Made by a program: the position numbers and the translations under genes. A stretch of DNA of 64,000 bases from Aristaeella lactis. Lineage in GTDB: Bacteria; Bacillota; Clostridia; Christensenellales; Aristaeellaceae. Location: NCBI RefSeq assembly GCF_018118585.1, contig NZ_CP069421.1, positions 1,240,001-1,304,000 on the forward strand, in the 5' to 3' direction. The notes beneath the pieces are model-generated. The model was not told where the DNA came from and made no database searches. It was given only the letters and a program-made list of their open reading frames with translations. How positions within the stretch are numbered: position 1 is the stretch's first letter; every line of letters starts with the position of its first letter. Shown here piece by piece: positions 1 to 64,000 of this stretch.

Positions 1-175
1 GGGTTTCCTTCAGTTCTTCCTCTGAGCCCGCGAAGCACTGGGCGGATGTGCCGGGGCGGATGGCATCGCAGGCGGCAAATACTGCTTCCGCGGCCGCATA
101 CTTTTCCGCCAGCTCCTTGCCCATGCCCGGATACTGGTCTCCCTGTCCTGAAAACACGAATGCTATTTTACCCAT
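1..175 (-). CDS. fabD: Malonyl-CoA:ACP transacylase, N-terminal part (cut by window edge)
   Basis: Loads malonyl groups from CoA onto acyl carrier protein for type II fatty acid synthesis in the cytoplasm. Only the first 58 codons lie in the window. They start with ATG at 175 and show the family's N-terminal signature FSGQGDQYPGMG, followed by a helix beginning KELAEKYA. The catalytic GHSxG serine lies beyond the edge. The start codon lies 13 bases inside the end of fabK, so the two are translationally coupled in an acpP-fabK-fabD operon. The signature is strong, and the gene order is a standard Firmicutes fatty acid cluster. Confidence 0.9.
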   Translation of the reverse strand, partial: MGKIAFVFSGQGDQYPGMGKELAEKYAAAEAVFAACDAIRPGTSAQCFAGSEEELKET

Positions 176-1107
176 TGAGATGCCCTCCGGAGGAGCGGTT
201 CCGCTCCTTCCGCAACTTCCCTGATAATCTCCGCAGCCGGCTGTTCCTTACGGACCATGGCCGCGATCTGTCCCGACAGGAAACAGCCCTTTTCGCTGTC
301 TCCTTCCTGCACCGCAAGCCTGAGAGCTCCCCGTCCCAGGGCTTCCAGGTTCTCATCCGGCATTCCGCCGTATTCCGCTTTCGCGTATTCCCTGGCGAAA
401 GGTGTACGCAGGCTGCGGACCGGATGGCCCAGCCGCCTGCCGGTCACCATGGTGCAAAGATCCGTAGCTTTCAGGATCTTCTCCTTATAGGAAGGATGAA
501 TGGTACATTCTTCCGCGCTCAGGAAGCGGGTTCCCATCTGGACACCGCAGGCGCCCAGCATAAAGGCAGCTGCCATTCCCCGTCCGTCGGCGATACCGCC
601 CGCCGCGATCACAGGGAGGTTCGTTGCGTCACAGACTTGCGGAACCAGCACCATGGTGGTCAGTTCCCCCACATGGCCGCCGCTTTCGCCGCCTTCCGCG
701 ATCAGCGCGGAAGCGCCGAGACGGGTCATCAGTTTCGCCATGGCCACTGAAGCCACCACCGGAATGACCTTTATGCCCGCCGCGAGCCAGTCTTTGATAT
801 ACGCGGAAGGATTACCGGCACCCGTTGTGACCACTTCCACCTTTTCCTCTGTCACAACACGGGCCACTTCCTCCGCAAAAGGGCTGAGCAGCATGATGTT
901 GACGCCCACCGGTTTTCCGGTCAGCTTCCTGGCTTCCCGAACCTGCTGCCTGACGTAATCCCCCGGCGCGTTTCCGGCCGCGATGATCCCGAGGCCGCCG
1001 CCGTTGGACACCGCTGCCGCCAGCTTTGCGTCGGCGATCCAGGCCATACCTCCCTGGAAAACGGGATAGCGTATCCCCAGCATCTCACAAATGGCTGACT
1101 GTATCAT
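163..1107 (-). CDS. fabK: Enoyl-ACP reductase II, FMN-dependent (FabK)
   Basis: Reduces trans-2-enoyl-ACP in the last step of each fatty acid elongation cycle. It is the flavin-dependent alternative to FabI and is insensitive to triclosan in characterised members. The 314-residue product has the nitronate monooxygenase/FabK TIM-barrel pattern: YPVFQGGMAWIA near the N-terminus, GGGLGIIAAG, the EGGESGGHVG phosphate/flavin loop, and PVIAAGGIADGRG. I chose ATG at 1107, preceded by AGGGAT. A longer in-frame start upstream would run into acpP and add 15 residues unlike the family. The gene begins four bases after acpP and overlaps fabD. Confidence 0.95.
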   Translation of the reverse strand: MIQSAICEMLGIRYPVFQGGMAWIADAKLAAAVSNGGGLGIIAAGNAPGDYVRQQVREARKLTGKPVGVNIMLLSPFAEEVARVVTEEKVEVVTTGAGNPSAYIKDWLAAGIKVIPVVASVAMAKLMTRLGASALIAEGGESGGHVGELTTMVLVPQVCDATNLPVIAAGGIADGRGMAAAFMLGACGVQMGTRFLSAEECTIHPSYKEKILKATDLCTMVTGRRLGHPVRSLRTPFAREYAKAEYGGMPDENLEALGRGALRLAVQEGDSEKGCFLSGQIAAMVRKEQPAAEIIREVAEGAEPLLRRASQWVK

Positions 1108-1111
1108 GTTC

Positions 1112-1333
1112 TTATCCCTGCCTGCTCTGGATAAACTTGTCCAGGTCATCAATGGTTTCCACTTTCCGGTCCAGTTCGATCTCGATGCCGATCTCGTCCT
1201 CCAGGTTCATCAGCAGTTCCTCAGTGTCCAGGGAGTCGATCCCCAGTTCGGCGAATTTGCTTTCCGGTTTGATCGCGGCAACATCCACGCCGGTCCGTTC
1301 CGATACGATTTTTGCGATAGCCTCAAAGTACAT
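1112..1333 (-). CDS. acpP: Acyl carrier protein
   Basis: Carries growing acyl chains on a 4'-phosphopantetheine arm during fatty acid synthesis. It is a 73-residue acidic four-helix protein. The attachment serine is Ser34 in the GIDSLD motif, followed by the conserved helix II region with acidic residues. ATG at 1333 is chosen because a GGAGGG ribosome binding site lies at the right distance; the reading frame stays open 30 codons further upstream without any similarity to the family. It is the first gene of the acpP-fabK-fabD group. I found only a weak -10-like TAGAAT about 65 bases upstream and no convincing -35. Confidence 0.95.
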   Translation of the reverse strand: MYFEAIAKIVSERTGVDVAAIKPESKFAELGIDSLDTEELLMNLEDEIGIEIELDRKVETIDDLDKFIQSRQG

Positions 1334-1448
1334 AGTCCATTCCCTCCGGTCTTTTATTCCGGCAGCATTCCGCCGCCCGATGCAATATTCTACAGACGGG
1401 ATGTTCCAAAAAGGGCTGCTCAACGTTCCACATCCGTTCCCCGGTAAA

Positions 1449-1475
1449 AATTCAGAATTCAGAATTCAGAATTAA
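1449..1475. repeat. Short tandem AATTCAG-type repeat
   Basis: Three tandem copies of a 7-base AATTCAG unit in the spacer between acpP and rplA. Related arrays occur at 18305-18345, 18527-18562, 19756-19796, 39043-39066 and 46980-47016. Looser ones (TTTTCAG/TTTTCATT type) occur at 1561-1600, 21016-21055 and 21155-21195. All lie between genes, usually just after a stop codon. Confidence 0.7.
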
Positions 1476-1520
1476 TGGTTGAACTCCATATCCCGTTTTT
1501 CACACTGCATCAAATCAAAA

Positions 1521-1551
1521 AGGACAGCTTCCGATTATCGGAAGCTGTCCT
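1521..1551. terminator. Bidirectional hairpin terminator in the acpP-rplA spacer
   Basis: A perfect 14-bp stem (AGGACAGCTTCCGA and its complement) closes a TTA loop. It is flanked by an A-rich stretch on one side and a T-rich stretch on the other, so it could end transcription in both directions. Together with the hairpin at 1605-1634 and short tandem repeats it accounts for most of the 311-base spacer 1334-1644, in which I see no gene. Confidence 0.65.
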
Positions 1552-1604
1552 ATCCACTATTTTTAAGTTTTCAGTTTTCAGTTTTCATTATTCATTAAAC
1601 ATGA

Positions 1605-1634
1605 AAAGAGTCCGGCTTTTCAGCCGGACTCTTT
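1605..1634 (-). terminator. Terminator of the ribosomal protein operon after rplA
   Basis: A 13-bp perfect stem (AAAGAGTCCGGCT with its complement) with a four-base loop, followed on the minus strand by a T-rich stretch. It lies 10 bases after the rplA stop codon and probably ends the long ybxF-to-rplA transcript. Confidence 0.8.
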
Positions 1635-1644
1635 ATCATGTTCA

Positions 1645-2334
1645 TCAGAACTTCAGCGGATTCACGCGGACGGCGGGACCCATGGTGCTGGAGAGATAAA
1701 CACTCTTCATATAGGTACCCTTGGCAGCCGCGGGCTTCGCCTTGTTGATGGCGTCCATCAGCACGCTCAGGTTCTCCTGAAGCTTTTCCTTGCCGAAGGA
1801 AACCTTGCCAATCGGGCAGTGGATGATAGCGGTCTTGTCCAGACGGTATTCCACTTTACCGGCTTTGATGTCGTTCACCGCACGGGCGATGTCCATGGTC
1901 ACGGTGCCGGACTTCGGGTTGGGCATGAGGCCCTTCGGGCCCAGCACACGACCGATGCGGCCGACCATACCCATCATATCGGGGGTGGCAACGCAGACGT
2001 CGAAGTCGAACCAGTTCTCCTGCTGGATCTTCTGGATCATATCCTCAGCACCGACGAAATCGGCACCGGCTTCCTCAGCTTCCTTGGCCTTTTCGCCCTT
2101 GGCAATGACCAGCACGCGGATGGTGCGGCCGGTGCCGTGAGGCAGGACCACGGCGCCGCGGACCTGCTGGTCAGCGTGGCGGGGGTCAACGCCCAGGCGG
2201 ACGGAGATCTCGACAGTTTCATCAAACTTGGCTTTGCCGGTCTGGAGCACCAGATCGACGGCCTCTTCGGGGTCATACTGCTTCAGATGGTCGATCAGCT
2301 TTACGCTGTCGGTATATTTCTTACCGTGTTTCAT
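1645..2334 (-). CDS. rplA: 50S ribosomal protein L1
   Basis: Binds the L1 stalk of 23S rRNA and helps release deacylated tRNA from the E site. In many bacteria it also represses its own operon by binding the mRNA leader. The 229-residue product has the family features: N-terminal [11 protein letters not shown], the [13 protein letters not shown] region, and the central [12 protein letters not shown] motif. ATG at 2334 follows a GGAGGA site; a frame extension upstream is not conserved. It is the last gene of the operon, followed by hairpins. The usual next genes, rplJ and rplL, are not here. A candidate L1 target is at 2910-2942, upstream of rplK. Confidence 0.97.
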
Positions 2335-2459
2335 TATATATTCCTCCTGTGTGGTCTTAGCGGCACATTGTCCTCCCACATTGTCAGGGGCATTGCCCCA
2401 TTGTGCAGCATTGCGCGATGCTTTGCTATATCCGGATCATATCTCCGGACAGAGCCGCA

Positions 2460-2885
2460 TTATTCCTCGACGGTCACGCCCATGCTGCGGGCGGTACCGG
2501 CCACCATGCTCATGGCGGCTTCGATGCTGCCGGCGTTCAGGTCGGGCATCTTGGTTTCAGCGATCTTACGAACCTGTTCCTTCGTCAGCTGGCCAACCTT
2601 TTCCTTGTTGGGACGGCCGCTGGCCTTCTGCAGATTCAGAGCCTTCTTGATCAGCACGGGCGCCGGAGGCGTCTTGGTGATGAAGGTGAAGGTACGGTCG
2701 GTGTAGACGGTGATCACCACGGGGATGATCAGGCCGGCTTCCTTGGCGGTACGGTCATTGAACTCTTTGCAGAAACCGGGGATGTTCACGCCGTGCTGGC
2801 CCAGAGCGGGACCGATAGGCGGAGCGGGTGTTGCCTTGCCGGCAGGAACCTGCAGCTTAATGTAAGCCTGTACTTTCTTTGCCAT
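2460..2885 (-). CDS. rplK: 50S ribosomal protein L11
   Basis: Binds the GTPase-associated centre of 23S rRNA, and is needed for stringent factor activation and for thiopeptide antibiotic binding. The 141-residue length is normal. The conserved N-terminal proline-rich segment [19 protein letters not shown] is complete, as is the C-terminal rRNA-binding domain with GTARSMGV. The 125-base spacer to rplA holds small GC-rich hairpins but no gene. An AGGTG site precedes the ATG at 2885, and the upstream spacer carries the L1 mRNA site. Confidence 0.97.
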
Positions 2886-2909
2886 TTGAGTGGCACCTCC
2901 ATAAAAATT

Positions 2910-2942
2910 GTGGTAGAGCGGAAGCGTTCAGCTTCCTCCCAC
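2910..2942 (-). promoter_or_regulatory. Candidate L1-binding mRNA leader of rplK-rplA
   Basis: Read on the minus strand, the spacer upstream of rplK contains GTGGGAGG, then a small hairpin (GGAAGC-TGAAC-GCTTCC), then ACCAC. The GUGGGAGG...CCG...ACCAC arrangement resembles the L1-binding helix 76-78 region of 23S rRNA, and L11-L1 operon leaders in bacteria are known to mimic this rRNA site for autogenous repression by L1. Position (about 25-60 bases before the rplK start) and pattern fit; binding is inferred. Confidence 0.65.
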
Positions 2943-3032
2943 GTCGCGCCTTGCCATCAGGCAGGGCGATGCATGGGAACGGCCCGGTCAGGACCGTTCC
3001 CTTTGCAACAAAACAGATTACAGGAGCGGGAA

Positions 3033-3569
3033 TCAGTCTTCCTTCTCGACCTGGTCGAGATCGACCTCCACGGGCATTTCCCGGCCAAGGAACATCTGTA
3101 CCTTGACGGTCAGCTTGCCGCGAACGGTATCGACGTCTTCCACCACACCGCTGAAATTTTCCAGCGGGCCGGACAGGATCCGGACATGCTCGCCGATCGC
3201 GAAGCCGAAGTCCACACTGGACTGCTCAGTATTGAGCATCATGTCGACTTCTTCCTGCGTCAGCGGAACAGGCTTGGAATCCGGGCCGACGAAACCGGTA
3301 ACGCCGCGGGTATTCCGCACGACGTACCAGCTCTCACTGGTTTCGATCATGTGCACCAGCACATAGCCGGGATAAACCTTACGGGTGCTCTTAACGCGCT
3401 TTCCGTTCCGGATCTCAACAACTTCTTCCATGGGAACCCGAACCTCGAGGATCAGATCCTGCATGCCGTTGTTTTCGACGGACTTTTCCAGCGTATCCTT
3501 CACCTTGTTCTCGTAGCCCGAGTAGGTGTGGATAACGTACCAGCAAGGCTCCTTCTTTGTTTCAGCCAT
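3033..3569 (-). CDS. nusG: Transcription elongation and antitermination factor NusG
   Basis: Binds the RNA polymerase clamp to promote processive elongation and couples transcription to translation and Rho. The 178-residue product has the NGN domain (starting WYVIHTYSGYENKVK, with the VYPGYVLV strand) and a C-terminal KOW domain (GEHVRILSGPLENFSGVV). The acidic tail is short. It lies 15 bases after secE and precedes rplK-rplA, the classical secE-nusG-rplK-rplA order. Confidence 0.97.
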   Translation of the reverse strand: MAETKKEPCWYVIHTYSGYENKVKDTLEKSVENNGMQDLILEVRVPMEEVVEIRNGKRVKSTRKVYPGYVLVHMIETSESWYVVRNTRGVTGFVGPDSKPVPLTQEEVDMMLNTEQSSVDFGFAIGEHVRILSGPLENFSGVVEDVDTVRGKLTVKVQMFLGREMPVEVDLDQVEKED

Positions 3570-3584
3570 GTTACTTCTCTCCTA

Positions 3585-3875
3585 TTACGCGATCAGCTTA
3601 CTGACCAACGCGGACGCGCCCAGGTCCAGCACACCGATCACGATGCCCATGAAGAGCATGAACACGAGCACGATGATGGAATAGGCGATCAGCTTTTCTT
3701 TGCTGGGCCAGGTAACCTTCTTCAGCTCATAGTACATGTTTTTGAAGGGCTTGGCGATGCGCTTGGGCAGATTAGTGAGCCAGCTGAAGAACTTGCTCAG
3801 CTTGCTCTCTCCGGTCTTCCGGACGGCTTTTTCAGCGGATTCAACCGCTTTCTTCGTCTCAGACACTTTTTTCAC
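3585..3875 (-). CDS. secE: Preprotein translocase subunit SecE
   Basis: Essential clamp of the SecYEG protein-conducting channel. This 96-residue form has a charged N-terminal extension, the amphipathic helix with the conserved YYELKKVTWPSKEKL motif, and one transmembrane helix (about residues 64-83), as in single-span Gram-positive SecE. The indicated start is GTG at 3875, but its GAGGAT site is almost adjacent. An in-frame GTG three codons later would be better spaced, so the first three residues are uncertain. It lies between rpmG and nusG. Confidence 0.93.
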   Translation of the reverse strand: MKKVSETKKAVESAEKAVRKTGESKLSKFFSWLTNLPKRIAKPFKNMYYELKKVTWPSKEKLIAYSIIVLVFMLFMGIVIGVLDLGASALVSKLIA

Positions 3876-3904
3876 ATCCTCACAGCGTTAGTAGGGTGTT
3901 TGGA

Positions 3905-4066
3905 TCACTTGGTCTCGCGATGAGTTGTGTGCTTCTTGCAGAAGGGACAGTACTTCTGGAGCTCAATGCGATCCGGAGTATTCTTCTTATTTTTCATGTT
4001 GTTGTAGTTGCGCTGTTTGCATTCAGTGCAAGCCAGGCAAATCTTTGTACGGGCGGCGTTTGCCAT
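3905..4066 (-). CDS. rpmG: 50S ribosomal protein L33 (zinc-binding type)
   Basis: Small protein of the large ribosomal subunit near the E site. The 53-residue sequence [20 protein letters not shown]... has two CxxC pairs (Cys13/Cys16 and Cys40/Cys43), which mark the zinc-ribbon form; bacteria often keep a second, zinc-free paralogue elsewhere. ATG at 4066 is preceded by AGGAGGGAT. It sits 21 bases after tuf and 29 bases before secE, the usual place for rpmG in Firmicutes. Confidence 0.95.
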
Positions 4067-4087
4067 TTGGTATCCCTCCTGACTAGA

Positions 4088-5302
4088 TTACTCAATGACC
4101 TTCGCCACAACGCCGGAACCAACAGTACGGCCGCCTTCGCGGATAGCGAAGCGCAGTCCCTGCTCCATAGCGATGGGGGTGATCAGGGTGATTTCCATGT
4201 CGATGTTATCGCCGGGCATCACCATTTCCACGCCGTCGGGCAGCTTGATGTTGCCGGTAACGTCAGTCGTCCGGAAGTAGAACTGGGGACGATAGCCGTT
4301 GAAGAAGGGAGTATGACGTCCGCCTTCTTCCTTGGTCAGCACGTACACCTGGCCGATGCAGTGGGTATGGGGATGAATGCTGCCGGGCTTCGCCAGAACC
4401 TGGCCGCGCTCGACTTCGTTCCTCTGGATACCACGCAGCAGCGCGCCGATGTTGTCGCCGGCTTCAGCCTGGTCCAGCAGCTTGTGGAACATTTCAACAC
4501 CGGTAACAACGGTGTTACGGGGCTTCTCCATCAGGCCGACGATTTCAACAGCGTCGGACACCTTAACGGTACCACGCTCAACACGGCCGGTGGCCACGGT
4601 GCCGCGGCCGGAAATGGAGAACACGTCTTCAACGGGCATCAGGAAGGGCTGGTCGGTAGCACGTTCCGGTTCCGGAATGTAGCTGTCAACAGCGTCCATC
4701 AGTTCCCAGATGCACTTGCACTCGGGAGCGTTGTCAACGTCGGTGCCGCCGTTCTGCAGGTACTCAAGAACCTTCAGAGCAGAACCCTTGATGATCGGGA
4801 TGTCGTCGCCGGGGAAGTCGTAGCTGCTCAGCAGCTCACGGATTTCCATTTCAACCAGCTCCAGCAGCTCTTCGTCATCCATCATGTCGGTCTTGTTCAT
4901 GAACACGACGATGTAGGGCACGCCAACCTGACGGGCGAGCAGGATGTGCTCACGGGTCTGGGGCATCGGGCCGTCGGGAGCAGACACAACCAGGATAGCG
5001 CCGTCCATCTGGGCAGCACCGGTGATCATGTTCTTAACATAGTCAGCGTGGCCGGGGCAGTCCACGTGAGCATAGTGACGCTTGGCGGTCTCGTACTCAA
5101 CGTGAGCGGTGTTGATGGTGATTCCACGTGCTTTTTCTTCCGGAGCCTTGTCGATTTCGTCATAGCGCATAGCCTGCGCTTCACCCTTCATAGCCAGCGT
5201 CATGGTGATCGCGGCGGTCAGGGTGGTCTTGCCATGGTCAACGTGACCGATGGTGCCGATGTTTACATGGGGCTTTGTCCGTTCATAATGTCCCTTTGCC
5301 AT
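4088..5302 (-). CDS. tuf: Translation elongation factor Tu
   Basis: GTPase that delivers aminoacyl-tRNA to the ribosomal A site. The 404-residue product carries G1 GHVDHGKT, the switch I region ending [15 protein letters not shown]3 DCPGHADY and G4 NKTD, followed by beta-barrel domains 2 and 3 ending in the conserved [11 protein letters not shown]. It follows fusA by 49 bases with an AGGAGG site. Some bacteria have tRNA genes around tufB; none is present here. Transcription appears to continue into rpmG-secE-nusG because no hairpin separates them. Confidence 0.98.
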
Positions 5303-5351
5303 TTGGGGTTTCCTCCTTGTAAATCAATCTCACGTCGATTTAGTTACAAAA

Positions 5352-7463
<2,112 letters not shown>

Positions 7464-7517
7464 ACTTGGGATTTGCTCCTTTCAGATGCTGCTTTGTTCG
7501 TGCAGTTGAAATGCTTA

Positions 7518-7988
7518 TTACCAGCGGTAATGAGCGAATGCCTTGTTAGCCTCGGCCATACGGTGCATTTCTTCTTTACGTTTTACCGCGGCGCCCGTAT
7601 TGTTGGAGGCGTCAAGCAGTTCAGCGGCCAGGCGCTCAGCCATGGTCTTCTCACCGCGTTTCCGGGCGAAGTCAACGATCCAGCGCAGGGCCAGGGTCTG
7701 ACGGCGTTCGGGGCGGATTTCGATAGGCACCTGATAGGTGGCACCACCAACACGGCGGGCCTTAACTTCCAGCTGCGGGGCAACGTTGTTCAGGGCTTCC
7801 TGGAAAACGTCGGTAGCAGCCTTGCCGGTCTTTTCGGCAACGGCTTCAAAAGCCTCATAGCAGACGTTCTGCGCAACTCCGCGCTTTCCGTCCAGCATAA
7901 TCTGGTTGATCAGTTTGGTAACTACCGTGGTTCCGTAAACGGGATCCGGCAGCACTTCACGCTTCGGTACAAAACCGCGACGGGGCAT
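7518..7988 (-). CDS. rpsG: 30S ribosomal protein S7
   Basis: Primary assembly protein of the 30S head and part of the E-site exit. The 156-residue product matches the family throughout: [18 protein letters not shown] at the N-terminus, the [13 protein letters not shown] helix, VGGATYQVP in the beta hairpin and the C-terminal [10 protein letters not shown]. In E. coli S7 represses the str operon from the rpsL-rpsG gap. Here that gap is 207 bases (7989-8195), long enough for such a site, but I recognise no specific structure in it. Confidence 0.97.
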
Positions 7989-8195
7989 AGGTTTCCCTCC
8001 TCAATAATAGTCCTGATGTAAGTGTTCTGCTTCCTCTTCTTCCGACCCTGCGTCAGCATCGCATGGTCCCGGTCACGAATAGACCGGCCGGCTTACTCCG
8101 CCTGCTTCCTGTCTCTCTGTCATTCCTGTTCCGAAGAACAACATCGTGTCAGGCGCGGATCATCACCGTTTCAGACTGCGGCGGCAGCTTTCTGC

Positions 8196-8570
8196 TTACT
8201 TCTTCGGGCGCTTCGCGCCGTACAGGGAACGAGCCTGCATCCGCTTGGCAACACCGGCGGTATCCAGAGCACCGCGGATGATGTGATAACGAACGCCGGG
8301 CAGGTCACGAACACGGCCGCCACGGATCAGCACAACACTATGCTCCTGCAGGTTGTGGCCGATACCGGGGATGTAGCAGGTACCTTCGATGGAGTTCGTC
8401 AGGCGGATTCTCGCGATTTTCCGCAGAGCAGAGTTGGGCTTCTTAGGAGTCTGAGTCTTCACGCTCAGGCACACACCGCGCTTCTGGGGGCATCCCTGAA
8501 GAATAGGAGCGGTGGGCTTCTTGGTCACCCGTTCGCGGCCCTTACGGACAAGCTGATTAATTGTGGGCAT
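8196..8570 (-). CDS. rpsL: 30S ribosomal protein S12
   Basis: Decoding-centre protein that controls accuracy and the response to streptomycin. The 124-residue sequence is typical, with [11 protein letters not shown] (Lys43, the main streptomycin site, is wild type) and [13 protein letters not shown]. In the latter motif residue 88 is Arg, where most bacteria have Lys. Substitution of this Lys by Arg causes streptomycin resistance in several species, so a naturally altered drug response is possible. It is followed by rpsG and preceded by ybxF. Confidence 0.97.
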
Positions 8571-8652
8571 TAGAGCACCTCCTGAATAATATCCTCAAGA
8601 TCCCGCAACCCTCAGGATCTGGAAGGCGTTTTGATTGTACCCGGGTCTTTCT

Positions 8653-8901
8653 TTATGCCTTGAGCAGTCCGGCGGCAGCGGTGGGTACGTCCACTCCGCA
8701 GATCATGCCAAGCTCTTTCATCGACGCGGCCCTCACACAGGGGATACCCGCCGCTTCCGCGGCCCGGACCACCTGTTGGTAGATGAAGGTATCAGCGTCG
8801 CTGCAGACATATACCTTGGATACGGTTCCGGCTTTGATCGCCCGGATCACCTGTTTCGTACCGACTACCTTCCGGCTGCCGGCCGCTTTCAGCATGTCCA
8901 T
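8653..8901 (-). CDS. ybxF: L7Ae/L30e-like ribosomal protein (YbxF type)
   Basis: Small RNA-binding protein of the L7Ae/L30e/S12e/Gadd45 fold. The B. subtilis relative YbxF binds kink-turn RNA and is encoded between rpoC and rpsL. The 82-residue product has the family core: KVVGTKQVIRAIKAG, a VYVCSDAD strand-turn, and the C-terminal CGVDVPTAAAGLL. ATG at 8901 follows GGGAGGAGG about eleven bases upstream; a second ATG two codons later is possible. It is the first gene of the long minus-strand operon and starts about 85 bases after the promoter at 8986-9014. Confidence 0.9.
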   Translation of the reverse strand: MDMLKAAGSRKVVGTKQVIRAIKAGTVSKVYVCSDADTFIYQQVVRAAEAAGIPCVRAASMKELGMICGVDVPTAAAGLLKA

Positions 8902-8985
8902 GCCTTTCGGAACCTCCTCCCGTTTCCCGGGTTTTCCGCCTCAAAAAAGGGCGCAATAAACCCCGGAACATACTGCAACTGGACT

Positions 8986-9014
8986 ATCATATCATTGTTG
9001 TAAAGCATTGTCAA
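8986..9014 (-). promoter_or_regulatory. Sigma-A promoter of the str/secE/rplKA operon
   Basis: On the minus strand TTGACA (9009-9014), a 17-base spacer and TATGAT (8986-8991) lie upstream of ybxF. No other clear promoter or terminator appears until after rplA, so this may drive the whole 7.3-kb operon. Confidence 0.85.
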
Positions 9015-9074
9015 TAAGTTATGAGAGAAAGAAATATATTATTAGGAACGTTTGTGCTCTTGCGATACTGGTAA

Positions 9075-9170
9075 GTGAAATATTCGGCTCCGCCGAATAT
9101 GAAATGTGCTTCGCACGTGAAATATCTGCTTCGCAGATGTGAAATATCGGCCGGTACCCGGCCGATGTGA
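9075..9170. repeat. Array of four small hairpins joined by GTGAAAT linkers
   Basis: Four perfect inverted repeats follow one another: 9080-9100 (ATATTCGGC arms), 9106-9116 (GTGC arms), 9124-9138 (ATCTGC arms) and 9146-9166 (ATCGGCCGG arms). The linkers are GTGAAAT or TGAAATAT. The stems differ in sequence but the linkers are shared. It lies in the 608-base spacer 8902-9509, which has no gene. Confidence 0.75.
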
Positions 9171-9205
9171 TATATACTTTAGGACCGAAGGCATTCTATC
9201 ACGGT

Positions 9206-9250
9206 GTCATTCTGAGCGAAGCGAGCCCGCGAGCGAAGTCGAAGAATCTC
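9206..9250. repeat. Dispersed CATTCTGAGCGAAG...GAAGAATCTC element
   Basis: A 45-base stretch starting GTCATTCTGAGCGAAGCGAG and ending GTCGAAGAATCTC. This phrase is familiar as a dispersed intergenic sequence in many unrelated bacterial genomes. Its function is unknown to me. It sits between the two hairpin arrays. Confidence 0.5.
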
Positions 9251-9321
9251 CTACGAATTCAGAATGAGACAATAGTCATGGGAACCGCATAGTTTCGCAC
9301 TCAGCCGAAACCATCTATCAC

Positions 9322-9378
9322 ATTCGCCGGCAGGCGAATATTTCACATTGAACGGCTTGCCGTTCAATATTTCACATT
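9322..9378. repeat. Two further hairpins with ATATTTCACAT linkers
   Basis: Inverted repeats at 9322-9339 (ATTCGCC arms) and 9348-9367 (TTGAACGGC arms) are joined by ATATTTCACAT. This is the reverse complement of the linker used at 9075-9170, so the array appears in the opposite orientation on this side of the 9206-9250 element. Confidence 0.65.
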
Positions 9379-9387
9379 TGCCCTTCA

Positions 9388-9483
9388 GGGGAACGATAGG
9401 GACGGTCCTTTTCGTTCCTCAGTCCTCATTTATTGGCTTTTCATGCTCAAAGGGAACGAAAAGGACCGTCCCTATCGTTCCCC
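9388..9483. repeat. Long palindromic REP-like element, copy 1
   Basis: Two perfect 31-base inverted arms (9388-9418 and 9453-9483, each containing the core ACGGTCCTTTTCGTTCC or its complement) enclose a 34-base loop. A second copy with nearly identical arms and a diverged but recognisable loop is at 18370-18464. The size and structure fit a REP/MITE-like non-autonomous element. No transposase gene is nearby. Confidence 0.85.
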
Positions 9484-9495
9484 TTCTGCATTGTA

Positions 9496-9530
9496 GAACA
9501 GGTTCCGGCTCATTGAGCCGGAACCTGTTC
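9496..9530 (-). terminator. Hairpin overlapping the 3' end of the MBL-fold gene
   Basis: A 15-bp perfect stem (GAACAGGTTCCGGCT and complement) with a CATTG loop spans the last codons and the stop codon of the upstream minus-strand gene. No T run follows, so it may be an mRNA 3'-end stabiliser rather than a classical terminator. Confidence 0.45.
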
Positions 9531-10493
9531 CACCAGCCAGTATTTCCCGTTTGTCACCAGGTGCGTGAACTTCCCTTTCACGCTGGTGTACACCGCCGGA
9601 AGTTTCCGCTTTGTCAGGGCAACCTGCCCCGCATCTCCCCGTCCCTCCACGGACGTCACAATCGCCAGCTTCGCCTCCATCGCTTTGAAGAAAGGCGTCG
9701 ACATATCCGATTTGGCGTGATGGGGATACTTTACAATATCGCACTTCAGCAGATCCGTTCCGATCCGCCTGATCATCGCGTTCTGCCCGGCCTGTTCCAT
9801 GTCCGCCATAAACAGGATGGACCGTTCCCCGTAGGTGACAAGTGTCTGGGCGCTCTGGTTGTTCATGTCCAGGTAAGTCTCGTTGTTCTTCAGGAAGAGC
9901 AGTTTCACTTCCCCGTCACCCATGGTGTATTCATCCCCGTCCCGGTATTCCTTCAGGGGAATGTTCCGCTCCTGGGTGGTCCGCAGCAGCCGCAGGCCGC
10001 TTTCCGTCAGGTCCGGGCTGAAGCAGATCCGCACTTCCCCGACTTTCGCCGTATCATCCGTGATTTCCAGGCCGTTGATATGGTCGTGGTGGAGATGCGT
10101 GTTGAACAGAATGTCTATTTTCTCTATTCCCAGCTGCTTCAGCAGGATCGCGCCCCGGTTGGCCGCCCGCTCGTCCCCGCAGTCGATCATGTACACCTGT
10201 CCGTCATACATCAGGATCGCCTCATCAGCGTCCTTGATGTTCGGCATCCAGATCTCCAGGAGTTTGTCTCCCTTTGGAAAATAAAAATCAGGACAGACCC
10301 CCGGAGAATGCACATGGTCGATGACCGTTGTCCCCGGTTCGGCCGTAGGCGCCGGGGTGGGCCTCATTTCCCTTCCCGCCGGTGCCGGTTCCGGTGTCGG
10401 AGGAAATACGGTCTCCTCCGGGCCGGCACTGGCCGACAGAATCAGGAACACCGCGGCCAGAATCGCGACCGCGGCAAAGCCCAGCTTTCTCAC
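9510..10493 (-). CDS. Exported metallo-beta-lactamase-fold hydrolase (ComEC C-domain-like)
   Basis: Probable surface or secreted metallo-hydrolase of unknown substrate. The 327-residue product has an N-terminal hydrophobic signal segment (about residues 5-23) without a lipobox cysteine, a Pro/Thr-rich linker (about 28-52), then a metallo-beta-lactamase fold with the metal motif THLHHDH near residue 135 and later histidines in YPHHAKSD. Stand-alone proteins of this kind resemble the C-terminal MBL domain of the competence protein ComEC; some are nucleases, but that is not shown here. The start is GTG at 10493 after AGGAAGG. The gene diverges from rpoB and is transcribed from its own candidate promoter at 10516-10544. 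Confidence 0.8.
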   Translation of the reverse strand: MRKLGFAAVAILAAVFLILSASAGPEETVFPPTPEPAPAGREMRPTPAPTAEPGTTVIDHVHSPGVCPDFYFPKGDKLLEIWMPNIKDADEAILMYDGQVYMIDCGDERAANRGAILLKQLGIEKIDILFNTHLHHDHINGLEITDDTAKVGEVRICFSPDLTESGLRLLRTTQERNIPLKEYRDGDEYTMGDGEVKLLFLKNNETYLDMNNQSAQTLVTYGERSILFMADMEQAGQNAMIRRIGTDLLKCDIVKYPHHAKSDMSTPFFKAMEAKLAIVTSVEGRGDAGQVALTKRKLPAVYTSVKGKFTHLVTNGKYWLVEQVPAQ

Positions 10494-10515
10494 AAGTCTT
10501 TCCTTCCTATTATAT

Positions 10516-10544
10516 ATTATAAGAAATATATAAAATATAGATAA
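10516..10544 (-). promoter_or_regulatory. Candidate promoter of the MBL-fold gene
   Basis: On the minus strand TTATCT (10539-10544), 17 bases, then TATAAT (10516-10521). The -35 box is weak and the region is AT-rich, so the match may be partly by chance. Confidence 0.45.
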
Positions 10545-10551
10545 ATTTCCG

Positions 10552-10580
10552 TTGACTTTTATCTGATGCCATGTTAAAAT
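10552..10580 (+). promoter_or_regulatory. Sigma-A promoter of rpoB-rpoC with extended -10
   Basis: TTGACT (10552-10557), 17-base spacer, TAAAAT (10575-10580) with a TG one base upstream of the -10 box. An AT-rich tract just upstream could act as an UP element. The leader of about 135 bases contains a small hairpin at 10639-10653 (ACACAG/CTGTGT). Confidence 0.85.
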
Positions 10581-10724
10581 TTATAATTGCATCAGTATCG
10601 TCTTGGTGCCTGGAAACCCATGATGACTTCCTTATTTTACACAGCTTCTGTGTGAAACGCAAGTCCCATTTTTTCGGGTCTCCCGGACGGTCTGGTCGGA
10701 CGAAATAAGGGGTGATTTCAAAAC

Positions 10725-13700
10725 ATGGTACACGAGGTCCACATGGGGAAGCTCCGCGAACGTATGAGCTTCTCACGCATTGATGAAGTTCTGGAGATGC
10801 CCAACCTGATTGAGGTGCAGAAGAACTCCTATCAGCGCTTTCTCGATACCGATCTGCGCGAAGTCCTGGCCGATGTGTCTCCCATCACTGACTACAATGG
10901 GAACCTGGTTCTGGAATTCGTGGACTATTCTCTGGACGAGCCGAAAAATTCCATCGCCCGCTGCCGTGAACGGGATATTACCTACGCAGCGCCGCTGAAG
11001 GTGTTTGTCCGCCTGAAGAATAAGGAGACCGGTGAAATCAAGGAATCCGACGTTTTTATGGGCGACTTTCCCCTCATGACCGACCATGGCACTTTTATCA
11101 TCAACGGTGCCGAGCGCGTGATCGTCAGCCAGCTGGTCCGCTCTCCCGGCGTCTATTTTGACGTCGCATACGATAAAGCTGGCAAAAAGCTTTACTCCTC
11201 CCAGATTATCCCCAACCGCGGTGCCTGGCTCGAATACGAGACAGACTCCAACGATGTGCTCTGGGTCAGGATCGACCGCGCCCGCAAACTGCCCATCACC
11301 GTCATTCTGCGCGCCCTTGGCTACGGCACCGACGCGGAGATCATCGACATCATGGGTGAAGACGAGCGCCTGATGGCCACCATCCAGAAGGGTGATAACG
11401 CCAAGTCCAGGGAAGAGGGCCTCATCGAGATCTACAAGCGCCAGAAACCCGGCGAACCCGCCAGTCTCGAAAGCGCCACCAATCTCTTCAATTCCCTCTT
11501 CTTTGATCCCAAGCGCTATGACCTCATGCGTGTGGGCCGCTATAAATATAATAAGAAGCTTTCCATTGCGACCCGTATCCATAACCAGATCGCGGCGGAA
11601 GACATCATCAACCCCCAGACCGGTGAAGTCGCGGTTAAGAAGGGCGAAACCATCTCCCTGGAGATCGCCCGTGAACTGCAGAACGCCGGTGTGAACACCG
11701 TTATGCTGGACTGCGAAGGCCAGATCCGCAAGGTCGTCGGCAACAACTTTGTTGACGCTTCCGGCTACCTGCCCTTCGATCCCAAGGATGCCGGCATCCT
11801 GGAAATGGTCCACCTGCCCACCCTGAAGCAGATCATTGAGTCCGTTGAGCCCGATCAGCTGTTTGACGCTGTGAAGGAAAACATCGCCGCCCTGGTGCCG
11901 AAGCACATCATCCCCGACGATATCGTTTCCTCCGTCAACTACATGCTGGGCCTGCCCTACGGCATCGGCACCACCGATGATATCGACCATCTGGGCAACC
12001 GCCGCCTGCGCAGCGTCGGTGAACTGCTCCAGAACCAGATCCGCATCGGCCTGAGCCGCCTGGAGCGCGTTGTGCGTGAGCGTATGTCCATTCAGGATTC
12101 CACCGACATCAAGCCCGGTGACCTGATCAACATCCGCCCCGTGAGCGCCGCCATCAAAGAGTTCTTCGGTTCTTCCCAGCTGTCCCAGTTCATGGACCAG
12201 CCCAACCCCCTGGCTGAGCTGACCCACAAGCGCCGTCTGAGCGCCCTGGGCCCCGGCGGTCTGAACCGTGACCGTGCTTCCTTCGAAGTCCGCGACGTGC
12301 ACTACAGCCATTACGCCCGTATCTGCCCGATCGAGACTCCTGAAGGTCCCAACATCGGTCTGATCGGCTCCCTGGCCACCTATGCCCGCATCAACGAGTA
12401 CGGCTTCATCGAAGCCCCCTACCGCCGCGTGGACAAGGAACACGGCCGCGTGCTGGATGAGATCGACTACATGACCGCGGACGAGGAAGACCTGTACAAG
12501 GTCGCCACCGCAAACGAGCCCCTCAATCCCGACGGCACCTTCGTCAAGGACCGCATCACCGTCCGTGACAAGGCCGACATCGTTGAAGTGCCCGTTTCCC
12601 AGGTGGACTTCATCGACGTCAGCCCCCGCCAGGTCGTTTCCGTGGCTACCGCCATGGTTCCCTTCCTGGAGAACGACGACGCCACCCGCGCCCTGATGGG
12701 TTCCAACATGCAGCGCCAGGCTGTGCCGCTGCTGGTTCCCGAAGCTCCCCTCGTCGCCACCGGTATGGAATACCGCGCCGCGCATGACTCCGGCGTCGTG
12801 ATCCTTGCCAAGGAAGACGGCGTGGTCGAGAAGGTGGACGCCACACAGATCGTCATCCGTGACAACTTCGGCGAGCGCCACACCTACACCCTGACCAAGT
12901 TTGCCCGTTCCAACCAGTCCACCTGCATCAACCAGCATCCCGTGGTCTCCGCGGGCCAGAAGATTGAAAAGGGCGACCTGCTGGCGGACGGTCCCTCCAC
13001 TGAAAAGGGAGAGATCGGCCTGGGCCGCAACGCCCTGATCGGCTTCATGACCTGGGAAGGCTACAACTACGAGGACGCTGTCCTGCTGAGTGAAAAGCTG
13101 GTTAAGGAAGATATCTACACTTCCATCCATATTGAAGAGTTCGAATCCGAAGCCCGTGAGACCAAGCTCGGACCGGAAGAGATCACCCGCGACATTCCGA
13201 ACATCTCCGATGACGCTGTCAAGGACCTGGATGAGGGCGGTATCGTCCGCATCGGTGCTGAAGTGCACGCCGGTGATATCCTGGTCGGTAAGGTGACCCC
13301 CAAGGGTGAAACTGAACTGACCGCTGAAGAGCGCCTGCTGCGCGCCATCTTCGGTGAAAAGGCCCGTGAGGTCCGGGATACCTCCCTGCGCGTTCCCCAC
13401 GGCGAAGGCGGTATCGTTGTTGACGTGAAAGTCTTCACCCGTGAGAACAAGGACGAGCTCTCCCCCGGCGTCAATGAAATGGTCCGCATCTACATCGCCC
13501 AGAAGAGAAAGATCTCCGTCGGCGATAAGATGGCAGGCCGTCACGGTAACAAGGGTGTTGTTTCCCGCATCCTGCGCGAAGAGGATATGCCCTTCCTGCC
13601 CGACGGTACTCCCCTGCAGATCGTTCTGAACCCCCTGGGCGTTCCTTCCCGTATGAACCTGGGTCAGGTTCTGGAAGTGCACCTGGGCCTGGCCTGCCGC

Positions 13701-14603
13701 GCGCTGGGCTGGCACATCGCCACCCCCGTCTTCGACGGCGCCACCTACGAGGAGATCCTGGAGCACCTGGACAAGGCTGAAAAGAAGATGTCCGCTCCGG
13801 AAGATGAGAACGATCCTCACGTAAACGAATATCATTTCCATAACGGAAAGCCCCTGCGCCTTGATCTGGACGAGGAAGGCAAAGCCCTCTTCCGCCAGGG
13901 CAAGATCCGCGTCAGGGACGGCCGTACCGGCGACTACTTCGAAAACCCTGTCACCGTCGGCATCATGTACTTCCTGAAGCTGCACCACCTGGTCGATGAC
14001 AAGATGCATGCCCGTTCCACCGGTCCCTACAGCCTTGTTACCCAGCAGCCTCTGGGCGGTAAAGCCCAGTTCGGCGGACAGCGCTTCGGTGAAATGGAAG
14101 TCTGGGCGCTGGAAGCTTACGGCGCCGCCAATACCCTGCAGGAGATCCTGACCGTGAAGTCCGACGATACCGTCGGCCGCGTCAAGACCTACGAAGCCAT
14201 CATCAAGGGCCAGAACATCCCGAACCCGGGTGTGCCTGAGAGCTTCAAGGTCCTCCTGAAGGAAATGCAGGCCCTGAGCCTTGACATTCGTGTCCTGGAT
14301 GCTGCCCGGAACGAGATCGAAATTCCCGAGCTCGATCCCGAGGATATGCCCCAGTCCGACGCTCTGCGCGCTGCTGTTTCCGCCAAGCCTGAAGGCGAAG
14401 GCGAAGCGGTTGCCGAAGAGACCGAGGAAATGGAACAGGCCGCTGACGAAGCCTTCAGCATGTCCGAAGACGATCTGTCCTTCGGCGCTGATGAAGAAGG
14501 CAGCGAAGAAGACGACTTCTCCGTTTCCAACGCTGGCACTGAAGACCTTGAGGACTTCAGCGTTGAAGACCTGTCCGACCTGGATCTGGATGATGACATC
14601 TGA
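10725..14603 (+). CDS. rpoB: DNA-directed RNA polymerase subunit beta
   Basis: Catalytic subunit of RNA polymerase, forming one side of the active-site cleft. The 1292-residue product is complete. The rifampicin region (about residues 482-515) reads [10 protein letters not shown]...[13 protein letters not shown], with the key Asp, His and Ser residues all wild type, so no target-site rifampicin resistance is predicted. The conserved C-terminal regions ([37 protein letters not shown]) are present. After about residue 1190 there is an acidic, Ser/Glu/Asp-rich tail of roughly 100 residues, as in some Clostridia. ATG at 10725 is preceded by AAGGGGTGAT. It is separated from the usual rplJ-rplL neighbours and has its own promoter. 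Confidence 0.98.
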
Positions 14604-14688
14604 CCCGGCCGCCTGACCTTCTGAAAGAAGCGAAGAATCCTGTCCCTTATTACGATGCTGACATATTTTCGAAGGGAGTGTGCCCCTT

Positions 14689-18258
<3,570 letters not shown>

Positions 18259-18265
18259 TTGAATT

Positions 18266-18299
18266 AAAAAAGGAACCGGAGCAATCCGGTTCCTTTTTT
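18266..18299 (+). terminator. Rho-independent terminator of rpoBC
   Basis: GGAACCGGA-GCAA-TCCGGTTCC stem-loop followed by TTTTTT, eight bases after the rpoC stop codon. A textbook intrinsic terminator. Confidence 0.95.
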
Positions 18300-18304
18300 A
18301 GTGC

Positions 18305-18345
18305 ACAATGCATAATTCATAATTCATAATGCATAATGCATAATG
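18305..18345. repeat. Short tandem CATAATTCATAATG-type repeat
   Basis: Five or so imperfect 7-8-base CATAATT/CATAATG units between the rpoC terminator and the palindromic element. The spacer 18259-18564 holds only this, the palindromic element, the serA terminator and another tandem repeat (18527-18562). Confidence 0.65.
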
Positions 18346-18369
18346 ATATAGTGTTTACCAGGGCCAAAA

Positions 18370-18464
18370 GGGAACGATAGGGACGGTCCTTTTCGTTCCC
18401 TGCTTCTCCTTTATTTGCTTCTCAGGCTGAAATGGGAACGAAAAGGACCGTCCCTATCGTTCCC
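18370..18464. repeat. Long palindromic REP-like element, copy 2
   Basis: Perfect 31-base inverted arms (18370-18400 and 18434-18464) around a 33-base loop. The arms match those of the copy at 9388-9483 and the loops are similar but diverged. The two copies bracket the MBL-fold gene plus rpoB-rpoC. Confidence 0.85.
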
Positions 18465-18493
18465 CCGCTCCGTCCGAAGGACGCATTTAATCA

Positions 18494-18525
18494 AAGAAAT
18501 CGCACCCTTTCGGGTGCGATTTCTT
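18494..18525 (-). terminator. Terminator after serA
   Basis: A 14-bp perfect stem (AAGAAATCGCACCC and complement) with a TTTC loop, 40 bases after the serA stop codon. The same stem and flanking bases recur at 21119-21150. Confidence 0.8.
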
Positions 18526-18564
18526 CAACAATTATTCATTGTTCATTGTTAATTCTTCATTGGA

Positions 18565-19740
18565 TCAGAACTTTGTAAAAGTTCTGATCCTGATGATCCC
18601 CTGCAGTTCCTGCAGCGTCTGCAGCGCATGAACGGAAGGAAGCTCAGTCATTTCCATCACGGTCACAGACATATCCTTGCGGCTCTTGTTGACCATGTTC
18701 TCGATGTTGATGCCCTCTTTCGCCGCGGCCGCGGTGATGTTGGAGATCATGTTCGGAATGTTCTCGTGCAGAACCAGGACGCGGACTGCTTCCGGCTCGC
18801 CCAGCTGCAGCTCCGGATAGTTCACGCTGTTATGGATGCTGCCGTTTTCCAGATAGTCCCGGATTTCAGCGGCGGCCATGGTGGCGCAGTTGTCTTCGCT
18901 CTCCGGCGTGCTCGCACCCAGATGCGGAATGCACACTACATTTTCAGCGCCGATGATTGCGTCATTCGGGAAGTCTGTCACATAGCGGCCGATCTTTCCG
19001 CTGGCCAGCGCAGCCAGCATATCGTCGTTATTGACGAGCTCGCCGCGGGCAAAGTTCATGATGCAGGCACCGTCCTTCATCTTCGCAAACTTTTCCGCGT
19101 TGATGGAACCGCGGGTGGAGTCGTTCAGCGGGATATGGAAAGTGATGAAATCAGCCTGTGCAAGCACTTCATCCTCGGACGCGGCGCGGTGCACAGAGGT
19201 GCTCAGGCTCCAGGCGCGTTCCACGGAGATTCCGGGGTCATAGCCGATTACATTCATGCCCAGGCCGCGGCTGGCGGCATTGGCCACAATGGAACCGATG
19301 GCGCCCAGGCCGATAACGCCCAGGGTCTTGCCCCGTACTTCAGCACCGACAAACTGGCTCTTTCCTTTTTCCACCAGCTTGGCTACTTCATCGCCCTTGC
19401 CCTTCAGGGTCTTGACCCAGTCCAGGGCTTCCGCGATCTTCCGGCCGCACATCATCATGCCGGAAATCACCAGCTCAGCCACCGCGTTGGCGTTGGCGCC
19501 GGGGGTATTGAAGACCACGATGCCTTCTTTGGAGCAGCGGTCAATCGGGATATTATTGACGCCGGCACCGGCACGGCCGATCGCCAGCAGTTCCTTGTTG
19601 AACTCCATGTCATGCATGGCGGCGCTGCGCACCAGGATCGCGTCCGGCACGGGCTCGTCCTTGCTTACCGTATACTTGTCAGCGCTCAGCTGTGTATAGA
19701 TCACATCCGAGATCGCGTTCAGCGTCTGAATCTTATACAT
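18565..19740 (-). CDS. serA: D-3-phosphoglycerate dehydrogenase
   Basis: Oxidises 3-phosphoglycerate to 3-phosphohydroxypyruvate, the first step of serine synthesis. The 391-residue product has a D-2-hydroxyacid dehydrogenase fold: substrate-domain motif GRAGAGVNNIPID, the NAD-binding GLGAIGSIVANAA loop, and the catalytic region up to CIPHLGAST, whose His is the acid. A C-terminal ACT-like domain (VLVLHENIPNMISNIT...) suggests allosteric control by serine. ATG at 19740 follows AAGGAG; six upstream in-frame codons are not conserved. It lies 54 bases after serC. Confidence 0.95.
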   Translation of the reverse strand: MYKIQTLNAISDVIYTQLSADKYTVSKDEPVPDAILVRSAAMHDMEFNKELLAIGRAGAGVNNIPIDRCSKEGIVVFNTPGANANAVAELVISGMMMCGRKIAEALDWVKTLKGKGDEVAKLVEKGKSQFVGAEVRGKTLGVIGLGAIGSIVANAASRGLGMNVIGYDPGISVERAWSLSTSVHRAASEDEVLAQADFITFHIPLNDSTRGSINAEKFAKMKDGACIMNFARGELVNNDDMLAALASGKIGRYVTDFPNDAIIGAENVVCIPHLGASTPESEDNCATMAAAEIRDYLENGSIHNSVNYPELQLGEPEAVRVLVLHENIPNMISNITAAAAKEGINIENMVNKSRKDMSVTVMEMTELPSVHALQTLQELQGIIRIRTFTKF

Positions 19741-19755
19741 CAGTACGTTCTCCTT

Positions 19756-19796
19756 CAATTAATTCTGAATTCTTAATTCTGAATTCTGAATTGATT
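19756..19796. repeat. Short tandem AATTCTG-type repeat between serC and serA
   Basis: About five imperfect copies of AATTCTG/AATTCTT fill almost the whole 54-base spacer inside the serC-serA operon, ending at the serC stop codon. Confidence 0.7.
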
Positions 19797-20871
19797 AGGC
19801 GTTTTCGCTCTCAAACTTCTTCATGAAGGCAACCAGCTTCTCCACGCCTTCGATGGGCATGGCATTGTAGATGCTGGCACGCATACCGCCGACGGAACGG
19901 TGGCCCTTCAGGTTGACCAGGCCTTCAGCCGCGGCAGCCTTAACGAAGGCAGCATCCTTATCAGCATCGCCGGTGACGAAGGTCACGTTCATGCGGCTGC
20001 GGTACTTGGGCTGGGCAGTAGCCTTGAACAGCTTGCTGTTGTCCAGGAAGTCATACAGCATGGCAGCCTTCTGGATGTTCACAGCTTCAACAGCCTTCAC
20101 GCCGCCGATGCTCTTCAGCCACTCGAAGGTCAGGCCGGCCAGGTAGATACCCCAGGTGTTGGGAGTGTTGTACATGCTTCCCTTTTCAACCTGGATCTGC
20201 CAGTTCAGCAGCTTCGGGCAGATATCCATGGCATGGCCAACCAGGTCATGCTTCACGATCAGCACACACAGGCCGCTGGGTCCGATGTTCTTCTGGGCGC
20301 CGGCATAGATGGCACCATACTTGGTCACATCCATTTCCTCGCTCAGGATCATGCTGCTGGCGTCGCAGACGATAGGAGCCTTGCACTTGGGCAGTTCCAC
20401 GAAACGGGTGCCGTAGATGGTGTTGTTCTGGGTGATGTGCACATAGTCAGCATCTTCCGTGAACTTGATGGCATCCAGGTCCGGGATATAGGTATAAACG
20501 TCTTCGCGGCTGGAAGCCACAACGTTTACTTCACCGTAGCGCTTGCCTTCTTCGGCAGCCAGGTGGGCAAAGTTACCGCTGTCGATATAGTCAGCCTTTT
20601 TGTTGACCATCAGGTTCAGCGGAACAGCGGAGAACTGCTGGGTCGCACCGCCCTGCAGGAACACCACGTCATAATCTTCGGGGATGTTCATCAGGTCGCG
20701 GAGATCGGCAACAGTCTTGTCATAGATATCAGTGTACATCTTGCTGCGATGGCTCATCTCCATCACAGACATACCTGTATCGCCGTAACAGACCAGATCT
20801 TTCTGCGCCTTTTCAAGCACAGGCAGAGCCAGCTGGGAAGGTCCGGGAGAAAAGTTATAAACACGTTCCAT
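19795..20871 (-). CDS. serC: Phosphoserine aminotransferase
   Basis: PLP enzyme converting 3-phosphohydroxypyruvate and glutamate to phosphoserine, the second step of serine synthesis and also used in vitamin B6 synthesis. The 358-residue length is typical. The N-terminal YNFSPGPSQLALPVLEKA, the substrate/PLP-binding GGATQQF and the PLP-lysine motif YAGAQKNIGPSGL are intact. ATG at 20871 follows GAGGAGGAT. A candidate promoter lies at 20938-20966, and a GGGACA/TGTCCC hairpin is in the short leader. serB is not in the window. Confidence 0.96.
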   Translation of the reverse strand: MERVYNFSPGPSQLALPVLEKAQKDLVCYGDTGMSVMEMSHRSKMYTDIYDKTVADLRDLMNIPEDYDVVFLQGGATQQFSAVPLNLMVNKKADYIDSGNFAHLAAEEGKRYGEVNVVASSREDVYTYIPDLDAIKFTEDADYVHITQNNTIYGTRFVELPKCKAPIVCDASSMILSEEMDVTKYGAIYAGAQKNIGPSGLCVLIVKHDLVGHAMDICPKLLNWQIQVEKGSMYNTPNTWGIYLAGLTFEWLKSIGGVKAVEAVNIQKAAMLYDFLDNSKLFKATAQPKYRSRMNVTFVTGDADKDAAFVKAAAAEGLVNLKGHRSVGGMRASIYNAMPIEGVEKLVAFMKKFESENA

Positions 20872-20937
20872 GATTCATCCTCCTCTTATTGAGCGGGACA
20901 CATTTGTCCCACAGGGTTATTTTTTAACCACGCGAAC

Positions 20938-20966
20938 AGTATGCCATACATTTCTGAAAATTGCAA
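20938..20966 (-). promoter_or_regulatory. Candidate promoter of serC-serA
   Basis: On the minus strand TTGCAA (20961-20966), 17 bases, CATACT (20938-20943), about 70 bases before serC. A 16-bp inverted repeat (20980-20995 with 21002-21017, arms CCAAATACAATCCATG) lies just upstream and could be a terminator-like structure or an operator. Confidence 0.5.
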
Positions 20967-21056
20967 TACTAAAAGCAATCCAAATACAATCCATGTTAAG
21001 GCATGGATTGTATTTGGAAATGAATAATGAATACTGAAAACTTAAAAATAATGGAT

Positions 21057-21082
21057 AAAACAGCATCAGAAGATGCTGTTTT
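21057..21082. terminator. Bidirectional hairpin with A and T tracts
   Basis: AAAACAGCATC-AGAA-GATGCTGTTTT, followed by further T residues on the plus strand. It lies in the 317-base spacer 20872-21188 between trmO and serC, which contains only promoter, hairpins and short tandem repeats. Confidence 0.7.
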
Positions 21083-21118
21083 TTTGAATTGATGAAAACC
21101 CGTCCTCCCATTAAATCA

Positions 21119-21150
21119 AAGAAATCGCACCCATCCGGGTGCGATTTCTT
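21119..21150 (-). terminator. Terminator after trmO (second copy of the serA terminator)
   Basis: The 14-bp stem is the same as at 18494-18525 (AAGAAATCGCACCC), with loop ATCC instead of TTTC, and the flanking TCAA is shared. It follows the trmO stop codon by about 38 bases. Confidence 0.8.
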
Positions 21151-21188
21151 CCACCATTCTTAAGTTTTAAGTATTCATTTTTCAGTTT

Positions 21189-21869
21189 TCAGTGAATATC
21201 CGCTTCAGCGGATATTCTTATCACATGCAGTGTCTTTCCTTCCACCCTGAACCTTACGTTCTTTCCCCCAAACTCAAACGCGTACACTCTCTCCGGATCA
21301 TCCTGATACGCCGGCCGGGGATCCTCCCGCAGCACCGCCTTCAGTGCCTCCAGCGTTTCAGGATCCATTCCCTTCGCGCATTCCTCCGGGATCACCACGT
21401 CCACAGTCCGTTTCTCCGTCCTGTCCGTGAATCCGCCGGTGGCATCAGGTACGCAGTCCGCGTAAGGAATATAGGGCTTGATATCATAGATCGGCGTTCC
21501 GTTCATCAGGTCCGCCCCGGCTACCTTCAGCACCGTGCCTTCCCTGCCCTTTTCCACGCCCAGCAGCTTCACGCAGCTCAGGCCGATGGCATTGGGCCGG
21601 TACGGTGACCGGGTGGCAAACACGCCAACCCGTTCGTTTCCGCCCAGGCGGGGCGGACGCACAGTCGGAGACCAGGTTTCCCGTTCCGCCCGGTCAAAAG
21701 ACCAGATCAGCCACAGGTGGGAAAACTCCTCGATTCCCCGCAGCGCCTCGGCCACCCGGTATTCCGGCTCGAACACGATGGTGGAGACTACCTGTTCCAC
21801 CAGGCCGCTCTGCCGGGGCACACCGAATTTCCCGTCATAGGGGTTCCTTATCCTGGCAATGATCTTCAT
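21189..21869 (-). CDS. trmO: tRNA (adenine(37)-N6)-methyltransferase TrmO-like
   Basis: SAM-dependent methyltransferase of the YaeB/TsaA family. In E. coli TrmO methylates the N6 of t6A37 in some tRNAs. The 226-residue product has the compact beta-barrel family motifs: GVPRQSGL near the N-terminus, FSHLWLIWSFD, and the signature FATRSPYRPNAIGLS followed by the ADLMNGTPIYDIKPY strand. The start ATG is one base after the GH94 stop codon, so it is translated from the GH94 transcript. A tRNA-modifying enzyme paired with a sugar phosphorylase is an odd couple, and the link is probably only positional. Confidence 0.9.
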   Translation of the reverse strand: MKIIARIRNPYDGKFGVPRQSGLVEQVVSTIVFEPEYRVAEALRGIEEFSHLWLIWSFDRAERETWSPTVRPPRLGGNERVGVFATRSPYRPNAIGLSCVKLLGVEKGREGTVLKVAGADLMNGTPIYDIKPYIPYADCVPDATGGFTDRTEKRTVDVVIPEECAKGMDPETLEALKAVLREDPRPAYQDDPERVYAFEFGGKNVRFRVEGKTLHVIRISAEADIH

Positions 21870-21870
21870 C

Positions 21871-24258
21871 TTACATTACAACCGTGATGTCGTTCTCGTC
21901 CTTCAGGTCGCTTTCCGGGATCACGCCGGCCGCGCGTTCCACGCCGTTCAGGATCACCTTCACGGGCGTGCCTTCCTTGTGGGCGCTGTTGTCCACGGTG
22001 ATATGCAGCTTCCGGCCACGGAAGACCTTCTCCATCGTGAAGCCGTCCCATTCCTGCGGGATCGCGGGAGAGATCTCAATGCCCTTGGTTGTGGGACGCA
22101 GGCCCAGGATACCTTCCACGCAGCCGACCATGACCGTGCTGGCGGTACCCGTCAGCCAGTGCACATGGCTCCGTCCGGCGAAGGGGCTCTCATGGCCCTC
22201 AATGAACTGGCCGTGGACGTAGGGCTCGATCACCCGGCGGTCCGCGTCGTCATTGAAGGAAGCAGGGCTGCTTTCCTTAAAGTACTGGAATGCCCGGTTT
22301 CCGTGTCCGCACAGTGCTTCCGCCAGGATCGCCCATCCCTGGGGCTGGCAGAAGATACCGCCGTTCTCCTTGGTGCCCGGGTTGAACAGCCGCATCCGTG
22401 CGCCTTCAAAGTATTCATACCGGTAGCTGGGCTGCATCAGCTCCAGGCCGTAAGGCGTATTCAGCTTCTTGCAGGCGGTCTCCAGGATAATCTCAGCCTG
22501 CTCATGGGTCGCGGCACGGCTGATGACGGCCCAGCTCTGGGGATTCAGCCACGTGGCGGCCTCGTTGTTTTTCCGGCTGCCGATGATCTCGCCTGTATCA
22601 CGGAAACCGCGGATGAACTGGTCTCCCTCGTAGCACAGGCTGTTCAGGATCTTCAGCAGGTTATCCGACGTCTCGTTCAGGTATGCCAGGTACTCCGGCT
22701 CGTTTTCACAGAATTCCTTCATGATGTTCAGCGCGTAATAGAGCTGGAAGGCCACGAAGGTGCTCTCACCCTGGGAGCCCAGCACGAGGCAGTCGTTCCA
22801 GTCGGCATGCAGGCCCGCGGGCATCCCGTGGGGTCCCAGGTGCGTCATGCTGAAGTTGATGGCCCGCTTCAGGTGCTCCCGCACCGTTCCGGTATCCTTG
22901 TCCGCAAAGGGGATCTCTTCATCCAGGTAAGCCGTGTTGCCGGTTTCCGCGATATACTTGTACACCGTCGGGAACAGCCACAGCGCGTCATCCGCCCGGT
23001 AGCTGGGATGGCCGGTGGCCTTCACATAGCTGTCCTGCTCCGGTGTGTCCTCGTGGCCGGCGTTATGGGTGAACTTCACCAGCGGCAGGCCTGCACCGTG
23101 ATGCACCTGCGCGCTGAGCATAAAGGTCAGCTGTTTCCGGGCCAGTTCCGGATCCAGGTGCATGATGCCCTGGATATCCTGCACGGTATCCCGGTAGCCG
23201 TAGCCGTTCCGTTCACCGCAGTAGAACAGGCTGGCAGCGCGGCTCCAGATAAAGGTGATGAAGCACTGGAAAGCGTTCCAGGTGTTCACCATGGTGTCAA
23301 AGTTTTTGTCCGGGGTGGAGATCTTCAGGTTGGCCAGTTCCCCGTGCCAGTATTGCTTCAGTTCTTCCAGTTCCTTCTCCACAGTCGCTTCCGTATCAGC
23401 GTAGCGGTCCACGATCTCCTTCGCCTCAAAGACGGTCTTCTGCCCCAGAAGGAACGCCGCCGTGGTCTTTCCGGCAGGCTTCAGCGCCGCGCTGAACTGC
23501 AGTGCGCCGCAGGGGTTTCCGTTATAGTTCAGGCTGTTGTCGCATTTCCCGTCCAGCAGCGCCTGGGGTTTGTCAAAGCGGTTCCGGCCCAGGAACTGCT
23601 CCCGGCGTCCGGTATAGCTGGCCACTTTCGCGCCGGCCAGGCCGAAGAAGCGTTCCCGCCCGGTGGTTCCGTCCGGCCGCGGATAGTTGAACTCATTGAT
23701 CTGTTCCAGGATAAAGCTGTCATGGAATTCTGTCTTTGTGATGAACTGGGTATACTGCAGGTTCACCAGGTCCTGGGTATAATAGCTCTCTGTCGTGAAT
23801 TCCGCGTAGGCAAACACGCTGATCTTCCGTTCCCGGTCGGTCAGGTTCTCCAGGCTGATCCGCCACACCTCATGGGTGGCACCCATGGGCACATAATACA
23901 GGGCCCGGCTCCGGATCCCGTTGTATTCGCTCACAAACTCGGTATAGCTGGTGCCGTGATGGCATTCCGTCTTATACTGGTCCAGCGGCTTCGCCACCGG
24001 CTTCCAGCTGGCGGACCAGAAATCGCCGGTTTCTTCGTCCCGCAGGTAGATATACCGTCCGGGTTCGTCAAACTGGTTGAAGGTATAGCGCAGGATCCGT
24101 CCGGCCGCGCCGCTCTTGACGAAGCTGTAGCCGCCCGCGTTTACTGTTACGATCGCGCCGTATTCCGGCGATCCCAGATAATTTGCCCAGGGGGCGGGTG
24201 TGTTGGGATTGGTGATCACATACTCTCTTGCGTTTTCATCAAAATAGCCGTAATTCAT
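21871..24258 (-). CDS. GH94 family glycoside phosphorylase (cellobiose/chitobiose phosphorylase type)
   Basis: Inverting phosphorylase that splits a beta-linked disaccharide with phosphate, giving a sugar 1-phosphate and saving ATP; it is cytoplasmic. The 795-residue product matches GH94 end to end: the N-terminal GYFDENAREYVIT and AGGYSF segments, YRDTVQD in the helical barrel, the HADWNDC motif near residue 487 with the catalytic acid Asp, and C-terminal WLTGTAS. Specificity cannot be read reliably: the N-terminal half resembles cellobiose and chitobiose phosphorylases, and cellobionate or other activities remain possible. No signal peptide is present. ATG at 24258 follows AGGAGG. A promoter with a LacI-type operator is at 24326-24354, fitting sugar induction or catabolite control. 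Confidence 0.9.
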   Translation of the reverse strand: MNYGYFDENAREYVITNPNTPAPWANYLGSPEYGAIVTVNAGGYSFVKSGAAGRILRYTFNQFDEPGRYIYLRDEETGDFWSASWKPVAKPLDQYKTECHHGTSYTEFVSEYNGIRSRALYYVPMGATHEVWRISLENLTDRERKISVFAYAEFTTESYYTQDLVNLQYTQFITKTEFHDSFILEQINEFNYPRPDGTTGRERFFGLAGAKVASYTGRREQFLGRNRFDKPQALLDGKCDNSLNYNGNPCGALQFSAALKPAGKTTAAFLLGQKTVFEAKEIVDRYADTEATVEKELEELKQYWHGELANLKISTPDKNFDTMVNTWNAFQCFITFIWSRAASLFYCGERNGYGYRDTVQDIQGIMHLDPELARKQLTFMLSAQVHHGAGLPLVKFTHNAGHEDTPEQDSYVKATGHPSYRADDALWLFPTVYKYIAETGNTAYLDEEIPFADKDTGTVREHLKRAINFSMTHLGPHGMPAGLHADWNDCLVLGSQGESTFVAFQLYYALNIMKEFCENEPEYLAYLNETSDNLLKILNSLCYEGDQFIRGFRDTGEIIGSRKNNEAATWLNPQSWAVISRAATHEQAEIILETACKKLNTPYGLELMQPSYRYEYFEGARMRLFNPGTKENGGIFCQPQGWAILAEALCGHGNRAFQYFKESSPASFNDDADRRVIEPYVHGQFIEGHESPFAGRSHVHWLTGTASTVMVGCVEGILGLRPTTKGIEISPAIPQEWDGFTMEKVFRGRKLHITVDNSAHKEGTPVKVILNGVERAAGVIPESDLKDENDITVVM

Positions 24259-24325
24259 TCCTCTGACCTCCTGCGGTACCTTTATTTGATCGACTTTCAC
24301 AGGGTGTTCTTTTTCAAATCCATTT

Positions 24326-24354
24326 ATTTTAACATGGAAAACGTTTACATGCAA
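24326..24354 (-). promoter_or_regulatory. Promoter of GH94-trmO with overlapping LacI/CcpA-type operator
   Basis: On the minus strand TTGCAT (24349-24354), 17 bases, TAAAAT (24326-24331). The spacer holds an imperfect palindrome, ATGGAAAACGTTTACAT on the plus strand (24334-24350), centred on AACGTT, the core of LacI-family and cre operators. Binding here would block polymerase. Confidence 0.75.
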
Positions 24355-24356
24355 TA

Positions 24357-24388
24357 ATGAAAAAAGGCGGCCCCTTGCGGGTCCGCCT
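24357..24388 (-). terminator. Terminator of the M29 aminopeptidase gene
   Basis: GGCGGCCCC pairs with GGGTCCGCC (one G-T wobble) around TTGC, followed on the minus strand by TTTTTT, 13 bases after the aminopeptidase stop codon. Confidence 0.85.
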
Positions 24389-24400
24389 CTGTGCAAACGA

Positions 24401-25624
24401 TCAGAAAGCCCAGTTTCCGTTCCGGAAGACAGGTACCGTCCTCCCGTCCCGGGTTTTCGCGTCGATATTCAGGTCCTTCGTACCGATCATGAAGTCCACA
24501 TGGATCATGGAGTCGTTGATCCCCAGTGCCCTGCATTCCTCCAGGGTCTTCTCCTCAAACCCTTTGATCGTATCCGCGAAGCCCGCGCCAACCGCCAGAT
24601 GGCAGGCGGCATTTTCATCGAACAGCGTATTATAGAACAGGATGCCGCTGTTGCGGATCGGGGAATCATAGGGCACCAGCGCGCATTCGCCCAGGTAGCT
24701 TGCGCCTTCATCAGACGTCAGCATGTTGGTCAGCAGCTGTTCATTCTTTTCCGCGTGCCATTCCACGGCTTTGCCGTTTTCAAAGCGGATGCTGAAGTTC
24801 TCGATCAGCTGTCCTTCCCTGCTCAGCGGCATGCTGGCCACCACCAGGCCTTCCGCCTTTCCCTTCATCGGGGAAATAAAGCATTCCTCCGTGGGGATAT
24901 TCGGATTGAAGAAGATCTTCTGCAGGCTGGTATCTCCGCCGCCCTTGAATTCAGCTTCCGGGATCATGCCCACCGTAAAGTCCGTCCCGTTCCCGGCTGT
25001 ATAGTGCAGTTCCTCAATACCCAGGCTGTTCAGGTATTTGCAGCGGGCTGCCAGGTCCGCGTTGTGTTCCTTCCAGGCTTTCACCGGATCATCGGTTACC
25101 CGGCTGGTGAAAAGGATCGCTTCCCACATCTTTTCGATGGCCTGGTGTGTTGTCAGGCCCGGGAACACCTTCTTCGCCCAATCCGCGCCAGGCACAGCTG
25201 CAATACACCACTGGTACTTGTTGTCCATTTCATCCCGGTAGCCTTTGATCAGCGGATAGCGCATCTGCTGTGCCTTGAGCATTTTATTCTGGTCAATACC
25301 CTTCAGGCCGTCCGGATCATCGGAATCCAGGTAGATCCTGCAGGGCAGTTTCTCCACATAGTGTTCCCAGCGGGCTTTCTGGTAGTTCGTCAGGCTGCCC
25401 AGGGTTTCCACGTCACAGTATTTCACATGGATCTTTTGCAGGGGCGCGTAGTCAAAATCCACCACGACCCGGCTGGCTCCCAGCTTGTAGCATTCCTCCA
25501 CCAGCATCTTCACGAATTCCGGCTGGTCCAGGCCCGCGTTGATAAAGACTTCCTGTCCCTTCTGCACGTTCGCGCCGCATTCAGCGATCAGCCGGGCATA
25601 TTTCCTCAGTACGGTTTTCTTCAT
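24401..25624 (-). CDS. M29 family aminopeptidase
   Basis: Cytoplasmic metallo-aminopeptidase of the AmpS/PepS/aminopeptidase T family, which removes N-terminal residues from peptides. The 407-residue product is full length. Family elements include the N-terminal KYARLIAECGANVQKGQEV, the metal-ligand motif PTEECFISP, LGECALVPYDSPI, the NAACHLAVG histidine and the SMIHVDFMIG histidine/aspartate near the C-terminus, so the site looks complete. ATG at 25624 follows GAAGGATGAG. It is transcribed alone, between two terminators. Confidence 0.93.
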   Translation of the reverse strand: MKKTVLRKYARLIAECGANVQKGQEVFINAGLDQPEFVKMLVEECYKLGASRVVVDFDYAPLQKIHVKYCDVETLGSLTNYQKARWEHYVEKLPCRIYLDSDDPDGLKGIDQNKMLKAQQMRYPLIKGYRDEMDNKYQWCIAAVPGADWAKKVFPGLTTHQAIEKMWEAILFTSRVTDDPVKAWKEHNADLAARCKYLNSLGIEELHYTAGNGTDFTVGMIPEAEFKGGGDTSLQKIFFNPNIPTEECFISPMKGKAEGLVVASMPLSREGQLIENFSIRFENGKAVEWHAEKNEQLLTNMLTSDEGASYLGECALVPYDSPIRNSGILFYNTLFDENAACHLAVGAGFADTIKGFEEKTLEECRALGINDSMIHVDFMIGTKDLNIDAKTRDGRTVPVFRNGNWAF

Positions 25625-25713
25625 GGGTATTTCTCATCCTTCCTGATGTCCTTGCCCGTTCCCGGGCACCGTGTATTATACCATAACTGATGAAAGGAAT
25701 CACGGCATAAAAA

Positions 25714-25739
25714 GGACGGATCATTGTCATGATCCGTCC
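25714..25739 (-). terminator. Terminator at the end of the pilus locus
   Basis: Perfect 10-bp stem (GGACGGATCA and complement) with a TTGTCA loop, followed on the minus strand by TTTTTAT. It lies 18 bases after the stop codon of the Ig-like protein gene. Confidence 0.85.
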
Positions 25740-25756
25740 CCGTTCCTTTTTCATTG

Positions 25757-26569
25757 TCAGATCGTTTCCACCCGTACACGCCAGAGATCGTGGATGTTCT
25801 CATCGGTCAGTTCGATCCGCAGCTCCGCTTCCGTGGCGTCCTCAATATCCTTATAGGTCAGGCCGCCGTCCTCAGACACCTGCCACTGGTAGGTAAAGCT
25901 CCGTCCCTCCGGATCATCCACAATGGCATCCAGCACCATGATGTTGTCCTCAATCAGGGTAGCTTTCACGGTTACGGTGATCTGCGGCTCTTCGTCTTCC
26001 CCTTCCGGATCCGCGGCATCTTCCGCCGCGCAGCCTTCCGCCGCGGGCGCTTCCGTTGTTTCCGTTTTCCCTTCCGCGATATCCGGCGTTTCGTCAGCAG
26101 GGACTTCCGTTACCGGTTCTTCACCGGGCTCCTGCTCTTCTCCGGGTTCTGCGTCTTCTGCTTCCTCAGCCGCTGGCGCTTCCGCAGCAGCGGCATCAGC
26201 AGCGGGTTTAGCGGGCGCGGGCGTTTCTTCAGCAGGTTCTGCCGCCGGAGTCTCCGGAGGAGCTTCTTCCGGAGCGGATGCCGGTTCTTCTGCAGGGGTG
26301 ATTTCCGGGATGCCTGAGTCAGTGACTTCAGGCGTTGCTTCCTCCCGTTCCCCGTCAGGAACAGCCGTTGTCTGCGGGGTTTCGGAACTATCCTCTGTTT
26401 TTTCTGCTGCTTCCGGTTCCTCCTGAACCGTTTCCACGGGTTCCTCCGTTATCTCCGGAGCGGCGTTCCCTTCGGATACCACTGCTTCCTCTGTAAAGGA
26501 AGGTACGGAAACACAGACCATGACCACAGTCAGAATCATCGACAGGATCATTCTGATGCGCCTGGTCAT
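25757..26569 (-). CDS. Secreted acidic Pro/Glu/Ala-rich protein with C-terminal Ig-like domain
   Basis: Function unknown. The 270-residue product has a signal peptide (about residues 5-26, hydrophobic core ILSMILTVVMVCVSV), about 150 residues of low-complexity Glu/Pro/Ala/Thr sequence, and a C-terminal domain of about 75 residues with TYQWQVSEDGGLTYKDI, which resembles Ig-like adhesin modules. There is no LPxTG motif or C-terminal membrane segment. The low-complexity composition resembles the N-terminal stalk of the giant adhesin 89 bases upstream, suggesting a functional partner. ATG at 26569 sits nine bases after a perfect AGGAGG; the in-frame GTG at 26578 overlaps that site. A TATAAT at 26629-26634 lacks a good -35. 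Confidence 0.7.
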   Translation of the reverse strand: MTRRIRMILSMILTVVMVCVSVPSFTEEAVVSEGNAAPEITEEPVETVQEEPEAAEKTEDSSETPQTTAVPDGEREEATPEVTDSGIPEITPAEEPASAPEEAPPETPAAEPAEETPAPAKPAADAAAAEAPAAEEAEDAEPGEEQEPGEEPVTEVPADETPDIAEGKTETTEAPAAEGCAAEDAADPEGEDEEPQITVTVKATLIEDNIMVLDAIVDDPEGRSFTYQWQVSEDGGLTYKDIEDATEAELRIELTDENIHDLWRVRVETI

Positions 26570-26658
26570 TTCCGTCACCTCCTTTTGTGACAGGTCCGGT
26601 TTATGTTCCTATACTCTCGTTCTCCTGTATTATACTCCAAAAACAGTTGCACGCACAG

Positions 26659-29600
26659 TTACATACAATTATTTTTCCATTTTTTTCTTCTCACCATCAG
26701 CAGGATCACCGCCAGCAGGATCATCCCGAGTCCGCATGCCGTGTATACCAGCGTGCCTTCCCCGCCGGTGCTCGGCAGAGCGAGCCCCGGTTTGTTCCGT
26801 ACGGTAAAGGTGGCTGTATCTGCGTCATAGGTTACGTGGCCGGTGTTATCAAAGAGGATCTCACCGTTCCGCACCCTGAATCCGACAGGCATTCCCAGAG
26901 CGATATAGCCGGCAGGCGCTTTCATTTCCATCAGCGTGTAGGATCCTTCTGTCAGTCCGTCAACCGCAGCCCTGCCTTTTTCTTCTCCTTCCGAACCAAC
27001 GGTGATCCCGTCCATGAACACTTCCCAGCTGTCCCCGTTCAGTTTCATCAGCCGGAATTCCGCGTCTGCCAGCGCCTCGTTGGTATTCGCGTCAGTTTTC
27101 AGCAGATGGATCTCCGTCCGGCTGTTCGTGATGACCACATGGTTATCCTCGTCCGGCTCGCCTGCCAGTGCCTGCCAGGTTTTCCCTGCGAGCGTAACAA
27201 CTCCGTCCGTGATGTCCGCTGTTTCCTGACCGCCGGAAATGCTTTCCTCCCGGATGCTGTAGGTAATGGGATTGCCTTCTTCATCATAGACAGGCAGTTC
27301 AGTAAAGGTCCGGTCTGCAATCTTCGCGTTTTGCCCGAAGGTAAGTCTGCGCGGATTGCCTTCCTCGTCTTCAACCGGTTCCGGTTCTCCGCCGTTCACA
27401 CTGCCGTACAGGCCCGCGGTGATCTCCGTCACTTCAGCCGGCCAGTCCACAGTCACGCCGTTCTGTTTCCAGGTTTTCTCCGCGGAGATGGAGGTGACCT
27501 CAATATTGGTGATGATGACGCTGTCAAAAGGATCATCGCCAAGCGCGATCTGCTTACCCTCCTCATCGCTGTAAACCGTTTCGCCGTCCTGCTTCCAGCC
27601 TTCCGGCACGGACGGTTCTGTTACCTCGTAGGTTGTTCCGAACGGAATACCGTCAATGAATACCGTGCCCTGGCCCTGGATGGATACGGTAAATTCGGCA
27701 ACCTCGCCCTCACAGGTGAAATCGCTGATTGTGCCGTTCTCCACAACCAGATCCAGCGGCTTCAGTTCCATTCCGGGAGGCAGCAGCATTTCAACATGGA
27801 ATTCAAAGGTCTGCTCCTCTGCGGCTTCCGTACTTGCCTCAGGAACCTGTTTGGTCAGTTGCAGCGGGCCAAAGTGTGAAGTGTTTTCCACCTTCAGTTT
27901 GTTTGGGCCTTCCCTGCTCAGCAGCACACCGCTGCCCTGTTTCACCCAGTCTCCTTCATTATGCCCGTGCTTATAGTAGGTGATGGGTTCAAACGCCTCA
28001 GTGTTCAGATATACGTTACCGGCAAGATCCATATATCCCGTTTCAATAATGCGGTATTCATACTGTTTGGCACCGTTGCCGTTCGGGAAGATCTGCACCT
28101 TGTCGATCGTCGCTTTCCAGTCATTGTTCCTGTTCAGCACGATCCGGTTTGTAACCGGGTTGTATACATCGGGGCCGCTGGTGATAAAGTGGTTCTGCCC
28201 AAGGCTGCCCAGTTCCGTTTCCGTGCTGATCACGGACAGGTAGTCCTCATACGGTCCGTTCGAGCCGTATTCCCTGCGTTCCACCCGGACGTAAACCTCT
28301 TCAACATTGGCGGCCACCCGGTTGTCCGCCCAGCCCTTCTCGATATCCAGAGAAGTACCGGGGGCGTTCAGCATACGGTCCTGATCCTGCGCTGTCTGCA
28401 GTTCCGAAACACGCACCTTGTTGCCGTTCGCGTCCCAGGCATAAGGCAACCAGGATGTCCACTGCCCGCCGATCGGGTTCAGGTTCCCGTCATACACCTG
28501 TACTTCCTTGTAGATATACTGGTACCGGACGACAATGATCGAGTTGTCCGCTTTCCTGTAAAGTCCCTTGGTAGGCAGGCCGTGATATATGTTATTGTCC
28601 TCAACATTGAAGTTCCAGGAGCCCCGGGAGCTGACCGAGAACGGGTTGGGATTGTCAACATAGTCATTTCCTGCCGCGTCATAGCCAAGCTTTATTGGTT
28701 TGCCGTAATTCTGCCAGCCGGTAATGTAGACGTCTTCTCCCGAACTGTAATCGATGGTCCGCCGCATCATCTGCAGCTCAATGATCATATTGCTCTGGGC
28801 CTGGTCCTCACCCGTGGTGGTATACAGACTCTGCCCGCCATTGCCGTTATCCCTGTATTCAAGGAATTTCTTCTTCAGGTCCATCTGCATATAACCGGGC
28901 AGCTTGTTCAGGATCTTAATCTCCCCGTGATTGCCGATATTCGCGTTCCGCGGCTGCTGGAAGTGAACCAGGGAACTCCAGTTGCCTGTATCGATAACGT
29001 CACGGCACTTATAGCCTTCGATCATGATCGGGAATTCATCGATCAGCGGATCCGTCCGGACATGTTCGTCCGCGGAATCCCAGTTTGGCTTGGTCAGCGG
29101 GGTTTCAATAACGAAATACCGGTATTCTTCCGGCAGGTCTACCGGGCATTCCCAGGTCCAGTTGTTTTTGTAACTCAGCCAGATCCTCGTATAGTCAAAT
29201 CCTGTATCATCCTCATAAGGCTGCGGATTTCCCCAGCCTGTTGCCGGAATATAGGCCAGCGCGAAGGAAGCGGCCGGAAGATCCTTTGTCTCCTCGATGG
29301 GAACACCCATCCATTCCTTGGTGACCCGGATGGACTTCACCTTGGTGGTCACGTTGGTAACCGTGATCACTTCCTCGCCGTCTTCATTGAATTCGGAGTC
29401 GTAAGACGAGAGATACCGCTTGTACCTGTCATCGGGAATATAGTTTGTTCCGTCATAGCTGAACTGCAGTTCTCCGTTTTCATAAACACTGTAGGAAGTC
29501 TCCCGAACCGTATAGTCGATCAGCTTCGCTTCTCCGTTCTCATCGACTGCAAACTTCGGCAGGTTTGCGAAAGTCCTTTCCTCAGCGGGTGTATCCTTCC

Positions 29601-32600
29601 GGATGATGAGATGATCCCCTGTCGGTGTTTCATCCGCCAGCAGCTGGAAAGCGGCTTCCCAGGTGAAGGAATCATCATCCGCAAAGTCAGGCCAGTTCTT
29701 TTCCACAATCACCGTTGCCGTTTCAGTCTCGTTGGTGATCGTTGCCATGCCATGGTTCAGGTAATCCCCGGTCATGGTCACTGCGCCGCCTTCGGTTTTG
29801 TACATGGCGGCCAGCGTTTCCCCGTCCGTAACCCAGCCGTCTTCCGGCACTTCGCCGTCCACCAGCTCACCGAAGTACACACCGGTTTCCTCAACGCTGT
29901 AGGTATAGGCTGTCCGCTCTTCCTCCGGCAGTTCTCCGTTCACATACTTGTCCAGGCCTTCCCAGTATACCTGCCAGTTGTCTTCCGCCTTCAGCGTTAC
30001 GGTGTCGACGACCTCAGGTTCTCCGTCGCCTGCCGTCCGCTTCAGCACAAACTGTACCGCGGTGGCTTCCAGAATATAGTCCGCGGTTCCCCAGTCCTTG
30101 TTCGCGGTAATGTCTACCACAGGCACTTTGGGGTTGATAAAGGACGCGTCCACCGTGACGTTTTCGCCGCCCTCGATGGTCCCGCTGGCATTTTCGATTT
30201 GAGGCTCATAGTATTCCGGTGTGTAATTGTCTTCCGTAATAACGTAATCCGTACCGTTCGGCAGGTTTTTAATGGTCAGGCTCTCATTATGCTTCAGTTC
30301 AACGGTGGCCGTTCCGTCCGTAAACGTCAGGCTGCCTTCCCTGTCTTCACCGCCGGAAGCCATCACGGTATCAAAGGTTTCCTCACCCGTGTGCCCGGGC
30401 AGCGTCACGGTAAAGACGAACACCTGGTCCTCATTGATCTCCTCGCCCGTTACTGTCTTGGAGATCTTCAGGTCCGCAAAGGTATCCAGCGTGTTGGTAA
30501 AGTCAACATGCTTTGTCCCGCCTGCCTCAATGACGTTGTCTCCGTCTTCCCCGCCTGCCTGTACAGCCGTATAGCCTTTAGGATCTTCAGTGACCGTAAA
30601 TATGGCGCCCTCCGGAAGTTCCAGGGCTTTCTTCATTTCGCCGTTCGTCAGGGTGAAAGTCGCTGTACCGCCACTGAAGGTCATTGCGCCGTAATCCCCG
30701 TCCGGGATCGGCTGTCCCTCCGCGTCCGTGACGGTCACGGTAAATGTGAATTCCTCCGTCAGGTCCGCGGCGTTACCGGTGATCTTTTTGGAAACGATCA
30801 GGTTGCCTGTTGTCGGATTGATATAGGTATTGGTCACCGTCAGCACGGCGTCTTCAATGTCCACAGCGGAAACGGGCGCGCCTGCCTCCGAGTCATAGCC
30901 GGCGGGAATGTTCTCTTCCTCCACCGCGTAATAATACGGTTGTCCGTGTTCATCATAGACGTCCAGTTCACTGACAACCTTTGTCCAGTCTTCCGACAGG
31001 CTCACCGTAACGGTTTCTGACCAGTCTTCATCCCTGCTGTAGCCTTCCGGCAGTCCGGAGGCGCGCAGTCTGCTGCCGCCTGATGTGAAGCCGGCGGAAG
31101 CGGTGTACCGTGCCGCTCTTAAGCCGGCGGTCAGTCCGTGCCGTTCATCCGTCCGCCCGGATACGCCGATGGCTTCAACCGTGATTTTGGTGGTAAATCC
31201 GTTGGGGAACCAGGGATCCAGTGCCTCGATCAGGATATCCCCTTCCCGCTGGATGGTATAGCTGTATGTATGCCTGCCGTCACCGTGGAAGGTAGTCACC
31301 CGCTGGCCGTTGATATAGAGTTCGCTGTCAAGGTAATTGGTGGAGTATGCGATCTCGATGATGGTTCCGACCGCGAATTCCTTCTCATAAACGTCTGTGA
31401 TGATGTTCCAGGAAACGCCCCTTTGCTGGATATGCTTTGCGGTCACTTTTACAAAGCGGCCGTAATAGCTCGTAAATGCGGCGTTTGTTGTTCCGTTCGA
31501 ATAGACAGTAACTGTCATGGGCTCCGTTGTGCTGGCATAGCTGTAGCCGGAAGGCGGCGCTCCGTTCGACACATTGGCTGTCACAACATAAGTACCGGCA
31601 GGCAGGGTGTTTTCCCCGGGCTGCAGCTGGTAGGTAGATCCGTTGCCCGTGCAGGAATAGGTTACCGCGAATCCCGCGGGCAGCGCCGGGGAATTGGACA
31701 GGCCGGCGGAAGCATGCGTGATATTCAGCGTTCCGGCGTTCTGGGAATAGAAGCTGGTAAACTCGGTGGTCACAACACCGTTTTCATGCACGTTGACCGT
31801 AACCGGATCCGATGTGAAGCTGTAGGTGTATCCGAAGGGCGCACCGCCGTTGGTTACAGTCGCGGTTACGGTATACCGTCCCGGTGGTACGGAATAGGAA
31901 CCTGCCGGCACACCGGATGCGGAGACCGGACCGACGTAGGAATAGGTCGCTGTAAAACCTGCCGGCAGTTCCGGAGAGGCCGGAATCCCGGAAGTGATAT
32001 GCGATATGTGCAGGACTCCCTCCTCCGGTTCCGGCGGGGCTTCCTTCCTGTAGCGGACAAGCTTCAGGGTGATCGATTCATCGTCATAATGGGCAGCATC
32101 ATCAGACCAGTTCTTTTTTACTGTTGTTTCGGTCCTGGCTGCCGCGTTGGTAATGATCACCTTACCGTCCGAAAAATCAACTTCCTCAGGGGCCGGCTCT
32201 TCCTTTTCGGCTGTCTGGTTGTACTGACTGATGATATTCTCGCCGTCCACGGTCAAAGCCGCTTCTTTGGCGAAATAATCCAGTTCCCATTCATTGCCGT
32301 CAGCATCCCGCCAGTTCGCGGGCATACCCGTAAACGTACCTGTCCAGTCCTCCGCGGCTTCGTTCGTGCTCATGGTCAGCACTTTCTGAATGGTCGGGTC
32401 AAAGATCGGATCGCCGTCCACGGGCAGGTATTCCTCATAGTCCGGCCAGGGGGCAAGGTTTGCCACCGGCTCGCCGTTATTTGTTTTCTGCCGTTTCGCG
32501 TAATACAGGTCGAAAGTTACCACAGCATTTGCCGGAACAGGCGTGCCGTCCGCCCAGAGCTTCTCCACTTCCAGGCTGGTATGGCTCGTGTTGACATAAA

Positions 32601-35600
32601 CGTTATAGACGTAGAACTCGACAATACCGTTCTTCTTTTCCACATTGTTCAGCGTCTTGAACGTGCCGACAACCTCGGGAACAGCAGCGTACACCGGATC
32701 ATCCATGGTGTAGATCTTGCTCAGATGGCGCGGATCCGGATAGGCTTCCTTGTCATCATACTTATTGCCGCGGCGTACGTACTCGGTCGCGATGTAGGTT
32801 TCCTTGTATTCCCAGGTGTCTCCCGATGTGTCCACAAAGGTCTGCGCGATGGTGCTTTTATCTTCCGTCACGTAATACATGCCGGGTTTGATGGCATAGT
32901 CATACACGACTGTCATGCCGTTCGGCCCGACAGCGATATTCTTGGAGTGGTATTTTGTGTAGCCGGAAGGAACGAATTCCGTTCCGTACTGGTTTACGTT
33001 GACCTCCGCCACAATATTGGGATTGGCGACCAGGCCGTTTGCGTCCTTGGCCGTGTTTCCGTAGATGTCCACGCTGTGGATGATTTTCTCAGCCGGATGA
33101 ACCAGCATTCCGTTTTCATCCACGATCTGCTTTGTCACTTCCAGCGCCACAACGCTTGTGCTGGCTGCTTCGGTATCTCCGCCCAGGACAAAGTCCATGC
33201 CGCTTCCGTCTATGATGCCGCCGCTCTGCCACAGGTCATAGTTCCAGCGGACAGGCGGACACTCATTGAGTTTGTCATAGTAGGTGAAGCTGGCCGTCAT
33301 ATCCACGTCCATGTTCAGGGACAGCGGCTTATAGGTGCCGTCAGCCATCTTTTCATACAGCTGGCCCCGGTCTGGATCCACCATGTTGAAGTCTTCGTTC
33401 TTGACCGCCGAGACCACATAGGTGATCTGGTTGTTCAGCCGTTCACGCTTCATGCGGTCGGAGTTGGTATCCTCCCACCAGTTATAGGCCGTACTGACTT
33501 CCGCCACCTTGAACCGGCCTTCAACGCGGACCTGCACGGCGCTGACATCGTTATGGGCGTTGGAGGAATAGCCTGTGATAACGAACGCGTCATCCAGTTC
33601 GTTGTTATTCTTGTCATACGCCTTGATCGTGGCGTGTTTCATGTCTTCGGGATCAATGGATACTTTGGTGCTCAGATTCAGCGTCGTGTTCGTAGTGACG
33701 TTATATTCGATCATCGCGCCCGTATCCGGATCCCGGTAATAATATGTACCGTACGCCAGGGGTACATTAACCCTGGATTCACCGGCGATGGAGATGTCGA
33801 TATGGTTTACGGAATGGTTCCGGGCGATGGGATCCCCGACCTTCGTCGGATCCGCGAACAGGATCTCCACACCGTTGTCCGCCGACTGCTGCCCCACCAG
33901 GCGGACAGGCACTCCGTGGCTGTTCAGTTCAACTCCCAGGTGATTATTGCCGTTCCAGGGCTGTGTGTACACCTGCTGGCTGTAATAGTTCACGTTGGAG
34001 CTGCGTTCTGCGTCCGTAGGCCTGATGATGGTGTTGGGATAGTTGATATGGCCCTCGTCATCCCGCCAGGCCTGGTTGGAATGCGGATCAAGGGTAACAT
34101 TTCCGCTGTTTTCCTCGGACAGGGCGTTAGCCTGGCTCGGATCCAGGTAACGCCGGTAATAGTCGGACGGCAGCTGGTCGGAAGTATATCCGGCCGCTTC
34201 CGACCTGAAGTAGATATGCCTGTTCGGATTGGTTCCGTCAACTGTCCACAGCATGGGGTTATCCACCGCCACACGGTTGGCCACCGGGTCATAATCGACG
34301 GGCGTCAGGGTGGCGTCATTGTTGACGATATAGTAATTTCCGTCATATTTCGCCAGAACCATGTATTCCTTGCCGTTTTCCATCACCGGATCGGCAAACT
34401 GCAGATCAAGAAGGTCATAGCCGGCGCTTCTCTGGTACCATCCGGCAAACCCGGTTCCGGCGTTAAACTCGTTCAGCCAGTAGGTATCGCTGCCGATGCT
34501 GGCAGAGATCAGGTATTTCCCGTTACTGTCCCGTGTAACCCCGAATCCCTGGGGCGTACTGCTCACAGCTCCGTGGGCGCGGCTTGGGTCACGGCGGTTC
34601 AAATTCATATACAGCTTGTTTCCCTGGGCGTCCGTTGTAAAGATATTATAGATGCCCGCGGTGTCTGTCGCTTCGAAAGTCCAGACCGTGGCTTCGTTCG
34701 CGTTTCTTGTTTTATGGAGCTGGTTTGTGGTGCCCAGATCAACCGTACTCGTCACATACTGGCCGTTGTGGCTCATGGTGAACCTTCTGCTGTCCAGATC
34801 CCCCAGGTCGTTCTGGGGTGTGCTGGAAGGCATGGTGATCACACCGTATACCGAGAAGGAATCAGCCTCGAACTGAATACCGGTTTCTGTACCGATATCT
34901 GCGGTAAGGATATCCGGCTCCGCTTCCGCGAAGTGAACCACCAGCAGTTCATCTGTCCGTTCTTCCGGAGCGTCCGCCAGGCTGATCTTCACGGAAACAT
35001 TGCCGTCCGGCTCGATCTTCTGTCCGCCGGACCGGATTTCGATATCAAAGAACCGCCCGTACTGGTCTTCATTAATGTATACAGGCTCATCGCCGGAAAT
35101 CCGGTCAGACTGCTCAAGGGCTGCCTTCACGGCCTTCCGCAGATGTTCCGCGTACTGCGGATCACCGGGTTGCAGCTCCGTCACCGCCAGTTCCGCGTCC
35201 GCCGGGATCTCCGCGTCAGGCCCGTAGATCACGCTGATCTCATAGGTATTTCCGTCCGCAGCCAGGACCTTCTGTGTGATCTTTTTCCGCTGCACCACGC
35301 CGAACACGGAGAAGCTGTCCGCGGTAAAGGATACCGTGTCAATCGCTTCGCTGTTCCGTTTCGCGCTGTCCTCATTCGAATCCGTTTCGGATTCAATGAC
35401 AACCGCCTCGTGGTTTTCAATATGAACTGCCTGGACGTCGTGCTCTTCCGTCAGTTCGATGATATCCCGGAAGAGGATCTGTACATCCACATCCGCCTGC
35501 GGTTCCACTTCCTCGCCGCCGCTGACGAAAGTGATGTCAAAATAACGCTCCAGGGTGATCTCGCTCCACTCCTCACCCAGCGTTTCCTCGGTCATGCCGC

Positions 35601-36606
35601 TGTAAAGGGCGTATTCCGGCGTGCCCGGCCGGATCTCCCGAACCTTCATTTCCGTATCTTCCGGGAAGCCCGCGTCCGGACCGTAGGAAGCGGTCACAGT
35701 ATAATCGCCTGCTGAATACTCCTGGGTCACAGTGCCAATCTGCACCCGTTCCAGCAGGGCATAGCCAAAGGGTTCCATCCCGTAATCCGTGATGGTGACC
35801 GTCCCGTCCTGCACCTCCAGGATTCCGGCATTGTCCCCCGCCCGGAACCACTCCGCGCCTTTCGGCGCCTCATGCGTTGTGAAACTCAGGGTCACGCCGG
35901 CCTGAGGGCGGAGCTCGTTTCCGTCCGTGTCTTTCAGGGCCGGCATCCAGAAACGGTTGCCCTCATCAGCCACCTGGCGCTGCCAGGTATCGTTTTCCTC
36001 ATTCCGGATCAGCTTCGCTGCGGATTTCAGGGCAGCATAAAGCTCCGTGCCTTTCACCGGCATAAGGGACAGCACGGTGTTTTCCGGGAGGCGTGCCTCC
36101 GCGGGATATTCGATCCTGACGGAACCTTCCGCCGTCTCCAGGGTCAGCGTTCCGGGGAAATACTCGATCCCCGGTTCCGCGCCGATCTCTTCTGTCTGAT
36201 CGTTGTTTGTATTGTCTCCGGCTTCTGCCGCTGTTTCTTCTTCGTCCGGACCTTCCGGCTGCTCCACGTCCGTTCCGGATGCGGGCACGTCTTCAGCCGG
36301 TGTTTCCCCTGCCGGTTCGCCGGGTTCATCCGTTCCGGGAACCTCCGCCGCATCTTCCGCGGCAGATTCGTCGATGACAGGCTCCGCGTCCTCACCGGTC
36401 ACAGCCGCATCCGCAGGAGCGGGCGTCTCTTCCGGTGATTCTGTATTCTGCGCGGGCACTGTAACCGGATCAGAGTATATTGTCTGTGCAAAAGCATTCA
36501 ACCCGCAGGAGGAAAAAAGCAGCATGAAAGCACAGAGGAAAGCGGTCAGTCTCCTCCATCCCTTTACCTGCCGGATTTTTCGCTCCGGATCATTTCGGTT
36601 GAACAT
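26659..36606 (-). CDS. Giant LPxTG surface adhesin with Cna-B/SpaA repeats (3315 residues)
   Basis: Predicted cell-wall or pilus-tip adhesin of about 360 kDa. A signal peptide (about 15-42) is followed by an acidic Pro/Glu/Ala stalk (45-145), two related modules (about 290-435 and 440-635, each with an ASYGPDAG/VIYGPDAE-like start and ending SVFGVV/SVYGVI), and a 900-residue unassigned region. Next come two tandem 90-residue repeats (about 1530-1715, LPAGFTATYSYVG/LPAGFAVTYSCTG) and many Cna-B-like domains (for example TTVKKNWSDD, TVIVEKNWPDF, SISAEKTWKQN). The end is a SpaA-like domain (3163-3275), the sortase motif LPSTGG near 3279, a membrane helix and a basic tail. ATG at 36606 is favoured by AGAGAGG; GTG two codons earlier is possible. 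It has its own strong promoter and follows the class C sortase gene. The reading frame is intact over 9.9 kb. Confidence 0.9.
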   Translation of the reverse strand: MFNRNDPERKIRQVKGWRRLTAFLCAFMLLFSSCGLNAFAQTIYSDPVTVPAQNTESPEETPAPADAAVTGEDAEPVIDESAAEDAAEVPGTDEPGEPAGETPAEDVPASGTDVEQPEGPDEEETAAEAGDNTNNDQTEEIGAEPGIEYFPGTLTLETAEGSVRIEYPAEARLPENTVLSLMPVKGTELYAALKSAAKLIRNEENDTWQRQVADEGNRFWMPALKDTDGNELRPQAGVTLSFTTHEAPKGAEWFRAGDNAGILEVQDGTVTITDYGMEPFGYALLERVQIGTVTQEYSAGDYTVTASYGPDAGFPEDTEMKVREIRPGTPEYALYSGMTEETLGEEWSEITLERYFDITFVSGGEEVEPQADVDVQILFRDIIELTEEHDVQAVHIENHEAVVIESETDSNEDSAKRNSEAIDTVSFTADSFSVFGVVQRKKITQKVLAADGNTYEISVIYGPDAEIPADAELAVTELQPGDPQYAEHLRKAVKAALEQSDRISGDEPVYINEDQYGRFFDIEIRSGGQKIEPDGNVSVKISLADAPEERTDELLVVHFAEAEPDILTADIGTETGIQFEADSFSVYGVITMPSSTPQNDLGDLDSRRFTMSHNGQYVTSTVDLGTTNQLHKTRNANEATVWTFEATDTAGIYNIFTTDAQGNKLYMNLNRRDPSRAHGAVSSTPQGFGVTRDSNGKYLISASIGSDTYWLNEFNAGTGFAGWYQRSAGYDLLDLQFADPVMENGKEYMVLAKYDGNYYIVNNDATLTPVDYDPVANRVAVDNPMLWTVDGTNPNRHIYFRSEAAGYTSDQLPSDYYRRYLDPSQANALSEENSGNVTLDPHSNQAWRDDEGHINYPNTIIRPTDAERSSNVNYYSQQVYTQPWNGNNHLGVELNSHGVPVRLVGQQSADNGVEILFADPTKVGDPIARNHSVNHIDISIAGESRVNVPLAYGTYYYRDPDTGAMIEYNVTTNTTLNLSTKVSIDPEDMKHATIKAYDKNNNELDDAFVITGYSSNAHNDVSAVQVRVEGRFKVAEVSTAYNWWEDTNSDRMKRERLNNQITYVVSAVKNEDFNMVDPDRGQLYEKMADGTYKPLSLNMDVDMTASFTYYDKLNECPPVRWNYDLWQSGGIIDGSGMDFVLGGDTEAASTSVVALEVTKQIVDENGMLVHPAEKIIHSVDIYGNTAKDANGLVANPNIVAEVNVNQYGTEFVPSGYTKYHSKNIAVGPNGMTVVYDYAIKPGMYYVTEDKSTIAQTFVDTSGDTWEYKETYIATEYVRRGNKYDDKEAYPDPRHLSKIYTMDDPVYAAVPEVVGTFKTLNNVEKKNGIVEFYVYNVYVNTSHTSLEVEKLWADGTPVPANAVVTFDLYYAKRQKTNNGEPVANLAPWPDYEEYLPVDGDPIFDPTIQKVLTMSTNEAAEDWTGTFTGMPANWRDADGNEWELDYFAKEAALTVDGENIISQYNQTAEKEEPAPEEVDFSDGKVIITNAAARTETTVKKNWSDDAAHYDDESITLKLVRYRKEAPPEPEEGVLHISHITSGIPASPELPAGFTATYSYVGPVSASGVPAGSYSVPPGRYTVTATVTNGGAPFGYTYSFTSDPVTVNVHENGVVTTEFTSFYSQNAGTLNITHASAGLSNSPALPAGFAVTYSCTGNGSTYQLQPGENTLPAGTYVVTANVSNGAPPSGYSYASTTEPMTVTVYSNGTTNAAFTSYYGRFVKVTAKHIQQRGVSWNIITDVYEKEFAVGTIIEIAYSTNYLDSELYINGQRVTTFHGDGRHTYSYTIQREGDILIEALDPWFPNGFTTKITVEAIGVSGRTDERHGLTAGLRAARYTASAGFTSGGSRLRASGLPEGYSRDEDWSETVTVSLSEDWTKVVSELDVYDEHGQPYYYAVEEENIPAGYDSEAGAPVSAVDIEDAVLTVTNTYINPTTGNLIVSKKITGNAADLTEEFTFTVTVTDAEGQPIPDGDYGAMTFSGGTATFTLTNGEMKKALELPEGAIFTVTEDPKGYTAVQAGGEDGDNVIEAGGTKHVDFTNTLDTFADLKISKTVTGEEINEDQVFVFTVTLPGHTGEETFDTVMASGGEDREGSLTFTDGTATVELKHNESLTIKNLPNGTDYVITEDNYTPEYYEPQIENASGTIEGGENVTVDASFINPKVPVVDITANKDWGTADYILEATAVQFVLKRTAGDGEPEVVDTVTLKAEDNWQVYWEGLDKYVNGELPEEERTAYTYSVEETGVYFGELVDGEVPEDGWVTDGETLAAMYKTEGGAVTMTGDYLNHGMATITNETETATVIVEKNWPDFADDDSFTWEAAFQLLADETPTGDHLIIRKDTPAEERTFANLPKFAVDENGEAKLIDYTVRETSYSVYENGELQFSYDGTNYIPDDRYKRYLSSYDSEFNEDGEEVITVTNVTTKVKSIRVTKEWMGVPIEETKDLPAASFALAYIPATGWGNPQPYEDDTGFDYTRIWLSYKNNWTWECPVDLPEEYRYFVIETPLTKPNWDSADEHVRTDPLIDEFPIMIEGYKCRDVIDTGNWSSLVHFQQPRNANIGNHGEIKILNKLPGYMQMDLKKKFLEYRDNGNGGQSLYTTTGEDQAQSNMIIELQMMRRTIDYSSGEDVYITGWQNYGKPIKLGYDAAGNDYVDNPNPFSVSSRGSWNFNVEDNNIYHGLPTKGLYRKADNSIIVVRYQYIYKEVQVYDGNLNPIGGQWTSWLPYAWDANGNKVRVSELQTAQDQDRMLNAPGTSLDIEKGWADNRVAANVEEVYVRVERREYGSNGPYEDYLSVISTETELGSLGQNHFITSGPDVYNPVTNRIVLNRNNDWKATIDKVQIFPNGNGAKQYEYRIIETGYMDLAGNVYLNTEAFEPITYYKHGHNEGDWVKQGSGVLLSREGPNKLKVENTSHFGPLQLTKQVPEASTEAAEEQTFEFHVEMLLPPGMELKPLDLVVENGTISDFTCEGEVAEFTVSIQGQGTVFIDGIPFGTTYEVTEPSVPEGWKQDGETVYSDEEGKQIALGDDPFDSVIITNIEVTSISAEKTWKQNGVTVDWPAEVTEITAGLYGSVNGGEPEPVEDEEGNPRRLTFGQNAKIADRTFTELPVYDEEGNPITYSIREESISGGQETADITDGVVTLAGKTWQALAGEPDEDNHVVITNSRTEIHLLKTDANTNEALADAEFRLMKLNGDSWEVFMDGITVGSEGEEKGRAAVDGLTEGSYTLMEMKAPAGYIALGMPVGFRVRNGEILFDNTGHVTYDADTATFTVRNKPGLALPSTGGEGTLVYTACGLGMILLAVILLMVRRKKWKNNCM

Positions 36607-36681
36607 AAACACAGCCTCTCTGAAACAAGTAAGCTTATACGCTTTCAGGTATTGCTGAGATTGTACAATTATCCACCTTTA

Positions 36682-36710
36682 ATTATGTATTTTTTATTAC
36701 GATTTGTCAA
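36682..36710 (-). promoter_or_regulatory. Sigma-A promoter of the giant adhesin gene
   Basis: On the minus strand TTGACA (36705-36710), 17 bases (A/T-rich), CATAAT (36682-36687), about 75 bases before the ATG. The adhesin can thus be expressed independently of the srtC transcript. Confidence 0.85.
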
Positions 36711-36804
36711 TGGAATTCATGTAACTAAAAGGCTTTAAACCTGTATTTTGAACACATTTTTATGCTTTTCTTTGGATATTTCTGACAATTTGTCCTATAA
36801 GCTC

Positions 36805-37710
36805 CTATCTTCTCTTCTTTTTGCCCGGGAAAAGGACCACCCAGAGGATCAGCAGAAGCAGAACCGGGGCCGCGATGAACGGAACCACATACAGCGGTTC
36901 GACCTTCAGTGCGTCCGCTGTCACACGCACGTCCAGCAGCTCCTTATCGTTCTCCACCCGCACACCCCGGACCAGCAGCCGGTGCGTGTTAATGCCGTAG
37001 GGAGTGCAGGTCATCAGCGTGCAGTAATCCTTCCCGGGAAACAGGGAGAGTTCGGAACTGTCCTCCGGCAGGATCACGCTGATCTTGTCCACCTGGTAGG
37101 TCAGCGTCTGGTCCAGGATCGTCAGGTAGAACACGTCCCCCACTTCCATGGCGTCCAGGTCGCTGAACAGCTTGGCGCTGGGCAGGCCCCGGTGACCGCT
37201 CAGCACGCTGTGGGAGGCATACTCCACTTTGCTGAAATCATCCGGATCCGGATGGACGCTGCCGGCCGGCAGCGAGGTGCCGTCAATATGTCCGATGGAA
37301 GTCTGGAGTACCGCGTCGCTTGTTCCGTGATACAGCGGCAGGTTCACGTCAATCTTCGGGATGGAGATAAATCCCATATTGCCCGTCCCGTCCACGTTCA
37401 GCTGCCGTTCGTAATCCTCGATATCCTCATCCTCCATGGCCCAGGGATTCGGATTCTCAGCAAGCCTCCGGTTGTAATCCAGCGCCGCTTCCCAGACCGC
37501 GGTGTATTCCTCGTTGTCCATCTCCGCCACGCGTTCCGCGTAGCTCTGGATGGCCCGGGTCTGGTGCATGCTGTTCCAGTAATCACTGAAAGCGGGATAA
37601 GCCGCAATGGCTATACCGGCAAGCAGAATCAGCACCAGGATCGTATTTGACACCCGGTGGCTCTTCTTTTTTCCGGTTCCGCCCTGCGGAGCTTTTCCCG
37701 CTTTCTTCAT
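36805..37710 (-). CDS. Class C (pilus) sortase
   Basis: Membrane transpeptidase that cuts LPxTG pilins and joins them into covalent fibres. The 301-residue product has an N-terminal membrane segment (about 21-40), the sortase barrel with His173 in LSGHRGL, Cys235 in TLMTCTPYGINTHR and Arg244, and a C-terminal membrane helix (about 272-292) typical of class C. The lid region reads NPNPW (88-90 NPW) where pilus sortases usually have DPW or DPF. It starts 16 bases after the GH5 cellulase gene, so both are in one transcript. It is the only intact sortase in the window. Confidence 0.95.
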   Translation of the reverse strand: MKKAGKAPQGGTGKKKSHRVSNTILVLILLAGIAIAAYPAFSDYWNSMHQTRAIQSYAERVAEMDNEEYTAVWEAALDYNRRLAENPNPWAMEDEDIEDYERQLNVDGTGNMGFISIPKIDVNLPLYHGTSDAVLQTSIGHIDGTSLPAGSVHPDPDDFSKVEYASHSVLSGHRGLPSAKLFSDLDAMEVGDVFYLTILDQTLTYQVDKISVILPEDSSELSLFPGKDYCTLMTCTPYGINTHRLLVRGVRVENDKELLDVRVTADALKVEPLYVVPFIAAPVLLLLILWVVLFPGKKKRR

Positions 37711-37726
37711 GTTTCAGCTTCCCTTA

Positions 37727-38947
37727 TTATTTCCGGTTGTACAGGCAGTTGGCCTGGATCGCCAGGGCGATGTCCGGGCAGATCCACTTCAGCGTGTTGC
37801 GCTGGATGAGGCCGAACCGTTCCCCGCCGCCGGTAAAGTTGCCGTTGTCCCACCAGACGCAGGTAATGCCCCTGGTGCTGGCGGACGCGACGTAATACGC
37901 GGTGAAGTTGACACGGTCCTGCAGGTTGCCGTTCTTGTCCAGCGCGCCGAATTCATCCATCATCACCGGTGTGCCGTATTTGACAAACCGGCTGTACAGG
38001 CTGTTCAAAAAGCTGGCGATTTCGCCCTTCTTGCCCTGGTCCATCTTCAGGTCAAAAGTCCTGTCCTGGCTGCCGGTATTCAGCGCGAAGTTGTAGGGCG
38101 TATAGGCATGTGCCGATACAATGATCCTGTTTTCGGCAATGTCATTCGGAAGCTGGAAGGCCTGGTCCACCGCGTTCCAGGGTGCCGCGCAGTAGGCAGG
38201 AACCGCCAGGTAGCGCGTGGAGTTGTTTCCGCCCGAGCCCCGCACAATGTCCACAAACAGCTGGTTCAGCTGGTTGATGTACTTGGCTGAAAGCCGGCAT
38301 TCCGCCACGGAATTGTTCCAGTTCCATTCATACTGGGTACCCACCAGCCGGGGCTCGTTCATGGACTCCAGGATCAGGTGATCGTCGCAGTCTTTGAACT
38401 TTTCCGCCATCTGGGTCCAGATTGCGGAAAGATAGGCAGCGGACCGGTCATAATGAACCGTATCCGGATAGTAATACTTCACATCATTGTCATGATGAGT
38501 GTTCACGATCACATACATCCCCTGGTCCAGCGCCCAGCCGGCCACTTCCCGGACCCGGTCGATCCATTCCGGATCGATTATATTGTTTTCGTCCACATGG
38601 TTATGCCAGCTCACCGGGATCCGGATGGTATTGAACCCGGCCTCTTTGATCGCGGCGATCAGCTCCGGAGTGGTTTTCACACCTACCCAGCTGGACTCCA
38701 TGCTGGTTCCCTGTGAATGCATACTGTACCCGTTATACGCGTCAAAGGTATTGCCAAGGTTCCATCCGCACTTCATGTCCGCCATGAAGGCCATGGCGTC
38801 GTTTTCCGGAATTTCAAACTTTTTCATATCCCCGATCACCGGGATCTCGATCCCTTCTGTCTGTACCGGCGGCTCCGCCAGTCCCGCCGCCGCGGTTATC
38901 ATGAGGCTCAGGGCCAGCAGCAGCGCCCATACTTTCCTGTTACGCAT
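37727..38947 (-). CDS. Secreted GH5 family endoglucanase (cellulase)
   Basis: Endo-beta-1,4-glucanase or related beta-glycanase, exported. The 406-residue product has a signal peptide (about 1-24, ending AGLA) and a single GH5 barrel: GWNLGNTFDA, NTIRIPVSWHNHV, VNTHHDN, the acid/base motif ESMNEPRL and the nucleophile motif MMDEFGAL, then CVWWDNGNF. The pattern is closest to subfamily 4 in my judgement. There is no CBM, dockerin, lipobox or LPxTG, so it is probably released. ATG at 38947 follows AGGAGG. It lies between the backbone pilin and srtC genes and has its own promoter with an AAACGTTT palindrome. Confidence 0.93.
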   Translation of the reverse strand: MRNRKVWALLLALSLMITAAAGLAEPPVQTEGIEIPVIGDMKKFEIPENDAMAFMADMKCGWNLGNTFDAYNGYSMHSQGTSMESSWVGVKTTPELIAAIKEAGFNTIRIPVSWHNHVDENNIIDPEWIDRVREVAGWALDQGMYVIVNTHHDNDVKYYYPDTVHYDRSAAYLSAIWTQMAEKFKDCDDHLILESMNEPRLVGTQYEWNWNNSVAECRLSAKYINQLNQLFVDIVRGSGGNNSTRYLAVPAYCAAPWNAVDQAFQLPNDIAENRIIVSAHAYTPYNFALNTGSQDRTFDLKMDQGKKGEIASFLNSLYSRFVKYGTPVMMDEFGALDKNGNLQDRVNFTAYYVASASTRGITCVWWDNGNFTGGGERFGLIQRNTLKWICPDIALAIQANCLYNRK

Positions 38948-38991
38948 CCGGTATGTTCCTCCTGTTGTGCAAAGGTTTTCTTTCTGCTGTC

Positions 38992-39020
38992 ATTATATGC
39001 GATGAATTCTGTTTCTTCAA
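38992..39020 (-). promoter_or_regulatory. Promoter of the GH5-srtC transcript with LacI-type palindrome
   Basis: On the minus strand TTGAAG (39015-39020), 17 bases, TATAAT (38992-38997). Immediately upstream is the perfect palindrome CAAACGTTTG (39022-39031) inside GTACAAACGTTTGC, a LacI-family-type operator core also seen at the GH94 promoter. Confidence 0.8.
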
Positions 39021-39070
39021 GCAAACGTTTGTACAAATACATTATGAATTGTGAATTTTGAATTGAGCTT

Positions 39071-39132
39071 TTTGATTCAGAATGAACAATTCTGAATCAA
39101 AGGGCTCCCCGGTCCCATCCGGGCCCGGGGAG
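39071..39132 (-). terminator. Tandem hairpins after the backbone pilin gene
   Basis: A GC-rich stem (CTCCCCGG, 39105-39112, with CCGGGGAG, 39125-39132) is followed on the minus strand by a 13-bp stem (39071-39083 with 89-101, TTTGATTCAGAAT). No clear T run follows, so termination may be partial, with some read-through into GH5-srtC. Confidence 0.55.
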
Positions 39133-39152
39133 AGGGTTTGCTTCAGGATTCC

Positions 39153-40640
39153 TTATTCGTGAACCTTGCGGCGGGCCACCAGCACGATGCCCGCGCCGAT
39201 GATCAGCAGTCCGCCGATCACATAGAAGATCGTGGTGCCCGATCCGCCGGTGCTGGGAAGAACTGTTCCTTCGTTGTTCTCCACGTCGATCTCACCAAAG
39301 GAGCCTTCCGATGCCTTGACCGGAACAGCGTCCTTCAGGATCTTGTAACCGCCGGTCGGCGCCTTTGTCTCCTGCAGGCTGTAGGCCTGCACATCGGTAT
39401 CCAGGCCGTAGATGCGCACAGTTTCGCCGGTCGTGGTGATCGTCGTCGTTGTTCCTGTTTCATTGGGTTCGGCGATCCGGTATTCCTTACCTGCGGTTAC
39501 CTCAACCAGCTTCATGGGAGTGCCGTCCAGCAGGAACTGGAATTCAGCCCCGGCCAGCGGGTCCTTTGTGGTGCCGTCGATCTTGTTGAACTTGAACTCA
39601 TAGGTTTTGACTTCCGCTTTCTTGGGCTTCGTTGTGTAATTCTCGCCGTAGTCCAGCACCACGGAGTTCGATTCAGGATTGGCTGTCTGGGCATCCTTGT
39701 CAAGCATTGCGGTACAGACAATCTCAATTTCTATGACTTTGGTGCTTTCCAGCTCAGCTTTCCCGGCAGCTTCCACGACCAGCTCCTGGGGCAGGGTGAG
39801 GGTGAATCCGTCCGAGGTAGTCGCCACAGTATAAGCGTCCGAGGCCACATCCGTTCCTGTTGATCCGCCCATCTTCACCGAATCAATGGACTTATAGCTC
39901 AGTCCGGCGGTCATGGTATCCGTCAGCACGATCTGATCGTTGGCCGTGGACGGAATCTTCACCTTAATAGTAAAGGTGATATCATCACCGATCTGGGCGT
40001 TTTCGTCCGTCTCATCGACTTCCTTGGTGACCGTCGGGAATTCATTCTTCTCGCTGATGGTCACAGCGGTCAGCGTCTGTACAGCCACGTTTTTACCGGC
40101 GGTGGATGTAACGTAGTAATAGCCGGGATCGACAGTTCCGCTGGTCGCGGTGCCCGCGACTTCTGTCTGGCTGAATGTGGCAGACGGGAAAATGCTGAGG
40201 TTCATCGTTCCGATAGCAGCTGCGAGTTGAGCGCCGCTGATATCCGGATCAATCAGTTCCACATACCACCTGCTTGATTCACCAACCCGGGTCACTTTGA
40301 AAACTTTGGTTTCTGTGCCCGGAATTGTCGCGGCCGCCAGGGCATCTGCCTTGGCCTGGCTGTCCGTATGGTAGGATACAGACCCGCCGGACTGATAGAC
40401 ATCATTGATTTGCGGATCTGTACCGATATCCGCTTCCAGAATCCGGTAATACGTATACTCAGTCGTATCCTTTGCCGCTTCCGCGTCTTTGGAAGTGGTC
40501 TTGATTGTGATGCTCGGCGTGGAAGCCGTAGAGGTTGTTGTCTGTCCGCCCCCGGTATCTCCTCCGTCACCTTCCGCGAAGGCACACAACACTGTCACCA
40601 TCAGAGCCAGTGCCAGCATCAAAGCAAACAGTTTCTTCAT
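39153..40640 (-). CDS. LPxTG major (backbone) pilin
   Basis: Predicted shaft subunit of the covalent pilus. The 495-residue product has a signal peptide (about 1-23), an N-terminal domain, a segment SEKNEFPTVTKEVDE whose Lys is a candidate pilin-motif lysine, a fimbrial isopeptide (D2-type) domain (about 205-330, DDITFTIKVKIP...), a SpaA-like domain with FKFNKIDGTTKDPLAGAEF (about 345-455), then LPSTGGSG, a membrane helix and RRKVHE. Lys/Asn/Glu placements suit internal isopeptide bonds. ATG at 40640 follows GAGGGG. It has a perfect-consensus promoter and a long leader, as expected for the most abundant subunit. Confidence 0.92.
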   Translation of the reverse strand: MKKLFALMLALALMVTVLCAFAEGDGGDTGGGQTTTSTASTPSITIKTTSKDAEAAKDTTEYTYYRILEADIGTDPQINDVYQSGGSVSYHTDSQAKADALAAATIPGTETKVFKVTRVGESSRWYVELIDPDISGAQLAAAIGTMNLSIFPSATFSQTEVAGTATSGTVDPGYYYVTSTAGKNVAVQTLTAVTISEKNEFPTVTKEVDETDENAQIGDDITFTIKVKIPSTANDQIVLTDTMTAGLSYKSIDSVKMGGSTGTDVASDAYTVATTSDGFTLTLPQELVVEAAGKAELESTKVIEIEIVCTAMLDKDAQTANPESNSVVLDYGENYTTKPKKAEVKTYEFKFNKIDGTTKDPLAGAEFQFLLDGTPMKLVEVTAGKEYRIAEPNETGTTTTITTTGETVRIYGLDTDVQAYSLQETKAPTGGYKILKDAVPVKASEGSFGEIDVENNEGTVLPSTGGSGTTIFYVIGGLLIIGAGIVLVARRKVHE

Positions 40641-40754
40641 AGTCAGCATCCCCTCATTCATTATTTTGCCGTTCGTGGTTAACGCTTATATTGAATTACT
40701 TACAGGATTCTTCTTGTTGAGTAACATTGTATATACGTGTTCTATTGTGATGTA

Positions 40755-40783
40755 ATTATAGGCGTGTTTCCAATAGTTGTCAA
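40755..40783 (-). promoter_or_regulatory. Perfect-consensus sigma-A promoter of the backbone pilin gene
   Basis: On the minus strand TTGACA (40778-40783), 17 bases, TATAAT (40755-40760), with an ATGTACG motif eight bases upstream of the -35. A leader of about 105 bases precedes the pilin ATG. High pilin output is expected. Confidence 0.9.
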
Positions 40784-40834
40784 TGCTTTTGCGTACATAT
40801 GCGGTAAATAGTAACTTTCAGCGGATCATCCCGG

Positions 40835-41434
40835 TCAGAACCCAAACCAGGTAAGCCTGTCAAACGGGTAGATCCGGGCCATCGGTTTGCCGTAGATCTC
40901 CTCCTGCGAAACGCATCCGAAGTTGGTCGCCCGGCTGTCAAAGGCAAAGTCCCGGTTATCCCCCATCACAAAAAACTGTCCCGCCGGTACGCGAAAGGGA
41001 AAGTCTATATCGCACTGTCCCAGCGCGTGCTCGGAAATATAGCCGTCCTCCTCCAGGAATTCCCCGTTTACCTTCACATAGCCCTTCTCGTCGATCTCCA
41101 CCTTGTCTCCTTCTCCGGCTATCACCCGGCGCAGGAGCAGTTTATTGTTGAAATAAAACCCGCAGACATCCCCGGTCTTCACATCGTCTGTTTTCACCAG
41201 GACCACAATGTCCCCGGGCTGCAGGCCCGGCTCCATGTTATGCCCGTTCGTAATCCGCAGCACGGGCAGGAAAATGAAAGCGATGATCACCGCCAGGGCC
41301 GCCACGATGACAAAGGTCCCGAAGGTTCCCTTCAGTGCCTGCCTGAACTTCCCCTTGCTCCGGACCTGGCTCATCTCGGTCTCGATCTCGTTCAGTTCCG
41401 GCAGCTTGTCGGCTTTCCTGGTCTTCCTGGCCAT
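40835..41434 (-). CDS. Signal peptidase I-fold protein lacking the catalytic Ser and Lys (SipA/LepA-like)
   Basis: S26-family fold with one N-terminal membrane helix (about 38-58). The substrate-box motif, normally GxSMxPTL, reads NGHNMEPGL, so the nucleophile position is Asn66. The box normally KRVIGxPGD reads RRVIAGEGD, so the general base position is Arg102. The downstream GDNRDFAFDSR box is intact, and the 199-residue length is normal. Streptococcal SipA/LepA pilus proteins also lack the Ser-Lys dyad and are needed for pilus assembly without peptidase activity; the same non-enzymatic role is inferred here. It is the last gene before the backbone pilin and follows the coiled-coil gene by 10 bases. 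Confidence 0.85.
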   Translation of the reverse strand: MARKTRKADKLPELNEIETEMSQVRSKGKFRQALKGTFGTFVIVAALAVIIAFIFLPVLRITNGHNMEPGLQPGDIVVLVKTDDVKTGDVCGFYFNNKLLLRRVIAGEGDKVEIDEKGYVKVNGEFLEEDGYISEHALGQCDIDFPFRVPAGQFFVMGDNRDFAFDSRATNFGCVSQEEIYGKPMARIYPFDRLTWFGF

Positions 41435-41444
41435 AGCTGATCCC

Positions 41445-41843
41445 TCACTCAGTTACTTCTTCTTTGTTTTCTTCCGTTCCGGCTCTTTCCGGCCGTTCCG
41501 GCGTTTCCTGCCCGGTCGTCTGATCGTTCTCTTCTTCAGTTGTCAGATCCGGCAGGTCAATATCCACCATGGTCAGCTTCTGCAGCAGCCGCAGCTGTTC
41601 CTCGATCTTCTTCATGCGGATCTGCAGGTCTTTCGCGGCGCCCTGCATCCGGAGCTCCTCAATCCGGTTTTCATAGTCCCGGCGGGCGTAATCCAGTTGC
41701 TTGTCCGTCTGTTCCCGGATCTCAGCAACCTTTCTTTCAGCCGCCTCGCAGCGTTCCTTCAGTTCCAGGTTCTCTTTCCGCATGTTGTAGATCAGTTCCA
41801 GCAGTTCAAAGCGTCCGAGATTCTTCAGCATGTTTTTTGCCAT
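41445..41843 (-). CDS. Small coiled-coil protein of the pilus operon
   Basis: Function unknown. The 132-residue product has no signal peptide or membrane segment. Residues about 10-95 are predicted coiled coil, beginning GRFELLELIYNMRKENLELK, and the tail is acidic (Glu/Thr-rich). A short motif of the ELLEL...KEN type is familiar to me from small coiled-coil proteins encoded beside sortases and pilins in other Clostridia, which I cannot verify here. It lies 32 bases after the solute-binding protein gene and 10 bases before the pseudo-peptidase, so it is co-transcribed. A cytoplasmic scaffold for pilus assembly is one possibility. Confidence 0.65.
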   Translation of the reverse strand: MAKNMLKNLGRFELLELIYNMRKENLELKERCEAAERKVAEIREQTDKQLDYARRDYENRIEELRMQGAAKDLQIRMKKIEEQLRLLQKLTMVDIDLPDLTTEEENDQTTGQETPERPERAGTEENKEEVTE

Positions 41844-41875
41844 GCGCTGTTCCTCCGCATTCCGGCCGTATCGTT

Positions 41876-43897
41876 TTACGGCAGCAGTTCATAATCATCA
41901 TCCGTGATGGAGGGATCGATGCCCCTGTCTACCATGGACTGGTACACGTTATAGTAACTGGATGCCACGATGGCATCGCCCCAGGTGATGTACTGGATAA
42001 TGTCGTAGTTCATCAGGTCGCTGGTGTAAAAATCATAGTATACGTTGGAGTATACCGGGATCAGCGGCAGCATGTCGCTCAGCTTTTCCTGGAACGTGAT
42101 CCACTTCTGTACAAAGCCCAGGGCATCATCCGGCATGGTCTCGCACATCAGGCGGGCGTATTCATACATCTGGGCATGAACCCAGGCCAGGCTGTCTTCC
42201 GCCGGTGCCTTCGGATCACCCGGCAGGAAAAACAGCTGGGGATCAAATTCGATATTAAAGTCATCGCCCACATAGAACATGTCAATGCCTTCCATCTCCC
42301 GGTCATGGTAGGCGTGCACCAGGTCATTCATCTCCATGGGTACCAGGGTCAGGCGGATGCCGGCTTCCCGCAGGGGCTGTACCAGGCTCTTTTCCATCGC
42401 CTCCGCCATTTCATTGCTTTCCGGATAAGCGCAGGTCAGATCCAGCGTCAGCAGTTCACCCTGGACGATCTTGCAGCGCACGTCATCCTGTCCCTCGCGG
42501 AACCGTTTCCCCTGCTCATTCATTGTCCAGCCGTCCGCGTCCAGCAGGCGGGATGCTTTTCCAATATCCGGCTCGTAGTGTTTCACACCGTCCAGGGAAA
42601 GGGATTCCCACTGCCCGATCCGTTCTTCGTATTCGGCTTCCTCCTCCGGCGTGGGATCTTCCGGCAGGCTTTCCGGATACTCTTCCGTTCCCTTGACCAT
42701 GCCGTACATCCACTGTCCGATACCGATCATTCCGTCCATGGGAATGCCGTACAGGTAGGTATATTCATCCCGCATGGCGTTTTTGTCCATACAGTAGGCG
42801 ATCGCCTGCCGGACGTTCTTTGCCTGCACTTCCGGGCTGTCCGGCGTAAAAACGATGAAGGTCAGGCCGATCCGGGGATAGTTGGTCATCGTATAGCCTT
42901 TTCCGGAGGAAACCAGATTCATTCCCTTATCGATCGTATCCCGGCGAACCACTTTGTTCAGCAGCTGGAACTCATCCTTTTCCAGTTTTTCGACCATGTC
43001 CTCGTCCCTGGCGAGGGTAAAGCGCAGCTTCGGAATCGTGGGTTTGAAGCCTTCCGTGTTCCCCTTGAAATAAGGGTTGATCTCAAACGTACACGTACAG
43101 GTTTCGCTGTCCCAGGAAGTGATCGTATACGGGCCGCTGCCCACCGTGGGATGGGACAGGTAGCCGCTGTCCGGATCCATCACCGTGGCCTCGAGCAGGT
43201 CCCGGGTAAAGATCCTTTCAGTCACTTCCCGGTCCTCATTGCCGATATAGACACCCTTCCCGTCATCATAAACCCTGCAGCCCGGGGCAATCTCATGGAT
43301 CGGATACGGCAGGAACCCGAGCCGGTACAATTCAAAGAAATACGGAAGAGCCTCCGGCTTCACCCTGAATTCGATCATCCTGTCATCCGTCACCCGGACA
43401 CCGGAAAGGTAAGGCACCTCGCCGGAGATATATTCCTCATAGCCTTCCAGGTAGGACAGGTCCATAGGCCGGCCGCCCAGCTCGGCGATCTCCGGTGCGA
43501 TCTGGAACAGGACGGAGAAAGCATAGTCCCAGGCCGTGATCTCGGTTCCGTCGGAATAATACAGGTCATCCATCAGCTGGAACCGGTAGATCCGGTAATT
43601 CTGCTGGTCCTCAAACACGCCCTGCGCGGCGCACACCACCGGATTGGCCCGGAAAAAGCCGGTGTCATAGCCCCAGGAAACCAGGTAATAGGCGTGGACC
43701 AGCGTCCGTACGTCAATATCGGTTGTGGCGTTGCCCCACATATCGGTAAAGAATTTCCCGTCCATCCGGGTGGGGTTGCCCACTGTCAGCTCCTCATAGT
43801 CCCTGTCCGGATAAGCAGACACGGCCGTCTCCGCGGACGCGGGAATGCCGCTGAACAGCAGCATTCCGGCAGCAAGCAATGCGATCAGTCTTTTCAT
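41876..43897 (-). CDS. Family 5 extracellular solute-binding protein within the pilus operon
   Basis: Related to periplasmic/lipoprotein oligopeptide-binding proteins (OppA/DppA, SBP_bac_5). The 673-residue product has a signal peptide (about 1-23, ending PASA) but no lipobox Cys, so it may be released or held by partners. Family features include FQLMDDLYYSDGTEITAWDYAFS, the GSGPYTITSWD segment and VRQAIAYCMDKNAM. No permease or ATPase genes are adjacent; the neighbours are pilin and assembly genes. The gene follows the minor pilin by 36 bases. It may have been recruited as an adhesin or sensor, or may feed an importer encoded elsewhere. Confidence 0.85.
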   Translation of the reverse strand: MKRLIALLAAGMLLFSGIPASAETAVSAYPDRDYEELTVGNPTRMDGKFFTDMWGNATTDIDVRTLVHAYYLVSWGYDTGFFRANPVVCAAQGVFEDQQNYRIYRFQLMDDLYYSDGTEITAWDYAFSVLFQIAPEIAELGGRPMDLSYLEGYEEYISGEVPYLSGVRVTDDRMIEFRVKPEALPYFFELYRLGFLPYPIHEIAPGCRVYDDGKGVYIGNEDREVTERIFTRDLLEATVMDPDSGYLSHPTVGSGPYTITSWDSETCTCTFEINPYFKGNTEGFKPTIPKLRFTLARDEDMVEKLEKDEFQLLNKVVRRDTIDKGMNLVSSGKGYTMTNYPRIGLTFIVFTPDSPEVQAKNVRQAIAYCMDKNAMRDEYTYLYGIPMDGMIGIGQWMYGMVKGTEEYPESLPEDPTPEEEAEYEERIGQWESLSLDGVKHYEPDIGKASRLLDADGWTMNEQGKRFREGQDDVRCKIVQGELLTLDLTCAYPESNEMAEAMEKSLVQPLREAGIRLTLVPMEMNDLVHAYHDREMEGIDMFYVGDDFNIEFDPQLFFLPGDPKAPAEDSLAWVHAQMYEYARLMCETMPDDALGFVQKWITFQEKLSDMLPLIPVYSNVYYDFYTSDLMNYDIIQYITWGDAIVASSYYNVYQSMVDRGIDPSITDDDYELLP

Positions 43898-43933
43898 GAA
43901 TCCTGAACCCCCGTGATCTTTTTCTTCCGGGCA

Positions 43934-44809
43934 TCACTCAAAGCAGACACCGACATGGATCTGGATATTGCCAAGCCCCAGGGAAGCTTCATAATCCTCA
44001 ATGGCTATGGTTGTTTCTCCCGGATTCGGCTGCAATGTAGGCGCGTGTTTCGGCACAGGCGTATTGTCTGTTACGGGCGCGGGTGTCGGTACCGGTTCCC
44101 TGGTAACCCTCGCCGGCTTCTTCGTGGCTTTGGATGCGGGTTTGGGTGTGGTTTTGTCAGTCGGCGCCGGGGAAACGGACGGTGTTGCCGTATTGTCCGG
44201 CGATTCAGAAGGAGCGTCGGTCGGCGCCGGTGTCGGCGTCGGCGTTACATCCGGCGGCACAAAAGGCGTAAACGTAGGCTTCACCGTTGGCGTTGGACTG
44301 GGTGTGGGCGTCTCATATTCATACTTGGCCATTGCCCGAACCTGTACATTGCCGGAGCTGTTCGGCACAGCCAGCAGCATCGCGCTCATCGTCAGGCGTT
44401 CCGGCCCCGATATCATTTCTGTATAATAAATACCATGTACCAGGTTTCTGAACTCCAGTTTACCGTTTTCATCGCTGACCGCGCTGTCGGTCGGTTTGAT
44501 CTTCCTGTCCGCGATCCGCTGCCGGATCTGGCTCAGCGTTTTGTCCACGGAAGCGGATCCGTCCTTCCGGATGAAAACAGTGATATCCCGGAAATCATCC
44601 TCCATTGTCCAGTCGCCGTAATCTCCTGTGGCGATCAGGTAGATGGCCAGATGGATCCCGCCCGGATCAAATTCGTTCTTGTCATCGCCTATGGTGATGC
44701 TCAGCCAGCCGTCCTTCGTTTCCTCCGTACCGGCCGGAACAGACACAGCGGAAAACAGCAGCGCGAGAACCATCGCGATGCCCAGCATCCTCAGTCTGCT
44801 TCTCTTCAT
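43934..44809 (-). CDS. Minor pilin-like protein with Pro/Thr-rich stalk, no sorting signal
   Basis: The 291-residue product has a signal peptide (about 1-27), one Cna-B/pilin-like domain (about 33-165, with GIHLAIYLIATGD, ENGKLEFRNLVHGIYYTE), a roughly 95-residue Pro/Thr/Ala/Lys stalk rich in TPTP and PAPT, and a short C-terminal end with VGVCFE. Basal pilins of Gram-positive pili often have a proline-rich C-terminal stalk but then an LPxTG signal; none is present, nor a membrane helix. How it is retained is unclear; the single Cys near the end is notable. The ATG overlaps the pseudo-sortase stop by four bases. Confidence 0.75.
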   Translation of the reverse strand: MKRSRLRMLGIAMVLALLFSAVSVPAGTEETKDGWLSITIGDDKNEFDPGGIHLAIYLIATGDYGDWTMEDDFRDITVFIRKDGSASVDKTLSQIRQRIADRKIKPTDSAVSDENGKLEFRNLVHGIYYTEMISGPERLTMSAMLLAVPNSSGNVQVRAMAKYEYETPTPSPTPTVKPTFTPFVPPDVTPTPTPAPTDAPSESPDNTATPSVSPAPTDKTTPKPASKATKKPARVTREPVPTPAPVTDNTPVPKHAPTLQPNPGETTIAIEDYEASLGLGNIQIHVGVCFE

Positions 44810-45777
44810 TGCTCCTCAACCTCTTCGATCCTGTCCGGATTCTTTTCCGTTGTTTCTTTCTTCTCTTCTGTTATTTCCTGTTGTTCCCCGTCTTCCGGCA
44901 TTCTCTCGCCGGGCAGCCGGTAGATCCGTCCGCGGATCAGCTCTATAGCCAGCAGGACCAGCAGTCCCGCGATCATCACCGGGCAGCCCAGGAACAGCAC
45001 GTTCTTCCAGTTTTCAGGGAATGCTGCCTGGTCCTCTTCCGCCAGCAGCGTCCGGGCTTCCCGGACGGGGATCCGCTCCGCCTGTACCATCAGCCGCCGG
45101 TCTTTCCGCGGGGAGATGATCGTCAGCCGTTCCTCCCCCTCGCCCGGGGTCAGGTCCATTTCCTTCAGTCCCGCGGCCGACAGCATCTGTATGCCGGACA
45201 CCCGGTAGACCAGGGTCCTGTCTGTCACATTCAGGATGATCAGGGTCCCCGGGATCATGCTGTCCAGGTCCTCCAGCATCCGCTCGTCCGTCAGGCCCAT
45301 TTCCCCGAGGAGGCCTTCCGCCTGGAGGATGCCCGGCCCTGCCAGGATGATATTCTCCCCGCTTCCGTCCGCCGGCAGGGAGCTGGTATCCACATGTACC
45401 AGTTTCCGGGTCGCCGGTGTTTCCGTGCTCAGATGCCAGATCGGAAGCGACAGCCGGATCGCCGGGATCACCAGTTCCCCGATCACCCCGTCATGCACGT
45501 TCATCCGGTTCTGGTAATCCCTGGTGGTCCGGATTGTTCCTGCCGTAAATACGTCTTCCGTATGGACCTTTTCCAGGCTGTCATTCCAGGCCTTTGCCTG
45601 TTCAAACAATTCAGCCTTTCCTTCGGCGTCCAGCGCCGCTGTCTTCTCCCGGTAGGCTGTCATGATCTCCGCGTCCCGCCGCCGTCCGAGCTGGTCGGAA
45701 ATCGTCGGATAAATGAAGTATCCGATAACGGCAGCAGCCAGCAGAAGCAGGATCAGTACCGTCAGAAACTTTTTCAT
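44806..45777 (-). CDS. Sortase-fold protein lacking catalytic His and Cys (pseudo-sortase)
   Basis: Class C sortase-like architecture: N-terminal membrane segment (about 3-24), a sortase-type domain with IGELVIPAIRLSLPIWH and VHVDTSSLPADGSGEN, a C-terminal membrane helix (about 260-282) and an acidic tail. The His box, normally LSGHRGL, reads LAGPGIL (Pro148 at the His position). The Cys box, normally TLMTCTPYGINTHR, is shortened to TIISPRKDRR (Pro213 at the Cys position; an Arg remains). Transpeptidation by the usual mechanism is therefore impossible. The reading frame is clean and overlaps both neighbours by four bases, so it looks maintained, not decayed. A scaffold role in pilus assembly is inferred. 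Confidence 0.8.
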   Translation of the reverse strand: MKKFLTVLILLLLAAAVIGYFIYPTISDQLGRRRDAEIMTAYREKTAALDAEGKAELFEQAKAWNDSLEKVHTEDVFTAGTIRTTRDYQNRMNVHDGVIGELVIPAIRLSLPIWHLSTETPATRKLVHVDTSSLPADGSGENIILAGPGILQAEGLLGEMGLTDERMLEDLDSMIPGTLIILNVTDRTLVYRVSGIQMLSAAGLKEMDLTPGEGEERLTIISPRKDRRLMVQAERIPVREARTLLAEEDQAAFPENWKNVLFLGCPVMIAGLLVLLAIELIRGRIYRLPGERMPEDGEQQEITEEKKETTEKNPDRIEEVEEQ

Positions 45778-46697
45778 TCTGCCGCCTCCGTTTCACTTCC
45801 GGCGACAGTGGTCTGCCTGCCTGTCAGGTCCCCGAAGTACTGAAGCGGCCACAGGGCGAACTCCGCCCTGCCCAGGATCTCTTCATCCGCCACGGTATTG
45901 TAATCTGTTTCCCGGCTGTCCATGGAAAGACTCAGCTGGTCTCCCTGCACAAAATACCGGTCTTTGGGCACGATGACCCGTCGTCCTTCCGGCGCCGCGT
46001 CTTCCGTGCGTCCGGAGGTATAGCTCCGGTCGATCTCCCGGCCGTTTACCCGGGTTTCAGCATAGGGGCTCAGCACAACCCGTTCCCCGGGACCCGCAAT
46101 CACCCGCTTCATCTGGGTGCGGACCGGGTTGTTCACGGAAAACGGAATCGGATCCTTGAGCAGATCCTGCCCGTAGGAGGCCATCACTTCCTGCAGGTGG
46201 TATTCCCCGTTCTTCAGGTCTTCCGTCGCGATGGTAACCGTACCCTCATCACTGCTTTGGAACACATCGGCGTTGGTCTGGTCCGCCAGCCATACAGCGG
46301 TACCGCCGGCCGTGGAAAAATACTGCCTGGTTGTTCCCACATCCCGGTAAAGGATGTATTTGCAGTACCTGCGAGTCTTGCCCTTCGGGCTGAGGATGGT
46401 CAGTTCCACCGGCTTTGCCAGCCGCTTTTCGAACAGCAGAATATCCCCCGCCTCATAGGTTTTGCCGGTTTCCGGCTTCCGGACAAGGACCACGGTGCCT
46501 TCCGGAAGCGTACCGCCCATGGCGGCCCCGTGCGTCACGGCCAGCTGGTAATAGCGATGGAAAACGAACAAGCCTGTGGCGATGCTCAGGATCAGCAGGA
46601 TGGACAGGCCGATGCAGAGGCGTTTCCTTCTGTCGGAACGCCTCACACGCCGCATTTCCCGAAGCAGCTCTTCATCTCTGGGATGATAGATCTCCAT
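45774..46697 (-). CDS. Signal peptidase I-fold protein lacking the catalytic Ser, with inserted SpaA/Cna-B-like segment
   Basis: First gene of the upstream pilus operon. The 307-residue product has a long cytoplasmic N-terminus, one membrane helix (about 28-47), and an S26 fold in which the GxSM box reads HGAAMGGTL (Ala59 instead of Ser). The KRVIAGPGE box keeps Lys187, and the later box reads GDQLSLSMDSRET. Between the boxes, residues about 120-178 look like a SpaA/Cna-B prealbumin fold: GTAVWLADQ, GEYHLQEVMASYG and DLLKDPIPFSV match the usual end of such domains. This insertion is longer than the normal variable region of signal peptidases. A SipA-like chaperone that contacts pilins is inferred. 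Confidence 0.8.
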   Translation of the reverse strand: MEIYHPRDEELLREMRRVRRSDRRKRLCIGLSILLILSIATGLFVFHRYYQLAVTHGAAMGGTLPEGTVVLVRKPETGKTYEAGDILLFEKRLAKPVELTILSPKGKTRRYCKYILYRDVGTTRQYFSTAGGTAVWLADQTNADVFQSSDEGTVTIATEDLKNGEYHLQEVMASYGQDLLKDPIPFSVNNPVRTQMKRVIAGPGERVVLSPYAETRVNGREIDRSYTSGRTEDAAPEGRRVIVPKDRYFVQGDQLSLSMDSRETDYNTVADEEILGRAEFALWPLQYFGDLTGRQTTVAGSETEAAE

Positions 46698-46789
46698 CCG
46701 TATCTCCTGTGCCCGGTATTCCGGAACAATCCGGACGCTGATGCTTACCGGAAAAAATGATCAAAATATCTGTAGAATATACCACGATG

Positions 46790-46818
46790 AGTATATATCT
46801 TTTGTGTTTTCTTTTCAA
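46790..46818 (-). promoter_or_regulatory. Sigma-A promoter of the upstream pilus operon
   Basis: On the minus strand TTGAAA (46813-46818), 17 bases, TATACT (46790-46795), about 85 bases before the first gene. The 314-base spacer 46698-47011 contains this promoter, the GH10 terminator and short tandem repeats, and no gene. Confidence 0.8.
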
Positions 46819-46859
46819 GTTTTTTCCAAATGCGGTACACTCGTCTGCAGACAACTAAA

Positions 46860-46883
46860 AACCAGGAGGGATCCTTCCCTCCT
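46860..46883 (-). terminator. Terminator of the GH10 xylanase gene
   Basis: Stem AACCAGGAGGGA with TCCCTCCTGGTT and a short loop, followed on the minus strand by TTTTTAG. It lies about 130 bases after the xylanase stop codon. Confidence 0.8.
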
Positions 46884-46979
46884 GGTTAAAAGTAACTCAC
46901 ACATTCGGCGGCAGCCGTTACCCAATTCAGAAACTTGGACAGTAGCGCAGCTTTTCAGTGCTTCCCCGCCCGCAGGCGG

Positions 46980-47016
46980 ATAATTCTGAATTCTGAATTC
47001 TTAATTCTGAATTATT
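46980..47016. repeat. Short tandem AATTCTG-type repeat overlapping the xylanase stop codon
   Basis: Four to five imperfect AATTCTG/AATTCTT units. The xylanase stop codon at 47012-47014 lies inside the array, which shows that these repeats reach right up to coding sequence. Confidence 0.7.
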
Positions 47017-48568
47017 GATATGTTTCCGGGTCCGCCACGGCCCAGAACGCGGGCTTCGGGTTGCCGTTTCCGTCAAACAGCAGCGGATACTGGCTTCCCC
47101 GCCAGCTCATCATGTCCGTCAGGCCCCACACCTGAACCGCTTCAAACTGGTCCTTATGGGCGATCAGGATCTTCATTACGTCGGCATAATAATGCGCCTG
47201 CTTTTTGAAAGACGCTTCGCTGTTGTTGTCCACGGTGACGTCCAGTTCGCTGACCCGCAGGCTGATGCCCAGGTCGGCAATGGTCTCCACCGCGGTTTTG
47301 ATCTGCTGGATGGACGGGAATGTCGCGCTGTGATGCATCTGGAAGCCATAGCCGTCAATGTTGCCTTCCGGAATCAGGCTCTTCAGCAGCTTCACAATGC
47401 CGTTCAGCTTGCCGGGGATCGCGGTGTTGTAATCGTTGTAATACAGCTTTGTGCCTTCCGGCGCGTACTTGCGGGCATAAGCGTAGGCATAGTTCGGGAA
47501 ATCATCTCCGATGATCTTCCGCCAGTTGCTGTTCCGCAGCCAGTTGGACCCGTCGTCAATTGCTTCATTCAGGACGTCCCAGGAAACCACAACGCCGGGA
47601 TAGTTTTCGTCCAGGAACTCAAACACGCCCTTGATGTAGTTTTCCAGGCGGCCCAGCATCACATCCCGCTTCACATAGGGTTTCTTGGTGTCATAGCCCT
47701 CATGGAAGAAAGCTTCCGGAGTCTGGCTGTGCCATACCAGCACATGGCCGTGCACCTTGATGCCGTTCTGCTGGGCAAAGCGCAGCAGGGCTTTCGCCGC
47801 GTCAAAGTGAACCGCCACCGCGGTCTCATCCCCGGTCTCTTTCAGGAGCTTCCGGCTGCCGTTCACGTCCAGCACGGAATCAGGCTTCATCTCGTTTTCA
47901 GGGGTCAGGATGCTGAACTGGGTCTTCATCAGGTTCAGCCATTTCGGATCCCGGAACACCATCTGCGGCGCAGCGGATCCGAAATCAAAGGAATCAGCAT
48001 AGATCTCTTTCAGGCTCGGAACCTCGCCTGCTTCCTCGATCACCATCGGAGGCTCGGTGGGTTTGGGTTCCGGTTCACCTTCGGGAGCGGTCACTGTAAA
48101 GTTCCGGATCTCGAAATCCAGTGTATCTGCGCCGGTGGTCTCCACATACAGGACATAGCGGGAAAAATCCCCGGCGGTATAGCTGCCGGTCAGCGTGGTC
48201 CATTCGCCCTTCTTCGCTGTACCATGGGCCAGGTTCTCATAGGTTTCAGCCCCGCCGATGGTGTGGGCGATGGAGATCATGAAGTTCGCGCTGTCCAGGT
48301 CATCCTGCTTCACTTCAACGCTCAGGTCATACTTTCCGCCCTCAATCAGGGGGAAATCACGGCCCGGGGAGTTCCAGGCGCTCTGGCGGCCGACGGTCTT
48401 CAGGGTGCCGTCCGCCGTATGGAAAGACATGGCGCCACGGCCGTACCAGCCGTCCTCGTCCTTTGTGAAATCAGAGGTATAAACCGTTTTCGCATCATCC
48501 GCCAGCGCAAGCATACTGCTGCCGAGCAGGGACAGGATCATCAGAAAAGCAAGCAGCTTCTTGATCAT
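47012..48568 (-). CDS. Secreted GH10 endo-1,4-beta-xylanase with N-terminal CBM22-like module
   Basis: Exported xylanase. The 518-residue product has a signal peptide (about 1-23), a CBM22-like xylan-binding module (about 28-160, with WYGRGAMSFHTADGTLKTVGR and the final strand DTLDFEIRNFTV), a short Glu/Pro linker, and a GH10 barrel (about 180-515). The barrel shows TPENEMKPD, HGHVLVWHSQTP, the acid/base motif WDVLNEAIDD, the nucleophile motif SELDVTV and the final VWGLTDMMSWR. Membrane-anchoring signals are absent. It is monocistronic, with its own promoter at 48607-48635 and terminator. Its position between the pilus locus and the sugar importers fits hemicellulose use. Confidence 0.95.
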   Translation of the reverse strand: MIKKLLAFLMILSLLGSSMLALADDAKTVYTSDFTKDEDGWYGRGAMSFHTADGTLKTVGRQSAWNSPGRDFPLIEGGKYDLSVEVKQDDLDSANFMISIAHTIGGAETYENLAHGTAKKGEWTTLTGSYTAGDFSRYVLYVETTGADTLDFEIRNFTVTAPEGEPEPKPTEPPMVIEEAGEVPSLKEIYADSFDFGSAAPQMVFRDPKWLNLMKTQFSILTPENEMKPDSVLDVNGSRKLLKETGDETAVAVHFDAAKALLRFAQQNGIKVHGHVLVWHSQTPEAFFHEGYDTKKPYVKRDVMLGRLENYIKGVFEFLDENYPGVVVSWDVLNEAIDDGSNWLRNSNWRKIIGDDFPNYAYAYARKYAPEGTKLYYNDYNTAIPGKLNGIVKLLKSLIPEGNIDGYGFQMHHSATFPSIQQIKTAVETIADLGISLRVSELDVTVDNNSEASFKKQAHYYADVMKILIAHKDQFEAVQVWGLTDMMSWRGSQYPLLFDGNGNPKPAFWAVADPETYQ

Positions 48569-48606
48569 GGTATATATCTTCCTTTCCGCTTAAGTTGTTC
48601 GTACAT

Positions 48607-48635
48607 ATTCTACCTGCTCCCGCGGGAATAATCAA
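48607..48635 (-). promoter_or_regulatory. Promoter of the GH10 xylanase gene with a palindrome in the spacer
   Basis: On the minus strand TTGATT (48630-48635), 17 bases, TAGAAT (48607-48612). The spacer contains the perfect palindrome TCCCGCGGGA (48618-48627), and an ATGTACGAACAAC motif (48594-48606) lies at the predicted transcription start. Confidence 0.75.
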
Positions 48636-48684
48636 GTTCAAGTGCATGATAAAAACGATTCAGGATTAGCTGAGTACAAAAAAA

Positions 48685-48706
48685 GGACCGTCCTTTCGGA
48701 CGGTCC
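48685..48706 (-). terminator. Terminator of the sugar-binding protein gene
   Basis: GGACCGTCC-TTTC-GGACGGTCC stem-loop followed on the minus strand by TTTTTTTG, 18 bases after the stop codon. Confidence 0.92.
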
Positions 48707-48724
48707 GGGAATGCTTACAGACGA

Positions 48725-50158
48725 TTATTCGCCAGCGCCTTCTTCAGCGGGAGCTTCTTCAGCTTCGGCAGCAGCGGCAGCTTCAGCAGCAGCCTTCTCA
48801 GCGTCAACTTCTTCCTGAGTCTTGTCGCCGTTGAACACGTCGCAGCGGCCCTGGAATGCCGGCAGAGCAGCCTCGATGATCTCAGCGGGGGTACCGCCGC
48901 CCAGGTTCCAGGTGATCTCGGTGATGGAGCTGTTGCGGTCACCGATCAGGTTGAACTTCATGATGGTGGCGTTCTCGCCCTTACGCAGCATGGCGTAGGT
49001 TTCTTCGATAGCGCGGTCATCCGTCAGAGCATAGTAGTTGGTGGCCCAGGCATCTTCATCAGTGCCGGGAGTGGGCATGGCCCACAGGGTGAACAGCTGC
49101 TCGAGCTTCAGAGCGGTCTCTTCGTCATACACGTTCGGAACGCCGAAGACGTTGTTGTCAGCAGCGGAGGTGTAACGGTTGGCGCGCGGTCCCTTGGGAG
49201 TAGCCACGAAGCCCCACTCGTCAGCAACCTGGTTGATGGTGCTGTTGCCGTTGAAGCCTTCGTAGGACTGACCGATCATGAAGGCCACGTTGCCTTCCGG
49301 CCAGAACCTCTGATAGTCGTCCCAGGCTTCGTTAGGCCGCATGTACTTGTTGCCCCAGGCAATACGGGTTTCGAGAGCTTCTTTCATCTCGTCGCTGTCG
49401 ATAGCGGGAACCAGTTTGCCGGCATCATTGTACTTGTAGAAGTCAGCTTCGTTGGAAACAACCAGAGCCACGGTGACATCGTCGCCGTTACCGGTCAGAG
49501 CATAGACGTCCAGTTCGCCATCGTTGTCGATGTCGCGCTGCACTTTGTCCATGTACTCTTCCATCTTGGCCCAGGTCCATTCGCCGGACGCCTGCAGGTC
49601 ATACAGCTCGTTCCAGTCGATGTTCGCTTCTTCCAGGATCCGCTTGTTGAAGAACACGCCCTGACGGGGTTCAACAGCAGCGCCCATGGTCACGCCGTAG
49701 CACACGCCGTCCTTGGTCATGAAATCAACGGTAGCGTCATTGAACACGCCCAGATCCAGACCGTAGGTCCAGGGCATATACAGGCCGTTGGCCAGAGGAG
49801 CGCCTGCGAAACCGGAGCTGATGCCCACGATGCAGAGCTTGGAGTTGTCTTTGTTAGCGACCATGTTGGCCAGCTCGGTGGGGTTGCCTGCCCAGTCGGA
49901 CAGAGCCTGCAGATGGACCTTAACATGGTAGGTTTCCATCAGCCAGTCCTGATAGTCATACTGGAGCTGCTGGTCTTCAGAAGGATCGTCAGAACGGGTG
50001 TCATCAGACCACCAGTCATAGAAGTACACATCCGCGCCACCGAAGTCCAGGCCTTCGATGATTGCCGGATAACCTTCCGGAACTTCTTCGGCAGCAGCGA
50101 AACTGCAGCAGCCGAGCAGCAGCATAGCCGCCAATACCAGGGCAATGATTTTCTTCAT
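48725..50158 (-). CDS. Carbohydrate ABC transporter substrate-binding protein (family 1)
   Basis: Extracellular receptor for an oligosaccharide importer. The 477-residue product starts with a signal peptide containing LLLGC (a possible lipobox, with Cys17 as lipid site), though SFAAAEE could also be cut by signal peptidase I. The body has the family 1 binding-protein look: VYFYDWWSDD, FFNKRILEEANIDWNELYD, GEWTWAKMEEYMDKVQRD, WPEGNVAFMIGQSYEG. The C-terminus is an Ala/Glu-rich tail of about 30 residues, perhaps a flexible spacer. It has its own consensus promoter downstream of the permease pair, so it can be made in excess. Substrate unknown. Confidence 0.9.
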   Translation of the reverse strand: MKKIIALVLAAMLLLGCCSFAAAEEVPEGYPAIIEGLDFGGADVYFYDWWSDDTRSDDPSEDQQLQYDYQDWLMETYHVKVHLQALSDWAGNPTELANMVANKDNSKLCIVGISSGFAGAPLANGLYMPWTYGLDLGVFNDATVDFMTKDGVCYGVTMGAAVEPRQGVFFNKRILEEANIDWNELYDLQASGEWTWAKMEEYMDKVQRDIDNDGELDVYALTGNGDDVTVALVVSNEADFYKYNDAGKLVPAIDSDEMKEALETRIAWGNKYMRPNEAWDDYQRFWPEGNVAFMIGQSYEGFNGNSTINQVADEWGFVATPKGPRANRYTSAADNNVFGVPNVYDEETALKLEQLFTLWAMPTPGTDEDAWATNYYALTDDRAIEETYAMLRKGENATIMKFNLIGDRNSSITEITWNLGGGTPAEIIEAALPAFQGRCDVFNGDKTQEEVDAEKAAAEAAAAAEAEEAPAEEGAGE

Positions 50159-50251
50159 ACGAGAAAACCTCCTTTTTTATTTCCCTACAGATTTCCCGCG
50201 GAAACCTGTATAGGTGCAGTTGTAAGTGCGGGACCCCCGCTGTTCAGGACA

Positions 50252-50280
50252 ATTATAGACCGGTTTATACATTTTTTCAA
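50252..50280 (-). promoter_or_regulatory. Sigma-A promoter of the sugar-binding protein gene
   Basis: On the minus strand TTGAAA (50275-50280), 17 bases, TATAAT (50252-50257), with ATGTACGAACCAA (50284-50296 region) just upstream of the -35. The leader is about 90 bases. Confidence 0.85.
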
Positions 50281-50322
50281 GTATTGGTTCGTACATTTTC
50301 AGCATTTTTTGTCGCCCGGATA

Positions 50323-51333
50323 TTATTCCTTGGAGCCCGTCATCGCAAGGCTTTCCACAAATGTACGCTGCGTGAAGCAGTACAGGATGATCAGCGGAAT
50401 ACAGCAGAAAAGCACGGCGATGGAGATCAGCTGCAGGGAGCGCCCGTTCGTCACGGTGATGGCATCCGTCAGGGATGTGGAATAATACCGTCCCATCCGC
50501 GTGGTCATGGTGCTCATCTGGACAGCGTACAGCGTATATCCGCTCAGGAAGTTCCGGCTGTAGAACAGGTCTGTCCACTGCCATACAAAGCTGAACAGGA
50601 AGCAGCTGGCAATGATCGGCACAGCGTCCGGCAGCATGATCTTCAGGAAGGTATGCATCGTTCCGCAGCCATCCACATAGGCCGCTTCTTCCAGGCTTTC
50701 CGGAACACCCTTGAAATACTGTCTCAGCATGTAGATGTACAGGCCGTCCTTCAGGCCCATACAGGTCAGGCACATCATGATGTATGGCCAGATCGATGTA
50801 CGGATACTCAGCGTGTCCCCTGTCGTCGCCTTGAATATACCCAGGATGTCAAACTTGGAGAAGGTCATATACAGGGCGGACTGGATTGTCTGGGGCGGAA
50901 TGATGATCAGGGCCACTACACAGGCAAACCAGAATTTCTTCAGCGGGAACTCAAACCGGGCGAATCCGTAAGCCACCAGCGTAGTGGAGATCACCTGGCA
51001 GACGGACATCAGGATGGAAATCCAGAGGGTATTGACCATGGATTCCGGGAAGTTCGTCAGGGCTGCCACGTCCACATAATTCTGCAGCGTCACATGTCGC
51101 GGCAGGACCACGATGGTGGAATCGTAAAGATCGTTTTCCTCCATGAAACTCATGGCGAAACGGTTCACCATCGGCTGGATGATCATGAAGCACAGACCGA
51201 ACATCAGCAGTGCGCGGAAAACCGAGATTGCGATCTCCTTGCCGCGGCGCTTCATCAGGTAGCCGCCGCTGCGGCGGTTCCTTTCCCAGAAGCTTTTGTT
51301 TTCACCGATAAAGATCGTGTTGCCTTTATTCAT
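50323..51333 (-). CDS. Carbohydrate ABC transporter permease (MalG type)
   Basis: Inner membrane half-channel of a sugar importer. The 336-residue product has a basic cytoplasmic N-terminus, about six membrane helices and the ATPase-coupling EAA loop, here EEAAYVDGCGTMHTFLKIMLP. The long extracytoplasmic segment after helix 1 (NYVDVAALTNFPESM) is typical of MalG/LacG homologues. It overlaps the MalF-type gene by eight bases. No ATPase gene is present, so a shared MsmX/MsmK-like ATPase encoded elsewhere is expected. Confidence 0.93.
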   Translation of the reverse strand: MNKGNTIFIGENKSFWERNRRSGGYLMKRRGKEIAISVFRALLMFGLCFMIIQPMVNRFAMSFMEENDLYDSTIVVLPRHVTLQNYVDVAALTNFPESMVNTLWISILMSVCQVISTTLVAYGFARFEFPLKKFWFACVVALIIIPPQTIQSALYMTFSKFDILGIFKATTGDTLSIRTSIWPYIMMCLTCMGLKDGLYIYMLRQYFKGVPESLEEAAYVDGCGTMHTFLKIMLPDAVPIIASCFLFSFVWQWTDLFYSRNFLSGYTLYAVQMSTMTTRMGRYYSTSLTDAITVTNGRSLQLISIAVLFCCIPLIILYCFTQRTFVESLAMTGSKE

Positions 51334-52303
51334 AGGATTTCACCGCCCCTGTGATAATGATCGAGCTGACACCGATGAACGCCAGCGCCACGCCGAAGTA
51401 GATCCAGCTTTCAGCGGAAGCCACACCCAGGTCCATCTGTACGCCGTACATTACCTCGTTGATGTGTTCGATGACCTTGTTATCGTTCTTCATGAAGAAG
51501 TCGATGATCGTGTAGATGCAGTTAACCAGGAGCAGCGGGCTGACCATCGGGAAAGTGATCTTCCAGAAGGATTCCCACGCGGAACAGCCTTCCACGTCCG
51601 CCGCCTCATACAGGGAGGGCGAAATGGACTGCAGGCCGCTCAGGAACACGATGATCTGGATACCGCTGGCCATGACGATGTCATAGATGGAATCGATCAT
51701 CTGGAAAATGATTTTGAAAACGTCATTGCCCACGCCGGACAGCTTCAGCAGGTCCTCCAGCGCAGCGGATACGTTCACGCCCGAGCTGTTCTGAACCGAT
51801 TCGTTGATGCTCTTCATCAGGTTCAGGATGTCGTTGGAGGATTCAATGCCGGGCAGCACGCCGGATGAAAGGATAACCGGCAGGAAGAAGATGATGCGGC
51901 AGATGATCCGGCCCTTGAATTTCTGGTTCAGGATGACCGCGATCACGAAGCTCAGCACCAGGGTGGCGATCACATTGATGGCCATCCGGCCGATCTCATC
52001 CACCAGGTACTTATTGAAGTTGGGATCCGTTCCGAAGGCATACTCATAGTTGCCAAGGCCCATAGGCGTCATGGCGCCGGTCAGGATGTTCACCTGGCTC
52101 ATGCTCATCCTGACGGAAAGGATCATGGGGCGGATCATAAAGACCAGGAAACCGATAATAAACGGAAGGATAAACCGGTATCCGGTACGTGCCCTCCTGG
52201 CAGGTATGGTCCGGTAGATCTTGTTCCCCGGGATCATCATCTGGAAAGCTTCAACGATCCCGCTGTACCAGTGTTCCCGGTACACCCTGTTCTTTTTGCT
52301 CAT
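51326..52303 (-). CDS. Carbohydrate ABC transporter permease (MalF/LacF type)
   Basis: Partner of the MalG-type permease. The 325-residue product has about six membrane helices, beginning with FILPFIIGFLVFMIRPMIL, and the EAA loop YEAADVEGCSAWESFWKITFP. The periplasmic loop between helices carries a stretch around residues 150-185 (SSNDILNLMKSINES) that is longer than usual. The start ATG overlaps the end of the DUF5696-like gene by four bases, tying the transporter to that protein at the translational level. Confidence 0.93.
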   Translation of the reverse strand: MSKKNRVYREHWYSGIVEAFQMMIPGNKIYRTIPARRARTGYRFILPFIIGFLVFMIRPMILSVRMSMSQVNILTGAMTPMGLGNYEYAFGTDPNFNKYLVDEIGRMAINVIATLVLSFVIAVILNQKFKGRIICRIIFFLPVILSSGVLPGIESSNDILNLMKSINESVQNSSGVNVSAALEDLLKLSGVGNDVFKIIFQMIDSIYDIVMASGIQIIVFLSGLQSISPSLYEAADVEGCSAWESFWKITFPMVSPLLLVNCIYTIIDFFMKNDNKVIEHINEVMYGVQMDLGVASAESWIYFGVALAFIGVSSIIITGAVKSYE

Positions 52304-54873
52304 TGTCCGCCACCTCTTTTCACGAGATAATCCCGGGCAGGTACACGGACACCGCCGGCACTGTATTCATAATCGTTATAGTTGACGTATACCTTGGTGC
52401 CGTCCGCATACTCGGTCAGGGACACGCCGTCCGCCAGCTTCTCATGACCGGTCATTTCCTGGATGTTCAGGCCGGCCATTTCCTTCTGGTAGCGGCTGAT
52501 GATCTCCAGTGCCTGATCCTTCCACGGATCATATCCGGCGGAATGATAGCAGCTGAAAGTGGAATCCCGGAGCACAAGGGTGCTGGTCTTCATAAAGGTG
52601 AAGTTCAGGCCGGCGCCGTATTCGGCACATTCCAGCACAGTATCCTGGTAATTGCCGGCCAGGTTGATCGGCGCGCCGGTATAGTTCTTGAGTCCGTGGA
52701 TCGCCATCTGATAGAAAGGCACCTTTTCATCGATGATACCGTAGGTGTTGCCTGTCAGGTCCATATCCGTGATCAGGTCAGCGTAAGGCAGCGCGTATTC
52801 GTTGCCTTTCTTGATGGAGATCTTCAGACCGCCGGCGTCCGCATCCTTCAGTGTCTGGATGTTCATAGCCTTCACCTGCTCACGGGTGACCGTGTCTCCG
52901 TCATAATAGTCGGAGCTCAGCAGATTGCCGATATCGCGGAAGGCTACGCCGGCCGCCTGCCGGTCCTTCAGCGCGTTCAGCAGGTTCGCCGCACATCTCT
53001 GCGCGTATTCCGGCCGTACCAGGTAATAGGGATCCATCCACTCGCTCAGCCGGTAGGTCACGATATCATAGGGATAAAGCTTTGCGACTTCCCGGGTGGT
53101 ATACCGGGATGCGTTGGTGAACGGGATAAAGCCGTTGAAGATGCCGCTGTTGTAGGCGAAGCAGGTGATCCCGTCATAATACAGATCAACGTTCTTTTCT
53201 TTGGCATGATCCGTCAGTTTTTTCATGCCCGCGTCGCCGCCCAGCTCACCGACTGTGTGGACGCTGGTCAGCACCCGCTGGCGTACGCCGCCGTTGGCCC
53301 ATCCGGTCACGCGGATATTCAGATTCCTGATATCTGCTTCTGTCAGTTCATCCAGGATTTCCTCTGTTTCGCTGAAAGTGGTTCCCGGAACGATGGAATC
53401 CACCGGAACGCCGAACCTGACCTGTTTCTTGTCAATGGCGCCGACGATCTCCACATTCACCGGCATATCTTCCCGGACTTCGGTCTGTTTCATACCCGGC
53501 TTGGCCTTCAGGTATTCTGAATAAGCCTTGGCCATGGCCACATAACCGTTATCATCCAGGAACCTGTACCGCTGGATGACCGTGTCATCCGGGATCTTGT
53601 TCTCATACATGAGCATCATCCGCGGAGACCGCTTGGTCACGTCATAGGTATCGGAATGGATCACGTTGTACTTGGCATAGACGGTGTTGTATTCCGTCAG
53701 CCGTCCGGCAATATCCGCGCTGATGGCGCCGTAGGAGTTCGCGCCTTCCATCAGGCACAGGAACGCGCCGTCCTGCTGGCTCATGCCGAAAGCGTCAAAG
53801 GAAGCTTCTGTTTCGTTGATGACTTCTGTCCGTTTGGTACCGTAGTCCCATCCGAACATGTTGGCATAGTAGGCGCTCTGGGAAACCTTGCCGTTGTTGT
53901 AGCGGATCAGGGACCCGCCGCCTTCGGGCACCAGGATAAATCCTTCGTCATTCTTTCCGCCCGCACCGAACATCGGCAGGAGGCTGACGTAGGTGATCGG
54001 GTAATCGCCCTCACAGGTGATCGCGGAATAAGGCACCTCCACCACGAGGTCCTTCCCTTCCAGGCGGTAGATCACACTGACATTGAAGACTGCCCTGCTC
54101 TTTTCCTTCTCGCCTGCTTTCAGTTCCTCGTCGATCGCCAGCTCATCGGCATTATAGCCGACCTTGGCGAAATAGTCCTCCGCGGTCTGCTTGCCCTTGG
54201 CGTCCAGTCCGTCTTTGAGGATGTAGAGCGGCTGTTCCGTCACGCTGGGGTACAGGGCGATCACTTCGTCCTTGTTCTTTTTCTTGTCCAGCTTGGAGGG
54301 CTCATAGAGGGAATAATAGTTGGACAGTTTTTTCCGGTCCTTTTTGTCCAGCTGGTTGGTGAAGTTTTCATACCGTTCCTTGGTGATGGCATTGGGGATC
54401 ATATAGATCCTCTCCAGTTTGCCGATCGCGTAATCCGCCCGGATGGAACCGTCATCCAGCGGAACGATGTTGAAGGACTGATACGCAACAGAGTTGGTAT
54501 AGTTGTTCAGTTCGATGGTGGTAATGGAATCGATGTAAGTCACACCGAGGGTGGAGGACAGAACGTCCGCGTTCACGCCGCGGGCCAGGGCGTCCTTGTC
54601 CCTTTCCGGCGGGTTGGAATACCACACCTTGCCGGTAGCTTTGTTGGTCACGGTGAACTGGGTGTTGGCCGCGTCCATTTCAAACAGCAGGTATTCATTT
54701 TCCATGGTCAGGGGTTTGCTGTCCCCGTCATAGTAGAAAACGGAGGTGGGCCTGCCGAAGGAACGCTCCTGCCTGGAATAGATCGGAACCATAACGAACA
54801 CGATCAGTGCAGCAAGTGCAACCAGCACAATGATCCAGGGAAGCAGCCGGCGGATGATGCTCTTCTTTTTCAT
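52300..54873 (-). CDS. Membrane-anchored DUF5696-like protein, possible glycoside-hydrolase-like barrel
   Basis: The product is about 857 residues long with one N-terminal membrane helix (about 10-30) and a large extracellular part. I recognise it as the DUF5696 type found in Paenibacillus and Clostridia next to YIP1-family and sugar ABC genes. The N-terminal half is beta-rich (ENEYLLFEMDAANTQFTVTNKATG). The second half (about 480-780: IRVTGWANGG, DHAKEKNVDLYYDG, GVAFRDIGNLLSSDYYDG) looks like a TIM barrel of the kind seen in large glycosidases, but no catalytic residues can be assigned with confidence. The start is set at the ATG ten bases after GGAGG; two earlier ATG codons are closer to that site. 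Confidence 0.75.
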   Translation of the reverse strand: MKKKSIIRRLLPWIIVLVALAALIVFVMVPIYSRQERSFGRPTSVFYYDGDSKPLTMENEYLLFEMDAANTQFTVTNKATGKVWYSNPPERDKDALARGVNADVLSSTLGVTYIDSITTIELNNYTNSVAYQSFNIVPLDDGSIRADYAIGKLERIYMIPNAITKERYENFTNQLDKKDRKKLSNYYSLYEPSKLDKKKNKDEVIALYPSVTEQPLYILKDGLDAKGKQTAEDYFAKVGYNADELAIDEELKAGEKEKSRAVFNVSVIYRLEGKDLVVEVPYSAITCEGDYPITYVSLLPMFGAGGKNDEGFILVPEGGGSLIRYNNGKVSQSAYYANMFGWDYGTKRTEVINETEASFDAFGMSQQDGAFLCLMEGANSYGAISADIAGRLTEYNTVYAKYNVIHSDTYDVTKRSPRMMLMYENKIPDDTVIQRYRFLDDNGYVAMAKAYSEYLKAKPGMKQTEVREDMPVNVEIVGAIDKKQVRFGVPVDSIVPGTTFSETEEILDELTEADIRNLNIRVTGWANGGVRQRVLTSVHTVGELGGDAGMKKLTDHAKEKNVDLYYDGITCFAYNSGIFNGFIPFTNASRYTTREVAKLYPYDIVTYRLSEWMDPYYLVRPEYAQRCAANLLNALKDRQAAGVAFRDIGNLLSSDYYDGDTVTREQVKAMNIQTLKDADAGGLKISIKKGNEYALPYADLITDMDLTGNTYGIIDEKVPFYQMAIHGLKNYTGAPINLAGNYQDTVLECAEYGAGLNFTFMKTSTLVLRDSTFSCYHSAGYDPWKDQALEIISRYQKEMAGLNIQEMTGHEKLADGVSLTEYADGTKVYVNYNDYEYSAGGVRVPARDYLVKRGGGQ

Positions 54874-54888
54874 ACTCATCATCCCTCC

Positions 54889-55584
54889 TTAATTCAAACG
54901 GAATGCCATCTCGCGGTACAGGCTGACAAAGAAGCCGATCGCATCGCTGAGCAGGCTGAAGAATGTGAGTGCCAGGAAAATGATCACGCATCCTCCGAAT
55001 ATGGTCACAAAGATAAAGATGAAGGTTTTGCCGGGACCGTAATCGTGGATCTGCATCAGGCCGATAAATACCAGGAAGAAGCACCAGATCACGCTGACGC
55101 TCAGCATAACACTGTAAAGGCTTCCCTCTTCAAAGGTCAGCATGTTGCTGACCAGGATCATCGGCAGCTGGATGATGATATAGGGCACCAGCGCGTAGCA
55201 CATCGCGATATAGATATCGCGGAACTTGCCCTTGCCTTCAAACAGGGTGGTCATGGCCCAGTTGGCAATGCACAGAACCAGGAAGGGCAGCAGCAGCGAT
55301 GCCATCTGCTCCCAGATGTTGACATGCTGAACAGCCACATCATAGAACTGGAAACTTGTGCACAGGATCTTCAGCACGTAGGTGATCAGGAACAGGGCCA
55401 GGAAAGTGTTGGCCGCGCCGACCGTTCCATGGTTCTCACGGGTCAGGTCCCAGTATCCGTCAAAGGGATGGGTGATCACATGAAACGCGTACTTGATCGC
55501 GTGGGTGTAACGGCTCCACCAGGAATTGCTTCCGGCTGCGCTCAGTACACCGTCACTGCTCACGACGGACTTTGCTGTGCTCAT
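54889..55584 (-). CDS. YIP1-family multi-span membrane protein
   Basis: The 231-residue integral membrane protein has five or so hydrophobic helices between about residues 55 and 225 and a cytoplasmic N-terminus with HAIKYAFHVITHPFDGYWDL, which is the usual opening of bacterial YIP1-domain proteins. The family's role in bacteria is unknown. It overlaps the NHL-propeller gene by 32 bases and is followed closely by the DUF5696-like gene, a three-gene set seen with sugar transporters. It may form a membrane complex with these neighbours. Confidence 0.75.
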   Translation of the reverse strand: MSTAKSVVSSDGVLSAAGSNSWWSRYTHAIKYAFHVITHPFDGYWDLTRENHGTVGAANTFLALFLITYVLKILCTSFQFYDVAVQHVNIWEQMASLLLPFLVLCIANWAMTTLFEGKGKFRDIYIAMCYALVPYIIIQLPMILVSNMLTFEEGSLYSVMLSVSVIWCFFLVFIGLMQIHDYGPGKTFIFIFVTIFGGCVIIFLALTFFSLLSDAIGFFVSLYREMAFRLN

Positions 55585-57100
55585 GCATGATCACCTCCCA
55601 CTTCATTCTCTTGATCCGGCCCAGGAGCAGCGGAATGATGATCACCGCTGCCAGGATCGCGACAATCCAGCCGATGTTCTTTTCCACCCATTCCTTCCGG
55701 TACAGTTTGAAGACCCGACCGTAGTTTTCCCGGTCATGCGCCATCTTATAATATTCCATGGCTTCCTCAAACTTGTCTTCCCGCAGGATGGAGCGGGCAA
55801 CGCCGCGGAACGCCAGGGAATAGTTGGCGTTGTTCTTCAGCACGTCCTGCCAGACTTCCGCGCTGCCTTCGTAGTCACCTTCGTGATACTTCTCATTGGC
55901 CAGGTAGATCGTCCTGCCGTACTCGGTGGGGGTGAACACCGTGATGTTGTTCTTCACCTCGTCCAGCACGAACAGGTCCCTGTCCATATGCTCCAGCGCG
56001 ATAGCCCGCATGAAGGCGCCGTCCGTGCTTCCGCGGGTACCGAAGGCCCACAGCATGACGCCCTGAGGATCGTATCCGAACAGGCGGCCGCGGATCCGGT
56101 CCAGCGCGACGTAGATATCATCGTCGAACACGGTGATGTCCGTCATCCGGCTGGGACCGTAATAGGTGGAGTCCGCTTCCTTCCACCACAGGTCGCCGAT
56201 GGGCGGCCATTTGTCGTTCTTAATCAGGATATCATTTCCCAGACTGTTCAGCCGGCGGATCGGCTTGGCCTGGTCGCTGTCCAGTTCGGCTTCCTTGAAG
56301 GACGTCGTGGTGACGTAGATGAAGCCGTCCTTGTCCATATAAAGGTTTTCATATTCCGTGGGAACGAACGCCGTGGACTGTGCCCGCTGTTCCGCGGTCT
56401 GGAAGTACCGTTTCCAGAGGTATTCCGCCATATTGTATTTAACCGGCGTTGCCCCGATGAAACCGGTGAAGGTTCCGTCCGCCTCGTATTTGACCAGGCC
56501 CTTGTTCACGTTCGTGGCCAGCACGTACACGCGGCCGGCCACGTCCACCGTCAGCTTCTTCGGCAGGTAATCCTGCGCCTGGTTGAAGGTGGGATCAGAA
56601 GGCTTGGTGTATTCCCGGATCAGGTTCAGGTCCTTGTCCATCATCACGACCCGGTGGTTGGAATAGTCCGCCACATAGATGTTTTCCGCATCATCCACGA
56701 AAACATCGTAGGGAGTGTTGAAGTCATTGACCGACGCTCCCTCAACCTTGTCGATCACCCGGACCACATGATACTGTTCGTTTTCATGTTTGATCTGGAT
56801 AATGCGGTTGTTGCCCGTGTCGACGACATACAGGTTGTTTCCCTGTACAAACAGGCCCTGGGGCTTGTTCAGCTTTTTCCCGTTCAGGTTTTCCAGGCCA
56901 AGGCTGATGCTGTCCAGCACAGTTTTGATCCGGTACGCGTCCGGAGACTCTTGCACATCGCGCCAGTAGTCATATCCGTACGTATAGGAGGTGCTGTAGC
57001 CATCCTTGTTCAGGTTGAAGCTGTCGTCTGCCAGGGCGCAGGCCGCGGGCAGCAGGAGCATCAGGATCAGCAGAAAGGAGACTGCCTTTTTCATCATCAC
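55553..57100 (-). CDS. Exported NHL-repeat beta-propeller protein with TPR-like segment and C-terminal membrane anchor
   Basis: The product has 515 residues. A signal peptide (about 1-24) is followed by an NHL/six-bladed propeller (about 60-400), with blades such as LNKPQGLFVQGNNLYVVDTG, PYDVFVDDAENIYVADYSN and NLYMDKDGFIYVTTTSF. Then come a helical TPR-like part (about 405-470: YHEGDYEGSAEVWQDVLKNN, SLAFRGVARSILREDKFEEA) and a final membrane helix (about 478-495) with a basic tail. The propeller is predicted outside the cell and tethered. Substrate or partner is unknown; synteny with YIP1-like, DUF5696-like and permease genes suggests glycan handling. Confidence 0.8.
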   Translation of the reverse strand: MMMKKAVSFLLILMLLLPAACALADDSFNLNKDGYSTSYTYGYDYWRDVQESPDAYRIKTVLDSISLGLENLNGKKLNKPQGLFVQGNNLYVVDTGNNRIIQIKHENEQYHVVRVIDKVEGASVNDFNTPYDVFVDDAENIYVADYSNHRVVMMDKDLNLIREYTKPSDPTFNQAQDYLPKKLTVDVAGRVYVLATNVNKGLVKYEADGTFTGFIGATPVKYNMAEYLWKRYFQTAEQRAQSTAFVPTEYENLYMDKDGFIYVTTTSFKEAELDSDQAKPIRRLNSLGNDILIKNDKWPPIGDLWWKEADSTYYGPSRMTDITVFDDDIYVALDRIRGRLFGYDPQGVMLWAFGTRGSTDGAFMRAIALEHMDRDLFVLDEVKNNITVFTPTEYGRTIYLANEKYHEGDYEGSAEVWQDVLKNNANYSLAFRGVARSILREDKFEEAMEYYKMAHDRENYGRVFKLYRKEWVEKNIGWIVAILAAVIIIPLLLGRIKRMKWEVIMHEHSKVRREQ

Positions 57101-57113
57101 TCACTCCCCTCCC

Positions 57114-58349
57114 TTAGTCCTTGATGCCGGAGGAGGCCATGGTCTCCAGGATCCGGCTCTGGCTGAAGATAAAGATAAGGATCGGAACCATTGTGATAAT
57201 CATTGTGGCCGCGGCCGTTTCACCCGTACGTGCGATATTGGTCATGGTCTGGCCCTGGATCTGGTTCATGGCGTAGACCAGCGGCTTTTTCGCTTCAGAA
57301 TAGATCAGCGTTGTGGCCGGGTTGTTCCACAGGGCCTGCACGCTGAAGATGATCATCGTCAGCCAGGCAGGCTTGACGTTGGGCATCACGATGCTCCAGA
57401 ACACCCGGAACCGGCTGGCGCCGTCAATGGTCGCCGCCTCGATCAGGGCTGTGGGCAGTCCTTCCATGAACTGCTTCATCAGGAACAGGCCGATCGGAGC
57501 GCAGAAGGCCGGCAGGATCAGGGACCAGTAGGTATCCACCATGCCCAGCTTGCTCATGATCAGGTAGTTCGGAATACCGGTCACGTAACCGGAGAACATC
57601 AGGCAGGTGGTGACCAGGCCGAAGAACAGCCGTCCGCCGGGGAATTCATACTTGGCCAGTACGAAGGCCGCCATGCCGGCAACGACCAGGTGGCCGAATG
57701 TACCGACAACCGTTACGAAGATGGTGTTCATCAGGTACCGGCTGAACGGAACGAAGCTCTTCCCCATCGTGACAAACAGGTCGGAGAAGTTGTCCAGGGT
57801 CGGATGGCTGGGCCAGATGGGCGGCGGAATCCGCAGCAGTTCATCCAGCGGTTTCAGCGCTGAACCGATCATGAAGAACAGCGGGAAGAACATCGCCATA
57901 GCGACGATCAGCAGCATCAGGTAGATCACGATATCGCCGCCGATGGACCGGTTGGGATGGCGCCGGGTGATCAGATGCTTCTTCGGCACTTCGATCTTCT
58001 GGCCCAGCCGTTCCGCCTGCTCATGCAGAATATCGCCGCGGGTCTTCACCACAACAGGCTTATCCGCCCAGTTCTTGTCCATGAAGCTGTGAAGCTTCAG
58101 GCCCTGGGCCAGTTCAAACACATATCGGGTGTCATCCTTCAGGATGACCGTAATCTGGCTGGTGGTGCCGCCCCGGCGGATGTTGTCCATCCGGTTCATC
58201 CGGGCGTAATGCCACTCGGCCATGGGCTCCTTTTTGCCCTTGGCATAGAATGCCGCACCCTGTTCACCCGCGACCAGTTCGCCGCGGAATTTTTTTCCGT
58301 TGATCAGCTGCAGGGTACCGCTGGATCTGACCGTATTGTTCTCACTCAT
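57114..58349 (-). CDS. Carbohydrate ABC permease (MalG type) fused to an N-terminal GRAM/PH-like cytoplasmic domain
   Basis: The 411-residue product is about 130 residues longer at the N-terminus than normal MalG-type permeases. Residues about 8-90 (SGTLQLINGKKFRGELVAG, ITVILKDDTRYVFELAQG) have a beta-strand pattern like GRAM/PH domains, and a linker follows. The permease part (about 135-411) has six helices and the EAA loop IEAATIDGASRFRVFWSIVMP. The start ATG is one base before the stop codon of the MalF-type gene. The added domain could sense lipid, ATPase or regulator on the cytoplasmic side; this is inference. Confidence 0.85.
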   Translation of the reverse strand: MSENNTVRSSGTLQLINGKKFRGELVAGEQGAAFYAKGKKEPMAEWHYARMNRMDNIRRGGTTSQITVILKDDTRYVFELAQGLKLHSFMDKNWADKPVVVKTRGDILHEQAERLGQKIEVPKKHLITRRHPNRSIGGDIVIYLMLLIVAMAMFFPLFFMIGSALKPLDELLRIPPPIWPSHPTLDNFSDLFVTMGKSFVPFSRYLMNTIFVTVVGTFGHLVVAGMAAFVLAKYEFPGGRLFFGLVTTCLMFSGYVTGIPNYLIMSKLGMVDTYWSLILPAFCAPIGLFLMKQFMEGLPTALIEAATIDGASRFRVFWSIVMPNVKPAWLTMIIFSVQALWNNPATTLIYSEAKKPLVYAMNQIQGQTMTNIARTGETAAATMIITMVPILIFIFSQSRILETMASSGIKD

Positions 58350-58350
58350 A

Positions 58351-59295
58351 TCAGGTACCCACCCTTCCCAGCAACGCGGCGATTGCTTTCTTACTGATGA
58401 TCATAGCCAGGAACAGGATTACCGCGACGGCACTGGCGTAGCCCATCTCAAACCGGACGAAACCGTAGTCGAACAGGTGGGTAACCACCGTGCGCGCGGC
58501 ATAGTCCGTGGAGGGAAAACCGCACAGGGCCCGCGGAACGTCGCTGATATTGAAAGAGGAAGCGATGCTCATAACCGCGCCGAACAGCAGCATGGGCTTC
58601 ATGCTGGGCAGCGTGATATGGTACAGCTCCTGCCAGCGGTTGCGGACGCCGTCCACATAACCCGCTTCATACATGCTGCGGTCGATGCCCTGGAAACCGG
58701 CCACAAAGCTCAGGAAGCCGGTACCCATGCTCATCCACAGGCTGACAATGATAACGATGGTCAGCATATACCGGGGATCCAGCAGCCACATGTTCGGCGC
58801 GTTCAGGATGCCCAGCTCGATCAGGATGGAGTTCAGCCAGCCATAGGCATCGGCACGGAACAGGGTGCTGAAAACCGTGATGGCGCCGGCGCCCAGCGAG
58901 GGAGCGTAGAAAACGATCACCGCGATTGCCCGCAGCCACTTCGGCAGTTCATTGATAAACCAGGCGAACAGGAAGGACAGGATATATCCCACCGGTCCGA
59001 CGATCACCGCGCAGACGAGGGTGTTTTTGATGGAAGTCAGGAACACTTCGTCCTGCAGGATCAGGTTGATGTAGTTCTGGAGGCCGATAAACCGCGGGGG
59101 CTCCAGGATGTTGTAATAGGTAAAGCTCAGAACGATGGACGTTGCGATCGGCAGGATAAAGAAGGTGAAAAACAGGATCGCATACGGCGCGAGGAACAGG
59201 TAGCATCCCTTGTTCCGCTTCGCCAGCGTCCAGCCATGAGCCATCTTTTCCCGCTTCATGGTCAGGAATCTTGACGCAAAAGACTGTGACTGCAT
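58351..59295 (-). CDS. Carbohydrate ABC transporter permease (MalF type)
   Basis: The 314-residue product has six membrane helices, opening with CYLFLAPYAILFFTFFILPI, and the EAA loop MYEAGYVDGVRNRWQELYHITLP (one Ala replaced by Gly). It pairs with the GRAM-like MalG-type permease and with the large binding protein encoded 23 bases upstream. ATG at 59295 follows AGGAGG; nine in-frame codons further upstream overlap that site and are rejected. Confidence 0.93.
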   Translation of the reverse strand: MQSQSFASRFLTMKREKMAHGWTLAKRNKGCYLFLAPYAILFFTFFILPIATSIVLSFTYYNILEPPRFIGLQNYINLILQDEVFLTSIKNTLVCAVIVGPVGYILSFLFAWFINELPKWLRAIAVIVFYAPSLGAGAITVFSTLFRADAYGWLNSILIELGILNAPNMWLLDPRYMLTIVIIVSLWMSMGTGFLSFVAGFQGIDRSMYEAGYVDGVRNRWQELYHITLPSMKPMLLFGAVMSIASSFNISDVPRALCGFPSTDYAARTVVTHLFDYGFVRFEMGYASAVAVILFLAMIISKKAIAALLGRVGT

Positions 59296-59318
59296 GATTG
59301 CTCTTCCTCCTTCCTTCC

Positions 59319-62204
59319 TCAATCGATCGGCAGGTTGAATTCCCGCCGTTTTATCTTGATCTCTTCGTTAATGGTCCGCGCGTAGGTCAGCAGCGTTTCC
59401 CGCTTGTCTTCCTTGTTGTTGATCACGCGGCGGATGGCGTTGATCAGGTGACGGACTGTGGAGTAACCGCCGGCGATCTCAGGCCATCCCCTGGTATACT
59501 GTGCCTGCTCCTGCAGCACCTTCAGCTGTTTGCCGGACCAGGCCAGCTGCTTCACCGCTTCCTGGTTCGCGGTCTGGTACCGGGCGGAAGCGCCCAGGAT
59601 ACTTTCCATCTCGCGGCCGAAGCGGACCTGCGTGTCTGTGCTGACCCACCACTTCATGAACTCCCAGGCGTTCTGTTTCACCTTTTCGTCATCCGTGGCG
59701 ATCATCATGCAGCAAAGGCCGCTTGTCTGTCCGGTATGATCAATGGTGCCGTCCTCCTTCTTCGTGCCGGGCAGCAGGGTGAAGTCCCACAGGCCCCGGA
59801 TTTCAGGAGCGGAAACCATCAGCTGGTTGTACATGTCATAGTTGGATACGCCCAGGGGCATCTGGCCGCTGCGGAAACGGCTCTTGAAGTCGAACACCGT
59901 CGGCAGGCCGTAATCGTTATACAGGCTCGTGTACAGGGAGAAGCCCGCCACGCCGGCTTCGCTGTCGACCAGCGTCCGCTTGGCATCCTTGTCATAGATG
60001 GATCCGCCGTTCTGGAAGATCATGGAGTCCAGGATCGACGCGTCCGCATTGACGATATCCGGGAAGGAAACACCGAACTCCAGGCTGTTGCCCTGGAGGG
60101 TCGGCAGCTGGGCAATCACTTCATCCCAGGTCTGGGGAATCGGCAGGCCCAGTTCCTCCATGATGTCCTTGCGGTAGAACAGCACCGGGTAGTTCATGGT
60201 CTCGGGAAGGCCGTAAACACCGGAATGGGTACCATCGTTGTAGATCATCGGCTCGATGATGCTGCTGGTGAAATCTTTGGTGACTTCCTCATAATCATCG
60301 AACTGGGTCAGGTCTTCCACCGCGTGGCGCATGGCGTAGTTCACGGCGAACCAGCTGCTCAGGTTCAGGGTGATGTCCGGTCCGTTACCGGCCACAACCG
60401 CCGGCAGGATCGCGTCCTGAAGCACCAGCTTCAGGTTGACCTTAATGCCGGTCTTTGCCGTGAAGGAGTCGTCCACCATGGTCTTCATGACCGTGCTCTG
60501 GTCGCGGCCGGTGGTGATCCAGATCTCCAGCACGTCATCCGTATCTTCGTATTTGTCGCCCAGGCTGTTGTAGTCGATCGTGAAGGAGCTCACGCAGCTG
60601 CGGATCTCATGGATCACATCCTGGAAAACATTGCTGTTCACTTCAGGGATCTTCGCGTTCTCACCGGTCACCATGATCAGGTCCACGTCCAGTTTGCTTT
60701 CGGACATGTTCTGCATGGCGGTACCCAGGGAGGTGATATTGTCCTTGAAGTTGGAGAAGGATTCCGTGATCCTTTCATTGTGCTCCACAAACTTCTCCAG
60801 CTGGTTGGCCAGCGTCTGGGCCGCGGCGATCCGGTCGCTCTTCTCACCGGTGGTGGCCACTGTATCGTCCACGATCTTGTACAGGCGCTTGCTTTCCAGA
60901 TCCATACCCTCGATGACTTCGGGGTAAACCTGGTCCAGCTTGTAATCGCGGTACCGGTCCGGATTCACACCGGTCAGCACCAGCACCTTGCGGTAGATCT
61001 GGTTCAGGCGGTAGATGCTGTCCTCCACATTTTTCAGAATCGGACCCATCTCGCCCAGGGTGACTTCCATCCGGATGGTGTGATCACCCTTGGTCAGATA
61101 GAAACGGCAGGGATTTCCGTCCTTGTCACTCAGGGTGCGCATTTCCCAGTTGTTCCGGTAGCTGAAAGTCACGGCTTCCAGGTCTTCAAAGGGAACCACG
61201 CCGTCAATGTAGATCATCCGGGCGGACAGGGCACCGCGCTGGTACATCTGCCTTGCCTTGATGGAGATGTTGTAGTAACCGTCCTCCGGAACGGAGAAGG
61301 GCCATTCAATCCATTCACCGGGGTTGGTCCAGGCATCGCCGCCGATATAGTTCAGGATGGTATTGCTGACAGAATAGGGCTCTGTCAGGGCGGAGCTGCG
61401 GTCATAGCGGGCGTACAGGCTCGGTTCGCTCCGCAGCTTGGAGGACTCACCCTGGATCGTCTGGCTGTAATTCAGTCCCGTCTCGGTCATGGTGACCTCG
61501 GGCTGCGCCGCGAGATATTCCTCATACGTCGGGAACTTTGCGATAGGCAGCAGCCGGACGGCGCACAGGATCACAGGCTCGTTGACAGCCCGGATCGTCA
61601 GCTCATTTTCGCCTTCATTGAAATAGAAGGCGTAGGGCTCCGTCTGGTAACCCATGTCATCCTTGCAGTAGGCAGTCTGCTTCTCAAAGCGTTCCACCTG
61701 CGTGGGACGGACGTCATTCCCCTGGTTGTCCTTCCGCACCTCGCCGGCGTCCGTCCACAACCGGGGAAAAGAAAGCGTGCTCGCGCCGGAGAAGGGTACT
61801 TCCCCATTGATCGCGATCTCACGCTCAATATCAATACCGCGGCTTTCCACGGTAAGGTAATCCAGTTGTATGTTGTACAGGCCGGCCTTGGGCATAGTAA
61901 CCTTCCAGGTCAGGTCAGACTCGTCCGCCGTCATGATGCCGTCCGCGCAGACTTCGCCGCCTTCACCTTCGAAGGAGGCCAGGTCCACTTCCACGGCTTC
62001 TGTAACCGCCGGCAGGTCCTTGTACTGCTCCAGGTAGGCAGTATAAGTGTTGCTCCGGCCGATACCGGTTACATCGGTGGACAGGTCGACGCCCTCGTAC
62101 TTGCTCTTGAAATTGTTTTCGGAGCGGCTGAGCAGCCAGATTCCGCCAATCACAAGAACAGCGACAAGGACGCCGATGAGAATGTTCCGCCATTTCCTTG
62201 ACAT
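59319..62204 (-). CDS. Large membrane-anchored sugar-binding protein with N-terminal carbohydrate-module-like domains
   Basis: The product is 961 residues, more than twice the usual length of a family 1 binding protein. An N-terminal membrane helix (about 6-25) without a lipobox anchors it. Two beta-rich domains follow: about 65-220 (LTWKVTMPKAGLYNIQLDYL, EIAINGEVPFSGAS) and about 235-400 (GEWIEWPFSVPEDGYYNISI, RMIYIDGVVPFED). They have the look of CBM6/CBM35-type carbohydrate modules. A helical spacer (about 400-520) leads to the binding-protein domain (about 535-930: ASILDSMIFQNGGSIYD, FMKWWVSTDTQVRFG). ATG at 62204 follows GGGAGAG. A perfect-consensus promoter precedes it. Predicted to capture polymer-bound oligosaccharides for the adjoining permeases. 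Confidence 0.85.
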   Translation of the reverse strand: MSRKWRNILIGVLVAVLVIGGIWLLSRSENNFKSKYEGVDLSTDVTGIGRSNTYTAYLEQYKDLPAVTEAVEVDLASFEGEGGEVCADGIMTADESDLTWKVTMPKAGLYNIQLDYLTVESRGIDIEREIAINGEVPFSGASTLSFPRLWTDAGEVRKDNQGNDVRPTQVERFEKQTAYCKDDMGYQTEPYAFYFNEGENELTIRAVNEPVILCAVRLLPIAKFPTYEEYLAAQPEVTMTETGLNYSQTIQGESSKLRSEPSLYARYDRSSALTEPYSVSNTILNYIGGDAWTNPGEWIEWPFSVPEDGYYNISIKARQMYQRGALSARMIYIDGVVPFEDLEAVTFSYRNNWEMRTLSDKDGNPCRFYLTKGDHTIRMEVTLGEMGPILKNVEDSIYRLNQIYRKVLVLTGVNPDRYRDYKLDQVYPEVIEGMDLESKRLYKIVDDTVATTGEKSDRIAAAQTLANQLEKFVEHNERITESFSNFKDNITSLGTAMQNMSESKLDVDLIMVTGENAKIPEVNSNVFQDVIHEIRSCVSSFTIDYNSLGDKYEDTDDVLEIWITTGRDQSTVMKTMVDDSFTAKTGIKVNLKLVLQDAILPAVVAGNGPDITLNLSSWFAVNYAMRHAVEDLTQFDDYEEVTKDFTSSIIEPMIYNDGTHSGVYGLPETMNYPVLFYRKDIMEELGLPIPQTWDEVIAQLPTLQGNSLEFGVSFPDIVNADASILDSMIFQNGGSIYDKDAKRTLVDSEAGVAGFSLYTSLYNDYGLPTVFDFKSRFRSGQMPLGVSNYDMYNQLMVSAPEIRGLWDFTLLPGTKKEDGTIDHTGQTSGLCCMMIATDDEKVKQNAWEFMKWWVSTDTQVRFGREMESILGASARYQTANQEAVKQLAWSGKQLKVLQEQAQYTRGWPEIAGGYSTVRHLINAIRRVINNKEDKRETLLTYARTINEEIKIKRREFNLPID

Positions 62205-62302
62205 GAGTTCATCTCTCCCAATCACGGCGTTGAGACGCCGCAAAAATCAAGTATCCGGGATTGTTAAATTGGTTGGAATTACACCAGAAATAAACCTTTT
62301 TA

Positions 62303-62331
62303 ATTATATAGATATTACTGTTGCATGTCAA
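62303..62331 (-). promoter_or_regulatory. Perfect-consensus promoter of the nine-gene sugar uptake cluster
   Basis: On the minus strand TTGACA (62326-62331), 17 bases, TATAAT (62303-62308). The palindrome TGTACGTACA (62333-62342) lies just upstream of the -35, a likely operator. The leader is about 95 bases. Confidence 0.88.
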
Positions 62332-62344
62332 ATGTACGTACAAC

Positions 62345-62371
62345 AAGGCGGTGCCATTTCGGCACCGCCTT
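62345..62371 (-). terminator. Hairpin terminator after pheT
   Basis: 11-bp stem AAGGCGGTGCC with GGCACCGCCTT and an ATTTC loop, about 35 bases after the pheT stop codon. The T run after it is weak (TTGTTGT) and runs into the operator-like palindrome of the next operon. Confidence 0.7.
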
Positions 62372-62404
62372 CCGGAAATGTTTTCAGTGTTGAAAAACCT
62401 ATGA

Positions 62405-64000
62405 TTATCTGATCTCAGCGCCCAGTTTGAACTTCAGGTTGCCAAGAATTTTTTTAATGTATTTATCAAGTTCTTCGGGCTGGAGGGGCTTGTCATCCGC
62501 CTCAAAAGTGATCTTGAAGGCCATGCTCTTGCGGCCCTCACCGATCTGCTCGCCCCGGTAGATATCGAACAGCTCCACATCGCTGACCTTCGGGCAGGCC
62601 CGGGCGATCTCGTGCATCAGGTCGCCGCAGGGCGTTTCCTCCGCAACGGTCAGTGCCAGGTCTCGTACGGCAGCCGGGAACGCGGACAGCGGACGGTAAC
62701 GGAAGCTGGCGGCCATATGGCTCATCATGGTTCCGTAGTCGATCTCGCCCAGGAAGATCTTGTGGTTGGACTTGGCATCCTTGTGCAGCTTCAGTTCGCC
62801 GGTTACTTCATTCGCCAGCTTGCCGAAGCAGCCGATCCGCTCCCCTTCGCAAAGGATGTAGGCGGCGATGCCGGGATGCAGCCACGGCACGTCCGTGGCG
62901 CGTTCCACGTCGAACTTCAGGCCCAGCGCCTTCCCCAGGGCTTCCACCGTACCCTTGACGGTGAAGAAGTCTTCCTGCTCGCCGAAGGCGGCAAAGCCAA
63001 GGTGCGGCCGTTCGTCCGGCAGTTCCCCGCCCTCACGCGGGATATAGATATTGCTGATCTCGAAGATCCGGCCTTCGTTGTTGCCCTTCTTCAGGTTCTC
63101 CACAACCACGTTCATCAGGCTGGGTACCAGCAGGGGCCGCATGATGGCCAGGTTCGCGGAGATCGGGTTTTTGATCCGCAGCACATTCCGTTCCGGCGCG
63201 TCCTCCGGGATCCGCATGAAATCCAGGTCGCTGTCGGCATAGAAGGACAGCGTGTAGGCCTCGTGGTATCCCTGGCCGCACATGATGCGGCAGACCCGTT
63301 CCTTCCGCTGCTGTGCGGGAGTCTTTCCGCCGGTGGTCACGGTGGCGTTCTTCAGGAAGGTGGGGGTTACATGGTCATAACCGTACTCACGGATCACTTC
63401 CTCCGCCAGGTCCGGCTCACCGACCTCGATATCCTCACGGTACCGGGGCGCGGTTACATCCAGGGTGTCCCCGTCCTGCTTCACTTCAAAGCTCAGGTTC
63501 TTCAGGATCCGGAGCACGTCCTCCGCGGGCACCTCAATGCCCAGGATGTCGTTGATCCGCTTCAGGCTGGCAGTGAAACGCTTGCCGGTCCGCGGCGCGC
63601 CCGCGCTGCAGTCAAAGGCGCTGGAGGTGATCTCGCCGCAGCCCAGCTCCTGGATCAGGTGCAGGGCCCGGGCCATGCCCAGCTCCGTAATGTATTCGCT
63701 GATGCCCTTCTCAAACCGGGCGGAAGAATCGCTGCTCTGTCCGAGCGCGCGGGAGGTCCGGCGAACGTTGTCCCGGGCGAACTTCGCCGCTTCAAACAGC
63801 AGCTGGGTGGTGTTTTCCGTAATTTCGCTGTTCAGGCCGCCCATGATGCCCGCCAGGGCCACCGGACGGTTGCCGTCGCAGATCACCAGGTTTTCAGGCG
63901 TCAGGGTGAATTCCTTCTCATCCAGGGTCTGGATCTTCTCCCCGTCCTTTGCCCGGCGGACGATGATCCGGCGATCCTGCAGCTGGTCCATGTCAAAGGC
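62405..64000 (-). CDS. pheT: Phenylalanine--tRNA ligase beta subunit, C-terminal two thirds (cut by window edge)
   Basis: Subunit of the (alpha-beta)2 enzyme that charges tRNA-Phe. The last 531 codons are present, out of about 800. Visible parts are the B3/B4 editing domain end (GGLNSEITENTTQLLFEAAKF, then ARFEKGIS), the B5 domain (about 130-215 of this part, RINDILGIEVPAEDVLRIL), the catalytic-like core (GYHEAYTLSF, NPISANLAIMRPLLVPS) and the C-terminal anticodon-binding FDX-ACB domain (PLSAFPAAVRDLALTV ... KLGAEIR). The N-terminal tRNA-binding domain and pheS would lie beyond 64000. Confidence 0.97.
   Translation of the reverse strand, partial: AFDMDQLQDRRIIVRRAKDGEKIQTLDEKEFTLTPENLVICDGNRPVALAGIMGGLNSEITENTTQLLFEAAKFARDNVRRTSRALGQSSDSSARFEKGISEYITELGMARALHLIQELGCGEITSSAFDCSAGAPRTGKRFTASLKRINDILGIEVPAEDVLRILKNLSFEVKQDGDTLDVTAPRYREDIEVGEPDLAEEVIREYGYDHVTPTFLKNATVTTGGKTPAQQRKERVCRIMCGQGYHEAYTLSFYADSDLDFMRIPEDAPERNVLRIKNPISANLAIMRPLLVPSLMNVVVENLKKGNNEGRIFEISNIYIPREGGELPDERPHLGFAAFGEQEDFFTVKGTVEALGKALGLKFDVERATDVPWLHPGIAAYILCEGERIGCFGKLANEVTGELKLHKDAKSNHKIFLGEIDYGTMMSHMAASFRYRPLSAFPAAVRDLALTVAEETPCGDLMHEIARACPKVSDVELFDIYRGEQIGEGRKSMAFKITFEADDKPLQPEELDKYIKKILGNLKFKLGAEIR

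Follow-up and report, generated by a model that had tools for sequence, protein, structure and literature searches.

A predicted class C sortase pilus locus of Aristaeella lactis with a conserved noncatalytic sortase and signal peptidase pair and a C-terminal tail apparently matched to a family 5 binding protein

The window, a stretch of 64,000 nucleotides from the gut bacterium Aristaeella lactis (contig NZ_CP069421.1), carries eleven adjacent genes with the following features, listed in the direction in which the minus strand is read.

46790..46818, minus: promoter-like site before Lep1 (10/12, consensus match only)
45774..46697, minus: Lep1, 307 aa, membrane protein with the S26 (signal peptidase) fold (TIGR02227, 72.8 bits, over cutoff)
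46116..46415, minus: SpaA/CnaB-like (pilin-type) domain inside Lep1, about residues 95-194 (PF17802, 24.1 bits, cutoff 23.1)
44806..45777, minus: pSrt, 323 aa, with N- and C-terminal membrane helices and a fold like that of class C sortases (PF04203)
43934..44809, minus: minor pilin-like protein, 291 aa, with a Pro/Thr-rich stalk and no LPXTG
43937..44020, minus: C-terminal tail of the minor pilin, …IEDYEASLGLGNIQIHVGVCFE-COOH (alignment and profile matches)
41876..43897, minus: SBP5, 673 aa, OppA-like binding protein of family 5, secreted and without a lipobox
41445..41843, minus: coiled-coil protein, 132 aa (by eye)
40835..41434, minus: Lep2, 199 aa, S26 fold (TIGR02227, 100.2 bits, over cutoff)
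40755..40783, minus: perfect sigma-70 consensus before the backbone pilin (12/12, consensus match only)
39153..40661, minus: LPSTG backbone pilin (NF033902, PF16569, PF17802)
38992..39020, minus: promoter-like site before GH5 and SrtC (10/12, consensus match only)
37727..38947, minus: GH5 cellulase-family protein, secreted, from a signal peptide seen by eye (PF00150, 200.9 bits)
36805..37710, minus: SrtC, active-type class C sortase (NF033745; SGHRG, TCTPYG)
36682..36710, minus: promoter-like site before the giant adhesin (11/12, consensus match only)
26659..36612, minus: giant LPSTG adhesin, 3317 aa, with Cna_B, DUF7601, DUF5979 and SpaA domains
25757..26578, minus: small, acidic, secreted protein whose C-terminus looks Ig-like by eye

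All eleven reading frames are open, on one strand and where the first-pass annotation of this DNA had placed them, and its four tight junctions were recovered (Lep1/pSrt and pSrt/minor pilin overlap by 4 bases each; 10 bases separate coiled coil and Lep2, and 16 separate GH5 and SrtC). The single intact class C sortase, the LPSTG backbone pilin and the LPSTG giant adhesin that it described are likewise all present. Profile matches and a reading of the residues bore out its sortase-fold protein without His and Cys, which is pSrt, and its two signal-peptidase-fold proteins without Ser, which are Lep1 and Lep2. SrtC scored 257 bits with NF033745 (cutoff, 160), and its catalytic set, as read from the residues, is complete (SGHRG, TLMTC and Arg); the backbone pilin scored 104.8 bits with NF033902 (cutoff, 95). 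By this active-type sortase and the adjoining LPXTG backbone pilin, the locus is classed among the predicted class C sortase pilus loci. The small acidic Ig-like protein matched no Pfam or NCBIfam family over its cutoff. The coiled-coil protein is probably cytosolic, because no signal peptide was seen by eye, and its gene also precedes Lep2 in relatives. Gene-order comparison of relatives recovered the block Lep1-pSrt-tailed protein-SBP5-coiled coil-Lep2 in many species.

By profile, pSrt is assigned a sortase fold. It scored 29.2 bits with PF04203, over the cutoff, and 94.5 bits with the curated class C family NF033745, under the cutoff of 160; its profile matched PDB structures of class C sortases (4d7w, E 5.9e-30), and its AlphaFold2 model had a pLDDT of 74 and a pTM of 0.67. 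Where SrtC has SGHR and TLMTC, pSrt has AGPG and TIISP, and its sole Cys sits in the C-terminal membrane helix. Of 24 pSrt-type proteins, one of which (at L124) scores just 60 bits, 23 lack Cys and 22 lack His. The exceptions among the relatives were L122, which is of the active type, and L125, in which a His occupies the aligned position; at L122 (genome G422), the active-type second sortase adjoins an S26 protein without Ser. Outside the family, His, Cys and Arg were kept by all 34 sortase open reading frames in the best 29 loci from a search with the pSrt profile.

The profile of Lep1 matched signal peptidase I in the PDB (4nv4, E 1.2e-9). Its nucleophile position is occupied by Ala59 (HGAAM, Ser to Ala) and its catalytic Lys197 is kept, a point that the first-pass annotation did not make. 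The same pattern was seen in its orthologues, in which Ser was absent from 23/23 and Lys was kept by 20/23, and most rows of the alignment had a GDxxxLSxDSR box. Two S26 proteins stand outside these numbers: that of L121, which carries Ser and Lys, fits Lep2 better by score and had no pSrt found beside it, was omitted from both the Lep1 and the Lep2 counts, and that of L071, with almost equal Lep1 and Lep2 scores, is in neither. The pilin-type insert, whose PDB profile matches were 9lty, 9vo5 and EbpB (9lj6), was present in all 8 Lep1 proteins of the window's own clade and was seen in none of the other 15 compared. In Lep2, Ser is replaced by Asn66 (NGHNM) and Lys by Arg102 (RRV).

Are these three proteins merely decayed copies of enzymes? 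The first-pass annotation held that they are not, and our data agree: dN/dS across four species pairs was low for all three (0.11-0.19 for pSrt, 0.06-0.16 for Lep1 and 0-0.07 for Lep2), and the losses in Lep1 and pSrt are found in nearly all orthologues compared. Chance is excluded by the orthologues, and we rejected pseudogene decay of pSrt and Lep1 on the absence of the residues across orthologues together with dN/dS. The idea of a set of three pseudoenzymes did not survive. Homologues with catalytic residues in the same gene order, which that annotation had named as evidence against it, were found for Lep2: within the same block, Ser and Lys are kept in 8 of 17 species and the dead form occurs in 8 of 17. 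In a tree built without Lep2, the species with dead Lep2 form one clade (local support, 1.00), which is also the clade with the SpaA insert in Lep1. As judged from these comparisons, the kept set is the pair Lep1 and pSrt, present in several genera under purifying selection; the third protein, Lep2, is dead only within one clade, where this form is conserved.

The minor pilin itself had no Pfam or NCBIfam match; its orthologue at L043 had a weak NF033902 match, under the cutoff. Its C-terminus carries a conserved tail with the consensus …DYETPLGLGxIQxHVGVC[FY]E-COOH. A DNA pattern for the tail matched the window copy only, and the other tails needed a protein profile. With a floor of 25 bits, all 51 tails counted ran right up to the stop codon, and the proteins that end in such a tail otherwise differ from one another, a class B sortase being among them. 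SBP5 lay directly downstream of 42 of the 51 tails, of which the 17 that made up the profile had been found by gene order and so are not independent finds; nine tails had no adjacent SBP5. Outside the NHVGDC subtype, SBP5 followed directly in 29/29. The window genome's own tails outside the profile set, L088 and L090, do not adjoin an SBP5. Among the matches below the floor, those at L092, L114 and L115 are internal and partial and were rejected as tails, as were the internal matches at L099 and L100, which look like another protein (presumably RnfC). A further candidate (L170) was too short and is not in the tail counts; two divergent tails (L188 and L191), under the floor and recognized by eye only, are also outside them. 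We rejected the reading of the tail as a mere ribosome site or overlap for SBP5, because the two genes may overlap or lie as much as about 200 bases apart and because nine tails lack SBP5.

SBP5 scored 113.4 bits with PF00496 (cutoff, 32.4), and its profile matched peptide-binding OppA structures, with PrgZ (4faj) among the matches. A lipobox-like site was absent from 36 and present in 4 of the 40 readable N-termini of relatives and copies, with 3 more skipped. The first-pass annotation had not mentioned a tail–SBP5 pair. Five SBP5 paralogues were found in the window's genome, each after a tailed gene, and no ABC permease or ATPase was found among the eleven genes here or among the tested neighbors of the other four. 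Distances between tails were correlated with those between their SBP5 partners (Mantel r 0.755, p 0.0001, 48 pairs, with a p that ignores relatedness); this correlation alone is no proof of contact, because adjacent genes are inherited together. Tail class followed SBP5 clade and not locus type, as in the pSrt-locus pairs of L066, L118, L119 and L166, which combine an NHVGDCFD tail with an NHVGD-clade SBP5. The one exception was the first cassette of L068, in which an HVGVC tail accompanies an SBP5 outside the HVGVC clade. Positions 394 and 397 of SBP5 are class-specific; they adjoin Q395-W396, where the cleft would be expected to hold a docked tail. Genome G018 has two tails without an adjacent SBP5, and none of the three SBP5 proteins found there is of the matching class; a related protein in this genome precedes two genes that look by eye like ABC permeases. 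On this pattern of adjacency and co-variation, SBP5 appears to be matched to the short tail of one pilus part.

Seven of 47 pairs speak against a disulfide between the tail Cys and SBP5 Cys369 as the general link. Among the 48 pairs, both Cys were present in 38 and neither in 2 (L081 and L113, which are orthologues); the tail alone had Cys in 6 (L096, L098, L104, L163, L172 and L176) and SBP5 alone in 1 (L179), and 1 fell in a gap.

The closest precedent is SipA/LepA of the Streptococcus pyogenes FCT-2, -3 and -4 pili, described in the accessible portions of two papers as an S26 fold without Ser and Lys that is encoded in the pilus operon and for which binding to a component and help in assembly have been proposed (PMC4049620, PMC7900414). 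The window locus likewise encodes the S26 fold in a pilus locus, with Lep2 lacking Ser and Lys and Lep1 keeping Lys. It differs in having two such proteins and a class C sortase, whereas SipA/LepA is one protein with a class B sortase, and in the SpaA domain of Lep1 and the added dead sortase. According to the portion of the paper available, streptococcal SipA bound neither pilin, sortase nor peptides in vitro (PMC4049620), so that an S26 platform is undemonstrated even in streptococci. A distinct SipA-like protein of the window's genome, with Ser replaced by Asp, adjoins a class B sortase (L052). In the available passages on the Streptococcus suis srtF cluster, SipF reportedly keeps Ser and Lys and belongs to a class C sortase pilus cluster, like the Lep2 proteins that keep the dyad, but it is the single S26 protein, its loss did not prevent polymerization, and no pSrt, tail or SBP5 appears (PMC2797073). 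AbpA of oral streptococci, as far as the source's available text goes, resembles the tailed protein in having an unusual conserved C-terminal motif and a dedicated partner encoded alongside; that partner, an active sortase B, cleaves the motif (PMC4974636), whereas the partner here is a binding protein of family 5. SBP5 shares fold and profile matches, peptide-binding OppA structures included, with OppA-type family 5 proteins but differs from them in mostly lacking a lipobox, in having no permease among the tested neighbors and in being tied to a C-terminal tail. Among the matches listed in our literature searches, no paper described pilus loci that retain a sortase relative devoid of its catalytic residues, no title was relevant to family 5 proteins with pili, and nothing of use on rumen pili appeared.

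Our preferred explanation, which we offer tentatively and with slightly less than even confidence, is that one bacterial family added a noncatalytic assembly module to a class C sortase pilus locus and that a tail is captured by SBP5. The chemistry would be done by SrtC. Lep1 and pSrt, encoded in overlapping frames, would form a membrane platform in which a pilin's N-terminal region may sit in the S26-like cleft of Lep1 and its C-terminal sorting signal in the sortase-like groove of pSrt, so that both ends would be presented to SrtC. The minor pilin would be captured through its tail, recognized by the secreted SBP5, rather than by LPXTG anchoring. Lep2 may originally have been an ordinary pilus-linked signal peptidase that lost catalysis in one clade; since this is the clade in which Lep1 gained the SpaA domain, it appears that this clade rebuilt the platform. 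Folds by profile, residues, gene order, conservation, adjacency and co-variation were seen here, and we infer every binding step and the platform itself.

The same conservation data are also compatible with pSrt and Lep1 as regulators or decoys, which would bind the signals that SrtC and the housekeeping signal peptidase recognize and would delay or order their processing. The surroundings of the active sites are indeed kept (Lep1 Lys in 20/23 and mostly the GDxxxLSxDSR box; the sortase profile match of pSrt), but the recurring block with SBP5, the coiled coil and Lep2 suggests a structural complex, and we regard a role as regulators or decoys as unlikely. The least plausible reading by far is ordinary transport, with SBP5 a peptide-uptake protein by chance in a surface locus and the S26 and sortase relatives drifting duplicates. 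Its PF00496 score and the G018 relative before two permease-like genes agree with this, yet the tested neighbors of the SBP5 genes in the window's genome include no permease, and conservation and dN/dS oppose drift.

Somewhat unlikely, though deserving more weight than either of these, is that the tail is not the ligand of SBP5 and instead is a signal for another surface machine or a cut-off peptide that is sensed, with SBP5 merely traveling along. Family 5 proteins such as PrgZ bind signaling peptides, and both the nine tails of 51 without an adjacent SBP5 and the lack of a matching-class SBP5 found in G018 fit such a role. Against it stand the directly following SBP5 at all 29 tails outside the NHVGDC subtype, the agreement of tail class with SBP5 clade rather than with locus type, and the extreme C-terminal place of the tail in otherwise different proteins. 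The docking reading, in which a tail …DYETPLGLGxxxxHVGxCxE-COOH and its cognate SBP5 make up a so far undescribed system that docks surface proteins in one bacterial family, replacing the LPXTG anchor of the minor pilin beside a platform of dead sortase and dead signal peptidase, seems to us possible, just short of an even prospect.

The role of SipA-like dead peptidases in pilus assembly is stated as an open question in the available portions of the streptococcal papers (PMC4049620, PMC7900414). This family offers a natural experiment, in which the same block occurs with live-type or dead Lep2 and with a Lep1 that has or lacks the pilin domain, and one relative has a second sortase of the live type. 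If binding between tail and SBP5 is true, it would be a new surface recognition of secreted proteins, made from a nutrient-uptake fold.

The pilus locus sits in a genome of 3.45 Mb, with its genes in the order Lep1, pSrt, minor pilin-like protein, SBP5 (a secreted family 5, OppA-like binding protein), coiled-coil protein, Lep2, backbone pilin, GH5 protein, SrtC, giant adhesin and small Ig-like protein.

46697 to 25757, minus strand: pilus locus, eleven genes

A consensus scan, in which chance sites also arise, placed promoter-like sites 5' of Lep1, the backbone pilin, GH5 and the giant adhesin; the site before the backbone pilin is a perfect promoter consensus. Given these positions, the first six genes, Lep1 to Lep2, may form one operon. 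A GH10 xylanase with CBM_4_9 is encoded upstream of the locus (window 47012-48568), and past its downstream end lies a large protein (window 21871-24396) that by eye resembles a GH94 phosphorylase.

SrtC carries the class C His, Cys and Arg. The sortase-like protein pSrt lacks both His and Cys at these sites; its sole Cys is in the C-terminal membrane helix. In the two signal peptidase (S26)-fold proteins, the catalytic Ser is replaced by Ala in Lep1, which retains Lys, and by Asn in Lep2, where Lys has become Arg. Folds were assigned by sequence profile and, for pSrt, additionally by an AlphaFold2 model, whose confidence is moderate (pLDDT 74, pTM 0.67).

We then asked about relatives. Their records are metagenome-assembled Clostridia, possibly Aristaeellaceae (rumen, omasum or goat ileum named in 4 of 14 titles), and several loci end at contig or fetch boundaries, so some loci lack part of the gene set. 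Of the 61 genomes first searched, 15 had pSrt matches, and some of these were ordinary sortases. Among the 24 pSrt-type proteins compared after gene mapping (11, including that of the window, plus 6 plus 7), Cys was absent from 23 and His from 22; locus L122 has both and L125 has His at the aligned position. Lep1 lacked Ser in 23/23 and kept Lys in 20/23, the losses being in L123, L124 and L125. Ratios of dN/dS over four species pairs were 0.06 to 0.16 for Lep1, 0.11 to 0.19 for pSrt, 0 to 0.07 for Lep2 and 0.03 to 0.09 for SrtC. On sequence evidence, the pair of Lep1 and pSrt is maintained rather than decaying. The position of SrtC varies, 5' of Lep1 in some relatives and after the pilin in others. 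A pSrt profile search of the class matched 63 of 391 genomes, including the window's own and with one further genome of its family in the sample; outside the family, His, Cys and Arg were present in 34/34 ORFs from the best 29 loci.

Across 17 species, Lep2 has Asn and Arg in eight, Ser and Lys in eight, and Thr and Lys in one (L065). A tree covering 17 species, built on Lep1, pSrt and SBP5, groups all eight with a dead Lep2 into a single clade (local support 1.00), and it is in these eight that Lep1 contains an insert of ∼100 residues. That of the window protein scores as a SpaA pilin domain, barely above the Pfam cutoff, and pilin chains are matched by the Lep1 profile over this insert. Because the same clade has both, the tree places the change to a dead Lep2 and the acquisition of a pilin-like domain by Lep1 on the same branch. 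One genome, G422 (L122), has a Lep1-like protein without Ser beside an active-type sortase, a single case hinting that the peptidase partner lost function before the sortase.

Two loci from other families of the order, L048 and L049, encode Lep2-type proteins with both Ser and Lys; genes for backbone pilins, SrtC and minor pilins lie nearby. These minor pilins have LPXTG-type ends, and PF16555 and Cna_B support their identity as pilins. Since both loci carry Lep2-type protein, SrtC and LPXTG-type minor pilins, it appears from these two cases that the window's family built on an older core by acquiring Lep1, pSrt, the tail and SBP5. By eye, the Lep2-type protein of L049 adjoins a coiled-coil protein. 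Such a coiled-coil and S26 pair occurs at window 41445-41843 and, outside the family, at L049 2897-3388; its presence there suggests a pilus partner of possibly long standing, with one side in the cytosol.

The minor pilin orthologues vary in length and middle, and have the extreme C-terminus, the tail, in common. A 28-residue profile built from 17 tails found seven full tails in the window's own genome, five of them from the training set. Each of the five SBP5 paralogues found there (5/5) is preceded by a tailed gene:

minor pilin
class B sortase with a MucBP domain
MucBP-like protein (below the Pfam cutoff)
Cna_B protein
3248-residue protein, whose tail has no Cys

Also in this genome, L088 and L090 hold tailed proteins (open frames of 1083 and 6147 residues) with no adjoining SBP5. 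The class B sortase belongs to a second pilus-type locus:

L052, own-genome contig C1:2808000-2827900, 7403-12909: pilin-like protein, SipA-like S26 protein (Ser replaced by Asp), class B sortase with MucBP domain and C-terminal tail, SBP5 paralogue

Here it is the sortase that bears the tail, as would be expected if components of the assembly machinery are docked. At L053 (C1:1880000-1899900, 9149-14636) a further sortase lies beside two repeat proteins with, by eye, a VPKTG-type end signal.

We counted tails at 51 places that scored 25 bits or more and had a fetched locus; loci were fetched for the better matches, so the counts refer to those. The tail ended at the stop codon in 51/51, and SBP5 was the next gene downstream in 42/51. 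All nine tails without SBP5 were of the NHVGDC subtype; SBP5 accompanied every tail outside that subtype (29/29). The tail was present in 49 of 200 genomes and 12 of 50 genera of the family sample, matched 9 of 248 genomes of the order sample (two falsely), and occurred in 1 of 391 of the class sample, the window's own. A lipobox-like site was seen in 4 of 40 SBP5 N-termini read; three more had no clear signal peptide by script.

Do tail and SBP5 change together? Over 48 unique pairs kept from 70 (the remainder being copies or near copies), tail and SBP5 distances correlated (Mantel r = 0.755, P = 0.0001, relatedness being ignored in P), and linked inheritance accounts for part of this. Tail classes follow SBP5 clade, with 15/15 NHVGD tails in one and 13/14 HVGVC tails in another. 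The lone exception is in L068, where two cassettes flank Lep1 and pSrt (501-3347 and 7073-10353); the first joins an HVGVC tail to an SBP5 of another clade. The pSrt-locus pairs of L066, L118, L119 and L166 (the L070 locus) are more telling than the correlation: their NHVGDCFD tails accompany SBP5 grouping with non-pilus pairs such as L082. Consistent differences between the HVGVC and NHVGD classes fall at 28 SBP5 positions, and 394 (Gly or Glu) and 397 (Met or Glu), flanking an invariant Gln-Trp, separate NHVGD from all others. Counting against matching, genome G018 has two NHVGDCFD tails without adjoining SBP5, and none of its three SBP5-like proteins (one after a divergent tail, one without a tail, one before permease-like genes) has NHVGD-class residues. 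One SBP5 of G213 has before it a divergent tail scoring just 14 bits. In L190 (3102-7501) an OppA-like protein, by eye without lipobox, precedes two permease-like genes and is likely a relative of the SBP5 ancestor.

Most likely, SrtC would polymerize the pilus, a membrane platform of Lep1 and pSrt would hold the pilin ends, and SBP5 would dock its tailed partner at the surface, both binding steps being putative. SipA, which has neither Ser nor Lys, is described as required for pilus assembly by a mechanism not known (PMC4049620); Streptococcus suis SipF is reported with both residues, and polymerization persisted after its loss (PMC2797073). AbpA exemplifies a short C-terminal motif matched to a dedicated neighbor (PMC4974636). 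The window locus represents a new form of sortase pilus, and the pair of tail and SBP5 may constitute a system of a new kind.
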